Of a stretch of 64,000 bases of DNA, positions 1-64,000 are shown piece by piece. Where the stretch lies: NCBI RefSeq assembly GCF_036373705.1, contig NC_089856.1, forward strand, positions 14,414,501-14,478,500, in the 5' to 3' direction. The notes under the pieces were generated by a model. The model ran no database searches, was not told the origin of the DNA, and saw nothing but the letters and a program-made list of their open reading frames with translations. The stretch's first letter is position 1; every line of letters starts with the position of its first letter. Made by a program: the position numbers and the translations under genes. The DNA comes from Amia ocellicauda (taxonomy: Eukaryota > Chordata > Actinopteri > Amiiformes > Amiidae).

Positions 1-2036
1 TGAAGAAAAGACCCTTTCGCATGTTGACTGTGCAGCATATCCTCCATTCTGTCCGGCCGGGTGACTGGTTCACGTCAATAGACCTCAGGGACGCCTACTT
101 CCACGTCCCCATCCTCCCAGCGCCTTCCAAGGCCAGGTGTACGAGTTCAATGTGCTGCCATTCGGCCTCTCACTGGCTCCCCGCACTTTTTCGAAGTGCA
201 TGGACGCAGTCTTGGCCCCCCTCAGGACAAAGGGGATAAGGATCCTGAATTACCTGGACGACTGGCTGGTGTGCGCAGACTCCAGGCTTCAGGCGAAGGA
301 ACATACAACGGAGGTCATACGTCATGTGACTACACTGGGTCTCGCAGTTCACATAGAGAAAAGCTTCCTCGAGCCCGCACATAGGTTGATTTTCTTGGGA
401 ACAGACTCTCAAAATATGCTAGCCTACCTGTCCAGAGACAGAATCGAGTCGTTGGAGAAGTGCCTGGTGTCATTCAGAAGGACATCGACTCTCCAGCTAG
501 TAAAAGTGTGGAGTGTGGAGCGACCTCTGGTCAGCCACACACATCAATGTGCTGGAGCTGCAAGCGGTGCAACTGGCGCTACACCACTTTCGCCATGGTC
601 TGGCAGACATACACGTCCTGGTTGGGACAGACAACACGTCAGACAACATGGCTTATGCTCCCCCAGACTACATCATGTGGCATGCAGACTTCTCCTGTGG
701 GCACAAGACAATCTCTGCTCCATACGGGCAATACACCTGCTGGGTGTGTCCAATACAGTGGCGGACATTCTCTCCAGGGGAAGTCCGGACAACTCAGAGT
801 GGAGACTGAATCCTCAGGTGGTGGAGCAGATCTGGAGGAAGCTGGGACAAGCTCGAGTCGACCTCTTTGCCACGCAGGCGACAACCCACTGTCCTCTGTG
901 GTTCTCCCTGGAGACGGGAGGCCGGGCCCCTGGGTCTAGACGCCTTTGCTCACCCATGGCAGCAGGAACTGTTTTATGCCTTCCCCCTACTGCCACTTCT
1001 TGTGTCATGCCCCATATCGACAATCCTATGCGTCCTGCAACAGCTGCTTGAAGAAGGGAAATCTGCATCCATGCTGAAAGTTTGTCTGGCTGCCATCTCG
1101 GCATGTCATGACAAAATTGACAATGTCTCCCCAGGAGCGCATTTCCTGGCGATCCAGTTTCTGACACCACCGATAAAGGACACAATTCCAGCCTGGGACT
1201 TAGAATTAGTGCTGAAAGGACTGAGCGGTGCTCCCTTTGAGCCCATTTCCACAACGGAGCTCCGCTTCCTCTCGCTCAAGGTAGCTTTTCTTGTAGCGAT
1301 AACGTCAGCAAGGAGAATTAGTGAAATTCATGCCTTCTCTGTGGATAAAGCCTGTCTGATTTTCTCGGGAGGCAATGACAGAGTCACTCTCAGGATGAAC
1401 CCGGCCTTCCTGCCCAAGGTTGTGTCGGCTTTTCACATAAACCAACCTGTGGTCCTGGAATCTTTCCATCCCCCTCCACACGAATCAGATGAGGACCGCA
1501 GACTACACACACTCTGCCCTGTCCGGGCTTTGAGGTGCTATATGTGGAGGAGTGCGCAGTCGCAAATCCGACCAGCTGTTTTTTCTGCTACGGTTCCACC
1601 ACCAGAGGGTGGGTGGTTTCAAAACAGCGACTGGTGCACTCTGTGGCGGACGCGATCCAGCTCACCTATGAGACTGCTAATGTTCCCATGCCTGAACACA
1701 TCTCAAGCACACTCAACAAGGGGACAAGCCATGTCGTGGGCTCTTTTTCATGGTGCCACACTGCAAGAACTGTGTAATGCTGCAACCTGGTCCTTCACAA
1801 GGTTCTACCGCCTCATCGTGGTGGACCGGCTATGCTCAGGCTTGGGCACCCAGGTACTTCAAACTGCTAGCCCTCAGGCACCGTGAGGCTCTGCTATCCT
1901 TGTCATTATGGGTTTAGACTTAGTCAGGTGTCAGGTCTCATGACAGCTCTGGTATAGTCTTCCCATTAAGTAATGGCTGTCTTTCGATTTGAAAGGGAAC
2001 GATAGGATATTATCATAACCCCGGTTCCCTGAAAAA
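1..2036 (+). mobile_element. DIRS-type tyrosine-recombinase retrotransposon, 3' part, fossil
   Basis: The left edge cuts into the element. Reading left to right there is a reverse transcriptase segment with the palm motifs IDLRDAYFHVPI and NYLDDWLV (about 60-480). An RNase H-like segment follows (about 510-720, with NVLELQAVQLAL). Last comes a tyrosine recombinase/phage-integrase-like domain (about 1050-1886) with the typical ISARRISEIHAF and AHSTRGQAMSWALFHGA patterns. This order, RT then RNase H then tyrosine recombinase instead of a DDE integrase, is diagnostic of DIRS1-like elements, which are common in fish. The sequence at about 1990-2036 (a CCCCGGTTCCCTGA-type end) looks like the terminal repeat. 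The copy is broken, with at least a few breaks in the part seen, and is a fossil. The right end abuts a Tc1-like element at about 2041. Confidence 0.85.
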
Positions 2037-2040
2037 GAAA

Positions 2041-3226
2041 GGGTGTTTGACCCCCTTTTGCCTTCAGAACTGCCTTAATTCTACGTGGCATTGATTCAAC
2101 AAGGTGCTGAAAGCATTCTTTAGAAATGTTGGCCTATATTGATAGGATAGCATCTTGCAGTTGATGGAGATTTGTGGGATGCACATCCAGGGCACGAAGC
2201 TCCCGTTCCACCACACCCCAAAGATGCTCTATTGGGTTGAGATCTGGTGACTGTGGGGGCCAGTTTAGTACAGTGAACTCATTGTCATGTTCAAGAAACC
2301 AATTTGAAATGATTCGACCTTTGTGACATGGTGCATTATCCTGCTGGAAGTAGCCATCAGAGGATGGGTACATGGTGGTCATAAAGGGATGGACATGGTC
2401 AGAAACAATGCTCAGGTAGGCCGTGGCATTTAAACGATGCCCAGTTGGCACTAAGGGGCCTAAAGTGTGCCAAGAAAACATCCCCCACACCATTACACCA
2501 CCACCACCAGCCTGCACAGTGGTAACAAGGCATGATGGATCCATGTTCTCATTCTGTTTACGCCAAATTCTGACTCTACCATCTGAATGTCTCAACAGAA
2601 ATCAAGACTCATCAGACCAGGCAACATTTTTCCAGTCTTCAACTGTCCAATTTTGGTGAGCTTGTGCAAATTGTAGCCTCTTTTTCCTATTTGTAGTGGA
2701 GATGAGTGGTACCCGGTGGGGTCTTCTGCTGTTGTAGCCCATCCGCCTCAAGGTTGTACGTGTTGTGGCTTCACAAATGCTTTGCGGCATACCTCGGTTG
2801 TAACGAGTGGTTATTTCAGTCAAAGTTGCTCTTCTATCAGCTTGAATCAGTCGGCCCATTCTCCTCTGACCTCTAGCATCAACAAGGCATTTTCGCCCAC
2901 AGGACTGCCGCATACTGGATGTTTTTCCCTTTTCACACCATTCTTTGTAAACCCTAGAACTGGTTGTGTGTGAAAATCCCAGTAACTGAGCAGATTGTGA
3001 AATACTCAGACCGGCCCGTCTGGCACCAACAACCATGCCACGCTCAAAATTGCTTAAATCACCTTTCTTTCCCATTCAGACATTCAGTTTGGAGTTCAGG
3101 AGATTGTCTTGACCAGGACCACACCCCTAAATGCACTGAAGCAACTGCCATGTGATTGGTTGGTTAGATAATTGCATTAATGAGAAATTGAACAGGTGTT
3201 CCTAATAATCCTTTAGGTGAGTGTAT
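2041..3226 (-). mobile_element. Tc1-like DNA transposon (Tc1/mariner superfamily), left end truncated
   Basis: The element reads on the - strand. The right end carries the characteristic terminal inverted repeat ending CCTTTAGGTGAGTGTAT (about 3195-3226). Directly inside it is the 5' untranslated region of the transposase. On the left the coding region runs to about 2047 (...KGGQTP), and then the sequence switches abruptly to the DIRS terminal repeat. The matching left inverted repeat is missing, so this copy lost about 40 bp or more at the junction. Apart from the two stops in the transposase it is close to the common fish Tc1 consensus as I remember it, which suggests fairly recent insertion. 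Confidence 0.9.
2047..3075 (-). pseudogene. Tc1-like transposase, inactivated by stop codons
   Basis: The start is the ATG at 3075 (MGKKGDLSNFERGMVVGAR). An N-terminal helix-turn-helix region (IS...SAQLLGFSHTTSSRVYKEW, residues about 25-50) is followed by a Tc1-type DDE domain. The acidic residues lie in WSDES (residues 153-157), QQDNAPCH (about 2263-2286) and SPDLNPIEHLW (about 2200). The frame is interrupted by a TGA at 2602-2604, just after WSDES where CGA (Arg) is expected, and by a TAG at about 2134-2136 near the C terminus where TGG (Trp) is expected. Both are single transitions, and the first fits CpG decay. No frameshift was found. The usual length of the family is about 340 residues, which this matches once the stops are ignored. 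Confidence 0.9.
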
Positions 3227-3690
3227 GTGTAACTGTAAAGTTCTTCGTGATGGGTTAGAGAACCCAGGTTAGCAGGAGGTCAAGGGCCGGTGAACAGTAC
3301 AGTGTAAGCAAAGACACGAAATCAAGGTCGTGAAACAGGCGTGGGGTCGTGGGATCAGGCAAACAACACCAACTAGGTAATCCAAAGAGCAATGGTCAAA
3401 GAGAAGTTAAGAATGGTCAAAACAAAGAGAGATCTAAAGGGATAAATGCTCAGAAATGCAAACTCCTAGAGAAGGCAAGACTTCACAGAGAACAAAGGCT
3501 GACAAATGGGGTTTACATACAGGAAGCAGGTGAAGCAAGGAAACAAGGAACATGTGTGCTAATGGATTAGGGAACAAGGGGCAATAATTCAATAATGAGG
3601 TGAAGAGGAATGAAAAAGACAGGGGAGACATAACATTGGGGAAACTGATACCTCTGGTGGTGAAATTTAGACATGACAGGAACCCCCCTC
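3227..3690. repeat. Probable dispersed repeat fragment, unclassified
   Basis: An A/G-rich stretch (gtgaacaggcgtggggtcgtggg through gacaggaacccccctc). Its word composition (repeated CAGG, CAAAGA, AAGACTTCACAGAG) resembles dispersed repeats found flanking fish transposons. No coding sequence, terminal repeat or target duplication was recognised. The assignment rests on resemblance only. Confidence 0.3.
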
Positions 3691-4309
3691 ATTTGTTGAT
3701 ACTATACCATAAAAGGCAAGTGAACATATCAGATTTGACCTCTTTTATGCTTAAAGACTGGTTGCTGAATGAACTATTGTGTAAAGGAGTTTTACACATG
3801 TGCAGAGGAGGTTCACATTCATTGCAGTAATTTGTAGTAGATGTGACCAAATGTAGACAAGAAGACAAATAAAACATGGTTGGGGTTGACCATGTCATAC
3901 TGTGTCTCATATTGTTTATTATGCCATTGTGAAATGGCTGATGGAAATACATTTTCATTAGATGACAAATGATACTGACTTGATGGACTTATTTTATTTT
4001 GTGATATGCATTTGCTGTTTTGAGTGTCGGAGTGCATTTTGCAAATGAAACGTCATTCCGGCCAACGTGTTTCAGTTTGGGCTTCCGTGTTCATTGTTTT
4101 GAAAAAGTCAGTTCTGTTTGGACAAATGGGCTCAAGCAAAACTGTATTAAGATACTAACACACAGCTGAAAGTGAAGACAACTTGCAACAAAAATAATAA
4201 TTGTACATTATTATTTTTTGTCATCGTATACATTAATTATTGTTATTACGTAGTAGTAGTGGTAGTCGTAGTAGTAGAATTCGTTTTAAAATGCCGTTTG
4301 CACACATTT
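3691..4309. other. Intergenic, nothing recognised
   Basis: AT-rich sequence with a short run of TAGTAG repeats at about 4250-4277. No gene, element end or RNA gene was recognised. Confidence 0.5.
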
Positions 4310-4591
4310 CCCAGTTTGAAATGTGTTCCGGTTGGCTACAGCGACCGCTAGAGGGCGGTCATGCAGTGGAGAATGAGGGCTACCTGCAGGTGTTCGCGTG
4401 GGGTAGGGCGAATGACTTCTGTGCTGCGCTCTCCGTCGCTCTGCATTTCACACCGGCGACGGACTGTGAGACGGAGTGTGCAGGTTGAGTTCGTTTGAAC
4501 GGTACCTTTGTCTCCTATTCAAGAACGTGTTGCGTGCTCCACAGAGGCCGACGGACTCAGGGCTTTGATCTGACAGCAGCCGACTGACTGC
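4310..4591 (+). promoter_or_regulatory. Candidate promoter / 5' untranslated first exon of the integrin gene
   Basis: This is a local GC- and CpG-richer island in AT-rich surroundings (GCTACAGCGACCGCTAGAGGGCGGTC, GTTCGCGTGGGG, CACCGGCGACGGACTG). It ends at a good splice donor, GCCA|GTAAGAAACC (GT at about 4592). It lies upstream of, and on the same strand as, the integrin beta gene. The first coding exon of that gene starts only a few bases after an acceptor, so an upstream non-coding exon is required. No TATA box is obvious. The assignment is inference; a non-coding exon elsewhere between 4.6 and 9.1 kb is equally possible. Confidence 0.4.
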
Positions 4592-5097
4592 CAGTAAGAA
4601 ACCTGTTATTTCTTTACCTCGCCTGGATCGCTAGTGACTCATTATTTTTTGTACTTCGTTTCTGTTTGCATATTATTTCTTAATTTTTTGGTCGAGCGTA
4701 GCTGGAAAGTTATTTTGTATTAATAGTTATCATAATAGAAATAACAAAAACATTATAATTAGTATGCTGAGAAAAACAAAATCAAAGGCAGATTAACTGG
4801 AGTTTCAGAAACCAAACGACACTGTTTAGTTAAATCGTTATTATAATTTTTTTCATCATTATTTTTCGTGCTCTTATCCAATGAAAATGTTATACTGTTT
4901 AATGTAACGTTGTTGCTTCAAAGATGTGTTACTTTATCGGAAGTGTACTGGAAGCCTTGCCAGGTGTGACCCTATTTGGATATATTAGATGTGATGTGAG
5001 TTGCGCTTTTAATCACGGCTTGAATCGTCATGGGGGCTGTTTCCATCGTGTGCTCTGTATCGGGAATACACGCATGTGGGTTTTAATGGAAACGATG

Positions 5098-5132
<35 letters not shown>

Positions 5133-6640
5133 CTTCTGTCCCGTGCGACACTTCTTCATTTGAAGACCCGACACTCGGAGTTCCTGCTCCTGACCTGATA
5201 AGTAGGGCCAGACGGAATCTGCAGGACATTTTTCCAAATTCTGTGGAACTTTTTACATAATTTCTGCTGGAAACCTGCATAAATGAATACACTGGAATTA
5301 ATGTTCTTCTAGAGTGCTTTAACCGCGTCTGCTTCCAGGATTGTTCAGTGGTGTGCTGACAGACCCCTGTCTTTAGAGACGCACAGAGAAATCATTTAAG
5401 CTAGGCTTCCCTTTTCCAATCGATTTGACATTGTAGTTTTGTGCAACAACGTCCATGAATCGGGATGTATTCAGAGTACACTAAAAAAAAATGTGGAACC
5501 GATGTGGAATCTGTACCATTTTATTGATTCATTTTAGTGTGATTTTATTCCGTTTTTTGTGTGTGATTTATATTACTTTTGTTATAGTTATTGTGTGACA
5601 GTAAATATCTTCCTTTGTTTTATATTATTTGTCCATACAGTGTAACTGTGTGTGACCATGTCCAGACAACATCCATCTGATAGATAAATAGACATACATT
5701 TGTGGTTATACATATTTTCTGTACAGTAAACACAATGTGCCACAGATGCAGCACTTGTCCAACCCAGGATACACATCGAAACACCACTTCTTAAAGACTC
5801 TGAAACAACCCGTTATGAACAGCAGTGCAATGTCAACAGCTGTATTAACAACCTGTTTGAAGTGTAAAGTGTCCACAGGTGTATTAACAATGTGTTTAAA
5901 GTGTAATACAGCCGTTTTACTTTCAACAGCAGGATTTCAATATGAATCCATAGGGGAACAGTAAAACCTTTGACAATGGAAAGGCTCCACCACAAACCAC
6001 TTTGACAAACCAGCACAGTTGGCTATCCAAATCAACACGGTAAAATGTGTTGTGATGAAAACACACTTCCCAAAAGGTTTGGAATGAAACGTCTGGCTTT
6101 GAAACAGCTCATAACCGAGATACAATTGCAGAACTGTCACTGAGACCCAGGTGTGGCAGGCGTATTCAGATCTGATTGATAAAAATATATATAATTATAA
6201 ATAAACAACACAAGCCTTTCCTTTTGTATGAACTCCACTTGTTTTGTCTTTTCTTTTTTTCCGAGTTCACAGTTGGCATTCACGGGTCAGCCAATCAGTG
6301 CACACATGACACTGTCACGTGATGTAGCTGTTTTTCTCCAGTGTTGTTACAGGTTCATACATTACCGGACAATAATTTTCAGATCTTCTTTAAGTGAATT
6401 CTTATGTGAGGCTCTGTTGTGAAAATCATATGAAAAGGTGATCTGCACCAGGCCTGTGCAGTCGCCATCATGGCCAGGGGAACAGGATGTGAGCATTGAG
6501 AAAAAACAAGATGAAAACAGACCTGCTGAGCTCTGAGATCCCCCCAAACCCTAAATCTCGCTCTCTCTATTTTAATTGAAGGTGCTTTTCTGACGTGACT
6601 TAAAATAAGCAATGTTGCCTACGCAATTATACACTACATT
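4592..6640. other. Non-coding, probable first intron, little recognised
   Basis: AT-rich sequence without coding potential. It contains an (AT)n microsatellite at 5099-5128. There is also a short local duplication at about 5837-5920 in which a TGTATTAACAA...TGTTT(G/A)AAGTGTAA segment occurs twice, about 50 bp apart. Confidence 0.5.
5099..5128. repeat. (AT)n microsatellite
   Basis: About 15 uninterrupted TA dinucleotides in the presumed intron upstream of the first coding exon. Confidence 0.95.
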
Positions 6641-6649
6641 ATACACTGC

Positions 6650-7160
6650 AATTATACACTACATACATACAGACAAATTAAAGGAAAATCTCAGTTTGGC
6701 CACCATGAGCCACCAGATTGTCATCCTGGAAGAGACCACTCCTATCAGGATAGAATGTTTCACCATAGGCTAAAGGTATCACTCAGAATAACTTTGTAAT
6801 GATTTGCAGTGATCCTTCTCTCTAAGGGGACAAGTGCACCCAGGAAAATGCTCCCCACAGCATAACAGAGCCTCCGGACCCCCTCAATGTAGTGGTCAAG
6901 CAGTCAGGCCTCTACCGTTCTCTTGGTTTACAGCACACATGCACTCCCCCACTTCTTGATAATATGGTGATTTATCTGACCAGTTCATTTTTTTCCACAT
7001 CTCTGTAGACCTGTGCCTATGGTTCTTGCACCACTGAACTCTCAAATGTGCATTTGTTTTCATAATGAGGGGTTTATGCACTGCCATCTTGTTCCAAAAT
7101 TGAGGTCAACTGGGCCTGCTCAGCATTTTTATACATGCCACAGAGCATGATAGGATGTTA
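6650..7160 (-). mobile_element. Tc1-like transposon remnant, worn
   Basis: The - strand carries a recognisable stretch of Tc1-like transposase around 6896-7087: HLRVQWCKNHRHRSTEMWKK followed by NWSDKSPYYQEVGECMC, which corresponds to the first catalytic Asp region (W-S-D-E-S in the family). Further 3' (6680-6890) only scattered matches remain (PECL-like, TVKHSILIG) with stops and frame changes. No terminal repeats were found. It is a different and older Tc1 lineage than the copy at 2041-3226. Confidence 0.7.
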
Positions 7161-8450
7161 ATTGCTTAATTGTATCATGCAGTACACTTGTTTGGAGGCA
7201 TCTGCATTCTTTATGTTCCTCCACTCATTTATTCAGGCTTTTCCATTCATTTGTCACGTGTCTGTATATGGAAATATAATATTTCACAGAGTGTTTTATA
7301 AAATACAACAAAAATACATTAAAGGACAAAAATATAGCAAGAGAAAAATACATGAATTGTTCATTCAGGTTACATGGTTATTTATTTCATTTCCACTGTG
7401 TGTCTGGGAGGGAGGGGCAGGAAGTAGCACCTGAACGACTTTTGCTATTTTGTTGTCTTAGAGGAAGACACTGATCTGAGTTTGAGTCTCAAGGGAGTGT
7501 GGGTGCATGGGTGCGTGCGTGCGTGCGTGCGTGCGTGCGTGTGTGAGATTCTGGTCAGTGTTAGGGAGTAGCTCAAAGTAGCTATGCGACTGTAGTACTT
7601 ATTTCAGAAATGTGTGACTTCCAACGGTTTTTCTTTTTTAGCAAAAGCTCAAATGCTTTTGGTGAGGAATGGTTTGAAATATCTGCGCTGACTTTGCAAC
7701 ACTGGACTGTCTCTAGTGAGGCTCGGATGCTGAACATCAATATTAGCTGTTATTTTGAGAAGCACACATTTGTTTATTTTAGCCGTAAATGAGAACACTG
7801 CTGAGAAAGATCTCAACTGTTTTATCTCTAGACTAAACAATTAATTTAGGCCCATCTCTTATACAGGATATGCACTTAAAATGCAGACGATACATTGCAT
7901 AAACCACATAAGCAAATGACTGTATTATATTTTGCAGGTTTTATGCATAACTTGAGGTGCACAGAATACGTGACATTGATTGGTTCTGTGGGGCTGCCTG
8001 GAAAGTATCCAAATCCACTATTTAGGCCCGTGTTTAATTGATACCGATGCTGCAAGTAGCCTACATTCATAGTTTGCCCCCCCGCTAAGTTCTCATGACT
8101 GTCTTGTCTAACCTAACCCAACTTGGTTATAATTAAATAAGTTAATTTAAAATGGATAAAAAGGTAAAGTAGTAGGAACATATGAAAACAACAGTAGTGG
8201 CAGCCCTATGGCTGAAAGTACCAGTGAAGACCTGTGAATCACAGTAGGAGGCAGAGTGTTAATGCAAATACAATTTTTTTTTAACGAAGATAGCTCGTAG
8301 TAACTTCCCCACACTGAGTGTGTCAGTGTGAGCGTGTGTGCTGGGTGTTGATATGGTGTGAACATACTTGTCAAATCCATTTCCTTCCTGTAACTGAATG
8401 ACTTTTACTTTTACACTCCTGCTTTTACTTTTGAAGTACAGTGTTTTTTA
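7161..8450. other. Non-coding, nothing recognised apart from a short microsatellite
   Basis: There is a (GCGT)n tract at about 7506-7541. The rest is AT-rich sequence with no coding signature, element end or RNA gene that I could support. Confidence 0.5.
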
Positions 8451-8477
8451 AGATTGCCTTGCCTGCCACTGTCTAAC

Positions 8478-8535
8478 TGTTCCTGTCTCTGTCTTTGTTT
8501 CTGTCTTTGTCCCTGTCCCTGTCCCTGTCTCTGTC
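8478..8535. repeat. Hexanucleotide minisatellite (TGTCCC/TCT)n
   Basis: Runs of CTGTCTCTGTCTTTG followed by CCCTGTCCCTGTCCCTGTC, a pyrimidine-rich imperfect hexamer array. The Cys-rich open frames it produces on both strands are artefacts of the repeat. Confidence 0.85.
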
Positions 8536-8936
8536 ACCCTGTTTTGCCCACAGATTTCATATGGTGCCTGTCTGCCTGCTCGCCCTCCACTTCCTGTTTC
8601 CCAGACTGGCCGTGCGCATGCCCTGTCACAACTGAGAGCCAACAGTGTAGTTGTCTGTCATCTGCGGTTTGTCTGCTTTTTTGTCAGTGTCTGTGGGGAA
8701 ACTTGGACAGAGCCGCCAGCTTCCCATGCTGGCTGTGTGAGTGTGGACGTGGGCGTGTGTGTGGTGACTTGTTTCTGTACGCATCTATTCTCTGGTCTCT
8801 TTGTGGGAGACAGAGACAGAGTGCAAGTGCAGAGTGCAAGCTGTTCTGTTGTGAGTATGAATGTTTAGTGGGTCACACTGAGAGCAAGTGAGAGATAGTT
8901 AGAGAGATGGTGAAAGATAAAGAAAGACGTTTGCAC

Positions 8937-9008
8937 CCTCTTCTTCCCTCCCATGCCCTCCCCTCCTCTCCTCCTCTCCCCTCCTCTCCTCCTCCCTCCC
9001 TCTCTGCA
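8937..9008. repeat. Homopyrimidine (C/T) tract upstream of first coding exon
   Basis: About 70 bases almost free of purines on the + strand, built of CCTCTCCTCC and CCCTCC blocks, ending about 160 bp before the initiator ATG of the integrin gene. Such polypurine-polypyrimidine tracts can form triplex DNA. Here it lies in the last part of the presumed first intron. Confidence 0.85.
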
Positions 9009-9160
9009 TTGCTACAGAGAATGTTAAAAGATGTAAAGAAATATGAAGATGGTGGTTTTGCGGTTCACTCTGTGAGGGTGGTGCCTCTCTTCTCAGGTGA
9101 AAACAAAAACTGGCGCGCCTGCCTGCGTGTGCTGTGTCTGACTGAGTTTCTGTCCTCGCA

Positions 9161-9272
9161 CAGAGCATGGGGAGCTGGGTGGCGTGGACGCGATCGGGGG
9201 AGCGATGTGCATTGACTCTGGCACTGGCCGTGCTGTTGCACTCCACCATACTGAGACACAGCGCCGCATTGG
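9161..9272 (+). CDS. itgb7: itgb7 coding exon 1 (signal peptide)
   Basis: Acceptor TCTGTCCTCGCACAG at 9146-9160; ATG at 9167 in the context AGAGCATGG. It encodes [20 protein letters not shown] and the rest of a typical signal peptide: a basic n-region, a hydrophobic core and a small-residue end. Donor G|GTAGGT at 9273; phase 1. I chose this ATG because it is the only one in frame after the acceptor and it begins the signal peptide. Confidence 0.8.
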
Positions 9273-11202
9273 GTAGGTCGCTGAGCGATGACTGGCTGGA
9301 GCTGGAGACGTGTTGTGTTATTGATGTTCTGTTGTGTTTCTGCTTGTCCCTCTGTGCGTCTGCGTGCGTCTGATTGGCAGGCTCTGTGGGGCAGTGCAAG
9401 CCCAAATCCTCCTGTAACGAGTGTATCAGGACCCCTCACTGTGCATGGTGCAGTAAAGTGGTGAGTACACTCACACTCACACTCACACTCACACTCACAC
9501 TCACACTCACACTCACACTCACACTCACACTCACACTCACACTCTCACTCACACTCACACTCTCACTCTCTCACTCTCAGGATTTCCTGCAGCCTGGGGA
9601 GGGCCAGTCTCGGCGCTGTGGCTCCGTGGAAGCCCTGAAGGGGAGGGGCTGCACTCAGGACAAGATCCAGAGTCCCAGGGAGGGGATGAAACTTCTCAAG
9701 AACCAGCCAATCAACAGTGGACAGAAAGGGGACACTGTGGTGCAGCTCCGCCCCCAGAGTCTAAACCTGCAACTGCGATTAGGTGAATTTGTCAGAGAGT
9801 GGGTGTGTGTGAGTGAGTTTATGTATTCGTGCAAGAGTGTGTGTGAGTGTGCCCCTGTAGTGAACTCAGCTTTAAACCCCTGTGTCACATTATGCACTTC
9901 CTGTATCTTGAACTCTGATCCCTGACCTCTCTGTGGTGTGTGTACCCCAGGGGTCCCCCTGCAGTTCCAGGTGACGTTCCGTCGGGCGGAGGGCTACCCC
10001 ATCGACCTGTACTACCTGATGGACCTGTCATACTCCATGAATGATGACTTGCAGAACATCAAGAACTTGGGGCAGGAGATCCTGAGCGCACTGACCAGTG
10101 TCACCAAGTCCGTCAGGATCGGTGAGAGACCCCACCCCACCCCCCACAAGACCTCCCCACTGACCCCTCCCATTGAGAGAGTCAAGAGATACACAGAAAT
10201 GCAGCGTGTTGGATTGCAGGAGCGTTGTTGTTTTTTTTTTTTTTTTTATGGGTGAAGTAAATCAAATTAAAATACAACAGAGGAGAGCGAGCAGCCCTGC
10301 CCTGCCCAGCCACACAATAGAGTCGTAAAGTAATATAATCACAATAAAATGAATCCAGAAAATAGTACAGATTGTACCTTGGTTCCAAAATGTTTTAGTG
10401 GACTCTGAATACATCTGGATTCATGGAGGTCGCTGCTTTGCCATTTGCATTCTGTTTGCATTTTGGTTTTAGGTTCATACTCATGTATCGGATGATCTCA
10501 GTCTGAGGCTAAAAATATCAAAACTACATTGTCAAATCGACTGGAAAAGGAAGCATAGCGAAGATGATGCCAGTGAATAATACACATCCACCTAAGTCCC
10601 AGCAATTGTGCTCAATAATTTCGATGTGCTTCTATAAACTTGGGGAGCGCTTTTGTGTACCTTCTGTCATCACACCTAGACACAGTTACAGCACGGTTAC
10701 AGAAGTAGACACAGTTAGAGCACTTGACATCTTCCTGTAGGCCATCCAGGAACATCATTAGATGGCCGGTGTTGTATGTATATAGCATGTAGCATGGCAG
10801 TGAAGGATCCCATGGTTGCTCATGGCAGCACAAAGTGTAACATTGCCCTTATGTTGGCCAGGGACATCCACAAGAGCTCGGTGGCCAATAATGTTGTGAT
10901 GTTCCATCTTCGCTTTGTGAGTTTAAGCCCTGCCTCATCCACAAAACTGCAGCTCTGCTGTTTCAGGCTGAGGGCTTCTGTGCAGGCAAGTGTAGGCTTT
11001 CTGAGCAGGAGGGGTTTCCGGTGCTGTGTCTCTGAGCTGGAGGGTCTCTAGTGCTGTGTCTCTGTGCTGGGGGGGCTGCTGGTTGGAGAGGAAGTGCTAT
11101 GTGCTCAGCAGGGCTGATAAGAACAGTTAGAGACCCTAAAGCTCTGGGTGGAATCAAATGGGTAAAATAATTTGAATTAGAAACTACTCACACATACACA
11201 CA

Positions 11203-11255
<53 letters not shown>

Positions 11256-14200
11256 ACCCACCACCCAGCCTGGGCTGTTTAAGGGGCTTGATCAGTCTCC
11301 ACTGCTCCACTACACTGCCTTTGTGCGTGTGTGTGTGTGTGAATGTGTGTGTGAGTGAGTATGTGTGAGTAGTTTCTGTTTACCATCCATTCCATATATT
11401 GTGATTCATATTGTCTCATTCAAATTATTTTACCCATTTTGATTCCGATTCTAATTCTCATACCGTTTGCTCACCCCACTGCCTGCTCTCCCCACTCCCT
11501 CCTACCATCAGGGTTTGGCTCGTTTGTGGACAAGGTGGCGCTGCCGTATGTCAGCACAGTGCGCTCCAAGCTGAAGAACCCCTGCCCCAATCGACTGACC
11601 TTCTGCCAGCCAGCCTTCAGCTTTCGCAATGTGCTGCCCCTCACCAATGATGCTGCCGAATTCCAGCGCCGCGTCAGCCAGCAGAACATCTCCGGCAACC
11701 TGGACTCGCCCGAGGCCGGCTTCGATGCCATGATGCAGGCAGCCGTTTGCCAGGTACCTCGTTCCCGCACCCCCCCAAGGGTTTACTTATTCAAGAGCGT
11801 TGTATTGTGTAGCTGCATTTTGCATGGGAACAATGTTAATTGTTAAAGTATGGTTACATTTTGGTATGGGCTGGGGTTAGAGTTCAAGTCCGAACTACAA
11901 TTAGGCTTCTGTTAAGGTTGGGGCTGTGCTACTACTGGGTTAACTGTATCTGGTATAATAGGGGTGCACTGATATATCGGTTGGTTATCGTATCAGCACC
12001 AATAAAGAGAAACTATATTATTGTCTATTTTTGGTCATTGTAGTCAATAATGTTTACTGATACTTATACGGGTTGTCACCTATCATGCTGTGACGCATAA
12101 ACCGTGAGATAGTAAAGTATTTGCAATGTGGTGTGCAATGTGCAATCTAGAGTAGTAAATGTCTCAAAGTAGTGTGGTTTGGATTTTTTTAAATGTCTGA
12201 AAACAACATCAGAACAGCTGATTTGCAAGTTATGTGCTGGAAATATTTCAAGTGGTGGCAACAGCAGTAGAGTTTGTAACAAAAAAATGTATACATCACC
12301 TCAAGACGGGCCACATCACTACAGTGACTACCTAAAGATAGGAGAAGAGAAAAACAAAGCAGAGATACTTTATGTCCCAAGTTACTATTGTACATTTCTC
12401 CCTAATACTGTCATCTGCTAAACTGTTTTAAGTTTATTAAACAGCCAGTTGTGTTTCTACTATTACACTCAATATTTTTTTTGATAGGACATTTGATTTG
12501 TTGTGTACAAAGTGTAAAATGTACTTCCAAATGAATCTAGGAGCACAAGCAAAACAAACAAACAAAAAACAGCATGTCCGCATGTATTCCGGTTACAGTT
12601 ACTCCTGTCAGACGAGTAGTCTGATTACCGATTAATTTTAAAAGAGTAAGAGATTACTGATTACTTCTAGATCATTTACATGAAAGTGTACACGTGTAAG
12701 GAAATTGTGCAAATCTGAAGGGACCCACGTGTTGTATTTTTGCAACATTTTTTATTTACGCGTCTCTAGCCAAAGAGCGGCTGATTCGGTGCCATTGTAC
12801 AACAGGCAGGCAGAATGGAAGTAACACACAGTTCTATCACATTGTGCCAACATAAATTAGGTTTCTACAACGTTGTGGCAACATTGTGTGTTAACGGGGA
12901 TTTAACTCGTTGAAGTACAGGCAGTTGTTCACTTTCAAAGAAAGAAAATGGAACAAAGTGCAAAATGTGCCCACCATGTAGAGTCTGCTCTAAATGACTC
13001 AACTTAAAATATAAAAAACAACATCTGGAGGTAAGATTTTATTTTTGAAATGTGTGCAGCCTTCAATTTTACTTGACATGCGAGTAGAAAATACGCATTT
13101 TAATAAAAATGATAATAAATACGATTTAATAATTGCATATTTTAATGAAAGCATAATAAGCAAAATGGCAACACGGGCATAGTATAAGCAAAAGCATTAT
13201 CAATAGTTTGCATTTGCAGTAATACGTTATCCTATCCAAATTTAAGATAAATCCATGTAAATTACAAATAGTTCCTGTGCATCCTAGCTGTTTCTATGAT
13301 CTTAAAATACTTAATATAATACCAAGACAATTAAATACTTAATATAATACCAAAATAACAACATACACTGTATTAATAGTCTAAAACAAAATAAATCACA
13401 TAAACTGAATAAACTCGTCCTAACCAGTTCCGTGCTGTGCCGTGCTGTGCTCTTTAACAGAGTGTGCGTTCAGGGGATCCTCACATGTCAAACCTTTAAA
13501 CTTTTACAAACCGATAGATATCACTTAAAAAAAGGTAAGACATTAATAATGGGTTAATTGCAGAAAGAAGATGCATAACATTAATTGACACTTAAAAAAT
13601 ACCGCCTTAATTGCATTGATTTCAATGTGTGTTTTCGGTGCCAGGTAATTTGAAACTTGTGACTGCATTTCTCTTGGATAGAAAAATGCAAAGCATTTAA
13701 ATCCCCTTTGTTATAGCAAGTTGCTTGATCCGTGTATCTTTACAGATAGAACAAAATAAACTGTAGACTTTGTAAGCATTTAAAGTACTTACAATTTAGA
13801 GAAGATACCTGTTTAAGTTTTCAAGAAAATGCGTTTCACATATCACTAATTAGCAGAAAACAAACCATGTGCCTGCATTAAAATGACAGTGAATGAGATA
13901 CACCTTTGACATTAATGCATTATTGATATGTCTGATTTATGTTGGTTTGTAAAAATGTAAAAGGTATCAAAATGCAGTTTCAATTGTTTAAAAATGCATA
14001 TGTAACCCACCACTGCTTTAAGGCTGCAAGGTGAGGTACTCGTCTAGGTCTGGGTCCGAAGGAGACTGGTAGGCTCGACCAACAGAAATAAACTACATCC
14101 ACCCCAAGGAAGACTAATACAATATATTCTTGCAGGTTGCTTTATGTAAAGAGATATTTTCATCAAATAAATAAATTCTCATTTCATTAGATCATTACAT

Positions 14201-14408
14201 CAAATAAATAAATATTCTCATTTCATTAGATCATTTCATCAAATAAATAAATTCTCATTTCATCAAATAAATAAACTCATTTCATTACTTCCTTTTTCCT
14301 ATTTCTAAAACTCAAATTTCACAAAAGGTTAATCACATTTCATTGCTCAACACATATATATAGATAAACCTACTGGCCAGTATGTAATAGAATAACAACA
14401 ACAACAAC

Positions 14409-14468
<60 letters not shown>

Positions 14469-17400
14469 ATCTCATTTAAAAAGTAAATAAAGTAGCAACA
14501 AAAATCTCTTTGAATTGTCCCTGAAAAATGTACCACACATTAGCAGTGATGGTCAACCAGGCAATCGTCCATCCAGCGGTGAGAGAATGACTGTAGGTGG
14601 TCAGCACGTAGAGGACAAGATGACTAGAGGCATCGCTGTATAGTTCCAGTAGGAAGGGGTAGACAAGAAACCAGTCTGCACAAAATGTACAGCACAATTA
14701 ATTTAAGTAATTTCACAACTATAACAGCTTTTCTTTTGTGCGATGAGTGCGATGTGGGCCGCCACCCTTCTCTTGCTTGACGACATAGACCATCAGATAT
14801 CCTCTCAACCACAACATGCACAGTGCGCTCCCATCTGTTTGCAAGCTTGTGTTTCCCTCTTATGTTGACATTCCGGAACAAGACACGATCTCCTGGGAGA
14901 AGCTCGGCCGCACAGACTTTTGGATTGAACCTTGTCTTGTTCCTTTCTCCCATCTTCCTGGAATTTTCAGAGGCCAATTCATAGCTTTCTTGTAGTCGCT
15001 GTCTGAGGTATTTCACATATTCCGAATGTGTCTTACATCCATTCCTCTTGGGCTGAACACCAAGAACAAGATCAATGGGCAATGCATTTTGTCTACCGAA
15101 CATTAGCTCATAAGGAGAGCAGCCAGTTGTGTCAAGAGGCTTGACAAAGTCTCTCAAATGGTATTTATCCTTATCCTCTAGAGTTCCAAGCATACTCAGA
15201 AGTGTTCTATTGAACCTTTCAACTGGGTTTCCACGAGGATGGTATGGTGTGGTTCTCACTTTTCCAGCTCCAATTAAACTGCACAACTCCTTGATGTATG
15301 AGATTCGAAATCTCTTCCTTGATCGCTAAGAAGGTGACTAGGAAACCTGTAATGCACAATGAAATTTTCCAATAGTGCTTTGGCAATGGTTCTAGCTTTC
15401 TGGTCCTTGGTTGGGATGGCTACTGCAAATTTTGTAAAATGATCTGTGATTACAAGAATATTCCTAGTATCCCTGTTGTCAGACTCAAGGGATAGGTAGT
15501 ACATACAAACCAGTTCTAGAGGATAGCTTGTAAGAAGAGGGTTAATTGTTCCTCCCTGCCTGCTCATGGACTGCAGGTGGCTGGGGTGATTGATCAATTA
15601 AGATCAATCAACCCCAGCCACCTGCTATATAAGGAGGCCTCAGCTTCCCATTAAGGAGAGTTGGTGTTGGAGGGTTAGAGAGTTGGTGTTGGAGAGGTGG
15701 GTCTGGGAGGAAACCTGCCCAGTTTGCTGTTTTGTTGGGGCTTTTGGTTTTGCTCCTTTTTGTGTCACGGTGAAGTCCTTTGACCAGCCCGTGTATTATT
15801 GTTTGAGTTTTGTGTATCTTTTGTTTGGCCATCATGCCAGTTTATTTAATAAAGCCTGTTTTGTTTGCCTGTGGTCTGTCTCCAAGCCTCCCTTACTGGC
15901 TACCCTGCCACAGAGCTGCTTTCTGTGGATGGGCTTTCCTCCTGACACACTGCTCACAATCTTTCCTCAACAGCCTGAGCCATTCTAGGCCAATAGAATC
16001 GAGCACAAGCAAGAGTGAGAGCACGTTCAGAGCCAAGATGGCTGACCTCATCATGAACACTGTGCTTCTTCTGAACAATACTCCGTCTTTGAGCTCCAAT
16101 TTGTTCCATTCCCTGGAATAATTTTGACTTCTGGTGAATCTGCAGCCATCTCTTTAAAACTGGGCTTCTTGTTCTTTACAATGAAATGAAGCACTCGTTG
16201 AATTTCAACATCTTCTCTTTGAGATTTTATCCAGTCGTGATGAGTCGTTCCCGGAATGGTGTTTTAACCAGGACAAATAAATGCTTCTGGGATGGCAGTG
16301 GCATCCAGTGCTAAGGACTCTGCAAAAATGGGAAGTTCTGGGGTTTGTAAGCTTCCATCAGAGGATGACATGATAGAGTATTGCTGACACAGGGCAGGAA
16401 GCATGTCTTCAGAAAATGTCTTACTTCTTCCATCCAAAATCCTCGTCTTCAAATCTTCAATTCTCTCCTCTTTTAAGAAGGCATCATCATCTGGGGAGGG
16501 ATCCTGGGGACATCTGGACAACTCATCAGCATCTTGATTAGTGTTTCCGGCTCTATACTTGATGTTAAAATGGTAAGTAGATAAGGCTGCAAGCCAGCGG
16601 TGTCCTGCTGCATCCAGCTTGGCGGTGGTCAACACATAGGTAAGAGGATTGTTATCTGTTAGCAGATGGTCTCTCTTGTAGATCTTTCCCCTCTTCCTGG
16701 GTGGACAATATCCTGCTGTAAGGCAATTCAGTGGTCTAGCAATCTTGGAATAAGCCTGGACAAAGCGTCGGTAGTTTCCAGCAAAGCCTAGGAATCGCTT
16801 CAGCTCCTTCCTGTTGGTGGGACGAGGCCAATTCTTTAATGCAGAGATCTTCTCTGGTCAGTGTGAACTCCATTGGCATCAACAACATGACCAAGGTACT
16901 TAACAGAAGTTTGGAAGAAATGGCATTTATCAGGGGAGAGCTTTAGGCCGTTTTCTTTAAGCCGAATTAGCACCTTCATTAGCCTCTCCTCGTGTTCTTC
17001 CAAAGTCTCTGAGAAAACGATCAGGTCATCTAGGAACACTAAAACCTCATTCAGGTGTAGGTCTCCCACACATCTCTCCATAAGGCGTTGAAAGGTGCTT
17101 GGTGCATTTGTGACTCCCTGTGGCATGCGGTTGAACTCCCAGAACCCCATGGGACATACAAATGCCGTTTTGTGTTTATCTTCCTCTGCCATTTCCACCT
17201 GATAATACCCTGACTTTAGATCCATAACTGAAAACCACTTTGCCCCACTCAGGGCAGAGAACATCTCTTTGATGTTTGGAAGAGCATATGCATCTTTGAT
17301 GGTTCTCATATTTAAATTCCTATAATCAATGCATAGCCTTATCTTGCCACTTTTCTTTCTCACCAATACTATAGGAGACACAAAGGGACTCTCAGACTCT

Positions 17401-20400
17401 CTGATGGTCCCTGCATCCAGAAGTTCTCGCAAATGTTGTCTGACAGCTTCCTGATCACATGGATGTATTGGTCTTGACCTTGCTTTGAAGGGAGTCTCAT
17501 CTCGCATTCTGATGTGGTGCTTTACTGCGGTAGTGTGCCCATAAGATGACTCATCCATGGCAAACACCTCAGATACACTATTCAGTTTCTCTAAGATTTG
17601 TTTTTTCCATTCTGGAGGGATGGCAGAATCATTGAGGCCAAAAGTAAGTTGGTCTTTCTGAGACTGGACATTCAAGGTGGACTGCTCTGATTTCAATGGT
17701 GTAATGCGATCGGCAACCATCGCCTCAGCTATCACTGTTCTAGGCAACATTGTGGACGGTGATGTTCTTAAACACAACTGGGATCTTGCTTGAGGACTTC
17801 TGTGGAATGCTAACAATGGCTCCCTCCACAAAGATTCCACCTGGCAGTGGAGAAGCTTGAGGTGAGTCAATGACAAATGAAGTCTGAGAAATTGATTTCT
17901 TCACACGGACTCCACCAAAGAGGCAAACTTTCTTTCCAGCAGGAATGGTGACGGGGCGGTGTCTGTGCAGTCTAACTTCACTGACCTCTCTCCCTCTCTC
18001 ATGGTTCTGTGCAACATACTGAAACAACATATAACAGTTATCACTGAGATCAGACCTCCATGGGAACTTTATCCCTTCTCTCTCCATGCCGCTCTGATAA
18101 AGCCTGTCTAATACATTTGTCCCAATCAACAAGGGAATCTGTCTGTTAAAGTGACAGTCTGGAACAATCTGAACCAAAGATGTTATTTCTTCCTGTACAT
18201 CAGTGATTTTGCTTGGTAACAAAAGAAGAACTTGAATATAGCCAGATAAGGAACATGTTGCCCACCCGCACCCTCTATCTCAAACAGAGTGTTGATTGGC
18301 TGAATAGGAAGGAATGACAAGTTGTTCATATAGAAAGTCTCTGAGATGGTTGTGACCTGTGATCCTGTGTCCTGAATAGATGCACATTCCACTCCCTCAA
18401 TGAAAACATATGCAGTGCACCAAGGTCCTACTAGTCCACAAGGAAGGTGTTCTTCATTTTGACTGCTCAGTTCTGCTGGTTTTCTTTGCTGGTTCAGCAT
18501 AATTTCAAATGATTTGGGACTAAACTGATGTACGTTCTCAGCTCCTGATTGTCCCTCAACAGGAGCTCCTACAAGTTTAAAGACATGTGAGGGTACTCAT
18601 ATTGAGCTCTCCATTTCTCACGCTTCTCTCTCAGCTCTGTATCCTTCTGACGGACAATTGCAGGATTTGGATCGTTTGAGCAGCGGACAGCAATGTGTCC
18701 ATCCTTACCACACTTGAAACAGAACTAGGGTCTGGGTAGGCGAGGGTTTGCTGCAACTGTAGTAGTTCTTGCATTAGCGACTAGACAACTGCTCTTCACA
18801 CTAGCCTCTTGAGGAGGTTCAGTGGTCAGGAATGGACTGCTGACTTTTTCTTTGTCCTTCTTTGATAAGGACGCAACCTGTTTTCGCAACTCTGCAATGT
18901 CCTTCATGAGCTGTTGTGTCTCATCTGTGTTTTTCTTACTTAAAGAGATGCTTGTTTCCTTGTCATCAGAAGCAATGCCATACACTGTGTGAGCATGTGC
19001 AGCAGCCCTAGAGCTCCCCAGGTGTTTCTCCATCCTATCCAATTTTGCCAATCGTCTATCTTCTTCTGTTCTAAGTAGAAGTAACAGCTCTGGAAATGGT
19101 GGTGGGCTGATTTTCTTGTGCTCCAACTGGATACCAATGATTAATGTCTGATCCCAACATCCCCTACAGAACTGTCTCAGGAGGTGCTTGTTCGAGTCTT
19201 CAACAGGAACTCCCCCTCTAGAAATAACTTTGTTTAGAAGAGTCTGTAGTCGTTGCAAATAATCAGATGACTTCTCACCAGCATTTTGATTGGAACTCGG
19301 AAAAGTTGCAAACAGTTCTTCTCCATCTTCTACCACCCCAAAGACAGATTCAAGATACGTACTGGGTGGTGAGGTCATGCCAAGCGGTTTGACGATGTCA
19401 GAAGTTGGACTCGTCAAACTCTCCAGGATCCTCCTCACTTTCTGAGCATCAGAAACAGCAGTGTAATATATTAGCAGCTCCACCTGTGTGCACCAGGTAT
19501 CATATTCCACTTCTCCACTGGGTTTTGGTCTCCTCCCTGAGAAAGTGCAAATCTTACTCTGGTGCAAGTGTGGTGTGACAGACTCACTCCTGATTACATG
19601 AACCACAACAACCCTTTGCACACATGGGGGATTGAAGACACCCTCATCAGTGTGCAATGGGCTCTGATCAAACTGCACTCCTGCAGGGGGAGATCCAAAC
19701 ATGATCTGAAGCCCCATGGTGCTTTGGGATTCTTGATCTGCATCCGCTTCGGTCTCAAGACTCACTGAGGGGTCACATCTAATACGTTTCAGTTCAGTCT
19801 CTAGAACACTCAGAAAACTGGCTTTGCTATTCCCAGTTAAAATATCTAGATCTTGCAAATATTTGTTAGCTAATTCTCTGCCCAACTCTTCCTGACAGAT
19901 CTCACAAATGATTCTGATATTCCACATCTCAGAAGGATCAGCAGGGCTAGGCAAGTCACCAAAGTGGTCTGGACTAATTCTTGAAACAGATCTTTCAGAG
20001 ACATATTGGATTAAAACTCTACTGCTGGGTTGGTCTGGGTCGCCAGGGATCCTGACAATTTTGTTAACCTCTCCACTTACTTTATCAATTATTTCTTGAT
20101 CAGAGAAAAATTGGTTAACCCCTGTCACCATTAAACTGCTAGGACCATGCAGGGTATGACTGTTGCAGAGATCCATTCTTCCTTAAAATGTGTTAACTTT
20201 TTCTACACAACTAAAATAATCAATTAACTACTGGGGTGGAGTACTAAAATAACAGAATTACAGTATTAAGCCTAACCAATCTCCTGGCTGGCTTGCCACA
20301 AATTAGTATGTAACCCACCACTGCTTTAAGGCTGCAAGGTGAGGTACTCGTCTAGATCTGGGTCCGAAGGAGACTGGTAGGCTCGACCAACAGAAATAAA

Positions 20401-23400
20401 CTACATCCACCCCAAGGAAGTCTAATACAATATATTCTTGCAGGTTGCTTTATGTAAAGAGATAGTTTCATCAAATAAATAAATTCTCATTTCATTAGAT
20501 AATTTCATCAAATAAATAAACTCATTTAATTCTTCTTTTTCCTATTTCTAAAACTCACATTTCACAAAAGGTAAATCACATTTCATTGCTCAACACATAT
20601 ATACAGATAAACCTACTGGCCAGTATGTAAAATAATAGCGGTGATGGTCAACCAGGCAATCGTCCATCCAGCGGTGAGAGAATGACTGTAGGTGGTCAGC
20701 ACATAGAGGACAAGACGACTAGAGGCATCGCTGTATAGTTCCAGTAGGAAGGGGTAGACAAGAAACCAGTCTGCACAAAATGTACAGCACAATTAATTTA
20801 AGTAATTTCACAACTACAACAGCTTTTCTTTTGTTAACTACTTACACTAAATCAGTCACACTAAACAAATAAATATGTAAACAAACACAGTTCTTTCTCT
20901 CTATATAAATATATATATGGCTTTACCTGCTCTGTGTGTTATATATATACCACATTCAAATATCAGTATCCACCTTTATGAATTAATAACACCAAACTTA
21001 TAAGTAATGCAAAGCGCTAGATCGGCTTTTAAACAAGACGCCATTTTACTGTATATGCGCACACTAGCTCCTTAGATTAGTAAAGTGCCGTTTGTTTCTT
21101 ACTTCACTTACTTACTTACTTACTTCTTTACTTCTAACTCCCCTCGAAAAGTGTTAAGGGATTCTTAATAAGGGACTATCTACAAAGTGTAAAAATAACC
21201 TGGGTTACACATACACTACAAAATGCAAAGTACAATATGCAAGAAAATGTAAACCGATGCAAATCTTAATTACCATTTTAATTGTAACAATTTCAATACG
21301 TCATCCATATTAAAATGTGTAGTACATTTTGTTTCACTTCTTGAATTTAGCTGCTTTTGTTTTTTTATAAAGGGAAAAAAGTATTCCAAAAGTAATCTAA
21401 AAGTATTCTGATTACGTTACTGACTTGGAGTAATGTATTGGATTAGATTACAGATTATTTTCAAAACAAGGTAAGTATTCTGTAACGGAATACTTTTAAA
21501 AAGTGACCCTCCCAACCCTGTCTGGATTTTACGCAAACAAGAAAAAACTATTTTAAAATACCATACACTATTAATGTTAATATCGGCTGATTTTGTTTGG
21601 GGAATGATCGAAAATTCTTATTGTTACACTTTCAGCCTGCTGTTGTCATAGTTGTTTTTATCATTAATGTTTTTGTTATTTTTATTATTGTTGCTGAGGT
21701 TCTTGTTCTTCTTATTCTCATTTGTATTATTCTGGTTGTCGTTGTGGCCCTCCCTTGGCAGGAGGAGATCGGCTGGAGGAATGTGACGCGGATTCTAGTG
21801 TACACCTCAGACGACACCTTCCACACGGCCGGGGACGGCAAGCTGGCCGGCATCTACCTGCCCAGTGATGGCCGCTGCCACCTGGATGCCGGGGAGTACA
21901 AGAGGAGCACTGACTATGTGAGACTGGCAGGGCAGGGCAGAGATGGGCTGGGCTGTGGTTTCTTAAAACACTTTCTCTCATGTCACTTCTCTCTTTCTTA
22001 CTATCTCTCTTTTAGGACTATCCTTCTGTGGGTCATCTATCTCAGATCCTCTCATCCCACAACATCCAGCTGATCTTCGCCGTAACGGACAAGAGTGTCC
22101 CGAGCTATCGGGTACATGCCTGCCATGGGGGGAGGGGTGGGAGCGTAAGGGTCTATTCACACTGAACGCAACTGAACGTGATTTGTCTTGTGGCAAAGCG
22201 ATTTTGTTACCGCAACATAGTCTTTCACACCGGTAGCGACTGATGTGAGCGATGTGATAATTTAATTAAAAAAAAAACATTTTCCAAGGAAGATGATGAA
22301 GTAATGATAATGTTGACTATATAGCTCTGGAAAAAATTGAGACCACTGCAAAATGATCAGTTTCTCTCGTTTTACTGTTTATAGATATGTGTTTGGGTAA
22401 AATGAACATTTTTGTTTTATTCTATAAACTACTGAAAACATTTCTCCCAAATTCCAAATACAAATATTGTCATTTAGAGCTTTTATTTGCAGAGATTGAC
22501 AACTGGTCAAAATTACAAAAAAGATGCAGTGTTGTCAGACCTCGAATAATGCAAAGAAAATAAGTTCATATTCATTTTTAAACAACACAATACTAATGTT
22601 TTAACTTAGGATGAGTTCAGAAATCAATATTTGGTGGAATAACTCTGATTTTCAATCACAGCCTGGCATGCTCTCCACCAGTCTTTCACATTGATGTTGG
22701 GTGACTTTATGCCACTCCTGGCGCAAAAATTCAAGCAGCTCGGCTTTGTTTAATGGCTTGTGACCATCCATCTTCCTCTTGATCACATTTCAGAGGTTTT
22801 CAATGGGGTTCAGGTATGGAGATTGGGCTGGCTATGACAGGGTCTTGATCTGGTGGTCCTCCATCCACACCTTGATTGACCTGGCTGTGTGGCATGGAGC
22901 ATTGTCCTGCTGGAAAGAACAATCCTCGGAGTTGGGGAACATTGTCAGAGCAGAAGGAACTTTTCTTCCAGGACAACCTTGTATGTGGCTTGATTCATGC
23001 ATCCTTCACAAAGACAAATCTGCCCAATTCCAGCCTTGCTGAAGCACCCCCCCTATTTTTTCATCACCAATCCTCCACCAAATTTCACAGTGCATACAAG
23101 ACACTGTGGCTTGTAGCCCTCTCCAGGTCTCTGTCTAACCATTAGACGACCAGGTGTTGGGCAAAACTGAAAATTGGACTCATCAGAGAAGATGACCTTA
23201 CTCCAGTTCTCTACGGTCCAATCCTTATGGTCTTATGCAAACCTCAGCCTGGCTCTTCTTTGCTTCTCATTGATGAAGGGCTTTTTTCTAGCTTTGCACG
23301 ACTTCAGCCCTGCCCCTAGGAGCCTGTTTCGAGACGTTCTCGCCGTGCACTTCACCCCAGCTGCCGTTTGCCATTCTTTTTGTAGGTCATTTGATGTCAT

Positions 23401-26400
23401 CCTACGGTTGTTGACTCATCCCGATTGGTGGAGAGTCGTTTTCGCCCTCTGCCGGTCTTTGCTTTGTTGTCCCCAATGTCTGCTGCTTGACCTTGTTCTT
23501 ACGAACCGCTGTCTTTGAAATTTTAAGGACGGAAGCAACCCAATGCTCGCTGTATCCCTCTGCCAGTAAAGCCAGAATTGAACCCTTCTTTTCCTCACTC
23601 AAAACTTTCCTTTTCAACTCTTTTGGCATGGTCAATAGTTATTTTTTGATTCCAATTAATTTTGAGGTACTATTAGCACTGTTTTTGCCATCCAGCTGAT
23701 CCTATTGCAAGAGAATAGTGATGGCCACAGCAGTGGTTTTTATACTTTTCTTCATTAAATAAGATTTTGTTCAGGTGATCACCTAATCAGTACCTCATTC
23801 AGACACTGGAATGGAATGGCTGCCATACATGTAGAGATACTGATTTAAGAAAAAATTGCAGTGGTCTCTTATTTTTTTCCAGAGCTGTATGTTTTATGTA
23901 AATCATGTAATTCAGTATATCATATAGACAGCGTATAATAAGCTATATGGGCATATAAAGCAATATGTCATATAAATGTATGCAAATGTTTATTGCATTA
24001 TTATTATTTTTTTTTAAAGCAAAATATTGTAATAACCATATGAAGGAAAAAGTATGTAAAGTGGTAAACACTTCGTAATAGAACATTCCTCCAGTGTATA
24101 TGGTTCCCAAATCATTACATTAATGCATAATTGTTACTACAAGTTATTGTATAGTAATTATTATTAATAATAATAATAATATTATTATTATTATTAACTT
24201 GCCTTTTAGATTTCTGTCAACTGGAGACACCTACACCTCTGTCGCTTTTAGTTACCGGGTTGGCGGCATCTACCACATTGTGGAAGAAACATATGAAGTT
24301 TTGTAGACATGCCATTGTTTTCCTCGTTTTGTTCTTGTTTACTCTATTTTTGTGAGCAGTACAAAGCTTTTCATTGGTCACTTCCCTAAATGGCGTGCAA
24401 CAAAATTGCAGACTTGGAAACACTTTCTATTTGAATTGTGTCGCTTCAGTGTTGGGTTGTCGCAAGCAGTGTGAAAGCTCCCTATCTAAACAATGTGTTC
24501 TATTTTTTTTGTTGTGGTGAAGTTTGTCATACCACAAAATCACCTGTCATGTCATGTCCGGTGTGAATTGACCTTTAGACACAATAAGGGGAGGAGGTAT
24601 AAAAGCTCTACAGTAAACTACACAGTATTAAGATCAGTACTATAGTAAACTACACAGTATTAAGCTCCTGTACCAAACTCTACAGTATTAAATCTTCTGT
24701 AATAAATATTACAGTATTAAGCTCCTGTGTGTAACTGTGCAGTTTAAAAGTAACTTTAGTGATGTGATGTGTGTGTGTGTGTGCATTTGGGTGCATATGT
24801 GTGTGGGTATTTCTGTGCATGTGTGTATTTCAGGCTCTCAGTCAGCTGATCCCACAGTCGGTGGTGGGGGAGCTGAAGGAAGACTCCAGCAATGTGGTGC
24901 AGCTCATCTCTGATGCCTACAAGGTGAGTGCAGCCTGCAGCTCCTTGCGTTGTGTGCTTGTTTGACAACATTTCTTTGTCATTCTGGAAACCAGAGAACA
25001 AGCACAGGCCAGCCTCGCCCAGTGGTGCCAGGATTTATTCCTTAGTTGTGTGTGCAATTGTGCAATCATGACTTTTTCAGTGAAGGCAAAGCGTCGTGCT
25101 GCATTCTCAGCCCTGTGTTCTGTGAGCCAACTCCTGCAGACTGTTTAAGTATCTCTGTGGTTTCCTTTGCTGAGCATTGCTTGGTGGTAATCAAAGTCAG
25201 GTTACAATATAGTTTCCCCAGTTCCTGCTCAGCAGGCTGCAGCTGAGTCACTGGTTCACTTTAGAGTGGTACAAGACACAGCTCAGACAAGATCAGCGTG
25301 CACAGGCCTGTGCTGATGAAGGTCAGTTTTTGAAGAGTGCTTTTAATGGGGGAACTCAGATGGAGACCACAACCTGAAAATAAAAAGGCACCGTCCAAAA
25401 TAACCTTGCACACCGTAATGCTGAATGCATGGTGGTAGGTGGGTTACATCAGCAGGGTGACATTCATTTACAGCGTGAGTCCTCGATACAAAGCAGAGAC
25501 CGCAATTGGAGGTTTTAAATCACTTGATTATAAATGCATTTAAAGAGACTTTTTTGGGTTTTCTGTTCGTGATAACTTCCTCTGTCTTCCGAGCTGAACC
25601 ACAAGCTGGTGCTGACACAGACAATCTGGTTTTGAGGTCTAGTGATAAAGCAGAAGCTCCAGTCTGGGCTTTCTGCTGAAGAGCTCAGTCATCAGGTCGT
25701 GTCCGCTCTCAGTGTCAGTGTGTCACAGCGGCAGGACTGAGCCTCGGCCGCTGCGGCTCCCCTGGTTTTATTAATGAATATTATACTTGAAATGGAGGAT
25801 GCCGTTGCTGTGGGCTGCTGGATTTTTGTTTGTTTGTTGTAAAACTGCAAATTTTACAGTAACTGGCATTGGGATCTTCTTGTGCAATGAAATCAATTTA
25901 TTTCATCATATAAATATTGAATATAATAATCTCATTATATTCAGTCTCATAGTCTCATGAAATTATGTGTGTGTGTGTGTGTGTCTGTTTGTGTATCTGC
26001 AGAGCCTGTCTTCCACCATCTACCTGGAGAGCCAGGGGGCCCCGCATGGCCTAGACATCACCTACGACTCGCACTGTGGAGGGGGGCGCTCTTTGCTGGG
26101 ACAGCAGCGTGGAGAGTGCACTAACATCACCATTGATCAAGAGGTAGGACTGGTTCTGGGGGGACGCTATAAGGGTTACCAGTCATCTTCACCACACCAG
26201 AGAGGTGGGCTGTATGGGTGAGGGTCGAGGCTGAAGTCAGGGCTCACACAGTACACATGAGTGCCTCCTGGTACAGTACAAAATTATGACTCTATCTCTC
26301 TCCTCTCCCAGATCAGCTTCATGGTGACGGTGTCCAGCTCTGCCTGCCTGTCTGGCCAGCACAAATTCTTCATCAAGCCCCAGGGTTTCAGTGAGCAGCT

Positions 26401-27488
26401 CCAGGTTACTGTGGAGATGCAGTGCGACTGCAATTGCCAGGACCTTCAGCCACGGCATGAATTCTGCAATGGAAACGGGACGCTCAACTGTGGTGTCTGC
26501 AGGTAAGTCTGCTCTATCTGATGAGGTGACTTTAGCTCTGGTCCTGGAGATACACAGTACAGTACAGTGGATTTTTTAAAATAAATCTTTCTACTTTTCC
26601 TCCCACCCGACTGCTCTGTCCTGCAGCTGTGACCAAGGGCATCAGGGGAGAAAGTGTGAGTGTGTGAAGGAGATGGACAGGCCAGGGGGTGAGGCAGGGG
26701 GCGGGGGGGGCAGCGGTGGTGCTGACCTGTACGCCTCCTGCCGCGAGACCAACACATCACAGCTGTGCAGTGGACGCGGGGACTGCGTGTGCGGGCAGTG
26801 CGTGTGCAGGGGGGTGGACGTGCGTGGGACCTACTGCGACTGTGATGACTCCACCTGCAACAGGGACAACAACCTCATCTGTGGCGGTAAAAGGAAAAAT
26901 ATATTTGTCATCATTTCATCCACTAAATGAATTACAGATATTGTTCATTTTGTGGCACGAAAGGTGTATTGAAATGAAGTATGACACAAAAACGGCGCCC
27001 CATAGGGCACTGAGGTGGGGGAGGAGGGAGGGTGACTGCCCCTAGGGGGTTGAGAAATTCCAATCCTGCAGGGCTGTAGGAGATTCTGTTTTTAATCATT
27101 AATGAATTAATTAAGTAATTGAGCCCTACAGGACTACAGCTACCCCAGCTCCACACACAATAACTCAGTACCTGTAATTCCGCCACACAGGGCACGGCAG
27201 GTGTGACTGTGGGAAATGTGTCTGCGAGCCGGGCTACAGTGGCGCAGCCTGCGAGTGCCCTGATGCCCAGACAGAGTGCAAGGGTCCAGACGGAAAGCTG
27301 TGCAGTGGGCAGGGGCAGTGCCAGTGTAACCGCTGCCAGTGCAAGCAGGGATATTACGGCCAGTACTGCGGATACTGCCGACACTGTGACCCCTGTCTCA
27401 CACATCGGTGAGAGTGGGGGAGTGGGCGTGGGTGTGGGGGTGTGGGTGGAGGTGGTCCAGTGCAATGCATTGTGTGTTTCAGGTCTGG

Positions 27489-27539
<51 letters not shown>

Positions 27540-28478
27540 GGCAATGATTTTTAGGTATTGTGTTTGTGTGTATGTGCGTCTCTGTCTTTCCTGCCCTCTA
27601 CCACTCTCCTCCTCGTTCTGCTTTTCTTCTCCTCCTCGCTCTCTCTCCCTCTCTTTCCATTTAATCTTGGTTGTGCTGTGCTGTGTTTGCAGTGAGTGTG
27701 TGAAGTGCCATGGAACATTGAAGGACTCCAGTGATCAGAACTGCAGCGCCCTCTGTGGTGAGACTCTGGTGAAGCGTGTGCCGTCTGTGCCGGGGTCCTT
27801 GTGCCGTGTGGAGGGCTTTGTCTTCAGCACGCAGGAGAAAGACAACGCGGTGCACATCCAGTACGCTGAGGCACCCAGTACGTCACCCCCCCCACCCGGA
27901 ACTAACCCCCCCTGAGCTCTGTTACTTAACTGGAATCTTAATTGAACCATAATTGCTTAATTGACCCCTAGTCTGACCCGCTATCCTCCTCCTCCTCAGA
28001 TGTGATTGATACGACAACCATGATAGTGGGCAGCTCTGTCTCCAGCATCATCTTCATCGGCCTCATCCTCATCATCGTGTACCGGATACTGTTGGAGCTG
28101 TACGACCGCCGCGAGTACCAGCACTTTATCAGGGATCAGAAGAACATGAAGTGGAAGGAGGTGAGCCTTCTGATTAGTATATTGATTAAAGGGGAAATTT
28201 AAAAATTGATTCCATGGCTGATTGATTTTGGAGGGCGATTTAGAGCAAATCAACACCACAAAATCTGAAAGGCTCTATGTCCCCTCAGAGATGCTGTATT
28301 TTCCATAAAAGGTACAACACGCATTCTGTTGCTTATAACGGCTGAACCATTTCAGTGACCTGTGTTATAACTGCTCTTCTCTCCTCTCTCTTGCTCTCAA
28401 TCTGTCTTCCAGACTCAAAACCCTCTCTTCCGGGACGCCACCACCACCACGGTCAACCCCATGTTCAATGACAGTTAG
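9167..28478 (+). CDS. itgb7: Integrin beta chain, beta-7-like (spliced gene, 15 coding exons)
   Basis: This gene encodes a type I membrane adhesion receptor subunit that pairs with an integrin alpha chain at the cell surface. Joining exons by GT/AG signals and phase gives 2,364 nt, or 787 residues; human beta-7, from memory, is about 798. Domains: signal peptide (1-about 30, core LTLALAVLL); PSI (about 36-85); hybrid/betaI with MIDAS D154-x-S156-x-S158, ADMIDAS D161/D162 and the N249/D251/P253/E254 site; four I-EGF modules (about 465-650); short beta-tail (651-712); transmembrane helix (about 718-740); tail with [14 protein letters not shown] and NPMF. The call beta-7 rests on the betaI stretches [14 protein letters not shown] and SLSST(I/V)xLE and on the specificity loop C211-C218. 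The tail (both NPxY tyrosines replaced by Phe) looks more beta-2-like. Member of the beta1/beta2/beta7 branch: near certain. Beta-7 rather than beta-2: likely. No broken exon was seen. Confidence 0.85.
9381..9460 (+). CDS. itgb7: itgb7 coding exon 2 (PSI domain, part 1)
   Basis: Acceptor TGATTGGCAG|G. Residues 36-62 contain the PSI signature C-x-S-C-x-x-C-I with HCAWC. Donor GTG|GTGAGT at 9461; ends in phase 0. Confidence 0.85.
9461..9580. repeat. (ACTCAC)n minisatellite filling a 120-bp intron
   Basis: Between donor GTGAGT and acceptor TCACTCTCAG the intron consists almost wholly of CACTCA repeats (about 9466-9574). The repeat itself supplies the pyrimidine tract and AG context of the acceptor. 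Confidence 0.9.
9581..9782 (+). CDS. itgb7: itgb7 coding exon 3 (PSI end, hybrid start)
   Basis: Residues 63-129, beginning [13 protein letters not shown], with the PSI cysteines C-x(12)-C ([14 protein letters not shown]). Donor TTAG|GTGAAT; phase 1. Confidence 0.85.
9951..10121 (+). CDS. itgb7: itgb7 coding exon 4 (betaI, MIDAS)
   Basis: Acceptor TGTACCCCAG. Residues 130-186 include [19 protein letters not shown], the universal integrin beta MIDAS/ADMIDAS motif with all metal-binding residues present. Donor ATCG|GTGAGA; phase 1. Confidence 0.95.
10615..11000 (-). mobile_element. IS630-like DNA transposon remnant (same family as at 30-37 kb)
   Basis: On the - strand, pieces of an IS630/Tc1/mariner-superfamily DDE domain are readable: FVDEAGL and LTKRR, then NIIGH-like, [22 protein letters not shown], and [17 protein letters not shown]. 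Frame changes separate the pieces. The motif order (VDEAGF, GHRA, PGQRGGNIT, GPYNTAH, LTFLD) equals that of the better copies at 33.2-33.9 and 36.5-36.8 kb. No ends were defined. It lies antisense in an intron of the integrin gene. Confidence 0.7.
11187..11251. repeat. (CA)n microsatellite
   Basis: About 30 CA dinucleotides with few interruptions, in an integrin intron. A further GT-rich stretch lies at 11325-11370. Confidence 0.95.
11512..11753 (+). CDS. itgb7: itgb7 coding exon 5 (betaI, specificity loop)
   Basis: Residues 187-267, beginning [20 protein letters not shown]. The specificity-determining loop is C211-PNRLTF-C218. [11 protein letters not shown] (249-259) supplies the SyMBS ligands and the MIDAS glutamate. 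Donor CAG|GTACCT; phase 0. Confidence 0.95.
11960..12480 (+). mobile_element. Possible hAT-superfamily remnant with BED-finger-like segment
   Basis: The sequence AGGGGTGCACTGATATATCGGTTGG at about 11962-11986 resembles the terminal repeat of a common fish hAT group. From 12170 a + strand frame reads [18 protein letters not shown] then NISSGG, similar to the C-x2-C start of a BED zinc finger in hAT transposases. The matching right end was not found. A related fragment (TTAATATCGGCTGATTTTG) occurs at about 21578-21596, on the far side of the nested insertions. Confidence 0.4.
12585..14000. mobile_element. hAT-like non-autonomous element, left part
   Basis: From 12585 the sequence has the sub-terminal signature of a fish hAT MITE group (ATGTATTCCGGTTACAG...GATTACCGATTA...GAGATTACTGATTAC). 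Its right end appears at 21380-21520 beyond the gypsy element. No coding sequence. The very left terminus was not identified. Sequence between 12690 and 14000 is AT-rich and otherwise unrecognised. Confidence 0.45.
14001..14737 (-). repeat. 3' LTR of the Ty3/gypsy fossil (shortened)
   Basis: Starts TGTAACCCAC like the other LTR and follows it, with insertions, to ...ACAACTATAACAGCTTTTCTTTTG, where it runs straight into integrase-end sequence. About 370 bp present in the other LTR are absent. It contains an (AAT)n microsatellite. Confidence 0.85.
14387..14465. repeat. (AAC)n/(AAT)n microsatellite
   Basis: AACAACAACAAC passes into about 20 AAT trinucleotides. It lies inside one LTR and is absent from the partner LTR, so it expanded after insertion. 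Confidence 0.95.
15539..15912 (+). mobile_element. LTR copy inserted in the gypsy fossil (related to 33937-34336)
   Basis: Over about 370 bp the sequence matches the LTR at 33937-34336: GGGTTAATTG...CTCCCTGCCTGCTCATGG, a TATA-like CTATATAAGGAGGCCTC, TTTATTTAATAAAG with a polyadenylation-type signal, and the end CCTGCCACA. The first about 12 bp (TGTGGCAGGGAG) are not visible. It separates zinc-binding from core integrase sequence of the host element, so it inserted later. Fossil solo LTR. Confidence 0.75.
18725..20176 (-). mobile_element. Gag-like frame of the Ty3/gypsy fossil, PNMA-like
   Basis: A long Gag-type frame of 483 residues. Its central part ([17 protein letters not shown], about residue 220; then [15 protein letters not shown] and [17 protein letters not shown], about 250-345) has the layout of the capsid-like domain of the vertebrate PNMA/ZCCHC family, which is thought to derive from Ty3/gypsy Gag. 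It belongs to the element at 14001-21209 and is listed separately only because of this resemblance. Confidence 0.7.
20309..21209 (-). repeat. 5' LTR of the Ty3/gypsy fossil
   Basis: 901 bp, TGTAACCCA...TGGGTTACA, with perfect short inverted ends. It lies upstream of the Gag-like frame on the - strand. Confidence 0.9.
21210..21520. mobile_element. hAT-like non-autonomous element, right part
   Basis: Contains AAAAGTATTCTGATTACGTTACTGACTTGGAGTAATG and ends AAGTGACCCTCCCAACCCTG (to 21520), the terminal inverted repeat of a common fish hAT group (CAGGGTTGGGAGGGTCACTT on the other strand). It pairs with 12585-14000. The gypsy element with its CATA duplication sits between the two parts. Confidence 0.6.
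21762..21917 (+). CDS. itgb7: itgb7 coding exon 6 (betaI)
   Basis: Residues 268-319, beginning [20 protein letters not shown], then [19 protein letters not shown]. This segment is the strongest beta-7 signature: [14 protein letters not shown] is the beta-7 form, whereas beta-1 and beta-2 have other residues before F-H-x-AGDGKL. Donor TAT|GTGAGA; phase 0. Confidence 0.95.
22016..22111 (+). CDS. itgb7: itgb7 coding exon 7 (betaI)
   Basis: Residues 320-351: [20 protein letters not shown] and [12 protein letters not shown]. Acceptor CTCTCTTTTAG, donor CGG|GTACAT; phase 0. It is 96 nt, an exon size typical for this position. Confidence 0.95.
22147..24581. mobile_element. MITE-like element with inverted ends, split by a Tc1-like insertion
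   Basis: The left end TAAGGGTCTATTCACACTGAACG (22147-22169) is an imperfect inverted copy of the right end GTCCGGTGTGAATTGACCTTTA (about 24560-24581). The inner flanks are also alike in type (CGCAAC..., TGTCGCAAGCAGTGTGAAAG). It is probably a PIF/Harbinger- or hAT-type non-autonomous element in the intron after coding exon 7. Superfamily unsettled because the target duplication is unclear. A Tc1-like element at 22322-23887 interrupts it. Confidence 0.55.
22322..23887 (-). mobile_element. Tc1-like DNA transposon, both ends present, coding decayed
   Basis: Terminal inverted repeats TAGCTCTGGAAAAAATTGAGACCACTGC (left, 22322) and GCAGTGGTCTCTTATTTTTTTCCAGAGCTG (right, to 23887), with TA on each side. 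The - strand transposase starts at 23629 ([25 protein letters not shown]; a helix-turn-helix follows as [16 protein letters not shown]) and continues in several frames to about 22640. Recognisable pieces include [27 protein letters not shown]-like and a worn C-terminal end. At least four frame changes or stops make it inactive. The A/T-rich inner flanks fit a Tc1-type 5' and 3' region. Confidence 0.9.
24605..24750. repeat. Degenerate 28-32-bp minisatellite
   Basis: Five imperfect units, each built around (A)CTACACAGTATTAAG(A/C)TC. Divergence rises toward the right. Intronic. Confidence 0.8.
24834..24923 (+). CDS. itgb7: itgb7 coding exon 8 (betaI)
   Basis: Residues 352-381: [20 protein letters not shown] and [10 protein letters not shown], near identical to the family pattern ([15 protein letters not shown]). 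Acceptor TGTGTATTTCAG, donor AAG|GTGAGT; phase 0. Confidence 0.95.
24924..26002. other. itgb7 intron, no element recognised
   Basis: 1,079 bp. A (GT)n run at about 25965-25984 lies close to the acceptor (GTGTATCTGCAG). Nothing else was recognised. Confidence 0.6.
26003..26143 (+). CDS. itgb7: itgb7 coding exon 9 (hybrid domain return)
   Basis: Residues 382-428: [20 protein letters not shown], then YDSHC and [11 protein letters not shown] with an N-glycosylation sequon (NIT). It resembles beta-7 here (SLSSTVTLE in human). Donor GAG|GTAGGA; phase 0. Confidence 0.95.
26312..26502 (+). CDS. itgb7: itgb7 coding exon 10 (hybrid end, I-EGF1 start)
   Basis: Residues 429-491: [20 protein letters not shown] onward, ending in the first Cys-rich module ([23 protein letters not shown]). 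Donor AG|GTAAGT; phase 2. Confidence 0.95.
26627..26886 (+). CDS. itgb7: itgb7 coding exon 11 (I-EGF1-2, glycine-rich insert)
   Basis: Residues 492-578. [12 protein letters not shown] is followed by a low-complexity insert [14 protein letters not shown] (511-524). I-EGF2 then follows with [14 protein letters not shown] (the RGD tripeptide lies within the module) and [18 protein letters not shown]. Donor GGCG|GTAAAA; phase 1. The insert is encoded by a G-run tract at 26686-26711 and is unusual for this family. Confidence 0.9.
27191..27407 (+). CDS. itgb7: itgb7 coding exon 12 (I-EGF3-4)
   Basis: Residues 579-650: [20 protein letters not shown], then [20 protein letters not shown] and CRHCDPC. 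Acceptor CGCCACACAG, donor CG|GTGAGA; phase 2. Confidence 0.95.
27408..27692. repeat. Intron with G-rich start and (GT)n microsatellite
   Basis: Starts with a run of G-rich pentamers (27414-27455) and contains about 23 GT dinucleotides at 27492-27537. The acceptor is TGTTTGCAG. Confidence 0.85.
27693..27877 (+). CDS. itgb7: itgb7 coding exon 13 (beta-tail domain)
   Basis: Residues 651-712: [20 protein letters not shown], then C-G-E-T-L-V-K-R and a [20 protein letters not shown] strand segment. The sequon NCS is conserved with beta-7. Donor A|GTACGT; phase 1. Confidence 0.9.
28000..28160 (+). CDS. itgb7: itgb7 coding exon 14 (transmembrane, membrane-proximal tail)
   Basis: Residues 713-766: hydrophobic [20 protein letters not shown] (720-739), then [13 protein letters not shown], the conserved HDRRE-type motif that clasps the alpha chain and binds talin. 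Acceptor CCTCCTCAG, donor GAG|GTGAGC; phase 0. Confidence 0.95.
28413..28478 (+). CDS. itgb7: itgb7 last coding exon (cytoplasmic NPxF motifs)
   Basis: Residues 767-787 then TAG at 28476-28478. It contains NPLF (769-772), TTTT (776-779) and NPMF (781-784), the sites for talin, phospho-Thr adaptors and kindlin. Both tyrosines of the usual NPxY are Phe, as in leukocyte beta-2 and, for the distal one, beta-7. Confidence 0.95.
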   Translation, partial: TQNPLFRDATTTTVNPMFNDS

Positions 28479-28885
28479 ACAACACCCCCATATGACAGAG
28501 GATGGACCTGCAATTCCAGAGGACATTAGGTTGCTGTTTCTACATCCTTATAGTTGGGATTGCATCCAAGATGAGGGAGAAACGGGAGAGAGGAGCAAAC
28601 AACTTAACGCAAAACACAATGGCTCACAACACAATGCAGCACAGCCCAGAAACCTTCAGTGCAGAGGGGCCCAGTCCAGCCTACATCCTGCTGTCCATGA
28701 AACTCCTGTTGCGTGGTGGCTTAACTGGGAGTCAGGAGTCCACCCCATTTGTGTCACCTGAACTGAAGACTGGGCCTGTGGCACCAACACTTTCTCTGTC
28801 TGTGTTGTCCAAACCCAAGTCACATCAGTCTAACTTCACCATCGCACCATATGACTGATCTGCTGTGTCCTGTAATCTTATAAAG

Positions 28886-29188
28886 CAGTGGTCTCCAATC
28901 CTGGTCCTGGAGATCCCCAATCCACTTAATCTGATGTGTCACCTAAAGTCACTAATTTCTAAATACTGGGAACACATGAGAGTTATTAATCAATTAAGCA
29001 ATTCAACCAAGGGAATTATTGAAATCTGAAGGTATTCAGATGGTTGCTCCAGTGGTTTCTAAAGGACTGAATTTACAAACCCACCTGCTTAATTACTTTG
29101 AAATACTTTCAGGTGTTTGAAAATTTGTGATAGAAGTGTGATCTCCAAAAACTGCTGGGCTATGCAGTACCAGGAATGGAGACCACTG
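28886..29188. mobile_element. hAT-type MITE, complete, 303 bp
   Basis: The left end CAGTGGTCTCCAATCCTGGTCCTG and the right end CAGTACCAGGAATGGAGACCACTG are inverted repeats. Both sides carry the 8-bp target duplication TTATAAAG (28878-28885 and 29189-29196), the hAT hallmark. No coding capacity. It sits in the probable 3' UTR, so it would be transcribed. Confidence 0.9.
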
Positions 29189-29202
29189 TTATAAAGCAAT
29201 GA

Positions 29203-29268
29203 TGATGTGGATGCATGTCAGTCTAATAATAATAATTATTATTATTAGACTGACATGCATCCACATCA
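29203..29268. repeat. Perfect 66-bp palindrome, no spacer
   Basis: Two 33-nt arms meet at 29235/29236 without a loop: TGATGTGGATGCATGTCAGTC... inverted exactly to ...GACTGACATGCATCCACATCA, with an AAT/ATT centre. Confidence 0.95.
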
Positions 29269-29274
29269 CAGTGG

Positions 29275-29312
29275 ATGTTAATAATTATAATAATTATTAT
29301 AATTATCAACAT
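29275..29312. repeat. 38-bp palindrome, one mismatch
   Basis: ATGTTAATAATTATAATAA is followed directly by its inverted copy with a single T/C difference. It begins 7 bp after the perfect palindrome ends. Confidence 0.9.
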
Positions 29313-29363
29313 TGCATTTAACATTTAACATCGCATTTGATTTAATTTGTCTGTATTTAAATT

Positions 29364-29369
29364 AATAAA
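29364..29369 (+). terminator. Candidate polyadenylation signal AATAAA
   Basis: The first canonical AATAAA on the + strand downstream of the integrin stop codon, about 890 bp after it. Confidence 0.45.
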
Positions 29370-29399
29370 GCACAACAATCTCTTTAACAATAACTTAAA

Positions 29400-30165
29400 C
29401 TTCAGACCTGTTTTAAATGCAGCTATAATAAATGTCTTTGCAGAAACCACTGTCTGCATGTGCAGTTTCTGTGGGGTGCATTTCCTGTATGTGATGGCTG
29501 ACTGAGAGCTGGTGGGTTGTGTTTTTGATTATAAAACAAACAGTACAGAAGGGTATCCATCCCTGTTTCTGGAGAGACACCGTACGGTACAGCAGGGTTT
29601 CCAGCCCTAGTCCTGGACTCGATTGCAAAGAAGAAAAACCGTCCTGTGGAGGGTCCCGCATTACATGCATGTAATCGGCAGACTGTCAGCGGAGCAGTTC
29701 CCCTTCATGCGAGTGCTGGAGCTCGGCCTAGTTTAGAATTATGCAGAAAGCACTTGGGCGCCATCTGCTATACAAGTTAAAGTTTGCATTTGTCAGGATT
29801 CAAGGATGATAAAACTCAAGCCCAGAACCCAACCCCCAAAAAATCTAACTATATTTCCATAAACAATGTTACAATACCATTTTAAAATATATACATATAT
29901 CAAATATTGTTTTGTACTATAATTATAAAATTATAATAATAATTTGAATACAGTTTTTTGGTATGCTGCCAATAATATTGAACATCTACTAACATCACCA
30001 TTAACAAAATGTGCAAATTTAATATATGGTATTATTATTATCAATTTTATTTAGATAGGGTTAAATGATTAGTGGCAAGCTTTTGTGGGAACTCCAGTGT
30101 GAGTTCAATTTGTGCATCCAGAATGGTTTATCTCCAGTCTTCAGATTATTCTGTGATTAATCAAA
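29400..30165. other. Intergenic, nothing recognised
   Basis: AT-rich, without coding or element signatures that I could support. Confidence 0.5.
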
Positions 30166-30169
30166 GTTG

Positions 30170-30515
30170 AATAATTATCAATGAAAGTAACAGGTTAAAT
30201 CACCTTGGGCCATTGATTTCTCTGTGGTTTCCTGATGAAGGGTAAGGTCTCCACCAGGTTCATGTGTTTTTAGCCTGGCCCAATATGGTCTTCAGTGGCA
30301 AGACAGCAGATAAACATACCACATATGCCAACCTATATATCAAAGTGGAATATTTAGCAATTGAAGTAATGGGTTAATTCACCTTGGCCACTTCTTTGTG
30401 GATTCATGAATGGGACATTTTCTCTAAAAGATCAGACTGTATTTAGCCTGGCCCAACATGGTTTTCATTGTCAAAACAGCAGGGAAACATACCACATATG
30501 CCATTCTCAGCTTCT
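30170..30515. repeat. Diverged direct tandem duplication, offset about 173 bp
   Basis: A segment ending TTTAGCCTGGCCCAATATGG...CATACCACATATGCCA (to about 30330) recurs as TTTAGCCTGGCCCAACATGG...CATACCACATATGCCA (to about 30505). The preceding parts also align (GTAACAGGTTAAATCACCTTGG with GTAATGGGTTAATTCACCTTGG). Origin unknown. Confidence 0.75.
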
Positions 30516-30929
30516 AATTTGCTCAGCTTTAGTAGATATATAGTGCACCTTTTTGAAAGACCCATGACTGGACTCAGGGGCCCTATGGGCATGGAAAATA
30601 TGGACTTGAGTACATACTGAGGTGGTGTTAGGGTTTTACTGAATTTGCTGAGAGTCATCAATCTGTAGAAGTGGTGGGGGGCTGTATGCAGTCTAAAAGT
30701 AACATGCAATTTATTTCCAGCCATTATCATTTAGAACTGTCCAAAGCTCCCAGGTCTCAGTAGCCCGAGTTTAAAATGTTGAAATAACTGATTAAAAAAT
30801 ATAAAACAAAATCTGGTTATATAAAGAAAGAAAACAAAATCAGTGGCCTGACAAAAATAAAAACAAAACAACCCTCTACTATATGTGAGAAATACAGTCT
30901 GGGGGCTTCTAGGTATATGAGGAAGAGAG

Positions 30930-31907
30930 TTTGCCAAAGGAAGGCAGGTTGTGATTGGCTAGGTTGGAGCCAGCCTTATCAATGTAACTATAAACGTGCT
31001 GAATTGCAGCGGCATCCAGCTTCAAGACTCTCTGAAACAGACAACAAGACAATATGTAAAATAGACCTAGAGCAGTCAATATGGTGAGGCACAATACACT
31101 GGATTACAGTACTGTAATGTGTCTATACAGTGCTGATATGATAGTACATTCACAGTATAGTACTTACTTGCACTTATTCATAGCGCTGTTCTTTAACCCT
31201 CTCTGAGTTTCGCTTAAATGGCACCCTGTAGACCTGTTTCATCTGGATTCGATTGCGCTGTAATACATGGTCCAATGTAAACAAGCCCACCTGGTGAATG
31301 TTATTGAATATTGTGTTGTCTGCAATTATGTGCTTCTGGATTTCTCTTAGTCTAATGGTATTGTTTGCCACTACCATGTTCACAATAGCAGTCTCCTGTT
31401 CTGGTGTGAACAGCCGGTGTCTTCCACCATGGCCTGGCCGTATCTCAGTTCTGCAGAAGATCCACAAATATGATATGATTGGTTACAGTAAACTAAAATA
31501 ATCTATTTTCTTTCAATATGAAATTACATTACTGTAACATTGGCCAACAATCACTGAGTAACATAGGCCTACTGATATGTCGGACTGCAGTATACTACAG
31601 TATACATACATAAAGAGCATAGTGTAGATGGTAGGTAACTTACCGGTTCTCATTTCTGAATGTATGGATGATAGATGCAACCGTGTAGTGGCTCAGGTTG
31701 GGCTGAACTCTGCCCAGCCTCCCTCATACTCAATCCATGGTTGAGCACATGGTCAACCAATGTGGCCCTGATCTCATCTGAGACAACTGTCCTTCCTCTT
31801 CCTCATCCTTGTCCTCATCCTTGTCCTCGTCCTCGTCCTTGTCCTCCTCTTCCTCCTCTTACTCTCACTCCTTGACCTCTAGCTCTTGCTACACCATTGA
31901 CTTCCAT
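30930..31907 (-). mobile_element. IS630-like DNA transposon copy A, with two intron-like interruptions
   Basis: Reads right to left. The start ATG at 31907 gives MEVNGVARARGQGVRVRGG and an RG-rich stretch (one TGA in it by my reading), then TVVSDEIRATLVDHVLNHGL and MREAGQ. After a donor-like GTAAGT (about 31643) and an acceptor-like CTGCAG (about 31453) the frame resumes TEIRPGHGGRHRLFTPEQET...VNMVVANNTIRLREIQ, ending SERVKEQRYE (31174). A second donor GTAAGT (about 31160) and acceptor TTTCAG (about 31035) lead to RVLKLDAAAIQHVYSYIDKAG, which holds the first Asp region. The rest of the DDE domain is missing. IS630/Tc1/mariner superfamily; inactive. Confidence 0.8.
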
Positions 31908-32286
31908 CTTCCTCCAAAACAGGAGAGCTCATCTGTGGCCTTTAATAGTGCTAAAGCTCTGATCTGAAGTGAACAATTCAGCAACTAGTGTTTACACCTG
32001 TGAGGAGTGGGTGTTACCAATTGGTGTATAGAGCTTAGCAATGTGATTGGCGTTGCTTTCCAAAGGGACTACAGAGATTTTAATTTTGAATGTTGTGCCT
32101 AATGTAGAGAACTGTGTGTAGTGTTTTGAAAAAAGTGTGATACAGAATTGGAGTGTAAAGCAGGAATTGTGTTTGCAATTTTGCAGACCTGGTTTAGGGA
32201 TTTGGTACATGAGTTTCAGGTTTCGGTGATTGCTTTCAAGTTCCAATTTTAGTGTGTAAGCAATCGAGAAAAACTGTAAGAGCCAC
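31908..32286. other. 5' flank of transposon copy A; otherwise unrecognised
   Basis: Between the divergent N termini of copies A and B. Part of it (around 32095-32135) resembles, in inverted form, the leader upstream of copy C (CACTATACACAGTGTTTTG, TTCTCTACATTAGAC), so it is probably the leader of copy A. Confidence 0.5.
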
Positions 32287-33870
32287 ACTGGTTGATAGTG
32301 TAATTAACCATGGGATGAGTATGTGGGAATCTGGGCAGTGAGTGCAACCCAATTTGAGCCGCTTTACTGTGGCTGGAATCATCAGGACATTCAGGACTGC
32401 GAACTGCTGGTGGGAGAAACAGTCTCTTCACCCAAGAACAAGAGGCTGAAATAATCAACATGGTGTTCGCAAATAATGTGATTAGAAATCCAAATGCGTA
32501 TAATTGAGGACAATGGGATGTTTCAGAACATATACTGTGTTTCAATATCCACTATTGATCATTTGCTGAGAAGGCACAAGACAGGAACTCCGACTGTGTG
32601 AAAGGGATTATGGGCTCAAATTAACACCATAAGTAACAAATTCAAAATAAAAAATATTGTAACAAAAAAATAGTGTTGAGAAAAAATGTATGATGAGATA
32701 AAAAATAAAACAATCGAAAGCAAAATGTATAGAATTGTAAACCCAAAAAATTATATCGAAAGCATAAAAAAAAACTTGAAAGCAAATAATGTTAAATCGA
32801 GAGCTGGAAATCTGGAGTCCCTGTGTTTGGTTGCGATGCTGCAATCTCTAGTTTCTTTGCTTTTTTTTTGTTTTGGCACTGTTTTGCTGTGAGGGTGGGA
32901 TTTACAGGGAGGTGTGGATCATGGGTCTCCATTGGTCCAACAGGTTTGAGTGATGGTTCTTCCTAACCCAATCAGTGATTTGCCCTCAACATCAATTTTT
33001 TCTCAACTCTTTTTTTTTGTTTACAATATTTTTTATTTTGAATTCGTTACTTATGGCGCTAGTTTGAGCCCATAAGGGATGCGCTACTTTTATGTGCAAG
33101 TGGGTATGAATTTGTTTACAGTACTATTGTGCACTTGGCAGATACAAAGGTACAGGAAGTACACTTATGCACCATGTTCTAATCACTGGTCCTACATGGT
33201 CAGAGAATACTCGAGTTTGATGCCAGTGATGACCACACTGAGTTCATCTATGTGGACAAGGCAGGATTCAATCTGACCAAGAGACGACACCGGGGACCGA
33301 ACATCATTGGCCACAAAGCAAGGGTGGAGATCCCTGGCCAAAGGGGTGGAAACATAACCATGTGTGCTGCTATCAGTCATCAGGGGGTTGTCCATTGCCA
33401 TGTCACACTTGGCCCTTACAACACAGCACTCCTTCTGGTATTCCTTGATGTAGTGTATGACCTTTTTTCCCCAACCCCAGAAAGAAAACATAGGGCCCCA
33501 GGCCACACAACTTATGCTGTCATATGGGACAATGTGAGTTTCCACTGTGCAGTGTTAATCCAGGAATGGTTCACCAACCACCCCCCGATCCAAATGATTT
33601 CCCTTCCACCATATTCCCCATTCCTCAATCCAATTGAGGAATGATGGAAGTTGTATGATCAGAACCCTCATCAGCAAGTGAGTCTTCTCCAGGCAATGGA
33701 GGAGGCCTGTGGCGATATCTCTGCAGAGGCATGCCAAGGTTAGATCTGCCATGCTAGGTGCTTTTCCCCCTGCTGCTTGGCCAGGGAACATATCAGTTGT
33801 GATGTGATGTGGCCTAATCAACATGACATGCAGGAAAATGCCTGAGGTTTCAGTGTTTTCTTTTCTATCC
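32287..33870 (+). mobile_element. IS630-like DNA transposon copy B, DDE domain readable
   Basis: The N-terminal part starts at VDSVINHGMSMWESGQ (the RG-rich leader is lost). Then come VQPNLSRFTVAGIIRTFRTA and FTQEQEAEIINMVFANNVI with frame changes. A 466-bp MITE interrupts at 32609-33074. The DDE domain follows: RILEFDA, EFIYVDKAGFNLTKRRHRG, PGQRGGNITMCAAIS, GPYNTALLLVFLD, YAVIWDNVSFH, and LPPYSPFLNPIEE, ending in a TGA at 33642-33644. A C-terminal remnant LLQAMEEACGDI continues. By my count 35 residues separate the second Asp from the Glu. RILEFDA is preceded by an acceptor-like GGTCAG at about 33203. Confidence 0.85.
32609..33074. mobile_element. 466-bp MITE with about 82-bp inverted repeats, inserted in copy B
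   Basis: The left arm (32609-about 32690, TATGGGCTCAAATTAACACC...) and the right arm (about 32993-33074, ending ...TTTGAGCCCATA) are inverted copies with roughly 90 percent identity. The 6-bp target duplication AGGGAT flanks it (32603-32608 and 33075-33080). No coding capacity. An alternative reading of the ends gives a 4-bp duplication, so the superfamily is left open. Confidence 0.85.
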
Positions 33871-33936
33871 ATTCATGTGTACTGTATAATACTGTAACTT
33901 GTTCTTGCTTGATGATACAAAATGTATATGTGTTAT

Positions 33937-34336
33937 TGTGGCAGGGAGGGGGTTAATTGTCCCTCCCTGCCTGCTCATGGGCTGCAGGTGGTTGGGGTGA
34001 TTGATCAATTAAAGTCAACCAAACCCTGCCACTTGCTATATAAGGAGGCCTCAGTTGCTCATTAGGGAGTTGGGTAGGTGAAAGCTAGTTAGGCAAGATA
34101 TAAATAATAATAAAGCTTGGGGAACAAGCATTGTTAGTTTGCTTGTGGTCTTGTTTTGCTTTGTTTCATTGCACAGTGAAGTCCTTGACCATCCTGTGTC
34201 CTTTTGTTTGTTTTGTGTTATGTGTATTTTCTTGTTTCGCCATCGTGATGGTTTATTTTATATTTATTGAATAAAAGTATTGTTTTTGTTACCTATGGTC
34301 TGTCTCTGAGCCTTCATTCATGGCCACCCCACCACA
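33937..34336 (+). mobile_element. Solo LTR, fossil retrotransposon, 400 bp
   Basis: TGTGGCAGGGAGG...CCCACCACA, flanked by the 5-bp duplication GTTAT (33932-33936 and 34337-34341). It contains a TATA-like CTATATAAGGAGGCCTC and AATAAAAG. It is the same family as the copy at 15539-15912, with substantial differences between them. No internal region remains. Consistent with recombination between two LTRs of an integrated element. Confidence 0.9.
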
Positions 34337-34470
34337 GTTATATATAAATACATCTATGATTTTTGGGTGGCCAGGATCAAACTTTACTGGTGGTGTTGGT
34401 GGATTATTTTAGTTTTCCTACATGAATCTTCCATTTTGATGAGTTTTATTTTTCTAAACACAGTGTTTTC

Positions 34471-34700
34471 TTAATGCTCAGTGTGAGAAACAGATATGAT
34501 ATAATTGGGGAGTCTTGCTGTATTGTATGGTGGCAAGATAGCATTGTGGGCCAATCCCACATTCTTTGAGGTTGCAGCACAGATGGTAATGTTGCCTCCA
34601 CATTGAATTAAACTTGCTCTCAACTCATTCGAGATGCTTCTTCTGTGCCCTCTTCCTCTCTCCTCTCCCTCTCCTCTCTCTTCTTCCTTCCCCACCTACT
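34471..34700 (-). mobile_element. IS630-like DNA transposon copy D, internally deleted
   Basis: On the - strand an RG/E-rich N-terminal segment (GEGEERGRGHRRSISNELRA, then SLI) is joined directly to the middle of the DDE domain (CGGNITICAATSKNVG, LPPYNTARL). The helix-turn-helix region and first catalytic region are missing. The frame stays open across the deletion joint. Confidence 0.75.
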
Positions 34701-34829
34701 CTAGCTCCTCTCATTGTCACACATCATATTCTACCTCTTTCTCCAAGCTCCTCCATTGTTTGTTCAGGCTCTAGGAATTTGATGGCAACTGAGCACATGC
34801 CATGTGAATTTGACAAGATGGCAAATTAA

Positions 34830-35740
34830 ACAGAATTTAACTTTATTTAGAGTTTTGTTTGTTGTGTTTGGGGGGAAATTGTATGTGCATTTTTGTAATT
34901 TGTGAGAAATCCATGAAAATGTACAATGAGTTTTGCAAAATTATCAAGGGTTCAGATGGCTGTGTTAATTGTTTTGAGAGCATGGACCTTAGTTTAGAGA
35001 AATGTGTCCTATCAATTGATACATTATCAAACATTATTAAAAGAAAATGTAAAGACTGAATAAACACAACTTTTTAGTTTTAAATATGTGTGTATGTGTG
35101 TAATCACACCACCATGTTATGTAAATGAAATTGAATGATACTAAGTTAATGTAAGAAATCCTAAAATAGATAAGAGTCATAGAATATATATGTAGAAACT
35201 GGTAAGTCTCAATTAAACTCAATAAAAGCTGCATTTGTGATATTAGTAGCAAACATTTTATTTAAAATAAATATGTAATGTAATCAATTTGTGCAATAAA
35301 ATTAATTAAATACAAATAAGTTTTAAACACAAACCTGTGTGTGTGTATGTATATTTATATAATTTACACCTTAGCATAGCTTGGTGGTGTTGTCTGAAGA
35401 GCGTAATGGCCTTGGTTGTATTGGCAATACAAAGTTTTAACAGCCTTCAGCACAACTAACTAGTAACATTCTTACACAAATAAAAAAATGCCATAATAAA
35501 CATATTTCAAGTACAGATTTGTTATTTTTCTAGTTAAATAATCTCCATAGTCTTAGCATCTCAGGGAGTGAGACCTACGTAGCATTTCACAAACAGACTA
35601 CAGACTCTGAGCAGCAACTTTAATGGCCACAGCGAAAGATAAGCACACAGAGGGACAGAGAGGGAGACACAGTAATATCAGAGATAAACTGGCTCATGTG
35701 TAAATCAAGCAGGGTCTTTAGTGAGATATGATTACACATT
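34830..35740. other. Intergenic, nothing recognised
   Basis: AT-rich. Short microsatellite-like GT tracts at about 35088-35101 and 35338-35346. No element ends could be supported. Confidence 0.5.
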
Positions 35741-36082
35741 GTACTGTTGCTGTTTTTTACAATTGCTACAAACTAAAATTAAAAATAACACACAGTTAGT
35801 GAAACCTGACACTAAAGGAGCAAAACCTCAGCCCAGATTTGCACAACTATAAGCACATTCTCAGCCTCACACTTTTTGTAAAACACTATACACAGTGTTT
35901 TGTAAAACATTATACAAACTTCTCTACATTAGACAGAAATCTAACATGATGTCACTTCTTTGCCATTTCAAGGCACTGCCTTTGAAAATACCACACCTAT
36001 GAACCAATTGATCATACAATTCACCAATCAGGCGTAAGCACTATAAAAATGCAACAGGTGAGTTTACCTGTCTTCAACAAAA

Positions 36083-36905
36083 ATGGAAGGCAACGTTGCA
36101 GTAAGAGGAAGAGGGAGAGGGAGAGGGAGAGTGAGGATGAGAGGGGGAGCCCGCAGAGAAAGAGGTAGAGGTAGACCTGGAGGAGGACGTGGACAAAGAA
36201 GACGAGGACCGCATTTATCAGATGAGATTCAAGCAACATTGGTTGACTATGTTGTAAACCATGAGTTGACATTGAGAGAGGCTGGACAGAGAGTTTAGCC
36301 CAACCTCAGCAGATATACTGTTGCAACAGTAATTCAGACATTTTGACAAGAGCACAGGTGAAAACAACTTTTCTCTACGGTCTACTGTTTTTGGTACCCA
36401 TTCACTGCATTCCATGTTTGAAACAATGCCTTGTACGCTGTCCTGTGACATTTTACATGTATTTTGATTGGTCTACATAGGATTGAGGGTCGAGAACGTC
36501 AAGGAGGAAGGGGCCCCATACTCCCAGAGGAACAAGAGAGAGAAACATCATTGGGCACAGCTATTTTGAATGTCCTCGGCCAGCGTGGTGGTAACATCAC
36601 AATGTATACTGCAATTACGCAGAAGGGGGTCCTCCATCACCATGCCAACTTAGGTCCTTACAACACGGCCCACATACTCACATTTTTAGACAGACTACAC
36701 AACATCATCACAGCAGAAGACCAAATGGATGCAGAGCAGATGAGATACTTTGTCATCTTGGACAATGTATCTTTCCACTGATCATCTCTGGTCCAAAACT
36801 GGTTTCATCAGCATCAGCCATGGAGGAGGCCTGTGACCAAATTGATGCAGGGTCTGTGCAAGGATGGATTTGCCATTCAAGAAGAATTTCAAAATCGTGC
36901 TTAAG
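36083..36905 (+). mobile_element. IS630-like DNA transposon copy C, internally deleted
   Basis: MEGNVAVRGRGRGRGRVRMR opens an RG-rich leader of about 50 residues, then HLSDEIQATLVDYVVNHELT and LREAGQRV. A TAG (36296-36298, CAG expected) and a TGA at about 36342 follow. After donor CAG|GTGAAA (about 36358) and acceptor ACATAG (about 36480) the frame reads IEGRERQGGRGPILPEEQER, then jumps to GQRGGNITMYTAITQKGV, GPYNTAHILTFLD and YFVILDNVSFH with a TGA at 36779. The PYSPFLNPIEE region is deleted; EEACDQID remains near 36825. The intron site equals that of copy A. Inactive. Confidence 0.85.
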
Positions 36906-37249
36906 CAATCATAAAAAACTGTAATAAAACCAACTATTTGACTGTTGGTTTTTATAAGAATGAACTTTTCTACTTTTTTATTTCACAAAAAGTTTACACA
37001 CTCCAAAAGACAAGAGTCACGAGGACTGGCTGTAGAGGAGGGCTTTTGAAGCTGGATTTCCTGGCTCTGAGCACCCCGTTGTGTTTTTGCAGGGAGCTGT
37101 ACTAGATCCCCTAATGATTGTACATTTATCAACAAAAACCCTGTACAAAACTCTGCTCTCATGTACACTCCAGTGGCCAATCACTTCTACCCGGTCTGAG
37201 TAATGTTATTCAGAGACATTTCTAAAATATATTCTTGATAAAGTCTATT

Positions 37250-37573
37250 AAAGGCGGCATGTGGTTAGCGCTGCTGCCTTGCAGCTCTGGGGTCCCTGGT
37301 TTGAGTCCTGGCTCGGGGGGGTGGTTGCTGTCTGTGTGGAGTTCTCCCTGTGTCTGTGTGGGTTTTCTCTGGGCACTCTGGTTTCCTCTCAAAGTCCAAA
37401 GACATGCAGGTTAGGTTGATTGTTCTCTCTAAATTGCACTGTCTATGTGTGTGTTGCCCAGTGATGGACTGGGGTCCCATCCTGGGTGTATTCCTGCCTT
37501 GTGCCCTATGACTTGGGACCAGCTCTGGCTTCCCCCTGACCCTCACCAGGATAAGTGGTTTTGAAGATGGATG
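37250..37573 (+). mobile_element. tRNA-derived SINE, complete, 324 bp
   Basis: The head GGCGGCATGTGGTTAGCGCTGCTGCC contains an A-box-like segment. GGTTTGAGTCCTGG about 30 bp on is a good B box (pol III promoter). The body (GTGTGGAGTTCTCCCTGTG, CCAAAGACATGCAGGTTAGG, GATGGACTGGGGTCCCATCC) is a widespread fish repeat, and the tail is GATGGATG. A 13-bp target duplication GATAAAGTCTATT lies at 37237-37249 and 37574-37586, as produced by LINE-mediated integration. Confidence 0.9.
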
Positions 37574-37586
37574 GATAAAGTCTATT

Positions 37587-38621
37587 TAAGTTTTTCACTG
37601 TGTGTCTGATTTTAAGTCGTCATTTTTTACAGTTTTAAACAGTGGCTCTTGTAGTAGAAGTGTGAGAAACATTCACAGTCCCAAAAGTCTAATCAAAAGT
37701 CACCCTTGATTAAAAATAATTATGAAACAAGCACAGTACACAGAAATAGGGCCTACACTATATTAATATTTCACAATCCTTGATTAGTTGTGTAAAATGC
37801 TTTGTAGGCTTATTTCCTACATCGGAGTAATTTTAAACATTTCCTCATAGGTTTCTTCAAGAGGAGCTTAAGTGGCTCTGCATGGGTTGGGTTCTGAAAG
37901 CAGGCATCTTAAGAAGCCTCTTAATTTCATACCCTCTTTCAAGAGCAAAGTTTGGCCATTTGTTCTCACTTTTTAACTGTATGTACAATGATAACATAAA
38001 GCCAAGTCTATTGTTAGATTTAGCGAAGGTGCTTACAGACACAGCATCACCCTGAACAAATCTAGGACATAAATTACAGGGGTCACCATTAACATGACTT
38101 TATCATTAATCTATTAATTTAACTTTTAGACACTGGAACTTTAGACACCTCTTCCTTATGTTCCCGTAACGTCTGTGATACATACAGCAGAAATTTCATG
38201 ATCAGTTCAGCTGGCGTTTCCAAAGTATAGAGAAGCTGCAATAAAAGGGAAAAAAAATATGAGATTTGTCGCTGGTATTTAAAATAGTATGTCAGTGTGA
38301 AACAGCACACCCCTTAAAGAAGCAGCCCAATCTGCTCTTCATGCAAATCAGCACAACCTCAGTACAACTCACATTTCTACTGCGGACATTGCCAAAGACA
38401 GTGACCTACATAAAATATCAGATTCATGTGCCCAGACAGTCAGTCTGGCTACTGTCTGGCAGGCAGATCTGTGCTGCATTTTTCAACCCAAGAATAAAAG
38501 GGGATGCAAAGAACATCCGCCATCCCCCTCTGCACCCTCCCTCAATTCAAAATTACATTCAATTATTGTATTTAATTTAATTTAGAATTGATTGACAGGA
38601 CTTAAAATCTGCAGTGTGGCC
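37587..38621. other. Intergenic, nothing recognised
   Basis: Ordinary AT-rich sequence between the SINE and the macrosatellite. No genes or element ends were recognised. Confidence 0.5.
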
Positions 38622-38740
38622 TCTAGCTGCACAATCTCTCACTAATGGCAGTGGTCTTGGGTAGCTTGGTCACTTTCAGCTTTGGTTCGATCACCTATAT
38701 TGCAGTGTAGATTAGTAGCGTTTTTGGGTCCTTTGACCCC
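38622..38740 (+). repeat. Array edge: partial unit lacking the LINE segment
   Basis: CTCTAGCTGCACAATCTCTC to TTTTTGGGT matches the end of the non-LINE part of a unit (closest to the first full unit, which shares CTTGGGTAG and GTTTTTGGGT). It then jumps to CCTTTGACCCC and the landmark. About 770 bp of LINE sequence are missing here. Confidence 0.85.
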
Positions 38741-40823
38741 TTGGTCAACTTTCTTATGTTTCCTATCTACGCTTGAGGAGCTACGTTTGACAACATGCAA
38801 GCATGCTGGCTATTCCACTGTCACCCAATGGTGCACAGGTGCTTTGGATGCTGCAAAAAGGCAGAAGTCGACGACTTCCGGGATTTCATCATGAACGCTA
38901 AGACATTGTGGGCATTACTTGTTCATAAGCCTGGGAGTCAAAAGTGAGGCTAATGCACCCTGAGTGGGAGGGCTGTTACGTTTCATGGGGATATGGCTCC
39001 AGGCTCTAATCGGCTAAGGCTATACTTTCAGGGATCATTTCTGTAGTCTGTGGCTAGAGAAATGCTTTTCTAGACTGAGTGGTCTTACTGTCCACGAGGA
39101 AGAGTTCGGAGCATTCCTTTCTGAGCACGAGAAGAGCTTCAAACGCTGCTTTCTAGGAGCGGTTTGTAGCAATCGATGAGTGTTTCTGGGTTCTGCATGA
39201 AACGGAAGGAAAGGTTTGCAGTCTGAGTGGATTATTCCTTTCTGTCCGAAACAGTCGCGGTTTGTCGTGTGTTCTACCGCAAGTGGTTAGAAGCAGTCTG
39301 TCTTTCATTGACCGGACCGGGGTTTTCACCGTGTTTTGGTTTCCTGGCGTTTGTATGTGCTTTCCTGAGCCGTGCTGATTCGTTGATTGAGATGGATGTC
39401 TACATCGTCAGCTGTGTTAGGAGGACGGGAGAGATAGAGAGTGCAGGATCCACCTGTGGTCCCCATGACGTTATAAGGGGATGTAACCGTTGCTCGATGA
39501 ATACTGCTACAGCCCTTCAGATACGCCATAAGATATCTCCAAATGCTTTTCACAGCAAAAGGGGAGAAAACGAATCGTAGGCCTTGTCGAGCAGGAGGGT
39601 CTTCAGCCTGGTTCTAGGTCATGAGAGAGAGAGAGAGAGAGAGTTCTGGAGTCTGGGAGCCTGTCATTGAGAGGATCGTGTGCCAGAAGAACCCGACCTG
39701 TAAAAGGGTCGATAGAGTACATTTTGCATTGACAGAGCCCTCGGCTCCATTTGCAGCACGGCGCTGTATGACTTCTGCCAAATAAGAAAGCGCTGGAAGA
39801 CGCAGGGCCTTGATAGTCGGCAACAGTTTCTTGTAACTTACTGTCTGTGCCACTGGGAGCCCATGGAGGCTTAACAAAATACGTGTCATGGGAGGTCGCA
39901 ACCTCATGCAAGTCAGAACTCTAGCTGCACAATTTCTCACTAATTGCAGTTGATCTACAGTGGTCTTGGGTAGCTTGGCCACTTTCAGCTTTGGTTCGAT
40001 CACCTATATTGCAGGGTAGATTAGTTGCGTTTTTGGGTGGTCTCTCTTGCCACAGCGTTTGTCATCTTATCGTGGGCTGACGCCTGGCAGATGAGATTCA
40101 ATGTGGACAAGTGCAAGGTATTACAGGCAGGTAACAAAAATGTCCACTAGCATTTCACTAGGGGAGGAACACAAGAGGAAGACGTAACGCACGAGAAAAA
40201 ACCTAGGCGTTGATGTGGACTCATCACTTTCCCCATCCAAACAATGTGGGGAGGCAATAAGAAAGGCAAACAAAATGCTAGGGTACATTGTCAAAAGCGT
40301 TCAATTTCAAACAAGGGAAGTCATGTTACGACTGTACAATGCACTAGTTAGACCTCATCTGGAAAAGTGTGCACAGCGCTTCAAGAAAGAAATCGCTGCT
40401 CTCGAGGCAGTTCAGAGGTGAGCAACCAGACTTTCTCCTGGCTAGAAGGGTATGCCATACTCGGAGAGACTGAGGGATCTGAACCCTTTCACCCTGGAAC
40501 AGAGACGACTATGTGGGAACTTGATTCAAGTCTTCAAAATCGTGAAATGCGGTGACCAGATCAAGCCAGAGGAGCTTTTCCAGATGGGCAGGGACGCACG
40601 CACCCGGGGACACAAATGAAAATCGGCCTTCGAGGCACACAAGACAGTGAACAGGAGACGCTTCTTCACAAAGAGAGTTGTTCCAATCTGGAACAAACTC
40701 CCCAGCGATGTGGTTGAAGCCCACAATTTGGGAACATTCAAGAACAGACTGGACGTGATCCTTGGATCACCTGGGTATTAACAGACACCAGGCGAGAACG
40801 ATGGGTCGAATGGCCTCCTCCCC
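38741..40823 (+). repeat. Macrosatellite unit 1 (2,083 bp, edge copy)
   Basis: The most divergent complete unit, with private changes throughout (for example GTGAAATGCGGTGACCAGATC near 40545). It has a longer (GA)n run at about 39620-39642, which accounts for the extra 10 bp. Confidence 0.9.
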
Positions 40824-42908
40824 TTGGTCAACTTTCTTATGTTTCCTATCTACGCTTGAGGAGCTACGTTTGACAACATGCAAGCATGCTGGCTATTCCA
40901 CTGTCACCCAATGGTGCACAGTTGCTTTGGATGCTGCAAAAAGGCAGAAGTCGACGACTTCCGGGATTTCATCATGAACGCTAAGACATTGTGGGCATTA
41001 CTTGTTCATAAGCCTGGGAGTCAAAAGTGAGGCTAATGCACCCTGAGTGGCAGGGCTGTTACGTTTCATGGGGATATGGCTCCAGGCTCTAATCGGCTAA
41101 GGCTATACTTTCAGGGATCATTTCTGTAGTCTGTGGCTAGAGAAATGCTTTTCTAGACTGAGTGGTCTTGCTGTCCACGAGGAAGAGTTCGGAGCATTCC
41201 TTTCTGAGCACGAGAAGAGCTTCAAATGCTGTATTCTAGGAGCGGTTTGTAGCTATTGATGAGTGTTTCTGGGTTCTGCATGAAACGGAAGGAAAGGTTT
41301 GCAGTCAGAGTGGATTATTCCTTTCTGTCCGAAACAGTCACGTTTTGTCGTGTGTTCTCCCACAAGTGGTCAGAAGCAGTCCGTCTTTCTTTTACCGGAC
41401 CGGGGTTTTCACCGTGTTTTGGTTTCCTGGCGTTTGCTTGTGCTTTCCTGAGCCGTGCTGATTCGTTGATTGAGATGGATGTCTACATCGTCAGCTGTGT
41501 TAGGAGGACGGGAGATATAGAGAGTGCAGGATCCACCTGTGGTCCCCATGACGGTATAAGGGGATGTAACCGTTGCTCGATGAATACTGCTACAGCCCTT
41601 CAGATACGCCATAAGATATCTCCAAATGCTTTTCACAGCAAAAGGGGAGAAAACGAATCGTAGGCCTTGTCGAGCAGGAGGGTCTTCAGCCAGGTTCTAG
41701 GTCATGAGAGAGAGAGAGAGAGAGAGAGTTCTGGAGTCTGGGAGCCTGTCATTGAGAGGATCGTGTGCCAGAAGAACCCGACCTGTAAAAGGGTCGATAG
41801 AGTACGTTTTGCATTGACAGAGCCCTCGGCTCCATTTGCAGCACGGCGCTGTATGACTTCTGCCAAATAAGAAAGCGCTTGAAGACGCAGGGCCATGATA
41901 GTCGGCAACAGTTTCTTGTAACTTACTGTCTGTGCCACTGGGAGCCCATGGAGGCTTAACAAAATTCGTGTCATGGGAGGTCGCAACCTCATGCAAGTCA
42001 GAACTCTAGCTGCACAATTTCTCACTAATTGCAGTTGATCTACAGTGGTCTTGCGTAGCTTGGCCACTTTCAGCTTTGGTTCGATCACCTATATTGCAGG
42101 GTAGATAAGTTGCGTTATTGGCTGGTCTCTCTTGCCACAGCGTTTGTCATCTTATCGTGGGCTGACACCTGGCAGATGAGATTCAATGTGGACAAGTGCA
42201 AGGTATTACAGGCAGGTAACAAAAATGTCCACTAGCATTTCACTAGAGGAGGAACACAAGAGGAAGACGTAACGCACGAGAAAAAACCTAGACGTTGATG
42301 TGGACTCATCACTTTCCCCATCCAAACAATGTGGGGAGGCAATAAGAAAGGCCAACAAAATGCTAGGGTACATTGTCAAAAGCGTTCAATTTCAAACAAG
42401 GGAAATCATGTTACGACTGTACAATGCACTAGTTAGACCTCATCTGGAATAGTGTGCACAGCGCGTCAAGAAAGAAATCGCTGCTCTCGAGGCAGTTCAG
42501 AGGCGAGCAACCAGACTTTCTCCTGGCTTGAAGGGTATGTCATACTCGGAGAGACTGAGGGATCTGAACCCTTTCACCCTGGAACAGAGACGACTACGTG
42601 GGAACTTGATTCAAGTCTTCAAAATCGTGAAAGGCGGTGACCACATCAAACCAGAGGAGCTTTTCCAGATGGGCAGGGACGCACGCACCCGGGGACACAA
42701 ATGAAAATCGGCCTTCGAGGCACACAAGACAGCGAACAGGAGACGCTTCTTCACACAGAGAGTTGTTCCAATCTGGAACAAACTCCCCAGCGATGTGGTT
42801 GAAGCCCACAATTTGGGAACATTCAAGAACAGACTGGACGTGATCCTTGGATCGTCTGGGTATTAACAGAAACCAGGCGAGAACGATGGGTCGAACGGCC
42901 TCCTCCCC
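40824..42908 (+). repeat. Macrosatellite unit 2 (2,085 bp)
   Basis: The longest (GA)n run of the array (about 41704-41728) gives the extra 12 bp. Its second half is of type a (GACACCTGG, GCGCGTCAAG, CAGAAACCAGG), while its first half keeps private changes like unit 1. Confidence 0.9.
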
Positions 42909-44981
42909 TTGGTCAACTTTCTTATGTTTCCTATCTACGCTTGAGGAGCTACGTTTGACAACATGCAAGCATGCTGGCTATTCCACTGTCACCCAATGGT
43001 GCACAGGTGCTTTGGATGCTGCAAAGAGGCAGAAGTCGACGACTTCCGGGATTTCATCATGAACGCTAAGACATTGTGGGCATTACTTGTTCATAAGCCT
43101 GGGAGTCAAAAGTGAGGCTAATGCACCCTGAGTGGGAGGGCTGTTACGTTTCATGGGGATATGGCTCCAGGCTCTAATCGGTTAAGGCTATACTTTCAGG
43201 GATCATTTCTGTAGTCTGTGGCTAGAGAAATGCTTTTCTAGACTGAGTGGTCTTGCTGTCCACGAGGAAGAGTTCGGAGCATTCCCTTCTGAGCACGAGA
43301 AGAGCTTCAAACGCTGCTTTCTAGGAGCGGTTTGTAGCTATCGATGAGTGTTTCTGGGTTCTGCATGAAACGGAAGGAAAGGTTTGCAGTCTGAGTGGAT
43401 TATTCCTTTCTGTCCGAAACAGTTGCGGTTTGTCGTGTGGTCTCCCACAAGTGGTCAGAAGCAGTCTGTCTTTCTTTGACCGGACCGGGGTTTTCACCGT
43501 GTTTTGGATTCCTGGTGTTTGCATGTGCTTTCCTGAGCCGTGCTGATTCGTAGATTGAGATGAATGTCTACATCGTCAGCTGTGTTAGGAGGACGGGAGA
43601 TATAGAGAGTGCAGGATCCACCTGTGGTCCCCATGGCGGTATAAGGGGATGTAACCGTTGCTCGATGAATACTGCTACAGCCCTTCAGATACGCCATAAG
43701 ATATCTCCAAATGCTTTTCACAGCAAAAGGGGAGAAAACTAATCGTAGGCCTTGTCGAGCAGGATAGTCTTCTGCCAGGTTTTAGGTCATGAGAGAGAGA
43801 GTTCTGGAGTCTGGGAGCCTGTCATTGAGAGGATCGTGTGCCAGAAGAACCCGACCTGTAAAAGGGTCGATAGAGTACGTTTTGCATTGACAGAGCCCTC
43901 GGCTCCATTTGCAGCACGGCGCTGTATGACTTCTGCCAAATAAGAAAGCGCTGGAAGACGCAGAGCCATGATAGTCGGCAACAGTTTCTTGAATCTTACT
44001 GTCTGTGCCACTGGGAGCCCATGGAGGCTTAACACAATATGTGTCATGGGAGGTCGCATCCTCATGCAAGTCAGAACTCTAGCTGCACAATTTCTCACTA
44101 ATTGCAGTTGATCTACAGTGGTCTTGCGTAGCTTGGCCACTTTCAGCTTTGGTTCGATCACCTATATTGCAGGGTAGATTAGTTGCGTTATTGGCAGGTC
44201 TCTCTTGCCACAGCGTTTGTCATCTTATCGTGGGCTGACGCCTGGCAGATGGAATTCAATGTGGATAAGTGCAAGGTATTACAGGCAGGTAACAAAAATG
44301 TCCACTAGCATTTCACTAGAGGAGGAACACAAGAGGAAGACGTAACGCACGAGAAAAAACCTAGGTGTTGATGTGGACTCATCACTTTCCCCATCCAAAC
44401 AATGTGGGGAGGCAATAAGAAAGGCCAACAAAATGCTAGGGTACATTGTCAAAAGCGTTCAATTTCAAACAAGGGAAGTCATGTTACGACTGTACAATGC
44501 ACTAGTTAGACCTCAACTGGAATAGTGTGCACAGCGCTTCAAGAAAGAAATCGCTGCTCTCGAGGCAGTTCAGAGGCGAGCAACCAGACTTTCTCCTGGC
44601 TTGAAGGGTATGTCATACTCGGAGAGACTGAGGGATCTGAACCCTTTCACCCTGGAACAGAGACGACTACGTGGGAACTTGATTCAAGTCTTCAAAATCG
44701 TGAAAGGCGGTGACCACATCAAACCAGAGGAGCTTTTCCAGATGGGCAGGGACGCACGCACCCGAGGACACAAATGAAAATCGGCCTTCGAGGCACACAA
44801 GACAGCGAACAGGAGACGCTTCTTCACACAGAGAGTTGTTCCAATCTGGAACAAACTCCCCAGCGATGTGGTTGAAGCCCACAATTTGGGAACATTCAAG
44901 AACAGACTGGACGTGATCCTTGGATCATCTGGGTATTAACAGACACCAGGCGAGAACGATGGGTCGAACGGCCTCCTCCCC
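42909..44981 (+). repeat. Macrosatellite unit 3, type b
   Basis: Type b markers: AATCGGTTAAGG, GATGAATGTCTAC, AGGATAGTCTTCTG, GTCGCATCCTCATG, GGCAGGTCTC, GGAATTCAATGTGGATAAG, CACCCGAGGAC. It also carries CTTGAATCTTACTG, shared only with unit 11. Confidence 0.95.
43930..44161 (-). mobile_element. L2/CR1-like LINE reverse-transcriptase C-terminal fragment (example in unit 3)
   Basis: The - strand reads IEPKLKVAKL, then QLQLVRNCAARVLTCMR, MTHIVLSLHGLPVAQTV and KKLLPTIMAL. This corresponds to the conserved fish LINE pattern QLVQNAAARLLT...HITPVLxSLHWLPVxxRIxFK. Downstream the frame continues without recognisable similarity. The fragment is present at the same offset in every unit and has opposite orientation to the other LINE fragment. 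Confidence 0.7.
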
Positions 44982-45004
44982 TTGGTCAACTTTCTTATGT
45001 TTCC
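44205..45004 (+). mobile_element. CR1-like LINE 3' end (example in unit 3)
   Basis: Starts 5'-truncated at about 44205. Recognisable: WADAWQMEFNVDKCKVLQAG; VDSSLSPSKQCGEAIRKANK; MLRLYNALVRPxLE; ALEAVQRRATRLSPGLKGMS; LEQRRLRGNLIQVFKIVKGG; RRRFFTQRVVPIWNKLPSDV; LGTFKNRLDVIL. The 3' UTR-like end GGTCGAACGGCCTCCTCCCCTTGGTCAACTTTCTTATG follows. At least two frame changes and stops (TAG after CxLE, TGA after RTRGHK) exist in all units, so it was inactive before amplification. Confidence 0.85.
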
Positions 45005-47054
45005 TATCTACGCTTGAGGAGCTACGTTTGACAACATGCAAGCATGCTGGCTATTCCACTGTCACCCAATGGTGCACAGGTGCTTTGGATGCTGCAAAGA
45101 GGCAGAAGTCGACGACTACCGGGATTTCATCATGAACGCTAAGACATTGTGGGCATTACTTGTTTATAAGCCTGGGAGTCAAAAGTGAGGCTAATGCACC
45201 CTGAGTGGGAGGGCTGTTACGTTTCATGGGGATATGGCTCCAGGCTCTAATTGGCTAAGGCTATACTTTCAGGGATCATTTCTGTAGTCTGTGGCTAGAG
45301 AAATGCTTTTCTAGACTGAGTGGTCTTGCTGTCCACGAGGAAGAGTTCGGAGCATTCCTTTCTGAGCACGAGAAGAGCTTCAAACGTTGCTTTCTAGGAG
45401 CGATTTGTAGCTATCGATGAGTGTTTCTGGGTTCTGCATGAAACGGAAGGAAAGGTTTGCAGTCTGAGTGGATTATTCCTTTTTGTCCGAAACAGTCGCA
45501 GTTTGTCCTGTGTTCTCCCACAAGTGGTCAGAAGCAGTCCGTCTTTTTTTGACCGGACCGGGGTTTTCACCGTGTTTTGGATTCCTGGCGTTTGTATGTG
45601 CATTCCTGAGCTGTGCTGATTCGTTGATTGAGATGGATGTCTACATCGTCAGCTGTGTTAGGAGGACGGGAGAGATAGAGAGTGCAGGATCCACCTGTGG
45701 TCCCCATGACGATATAAGGGGATGTAACCGTTGCTCGATGAATACTGCTACAGCCCTTCAGATACGCCATAAGATATCTCCAAATGCTTTTCACAGCAAA
45801 AGGGGAGAAAACTAATCGTAGGCCTTGTCGAGCAGGAAAGTCTTCTGCCAGGTTCTAGGTCATGAGAGAGAGAGTTCTGGACTGTGGGAGCCTGTCATTG
45901 AGAGGATCGTGTGCCAGAAGAACCTGACCTGTAAAAGGGTCGATAGAGTACGTTTTGCATTGACAGAGCCCTCGGCTCCATTTGCAGCACGGCGCTGTAT
46001 GACTTCTGCCAAATAAGAAAGCACTGGAAGACGCAGGGCCTTGATAGTCGGCAACAGTTTCTTGTAACTTACTGTCTGTGCCACTGGGAGCCCATGGAGG
46101 CTTAACAAAATACGTGTCATGGGAGGTCGCAACCTCATGCAAGTCAGAACTCTAGCTGCACAAATTCTCACTAATTGCAGTTGATCTACAGTGGTCTTGC
46201 GTAGCTTGGCCACTTTCAGCTTTGGTTCGATCACCTATATTGCAGGGTAGATTAGTTGCGTTATTGGCTGGTCTCTCTTGCCACAGCGTTTGTCATCTTA
46301 TCGTGGGCTGATGCCTGGCAGATGAGATTTAATGTGGACAAGTGCAAGGTATTACAGGCAGGTAACAAAAATGTCCACTAGCATTTCACTAGGGGAGGAA
46401 CACAAGAGGAAGACGTAACGCACGAGACAAAACCTAGGCGTTGATGTGGACTCATCACTTTCCCCATCCAAACAATGTGGGGAGGCAATAAGAAAGGCCA
46501 ACAAAATGCTAGGGTACATAGTCAAAAGCGTTCAATTTCAAACAAGGGAAATCATGTTACGACTATACAATGCACTAGTTAGACCTCATCTGGAATAGTG
46601 TGCACAGCGCTTCAAGAAAGAAATTGCTGCTCTCGAGGCAGTTCAGAGGCGAGCAACTAGACTTTCTCCTGGCTTGAAGGCTATGTCATACTCGGAGAGA
46701 CTGATGGATCTGAACCCTTTCACCCTGGAACAGAGACGACTACGTGGGAACTTGATTCAAGTCTTCAAAATCGTGAAAGGCGGTGACCACATCAAACCAG
46801 AGGAGCATTTCCAGATGGGCAGGGACGCACGCACCCGGGGACAAAAATGAAAATCGGCCTTCGAGGCACACAAGACAGCGAACAGGAGACGCTTCTTCAC
46901 ACAGAGAGTTGTTCCAATCTGGAACAAACTCCCCAGCGATGTGGTTGAAGCCCACAATTTGGGAACATTCAAGAACAGACTGGACGTGATCCTTGGATCG
47001 TCTGGGTATTAACAGACACCAGGCGAGAACGATGGGTCGAACGGCCTCATCCCC
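44982..47054 (+). repeat. Macrosatellite unit 4, type c
   Basis: Type c markers: ACTACCGGG, CTTGTTTATAAG, AATTGGCTAAGG, GAGCTGTGCTG, GACGATATAAGG, AGGAAAGTCTTCTG, TGGACTGTGGGAG, GATGAGATTTAATG, CACGAGACAAAACC, GGGGACAAAAATG. Confidence 0.95.
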
Positions 47055-49127
47055 TTGGTCAACTCTATTATGTTTCCTATCTATGCTTGAGGAGCTACGT
47101 TTGACAACATGCAAGCATGCTGGCTATTCCACTGTCACCCAATGGTGCACAGGTGCTTTGGATGCTGCAAAAAGGCAGAAGTCGACGACTTCCGGGATTT
47201 CATCATGAACGCTAAGACATTGTGGGCATTACTTGTTCATAAGCCTGGGAGTCAAAAGTGAGGCTAATGCACCCTGAGTGGGAGGGCTGTTACGTTTCAT
47301 GGGGATATGGCTCCAGGCTCTAATCGGCTAAGGCTATACTTTCAGGGATCATTTCGGTAGTCTGTGGCTAGAGAAATGCTTTTCTAGACTGAGTGGTCTT
47401 GCTGTCCACGAGGAAGAGTTCGGAGCATTCCTTTCTGAGCACGAGAAGAGCTTCAAACGCTGCTTTCTAGGAGCGGTTTGTAGCTATCGATGAGTGTTTC
47501 TGGGTTCTGCATGAAACGGAAGGAAAGGTTTGCAGTCTGAGTGGATTATTCCTTTCTGTCCGAAACAGTCACGGTTTGTCGTCTGTTCTCTCACAAGTGG
47601 TCAGAAGCAGTCCGTCTTTTTTTGACCGTTCTGGGGTTTTCACCGTGTTTTGGATTCCTGGCGTTTGCATGTGCTTTCCTGAGCCGTGCTGATTCGTAGA
47701 TTGAGATGGATGTCTACATCGTCAGCTGTGTTAGGAGGACGGGAGAGATAGAGAGTGCAGGATCCACCTGTGGTCCCCATGGCGGTATAAGGGGATGTAA
47801 CCGTTGCTCGATGAATACTGCTACAGCCCTTCAGATACGCCATAAGATATCTCCAAATGCTTTTCACAGCAAAAGGGGAGAAAACTAATCGTAGGCCTTG
47901 TCGAGCAGGAGGGTCTTCAGCCTGGTTCTAGGTCATGAGAGAGAGAGTTCTGGAGTCTGGGAGCCTGTCATTGAGAGGATCGAGTGCCAGAAGAACCCGA
48001 CCTGTAAAAGGGTCGATAGAGTACGTTTTGCATTGACAGAGCCCTCGGCTCCATTTGCAGCACGGCGCTGTATGACTTCTGCCAAATAAGAAAGCGCTGG
48101 AAGACGCAGAGCCTTGATAGTCGGCAACAGTTTCTTGTAACTTACTGTCTGTGCCACTGGGAGCCCATGGAGGCTTAACAAAATTCGTGTCATGGGAGGT
48201 CGCAACCTCATGCAAGTCAGAACTCTAGCTGCACAATTTCTCACTAATTGCAGTTGATCTACAGTGGTCTTGCGTAGCTTGGCCACTTTCAGCTTTGGTT
48301 CGATCACCTATATTGCAGGGTAGATAAGTTGCGTTATTGGCTGGTCTCTCTTGCCACAGCGTTTGTCATCTTATCGTGGGCTGACACCTGGCAGATGAGA
48401 TTCAATGTGGACAAGTGCAAGGTATTACAGGCAGGTAACAAAAATGTCCACTAGCATTTCACTAGAGGAGGAACACAAGAGGAAGACGTAACGCACGAGA
48501 AAAAACCTAGACGTTGATGTGGACTCATCACTTTCCCCATCCAAACAATGTGGGGAGGCAATAAGAAAGGCCAACAAAATGCTAGGGTACATTGTCAAAA
48601 GCGTTCAATTTCAAACAAGGGAAATCATGTTACGACTGTACAATGCACTAGTTAGACCTCATCTGGAATAGTGTGCACAGCGCGTCAAGAAAGAAATCGC
48701 TGCTCTCGAGGCAGTTCAGAGGCGAGCAACCAGACTTTCTCCTGGCTTGAAGGGTATGTCATACTCGGAGAGACTGAGGGATCTGAACCCTTTCACCCTG
48801 GAACAGAGACGACTACGTGGGAACTTGATTCAAGTCTTCAAAATCGTGAAAGGCGGTGACCACATCAAACCAGAGGAGCTTTTCCAGATGGGCAGGGACG
48901 CACGCACCCGGGGACACAAATGAAAATCGGCCTTCGAGGCACACAAGACAGCGAACAGGAGACGCTTCTTCACACAGAGAGTTGTTCCAATCTGGAACAA
49001 ACTCCCCAGCGATGTGGTTGAAGCCCACAATTTGGGAACATTCAAGAACAGACTGGACGTGATCCTTGGATCGTCTGGGTATTAACAGAAACCAGGCGAG
49101 AACGATGGGTCGAACGGCCTCCTCCCC
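47055..49127 (+). repeat. Macrosatellite unit 5, type a
   Basis: Type a markers: ACTCTATTATG, CATTTCGGTAGTC, CGTCTGTTCTCTCAC, GACCGTTCTGGGG, GATTCGTAGATTGAGATGG, GATCGAGTGCC, GACACCTGG, GCGCGTCAAG, CAGAAACCAGG. Nearly the same as unit 10. Confidence 0.95.
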
Positions 49128-51200
49128 TTGGTCAACTTTCTTATGTTTCCTATCTACGCTTGAGGAGCTACGTTTGACAACATGCAAGCATGCTGGCTAT
49201 TCCACTGTCACCCAATGGTGCACAGGTGCTTTGGATGCTGCAAAGAGGCAGAAGTCGACGACTTCCGGGATTTCATCATGAACGCTAAGACATTGTGGGC
49301 ATTACTTGTTCATAAGCCTGGGAGTCAAAAGTGAGGCTAATGCACCCTGAGTGGGAGGGCTGTTACGTTTCATGGGGATATGGCTCCAGGCTCTAATCGG
49401 TTAAGGCTATACTTTCAGGGATCATTTCTGTAGTCTGTGGCTAGAGAAATGCTTTTCTAGACTGAGTGGTCTTGCTGTCCACGAGGAAGAGTTCGGAGCA
49501 TTCCCTTCTGAGCACGAGAAGAGCTTCAAACGCTGCTTTCTAGGAGCGATTTGTAGCTATCGATGAGTGTTTCTGGGTTCTGCATGAAACGGAAGGAAAG
49601 GTTTGCAGTCTGAGTGGATTATTCCTTTCTGTCCGAAACAGTTGCGGTTTGTCGTGTGGTCTCCCACAAGTGGTCAGAAGCAGTCTGTCTTTCTTTGACC
49701 GGACCGGGGTTTTCACCGTGTTTTGGATTCCTGGTGTTTGCATGTGCTTTCCTGAGCCGTGCTGATTCGTAGATTGAGATGAATGTCTACATCGTCAGCT
49801 GTGTTAGGAGGACGGGAGATATAGAGAGTGCAGGATCCACCTGTGGTCCCCATGGCGGTATAAGGGGATGTAACCGTTGCTCGATGAATACTGCTACAGC
49901 CCTTCAGATACGCCATAAGATATCTCCAAATGCTTTTCACAGCAAAAGGGGAGAAAACTAATCGTAGGCCTTGTCGAGCAGGATAGTCTTCTGCCAGGTT
50001 TTAGGTCATGAGAGAGAGAGTTCTGGAGTCTGGGAGCCTGTCATTGAGAGGATCGTGTGCCAGAAGAACCCGACCTGTAAAAGGGTCGATAGAGTACGTT
50101 TTGCATTGACAGAGCCCTCGGCTCCATTTGCAGCACGGCGCTGTATGACTTCTGCCAAATAAGAAAGCGCTGGAAGACGCAGAGCCATGATAGTCGGCAA
50201 CAGTTTCTTGTAACTTACTGTCTGTGCCACTGGGAGCCCATGGAGGCTTAACACAATATGTGTCATGGGAGGTCGCATCCTCATGCAAGTCAGAACTCTA
50301 GCTGCACAATTTCTCACTAATTGCAGTTGATCTACAGTGGTCTTGCGTAGCTTGGCCACTTTCAGCTTTGGTTCGATCACCTATATTGCAGGGTAGATTA
50401 GTTGCGTTATTGGCAGGTCTCTCTTGCCACAGCGTTTGTCATCTTATCGTGGGCTGACGCCTGGCAGATGGAATTCAATGTGGATAAGTTCAAGGTATTA
50501 CAGGCAGGTAACAAAAATGTCCACTAGCATTTCACTAGAGGAGGAACACAAGAGGAAGACGTAACGCACGAGAAAAAACCTAGGTGTTGATGTGGACTCA
50601 TCACTTTCCCCATCCAAACAATGTGGGGAGGCAATAAGAAAGGCCAACAAAATGCTAGGGTACATTGTCAAAAGCGTTCAATTTCAAACAAGGGAAGTCA
50701 TGTTACGACTGTACAATGCACTAGTTAGACCTCAACTGGAATAGTGTGCACAGCGCTTCAAGAAAGAAATCGCTGCTCTCGAGGCAGTTCAGAGGCGAGC
50801 AACCAGACTTTCTCCTGGCTTGAAGGGTATGTCATACTCGGAGAGACTGAGGGATCTGAACCCTTTCACCCTGGAACAGAGACGACTACGTGGGAACTTG
50901 ATTCAAGTCTTCAAAATCGTGAAAGGCGGTGACCACATCAAACCAGAGGAGCTTTTCCAGATGGGCAGGGACGCACGCACCCGAGGACACAAATGAAAAT
51001 CGGCCTTCGAGGCACACAAGACAGCGAACAGGAGACGCTTCTTCACACAGAGAGTTGTTCCAATCTGGAACAAACTCCCCAGCGATGTGGTTGAAGCCCA
51101 CAATTTGGGAACATTCAAGAACAGACTGGACGTGATCCTTGGATCATCTGGGTATTAACAGACACCAGGCGAGAACGATGGGTCGAACGGCCTCCTCCCC
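49128..51200 (+). repeat. Macrosatellite unit 6, type b
   Basis: Carries the type b marker set of unit 3, with few private differences (GATAAGTTCAAGG; CTTGTAACTTACTG instead of CTTGAATCTTACTG; GCGATTTGTAGC). Confidence 0.95.
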
Positions 51201-53256
51201 TTGGTCAACTTTCTTATGTTTCCTATCTACGCTTGAGGAGCTACGTTTGACAACATGCAAGCATGCTGGCTATTCCACTGTCACCCAATGGTGCACAGGT
51301 GCTTTGGATGCTGCAAAGAGGCAGAAGTCGACGACTACCGGGATTTCATCATGAACGCTAAGACATTGTGGGCATTACTTGTTTATAAGCCTGGGAGTCA
51401 AAAGTGAGGCAAATGCACCCTGAGTGGGAGGGCTGTTACGTTTCATGGGGATATGGCTCCAGGCTCTAATTGGCTAAGGCTATACTTTCAGGGATCATTT
51501 CTGTAGTCTGTGGCTAGAGAAATGCTTTTCTAGACTGAGTGGTCTTGCTGTCCACGAGGAAGAGTTCGGAGCATTCCTTTCTGAGCACGAGAAGAGCTTC
51601 AAACGTTGCTTTCTAGGAGCGATTTGTAGCTATCGATGAGTGTTTCTGGGTTCTGCGTGAAACGGAAGGAAAGGTTTGCAGTCTGAGTGGATTATTCCTT
51701 TTTGTCCGAAACAGTCGCAGTTTGTCGTGTGTTCTCCCACAAGTGGTCAGAAGCAGTCCGTCGTTTTTTGACCGTGTTTTGGATTCCTGGCGTTTGTATG
51801 TGCATTCCTGAGCCGTGCTGATTCGTTGATTGAGATGGATGTCTACATCGTCAGCTGTGTTAGGAGGACGGGAGAGATAGAGAGTGCAGGATCCACCTGT
51901 GGTCCCCATGACGGTATAAGGGGATGTAACCGTTGCCCGATGAATACTGCTACAGCCCTTCAGATACGCCATAAGATATCTCCAAATGCTTTTCACAGCA
52001 AAAGGGGAGAAAACTAATCGTAGGCCTTGTCGAGCAGGAAAGTCTTCTGCCAGGTTCTAGGTCATGAGAGAGAGAGTTCTGGAGTCTGGGAGCCTGTTAT
52101 TGAGAGGATCGTGTGCCAGAAGAACCCGACCTGTAAAAGGGTCGATAGAGTACGTTTTGCATTGACAGAGCCCTCGGCTCCATTTGCAGCACGGCGCTGT
52201 ATGACTTCTGCCAAATAAGAAAGCGCTGGAAGACGCAGGGCCTTGATAGTCGGCAACAGTTTCTTGTAACTTACTGTCTGTGCCACTGGGAGCCCATGGA
52301 GGCTTAACAAAATACGTGTCATGGGAGGTCGCAACCTCATGCAAGTCAGAACTCTAGCTGCACAAATTCTCACTAATTGCAGTTGATCTACAGTGGTCTT
52401 GCGTAGCTTGGCCACTTTCAGCTTTGGTTCGATCACCTATATTGCAGGGTAGATTAGTTGCGTTATTGGCTGGTCTCTCTTGCCACAGCGTTTGTCATCT
52501 TATCGTGGGCTGACGCCTGGCAGATGAGATTCAATGTGGACAAGTGCAAGGTATTACAGGCAGGTAACAAAAATGTCCACTAGCATTTCACTAGGGGAGG
52601 AACACAAGAGGAAGACGTAACGCACGAGAAAAAACCTAGGCGTTGATGTGGACTCATCACTTTCCCCATCCAAACAATGTGGGGAGGCAATAAGAAAGGC
52701 CAACAAAATGCTAGGGTACATTGTCAAAAGCGTTCAATTTCAAACAAGGGAAGTCATGTTACGACTGCACAATGCACTAGTTAGACCTCATCTGGAATAG
52801 TGTGCACAGCGCTTCAAGAAAGAAATCGCTGCTCTCGAGGCAGTTCAGAGGCGAGCAACCAGACTTTCTCCTGGCTTGAAGGGTATGTCATACTCGGAGA
52901 GACTGAGGGATCTGAACCCTTTCACCCTGGAACAGAGACGACTACGTGGGAACTTGATTTAAGTCTTCAAAATCGTGAAAGGCGGTGACCACATCAAACC
53001 AGAGGAGCATTTCCAGATGGGCAGGGACGCACGCACCCGGGGACACAAATGAAAATCGGCCTTCGAGGCACACAAGACAGCGAACAGGAGACGCTTCTTC
53101 ACACAGAGAGTTGTTCCAATCTGGAACAAACTCCCCAGCGATGTGGTTGAAGCCCACAATTTGGGAACATTCAAGAACAGACTGGACGTGATCCTTGGAT
53201 CATCTGGGTATTAACAGACACCAGGCGAGAACGATGGGTCGAACGGCCTCCTCCCC
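51201..53256 (+). repeat. Macrosatellite unit 7, type c variant (2,056 bp)
   Basis: Type c start (ACTACCGGG, AATTGGCTAAGG). A 17-bp deletion near 51764-51772 joins TTTGACCG directly to TGTTTTGG, probably between short ACCG repeats. Private marker GTTGCCCGATG. Its LINE part shares GACTGCACAATG and TTGATTTAAGTC with unit 8. Confidence 0.95.
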
Positions 53257-55329
53257 TTGGTCAACTTTCTTATGTTTCCTATCTACGCTTGAGGAGCTAC
53301 GTTTGACAACATGCAAGCATTCTGGCTATTCCACTGTCACCCAATGGTGCACAGGTGCTTTGGATGCTGCAAAGAGGCAGAAGTCGACGACTTCCGGGAT
53401 TTCATCATGAACACTAAGACATTGTGGGCATTACTTGTTCATAAGCCTGGGAGTCAAAAGTGAGGCTAATGCACCCTGAGTGGGAGGGCTGTTACGTTTC
53501 ATGGGGATATGGCTCCAGGCTCTAATCGGCTAAGGCTATACTTTCAGGGATCATTTCTGTAGTCTGTGGCTAGAGAAATGCTTTTCTAGACTGAGTGGTC
53601 TTGCTGTCCACGAGGAAGAGTTCGGAGCATTCCTTTCTGAGCACGAGAAGAGCTTCAAACGCTGCTTTCTAGGAGCGATTTGTAGCGATCGATGAGTGTT
53701 TCTGGGTTCTGCATGAAACGGAAGGAAAGGTTTGCAGTCTGAGTGGATTATTTCTTTCTGTCCGAAACAGTCGCAGTTTGTCGTGTGTTCTCCCACAAGT
53801 GGTCAGAAGCAGTCCGTCTTTTTTTGACCGGACCGGGGTTTTCACCGTGTTTTGGATTCCTGGCGTTTGTATGTGCATTCCTGAGCTGTGCTGATTCGTT
53901 GATTGAGATGGATGTCTACATCGTCAGCTGTGTTAGGAGGACGGGAGAGATAGAGAGTGCAGGATCCACCTGTGGTCCCCATGACGATATAAGGGGATGT
54001 AACCGTTGCTCGATGAATACTGCTACAGCCCTTCAGATACGCCATAAGATATCTCCAAATGCTTTTCACAGCAAAAGGGGAGAAAACTAATCGTAGGTCT
54101 TGTCGAGCAGGAAAGTCTTCTGCCAGGTTCTAGGTCATGAGAGAGAGAGTTCTGGACTGTGGGAGCCTGTCATTGAGAGGATCGTGTGCCAGAAGAACCC
54201 GACCTGTAAAAGGGTCGATAGAGTACGTTTTGCATTGACAGAGCCCTCGGCTCCATTTGCAGCACGGCGCTGTATGACTTCTGCCAAATAAGAAAGCACT
54301 GGAAGACGCAGGGCCTTGATAGTCGGCAACAGTTTCTTGTAACTTACTGTCTGTGCCACTGGGAGCCCATGGAGGCTTAACAAAATACGTGTCATGGGAG
54401 GTCGCAACCTCATGCAAGTCAGAACTCTAGCTGCACAAATTCTCACTAATTGCAGTTGATCTACAGTGGTCTTGCGTAGCTTGGCCACTTTCAGCTTTGG
54501 TTCGATCACCTATATTGCAGGGTAGATTAGTTGCGTTATTGGCTGGTCTCTCTTGCCACAGCGTTTGTCATCTTATCGTGGGCTGACGCCTGGCAGATGA
54601 GATTCAATGTGGACAAGTGCAAGGTATTACAGGCAGGTAACAAAAATGTCCACTAGCATTTCACTAGGGGAGGAACACAAGAGGAAGACGTAACGCACGA
54701 GAAAAAACCTAGGCGTTGATGTGGACTCATCACTTTCCCCATCCAAACAATGTGGGGAGGCAATAAGAAAGGCCAACAAAATGCTAGGGTACATTGTCAA
54801 AAGCGTTCAATTTCAAACAAGGGAAGTCATGTTACGACTGCACAATGCACTAGTTAGACCTCATCTGGAATAGTGTGCACAGCGCTTCAAGAAAGAAATC
54901 GCTGCTCTCGAGGCAGTTCAGAGGCGAGCAACCAGACTTTCTCCTGGCTTGAAGGGTATGTCATACTCGGAGAGACTGAGGGATCTGAACCCTTTCACCC
55001 TGGAACAGAGACGACTACGTGGGAACTTGATTTAAGTCTTCAAAATCGTGAAAGGCGGTGACCACATCAAACCAGAGGAGCATTTCCAGATGGGCAGGGA
55101 CGCACGCACCCGGGGACACAAATGAAAATCGGCCTTCGAGGCACACAAGACAGCGAACAGGAGACGCTTCTTCACACAGAGAGTTGTTCCAATCTGGAAC
55201 AAACTCCCCAGCGATGTGGTTGAAGCCCACAATTTGGGAACATTCAAGAACAGACTGGACGTGATCCTTGGATCATCTGGGTATTAACAGACACCAGGCG
55301 AGAACGATGGGTCGAACGGCCTCCTCCCC
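53257..55329 (+). repeat. Macrosatellite unit 8, type c variant
   Basis: Markers AAGCATTCTGGC, GAACACTAAG, GGATTATTTCTTTC, GACGATATAAGG, GACTGCACAATG, TTGATTTAAGTC. Very close to unit 9 over the first about 1,350 bp, suggesting a recent single-unit duplication. Confidence 0.95.
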
Positions 55330-57402
55330 TTGGTCAACTTTCTTATGTTTCCTATCTACGCTTGAGGAGCTACGTTTGACAACATGCAAGCATTCTGGCT
55401 ATTCCACTGTCACCCAATGGTGCACAGGTGCTTTGGATGCTGCAAAGAGGCAGAAGTCGACGACTTCCGGGATTTCATCATGAACACTAAGACATTGTGG
55501 GCATTACTTGTTCATAAGCCTGGGAGTCAAAAGTGAGGCTAATGCACCCTGAGTGGGAGGGCTGTTACGTTTCATGGGGATATGGCTCCAGGCTCTAATC
55601 GGCTAAGGCTATACTTTCAGGGATCATTTCTGTAGTCTGTGGCTAGAGAAATGCTTTTCTAGACTGAGTGGTCTTGCTGTCCACGAGGAAGAGTTCGGAG
55701 CATTCCTTTCTGAGCACGAGAAGAGCTTCAAACGCTGCTTTCTAGGAGCGATTTGTAGCGATCGATGAGTGTTTCTGGGTTCTGCATGAAACGGAAGGAA
55801 AGGTTTGCAGTCTGAGTGGATTATTTCTTTCTGTCCGAAACAGTCGCAGTTTGTCGTGTGTTCTCCCACAAGTGGTCAGAAGCAGTCCGTCTTTTTTTGA
55901 CCGGACCGGGGTTTTCACCGTGTTTTGGATTCCTGGCGTTTGTATGTGCATTCCTGAGCTGTGCTGATTCGTTGATTGAGATGGATGTCTACATCGTCAG
56001 CTGTGTTAGGAGGACGGGAGAGATAGAGAGTGCAGGATCCACCTGTGGTCCCCATGACGATATAAGGGGATGTAACCGTTGCTCGATGAATACTGCTACA
56101 GCCCTTCAGATACGCCATAAGATATCTCCAAATGCTTTTCACAGCAAAAGGGGAGAAAACTAATCGTAGGCCTTGTCGAGCAGGAAAGTCTTCTGCCAGG
56201 TTCTAGGTCATGAGAGAGAGAGTTCTGGACTGTGGGAGCCTGTCATTGAGAGGATCGTGTGCCAGAAGAACCCGACCTGTAAAAGGGTCGATAGAGTACG
56301 TTTTGCATTGACAGAGCCCTCGGCTCCATTTGCAGCACTGCGCTGTATGACTTCTGCCAAATAAGAAAGCACTGGAAGACGCAGGGCCTTGATAGTCGGC
56401 AACAGTTTCTTGTAACTTACTGTCTGTGCCACTGGGAGCCCATGGAGGCTTAACAAAATACGTGTCATGGGAGGTCGCAACCTCATGCAAGTCAGAACTC
56501 TAGCTGCACAAATTCTCACTAATTGCAGTTGATCTACAGTGGTCTTGCGTAGCTTGGCCACTTTCAGCTTTGGTTCGATCACCTATATTGCAGGGTAGAT
56601 TAGTTGCGTTATTGGCTGGTCTCTCTTGCCACAGCGTTTGTCATCTTATCGTGGGCTGATGCCTGGCAGATGAGATTTAATGTGGACAAGTGCAAGGTAT
56701 TACAGGCAGGTAACAAAAATGTCCACTAGCATTTCACTAGGGGAGGAACACAAGAGGAAGACGTAACGCACGAGACAAAACCTAGGCGTTGATGTGGACT
56801 CATCACTTTCCCCATCCAAACAATGTGGGGAGGCAATAAGAAAGGCCAACAAAATGCTAGGGTACATAGTCAAAAGCGTTCAATTTCAAACAAGGGAAAT
56901 CATGTTACGACTATACAATGCACTAGTTAGACCTCATCTGGAATAGTGTGCACAGCGCTTCAAGAAAGAAATTGCTGCTCTCGAGGCAGTTCAGAGGCGA
57001 GCAACTAGACTTTCTCCTGGCTTGAAGGCTATGTCATACTCGGAGAGACTGATGGATCTGAACCCTTTCACCCTGGAACAGAGACGACTACGTGGGAACT
57101 TGATTCAAGTCTTCAAAATCGTGAAAGGCGGTGACCACATCAAACCAGAGGAGCATTTCCAGATGGGCAGGGACGCACGCACCCGGGGACAAAAATGAAA
57201 ATCGGCCTTCGAGGCACACAAGACAGCGAACAGGAGACGCTTCTTCACACAGAGAGTTGTTCCAATCTGGAACAAACTCCCCAGCGATGTGGTTGAAGCC
57301 CACAATTTGGGAACATTCAAGAACAGACTGGACGTGATCCTTGGATCGTCTGGGTATTAACAGACACCAGGCGAGAACGATGGGTCGAACGGCCTCATCC
57401 CC
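55330..57402 (+). repeat. Macrosatellite unit 9, recombinant within type c
   Basis: The first part matches unit 8 (AAGCATTCTGGC, GAACACTAAG, GATTATTTC). The last part matches unit 4 (GATGAGATTTAATG, CACGAGACAAAACC, GGGGACAAAAATG, CCTCATCCCC). Private CAGCACTGCGC at about 56334. The switch lies between about 56334 and 56670. Confidence 0.9.
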
Positions 57403-59475
57403 TTGGTCAACTCTATTATGTTTCCTATCTATGCTTGAGGAGCTACGTTTGACAACATGCAAGCATGCTGGCTATTCCACTGTCACCCAATGGTGCACAG
57501 GTGCTTTGGATGCTGCAAAAAGGCAGAAGTCGACGACTTCCGGGATTTCATCATGAACGCTAAGACAATGTGGGCATTACTTGTTCATAAGCCTGGGAGT
57601 CAAAAGTGAGGCTAATGCACCCTGAGTGGGAGGGCTGTTACGTTTCATGGGGATATGGCTCCAGGCTCTAATCGGCTAAGGCTATACTTTCAGGGATCAT
57701 TTCGGTAGTCTGTGGCTAGAGAAATGCTTTTCTAGACTGAGTGGTCTTGCTGTCCACGAGGAAGAGTTCGGAGCATTCCTTTCTGAGCACGAGAAGAGCT
57801 TCAAACGCTGCTTTCTAGGAGCGGTTTGTAGCTATCGATGAGTGTTTCTGGGTTCTGCATGAAACGGAAGGAAAGGTTTGCAGTCTGAGTGGATTATTCC
57901 TTTCTGTCCGAAACAGTCACGGTTTGTCGTCTGTTCTCTCACAAGTGGTCAGAAGCAGTCCGTCTTTTTTTGACCGTTCTGGGGTTTTCACCGTGTTTTG
58001 GATTCCTGGCGTTTGCATGTGCTTTCCTGAGCCGTGCTGATTCGTAGATTGAGATGGATGTCTACATCGTCAGCTGTGTTAGGAGGACGGGAGAGATAGA
58101 GAGTGCAGGATCCACCTGTGGTCCCCATGGCGGTATAAGGGGATGTAACCGTTGCTCGATGAATACTGCTACAGCCCTTCAGATACGCCATAAGATATCT
58201 CCAAATGCTTTTCACAGCAAAAGGGGAGAAAACTAATCGTAGGCCTTGTCGAGCAGGAGGGTCTTCAGCCTGGTTCTAGGTCATGAGAGAGAGAGTTCTG
58301 GAGTCTGGGAGCCTGTCATTGAGAGGATCGAGTGCCAGAAGAACCCGACCTGTAAAAGGGTCGATAGAGTACGTTTTGCATTGACAGAGCCCTCGGCTCC
58401 ATTTGCAGCACGGCGCTGTATGACTTCTGCCAAATAAGAAAGCGCTGGAAGACGCAGAGCCTTGATAGTCGGCAACAGTTTCTTGTAACTTACTGTCTGT
58501 GCCACTGGGAGCCCATGGAGGCTTAACAAAATTCGTGTCATGGGAGGTCGCAACCTCATGCAAGTCAGAACTCTAGCTGCACAATTTCTCACTAATTGCA
58601 GTTGATCTACAGTGGTCTTGCGTAGCTTGGCCACTTTCAGCTTTGGTTCGATCACCTATATTGCAGGGTAGATAAGTTGCGTTATTGGCTGGTCTCTCTT
58701 GCCACAGCGTTTGTCATCTTATCGTGGGCTGACACCTGGCAGATGAGATTCAATGTGGACAAGTGCAAGGTATTACAGGCAGGTAACAAAAATGTCCACT
58801 AGCATTTCACTAGAGGAGGAACACAAGAGGAAGACGTAACGCACGAGAAAAAACCTAGACGTTGATGTGGACTCATCACTTTCCCCATCCAAACAATGTG
58901 GGGAGGCAATAAGAAAGGCCAACAAAATGCTAGGGTACATTGTCAAAAGCGTTCAATTTCAAACAAGGGAAATCATGTTACGACTGTACAATGCACTAGT
59001 TAGACCTCATCTGGAATAGTGTGCACAGCGCGTCAAGAAAGAAATCGCTGCTCTCGAGGCAGTTCAGAGGCGAGCAACCAGACTTTCTCCTGGCTTGAAG
59101 GGTATGTCATACTCGGAGAGACTGAGGGATCTGAACCCTTTCACCCTGGAACAGAGACGACTACGTGGGAACTTGATTCAAGTCTTCAAAATCGTGAAAG
59201 GCGGTGACCACATCAAACCAGAGGAGCTTTTCCAGATGGGCAGGGACGCACGCACCCGGGGACACAAATGAAAATCGGCCTTCGAGGCACACAAGACAGC
59301 GAACAGGAGACGCTTCTTCACACAGAGAGTTGTTCCAATCTGGAACAAACTCCCCAGCGATGTGGTTGAAGCCCACAATTTGGGAACATTCAAGAACAGA
59401 CTGGACGTGATCCTTGGATCGTCTGGGTATTAACAGAAACCAGGCGAGAACGATGGGTCGAACGGCCTCCTCCCC
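57403..59475 (+). repeat. Macrosatellite unit 10, type a
   Basis: Carries the full type a marker set of unit 5, 10,348 bp downstream of it. The few differences seen include GACAATGTGGGC near 57564. Confidence 0.95.
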
Positions 59476-61548
59476 TTGGTCAACTTTCTTATGTTTCCTA
59501 TCTACGCTTGAGGAGCTACGTTTGACAACATGCAAGCATGCTGGCTATTCCACTGTCACCCAATGGTGCACAGGTGCTTTGGATGCTGCAAAGAGGCAGA
59601 AGTCGACGACTTCCGGGATTTCATCATGAACGCTAAGACATTGTGGGCATTACTTGTTCATAAGCCTGGGAGTCAAAAGTGAGGCTAATGCACCCTGAGT
59701 GGGAGGGCTGTTACGTTTCATGGGGATATGGCTCCAGGCTCTAATCGGTTAAGGCTATACTTTCAGGGATCATTTCTGTAGTCTGTGGCTAGAGAAATGC
59801 TTTTCTAGACTGAGTGGTCTTGCTGTCCACGAGGAAGAGTTCGGAGCATTCCCTTCTGAGCACGAGAAGAGCTTCAAACGCTGCTTTCTAGGAGCGGTTT
59901 GTAGCTATCGATGAGTGTTTCTGGGTTCTGCATGAAACGGAAGGAAAGGTTTGCAGTCTGAGTGGATTATTCCTTTCTGTCCGAAACAGTCACAGTTTGT
60001 CGTGTGGTCTCCCACAAGTGGTCAGAAGCAGTCTGTCTTTCTTTGACCGGACCGGGGTTTTCACCGTGTTTTGGATTCCTGGTGTTTGCATGTGCTTTCC
60101 TGAGCCGTGCTGATTCGTAGATTGAGATGAATGTCTACATCGTCAGCTGTGTTAGGAGGACGGGAGATATAGAGAGTGCAGGATCCACCTGTGGTCCCCA
60201 TGGCGGTATAAGGGGATGTAACCGTTGCTCGATGAATACTGCTACAGCCCTTCAGATACGCCATAAGATATCTCCAAATGCTTTTCACAGCAAAAGGGGA
60301 GAAAACTAATCGTAGGCCTTGTCGAGCAGGATAGTCTTCTGCCAGGTTTTAGGTCATGAGAGAGAGAGTTCTGGAGTCTGGGAGCCTGTCATTGAGAGGA
60401 TCGTGTGCCAGAAGAACCCGACCTGTAAAAGGGTCGATAGAGTACGTTTTGCATTGACAGAGCCCTCGGCTCCATTTGCAGCACGGCGCTGTATGACTTC
60501 TGCCAAATAAGAAAGCGCTGGAAGACGCAGAGCCATGATAGTCGGCAACAGTTTCTTGAATCTTACTGTCTGTGCCACTGGGAGCCCATGGAGGCTTAAC
60601 ACAATATGTGTCATGGGAGGTCGCATCCTCATGCAAGTCAGAACTCTAGCTGCACAATTTCTCACTAATTGCAGTTGATCTACAGTGGTCTTGCGTAGCT
60701 TGGCCACTTTCAGCTTTGGTTCGATCACCTATATTGCAGGGTAGATTAGTTGCGTTATTGGCAGGTCTCTCTTGCCACAGCGTTTGTCATCTTATCGTGG
60801 GCTGACGCCTGGCAGATGGAATTCAATGTGGATAAGTGCAAGGTATTACAGGCAGGTAACAAAAATGTCCACTAGCATTTCACTAGAGGAGGAACACAAG
60901 AGGAAGACGTAACGCACGAGAAAAAACCTAGGTGTTGATGTGGACTCATCACTTTCCCCATCCAAACAATGTGGGGAGGCAATAAGAAAGGCCAACAAAA
61001 TGCTAGGGTACATTGTCAAAAGCGTTCAATTTCAAACAAGGGAAGTCATGTTACGACTGTACAATGCACTAGTTAGACCTCAACTGGAATAGTGTGCACA
61101 GCGCTTCAAGAAAGAAATCGCTGCTCTCGAGGCAGTTCAGAGGCGAGCAACCAGACTTTCTCCTGGCTTGAAGGGTATGTCATACTCGGAGAGACTGAGG
61201 GATCTGAACCCTATCACCCTGGAACAGAGACGACTACGTGGGAACTTGATTCAAGTCTTCAAAATCGTGAAAGGCGGTGACCACATCAAACCAGAGGAGC
61301 TTTTCCAGATGGGCAGGGATGCACGCACCCGAGGACACAAATGAAAATCGGCCTTCGAGGCACACAAGACAGCGAACAGGAGACGCTTCTTCACACAGAG
61401 AGTTGTTCCAATCTGGAACAAACTCCCCAGCGATGTGGTTGAAGCCCACAATTTGGGAACATTCAAGAACAGACTGGACGTGATCCTTGGATCATCTGGG
61501 TATTAACAGACACCAGGCGAGAACGATGGGTCGAACGGCCTCCTCCCC
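59476..61548 (+). repeat. Macrosatellite unit 11, type b
   Basis: Type b markers, and CTTGAATCTTACTG shared only with unit 3. Private changes include AACCCTATCACCC (about 61207) and GGGATGCACG. Confidence 0.95.
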
Positions 61549-63621
61549 TTGGTCAACTTTCTTATGTTTCCTATCTACGCTTGAGGAGCTACGTTTGACA
61601 ACATGCAAGCATGCTGGCTATTCCACTGTCACCCAATGGTGCACAGGTGCTTTGGATGCTGCAAAGAGGCAGAAGTCGACGACTACCGGGATTTCATCAT
61701 GAACGCTAAGACATTGTGGGCATTACTTGTTTATAAGCCTGGGAGTCAAAAGTGAGGCTAATGCACCCTGAGTGGGAGGGCTGTTACGTTTCATGGGGAT
61801 ATGGCTCCAGGCTCTAATCGGCTAAGGCTATACTTTCAGGGATCATTTCGGTAGTCTGTGGCTAGAGAAATGCTTTTCTAGACTGAGTGGTCTTGCTGTC
61901 CACGAGGAAGAGTTCGGAGCATTCCTTTCTGAGCACGAGAAAAGCTTCAAACGCTGCTTTCTAGGAGCGGTTTGTAGCTATCGATGAGTGTTTCTGGGTT
62001 CTGCATGAAACGGAAGGAAAGGTTTGCAGTCTGAGTGGATTATTCCTTTCTGTCCGAAACAGTCACGGTTTGTCGTCTGTTCTCTCACAAGTGGTCAGAA
62101 GCAGTCCGTCTTTTTTTGACCGTTCTGGGGTTTTCACCGTGTTTTGGATTCCTGGCGTTTGCATGTGCTTTCCTGAGCCGTGCTGATTCGTAGATTGAGA
62201 TGGATGTCTACATCGTCAGCTGTGTTAGGAGGACGGGAGAGATAGAGAGTGCAGGATCCACCTGTGGTCCCCATGGCGGTATAAGGGGATGTAACCGTTG
62301 CTCGATGAATACTGCTACAGCCCTTCAGATACGCCATAAGATATCTCCAAATGCTTTTCACAGCAAAAGGGGAGAAAACTAATCGTAGGCCTTGTCGAGC
62401 AGGAGGGTCTTCAGCCTGGTTCTAGGTCATGAGAGAGAGAGTTCTGGAGTCTGGGAGCCTGTCATTGAGAGGATCGAGTGCCAGAAGAACCCGACCTGTA
62501 AAAGGGTCGATAGAGTACGTTTTGCATTGACAGAGCCCTCGGCTCCATTTGCAGCACGGCGCTGTATGACTTCTGCCAAATAAGAAAGCGCTGGAAGACG
62601 CAGAGCCTTGATAGTCGGCAACAGTTTCTTGTAACTTACTGTCTGTGCCACTGGGAGCCCATGGAGGCTTAACAAAATTCGTGTCATGGGAGGTCGCAAC
62701 CTCATGCAAGTCAGAACTCTAGCTGCACAATTTCTCACTAATTGCAGTTGATCTACAGTGGTCTTGCGTAGCTTGGCCACTTTCAGCTTTGGTTCGATCA
62801 CCTATATTGCAGGGTAGATAAGTTGCGTTATTGGCTGGTCTCTCTTGCCACAGCGTTTGTCATCTTATCGTGGGCTGACACCTGGCAGATGAGATTCAAT
62901 GTGGACAAGTGCAAGGTATTACAGGCAGGTAACAAAAATGTCCACTAGCATTTCACTAGAGGAGGAACACAAGAGGAAGACGTAACGCACGAGAAAAAAC
63001 CTAGACGTTGATGTGGACTCATCACTTTCCCCATCCAAACAATGTGGGGAGGCAATAAGAAAGGCCAACAAAATGCTAGGGTACATTGTCAAAAGCGTTC
63101 AATTTCAAACAAGGGAAATCATGTTACGACTGTACAATGCACTAGTTAGACCTCATCTGGAATAGTGTGCACAGCGCGTCAAGAAAGAAATCGCTGCTCT
63201 CGAGGCAGTTCAGAGGCGAGCAACCAGACTTTCTCCTGGCTTGAAGGGTATGTCATACTCGGAGAGACTGAGGGATCTGAACCCTTTCACCCTGGAACAG
63301 AGACGACTACGTGGGAACTTGATTCAAGTCTTCAAAATCGTGAAAGGCGGTGACCACATCAAACCAGAGGAGCTTTTCCAGATGGGCAGGGACGCACGCA
63401 CCCGGGGACACAAATGAAAATCGGCCTTCGAGGCACACAAGACAGCGAACAGGAGACGCTTCTTCACACAGAGAGTTGTTCCAATCTGGAACAAACTCCC
63501 CAGCGATGTGGTTGAAGCCCACAATTTGGGAACATTCAAGAACAGACTGGACGTGATCCTTGGATCGTCTGGGTATTAACAGAAACCAGGCGAGAACGAT
63601 GGGTCGAACGGCCTCCTCCCC
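61549..63621 (+). repeat. Macrosatellite unit 12, c/a recombinant
   Basis: Begins with type c markers (ACTACCGGG at about 61683, CTTGTTTATAAG at about 61727) and continues with type a markers from AATCGGCTAAGG (about 61817) and CATTTCGGTAGTC (about 61845) to the end. The crossover is therefore within about 61737-61819. Confidence 0.95.
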
Positions 63622-64000
63622 TTGGTCAACTTTCTTATGTTTCCTATCTACGCTTGAGGAGCTACGTTTGACAACATGCAAGCATGCTGGCTATTCCACT
63701 GTCACCCAATGGTGCACAGGTGCTTTGGATGCTGCAAAGAGGCAGAAGTCGACGACTTCCGGGATTTCATCATGAACGCTAAGACATTGTGGGCATTACT
63801 TGTTCATAAGCCTGGGAGTCAAAAGTGAGGCTAATGCACCCTGAGTGGGAGGGCTGTTACGTTTCATGGGGATATGGCTCCAGGCTCTAATCGGTTAAGG
63901 CTATACTTTCAGGGATCATTTCTGTAGTCTGTGGCTAGAGAAATGCTTTTCTAGACTGAGTGGTCTTGCTGTCCACGAGGAAGAGTTCGGAGCATTCCCT
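63622..64000 (+). repeat. Macrosatellite unit 13, partial, type b so far
   Basis: 379 bp up to the window edge, carrying AATCGGTTAAGG and CATTCCCT like the other type b units. The array continues beyond the window. Confidence 0.9.

Follow-up and report, generated by a model that had tools for sequence, protein, structure and literature searches.

The long-unit repeat in the window (the whole 64,000-nt stretch of Amia ocellicauda DNA analyzed here) is very probably a real array of tandemly repeated U3 snoRNA genes that grew by exchange or conversion and carries LINE remnants in its spacer; this confidence covers the existence of the array, the genes it contains, and how it expanded, rather than present expression. 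The initial annotation held that no intact gene explains the amplification, which proved wrong: each unit contains a full-length U3 snoRNA sequence together with candidate upstream and downstream signals (Table 1). In an Rfam scan of the window, 12 whole U3 copies and one cut copy were found, all on the + strand; the 12 span the whole RF00012 model at 125.6 to 130.5 bits (cut-off, 34 bits), with E-values of 7e-29 to 1e-27. Genome-wide, the 32 array copies, of a type 216 nt long, all lie above the cut-off (118.4 to 135.4 bits). U3 alone exceeded the Rfam cut-offs across the window, no other RNA gene scored E ≤ 1 in the single unit scanned, and no tRNA was detected in a bacterial-mode scan. The vertebrate-type U3 box A pattern had no exact match among viral contigs.

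Table 1. Array features in window coordinates; promoter, 3′ box, and LINE entries refer to unit 2
Feature	Position	Strand	Remarks
Tandem array, window part	38621..64000	+	Leader fragment, 12 whole units, 1 partial; extends beyond window to ~C7:14518913
Left-edge leader, partial unit	38621..38755	+	CR1 body absent, last bases of CR1 3′ end present
U3 copy 1	39016..39231	+	130.1 bits
Octamer-like DSE candidate ATGCAAGC	40878..40885	+	-221 of U3 copy 2; identical in 13/13 window copies; function putative
ETS/GABP-like site CCGGAAGT	40957..40964	-	-142; intact in 10/13 window copies; function putative
PSE candidate, consensus GCACCCTGAGTGGG	41038..41051	+	-61; last base deviates in copy 2; function putative
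U3 copy 2	41099..41314	+	128.9 bits; D box TCAGA (TCTGA in other 31 copies)
3′ box candidate GTCCGAAACAG	41327..41337	+	+13; function putative
LINE C-terminal-like fragment	41717..42088	-	From translation; family presumed; ends approximate
5′-truncated CR1/L2-like LINE 3′ end	42124..42925	+	Ends approximate
U3 copy 3	43184..43399	+	130.5 bits; source of pair counts
U3 copy 4	45257..45472	+	129.3 bits
U3 copy 5	47330..47545	+	125.6 bits; G at nt 27, box A region
U3 copy 6	49403..49618	+	127.1 bits
U3 copy 7	51476..51691	+	129.2 bits
U3 copy 8	53532..53747	+	126.4 bits
U3 copy 9	55605..55820	+	126.4 bits
U3 copy 10	57678..57893	+	125.6 bits; G at nt 27
U3 copy 11	59751..59966	+	130.5 bits
U3 copy 12	61824..62039	+	126.2 bits; G at nt 27, A at nt 119
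U3 copy 13	63897..64000	+	Truncated by window end

The same genome holds a canonical U3 family on C4, comprising 15 identical 201-nt copies, one 205-nt variant, and five weaker matches; its cluster at 20.08-20.23 Mb has spacings of 2556 bp or ~12.7-19.4 kb. The array type on C7 belongs to the same RNA family, and its candidate promoter elements and 3′ box are similarly placed. However, the C4 copies are identical and have standard B and C boxes, whereas the array type has diverged, matching canonical C4 U3 at 130 of 195 positions, and its scores fall short of those of the main C4 genes by 12-34 bits, which counts against present function. This contrast in uniformity may partly reflect the youth of the C4 copies, since 11 of the 15 identical ones are nearly identical in their flanks as well (7 variable among 700 positions). 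Decayed relatives are located on C7 (17.35 Mb) and C18. For the former, the local match to the array spans the U3 plus 11 bp beyond and nothing else, as expected of a retrocopy of a pre-U3 transcript, although a forced alignment fades with no sharp stop. The possibility that the C18 relative is an early copy of the repeat unit was rejected, since the LINE there extends farther in the 5′ direction and the interval between it and the U3 gave no local match.

Box A/A′ of the array type has the consensus ACUUUCAGGGAUCAUUUCUGUAGU, altered in 7 of 32 copies, and the C′/D motif, which we take to be a k-turn, is present as CCACGAGGAAGAG in all 32 and UCUGAGUGG in 31. Box B reads GAGCACGAGAAG in 30 copies, where the Rfam model has GAGCGUGAAG, and box C reads CGAUGA in 26 copies, the standard UGAUGA in five, and CGAUAA in one; the changes in boxes B and C look mutually compensating. 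When either C or U is accepted as the opening base of box C, 24 copies have every box of the array type (A, C′, B, C, and D) intact; the other eight carry box changes.

In the copy at 43184, 52 of 61 model pairs are standard, similar to the canonical C4 genes (46 of 55; 52 of 60 in locus L009) and compared with 42 of 59 in the decayed relative at C7:17.35 Mb. Under a simple 4/9 null, and in alignments fitted to the Rfam model, which favors pairing, 19 of 24 double-changed pairs relative to the Rfam consensus still pair (binomial p 6e-4), as do 15 of 17 outside the gapped stem (p 2e-4); the same count gives 12 of 16 against L009 (p 0.013) and 7 of 10 against the common C4 type (p 0.10). Strongly conserved consensus letters are retained at 66 of 79 positions versus 57 of 140 for weak ones. 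Against present function, two pairs of the terminal helix are U/U, and the minimum free energy is no better than that of shuffled sequences (z -0.71; 48 of 200 shuffles fold at least as well).

Candidate flanking signals of the array may correspond to the snRNA-type layout (PSE at ~-60, DSE octamer at ~-220, and a 3′ box), being located at -61, -221 (a 6/8 match), and +13, within a few bases of their positions in the canonical C4 genes L020 and L012. The octamer of these two genes, ATGCAAAT, lies at -223 and -220 and matches at 8/8, whereas three further sites in the array promoter score 6/8, like the candidate itself. The CACC core of the PSE candidate is at -60 in the array and at -59 in L020 and L012, and was not seen in L009; the 3′ box of the C4 genes (GTCAATAACAG or GTGAAAAACAG) is at +17. 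The ETS/GABP-like site was not found in the three C4 promoters examined, and no selection on the array promoter is visible, with 31 of 260 variable sites versus 29 of 260 in the spacer (p 0.89). For the array type, we infer Pol II/SNAPc transcription, 3′ box-dependent precursor processing, snoRNP assembly, and a role in 18S pre-rRNA processing.

Judged from sequence, the chance that the array type is still expressed as a working U3 is about even. A U3-derived satellite, in which a duplicated locus lost its function and was amplified neutrally, leaving a fossil U3 in the array and all U3 work to the canonical C4 family, comes just short of an even probability. The U3 is no less variable than the spacer, with 27 of 216 variable sites against 29 of 260 over 32 copies (p 0.67) and 13 of 216 against 120 of 1869 over the 12 window units; the box changes in 8 of 32 copies, the imperfect octamer, the intact C4 family with its 15 identical copies, and the decayed relatives on C7 and C18 point the same way. 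Nevertheless, pairing in the array type matches that of the canonical genes and exceeds that of the C7:17.35 Mb relative, and compensatory double changes at the B/C motif, the presence of 3′ box and PSE candidates, and the retention of all boxes in 24 of 32 copies argue for function.

It is unlikely, although the genome's two divergent U3 families would fit, that the array type is an oocyte- or embryo-specific isoform, the counterpart of the zebrafish maternal-type 5S, 45S, and U1/U6 genes; zebrafish provides a precedent in maternal/somatic pairs located in separate clusters (PMC5513064, PMC11075544). Against this reading, no second intact rDNA type was found in a search with a 23-base 18S start pattern, allowing up to 2 mismatches: among six matches, one shared ETS type occurs at C201, C262, C277, and C360, and those on C6 and C359, considered as a second rDNA type paired with the second U3, were rejected as decayed fragments. 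Likewise, hinge complementarity of the three U3 types to ETS or 18S (1.5 kb and 0.5 kb, respectively) was no better than that of shuffles, 12 to 40 of 40 of which reached it. Similarly doubtful is the reading in which the array encodes an additional U3 restricted to some stage or tissue, its B/C protein-binding motif altered, so that this fish would have two U3 snoRNPs.

The near-constant, ~2,073-bp head-to-tail repeat reported in the initial annotation was confirmed by self-comparison of the window, in which the dominant period is 2073 bp (12,640 successive 20-mer recurrences at that lag). Identity at this lag is 0.93-1.00 in 250-bp bins wholly within stretches of 2073-bp period; outside them, the repeat recurs locally at a lag of 2083, 2085, or 2056 with similar identity. 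Start-to-start spacings phased on U3 are 2083, 2085, 2073 (four times), 2056, and 2073 bp (five times), giving 12 whole head-to-tail units of 2056-2085 bp and one partial unit. The array also runs off the window, as had been noted, and in the host genome comprises 32 U3-bearing units over 65.8 kb, with its right end (~C7:14518913) falling within the CR1 part of the last unit. The left-edge leader is 84.7% identical to the unit over 118 aligned columns; a pre-CR1 empty site was ruled out here because the last CR1 bases are present. Pairwise identity among the 13 window copies, including the partial one, is 96.9-100% (mean 98.1%), and near-identity of non-neighboring units (u05/u10/u12 and u03/u06/u11) suggests exchange within the array. 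With its head-to-tail units, high within-array identity, and non-neighbor exchange, the array has the features of a tandem multigene family in concerted evolution. Expansion of a few units by the assembler, which the 97-100% identity among window copies might suggest, is very improbable, given the many site and length differences between units and the 21 distinct U3 sequences among 32 copies.

The + strand LINE fragment occupies unit positions ~1285-2073, reaching slightly into the next unit, and is 80% identical to a dispersed C18 element. Because that element carries RVT_1 (E 3.4e-12) farther 5′, the fragment is a 5′-truncated LINE 3′ end, as originally proposed; its family is presumably CR1. 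The - strand fragment (unit ~867-1238) is assumed, from translated motif resemblance, to be an L2-like LINE C-terminal region, and Pfam returned nothing significant for either fragment of the unit. The claim that two opposed LINE fragments form the core of the unit was not supported, as these pieces are spacer and a U3 is present in each unit. A gene-free macrosatellite built from LINEs is almost certainly excluded: the unit does contain LINE fragments, but all 32 units have a full-length U3, and those copies whose flanks were examined show host-like candidate signals there.

In the favored model of a U3 gene array, each unit would comprise a single U3 transcription unit, running from the octamer-like DSE candidate through the PSE candidate and the 216-nt U3 to the 3′ box candidate, and a spacer that contains the truncated 3′ end of one LINE and probably the remnant of another in opposed orientation. 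The LINEs would have inserted into the spacer of the founding unit, and unequal exchange or gene conversion would have produced the 32 copies, carrying the LINEs along, as happens in arrays of U1, U2, and 5S genes. The U3 copies on C7 constitute a second, divergent family, separate from that on C4. What seemed an anonymous "macrosatellite" would turn out to be an array of genes for an RNA essential to ribosome production. A single vertebrate genome that carries one uniform and one drifting U3 family, strongly diverged from each other, offers a test case for housekeeping RNA genes turning into specialized isoforms or satellites.

Near parallels include tandem U2 snRNA arrays, human RNU2 among them. 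Fish U2 arrays (toadfish and moronids) show concerted evolution and putative PSE, DSE, and 3′ box elements in the spacer, and U2 of human and primates is named in the same study (PMC3544641). The Amia array resembles these in its single Pol II-type snRNA gene per unit, putative spacer signals, and concerted evolution, but differs in encoding U3, in its 2.07-kb unit (versus an 820-bp toadfish sequence; PMC3544641), in its spacer LINE remnants, in the second canonical family elsewhere, and in a U3 no more conserved than its spacer. No vertebrate tandem U3 array appears in titles or abstract starts among the literature matches listed, which does not in itself establish novelty. U3 is also multicopy in Euglena gracilis, where genes stand alone or are linked to U5 or tRNA genes and PCR for tandem U3 was negative (PMC2784804). 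In zebrafish, maternal and somatic gene sets for 5S, 45S, U1, and U6 occupy separate clusters (PMC5513064, PMC11075544). The two Amia U3 types are likewise diverged forms of a single housekeeping RNA with separately clustered genes, but the search with the 18S start pattern found no second rDNA type to go with them.

The C7 sequence initially annotated as a macrosatellite of two opposed LINE fragments is a tandem array of U3 snoRNA genes. Its tandem organization is real: units are 2056-2085 bp long (most commonly 2073 bp), with 96.9-100% pairwise identity across the 13 window copies. In a search of the host genome (G000; 988,188,214 bases, 385 contigs), in which the window spans C7:14414501-14478500, the unit was found at 32 places plus an edge remnant, and 32 U3-containing units spaced by 2056-2085 bp were borne out in fetched C7 stretches. 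Each window unit carries a plus-strand U3 identified with Rfam (12 whole at 125.6-130.5 bits, one cut by the window end), and a scan of one unit with E up to 1 revealed no other Rfam family. The unit order is a LINE 3′ end (+), an upstream stretch of ~240 bp, the 216-nt U3, a spacer, a LINE-like fragment (-), and the next LINE 3′ end. The plus-strand LINE assignment was upheld by a dispersed C18 element that is 80% identical and has an RVT_1 match in its more 5′ region; the minus-strand fragment, in which Pfam found nothing significant, may also be a LINE, to judge by its reading frame. The array starts ~11.7 kb past the last integrin beta exon scanned, and one of these exons has integrin beta-7 as its best PDB match.

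U3 matches (RF00012), array limits and other features
Feature	Location	Copies	Score (bits)
Common (canonical) U3 cluster	C4:19571700-20230630	15	147.7
U3 copy L009	C4	1	152.1
Array U3	C7	32	118.4-135.4
Weak U3 matches	C4	5	88.9-96.8
Relative outside array (L044 1606-1818)	C7:17.35 Mb	1	73.3
U3 relative	C18	1	36.4
Array in window	window 38621 to window end
Array unit, genome search	C7:14453457 to 14518805	32
Right array end, within LINE part of last unit	~C7:14518913
Hypervariable stretch, example	window 39256-39355
Integrin beta exons (+), Pfam	window ~9926-26927
Reverse transcriptase piece	window 65-1048
Tc-type transposase piece	window 2605-3075
RT frame next to PNMA-matching frame	window 16839-20182
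DDE_3 transposase piece	window 33183-33641

The host genome contains at least 55 RF00012 matches, a lower bound since scoring covered 63 of the 7346 first-look candidates. The array type and the common C4 type agree at 130 of 195 aligned positions. Not one letter differs among the 15 C4 copies across 201 nt, with 41 to 82 variable positions per 100 in the 400 bp upstream; when L010, L011, L012, and L024 are set aside, the remaining 11 copies differ at just 7 of 700 flank positions. Because the identity extends to these four copies despite their variable flanks, conservation is favoured there; the remaining 11 may just be of recent origin. Five C4 genes lie at an exact 2556-bp spacing, most others at 12.7-19.4 kb, and two at 19.57 Mb. 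The C7 relative outside the array is a decayed array-type U3, perhaps a retrocopy, with a local match ending 11 bp past U3.

Model pairs are formed at 52/61 in the array copy at 43184, 46/55 in C4, 52/60 in L009, and 42/59 in the C7 relative. In alignments fitted to the Rfam model, and against a simple null of 4/9, 19 of 24 double-changed pairs relative to the consensus still pair (15 of 17 when the gapped stem is left out), as do 12/16 relative to L009 and 7/10 relative to the common C4 type, the latter not significant. The unusual box B GAGCACGAGAAG (30/32 copies) and box C CGAUGA (26/32) fit each other: pair 112/166, which is G-C in the model and in C4, is A-U in the array. Three further changes, read by eye, lie beyond the Rfam pairs: 113/165 is U/U in the model, C/C in C4, and C/G in the array, while 116/159 has G/C in place of A/U and 117/158 has A/U in place of G/U; the tandem G-A core is retained. 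We read these changes, after the fact, as a putative k-turn. All boxes of the array type are retained in 24/32 copies. Against present constraint, box A, B, C, or D is altered in 8/32 copies, the stability of the fold does not exceed that of shuffles (z -0.71), and variable sites are as frequent in U3 (27/216) as in the spacer at +125 to +384 (29/260; p 0.67), with 31/260 upstream. Thus, in our reading the array ancestor was a functional U3 in which a distinct B/C motif evolved, whereas present copies, taken singly, carry no sign of selection.

The array most likely grew from a founding U3 transcription unit whose spacer held LINE remnants and which would have been multiplied by unequal exchange; homogenization in blocks, also most likely, would account for near-identical non-neighbouring window units (u05/u10/u12 and u03/u06/u11). 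A 100-bp stretch at +25 to +124 after each U3 is hypervariable (34/100 sites across 32 units), and its variants resemble linked haplotypes in the window units, together suggesting conversion tracts.

Candidate promoter signals occupy similar positions in both families. The octamer ATGCAAAT lies at -223 in L020 and -220 in L012 (both C4), L009 has AGGCAAAT at -224, and the array candidate ATGCAAGC at -221 is supported by position, since three other places in its promoter also match at 6/8. A CACC-type PSE candidate (positions counted from printed strings) lies at -59 in L020 and L012 and at -60 in the array; none was seen in L009. A candidate 3′ box lies at +17 in all three C4 copies and at +13 in the array. 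The array also has an ETS-like site at -142, which 10 of the 13 window copies keep intact and the three C4 promoters examined lack. RNU3 genes in human cells have POU2F1 and GABPA peaks without ZNF143 (PMC3499247).

The interest of the array lies in its diverged second U3 family. Judged from sequence, the chances that it is presently active are about even. Tandem repeats at ~113-115 bp spacing occur upstream of 18S in L055-L057 (C201, C262, C277), L058, a C358-like copy, matches with equal spacing, and decayed 18S 5′ fragments lie apart from the main rDNA contigs (L054 on C6, L059 on C359). By analogy with zebrafish, where 5S, 45S, and U1/U6 genes come in a maternal and a somatic type (PMC5513064; PMC11075544), a maternal-type U3 would be a fair guess for the array. 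Against it, a search of the host genome with an 18S start pattern yielded no second rDNA type, and the complementarity of the U3 hinge to ETS or 18S was no higher than that of shuffles. Fish U2 snRNA genes are likewise arranged in tandem, with a putative PSE, DSE, and 3′ box; the toadfish sequence is 820 bp (PMC3544641).
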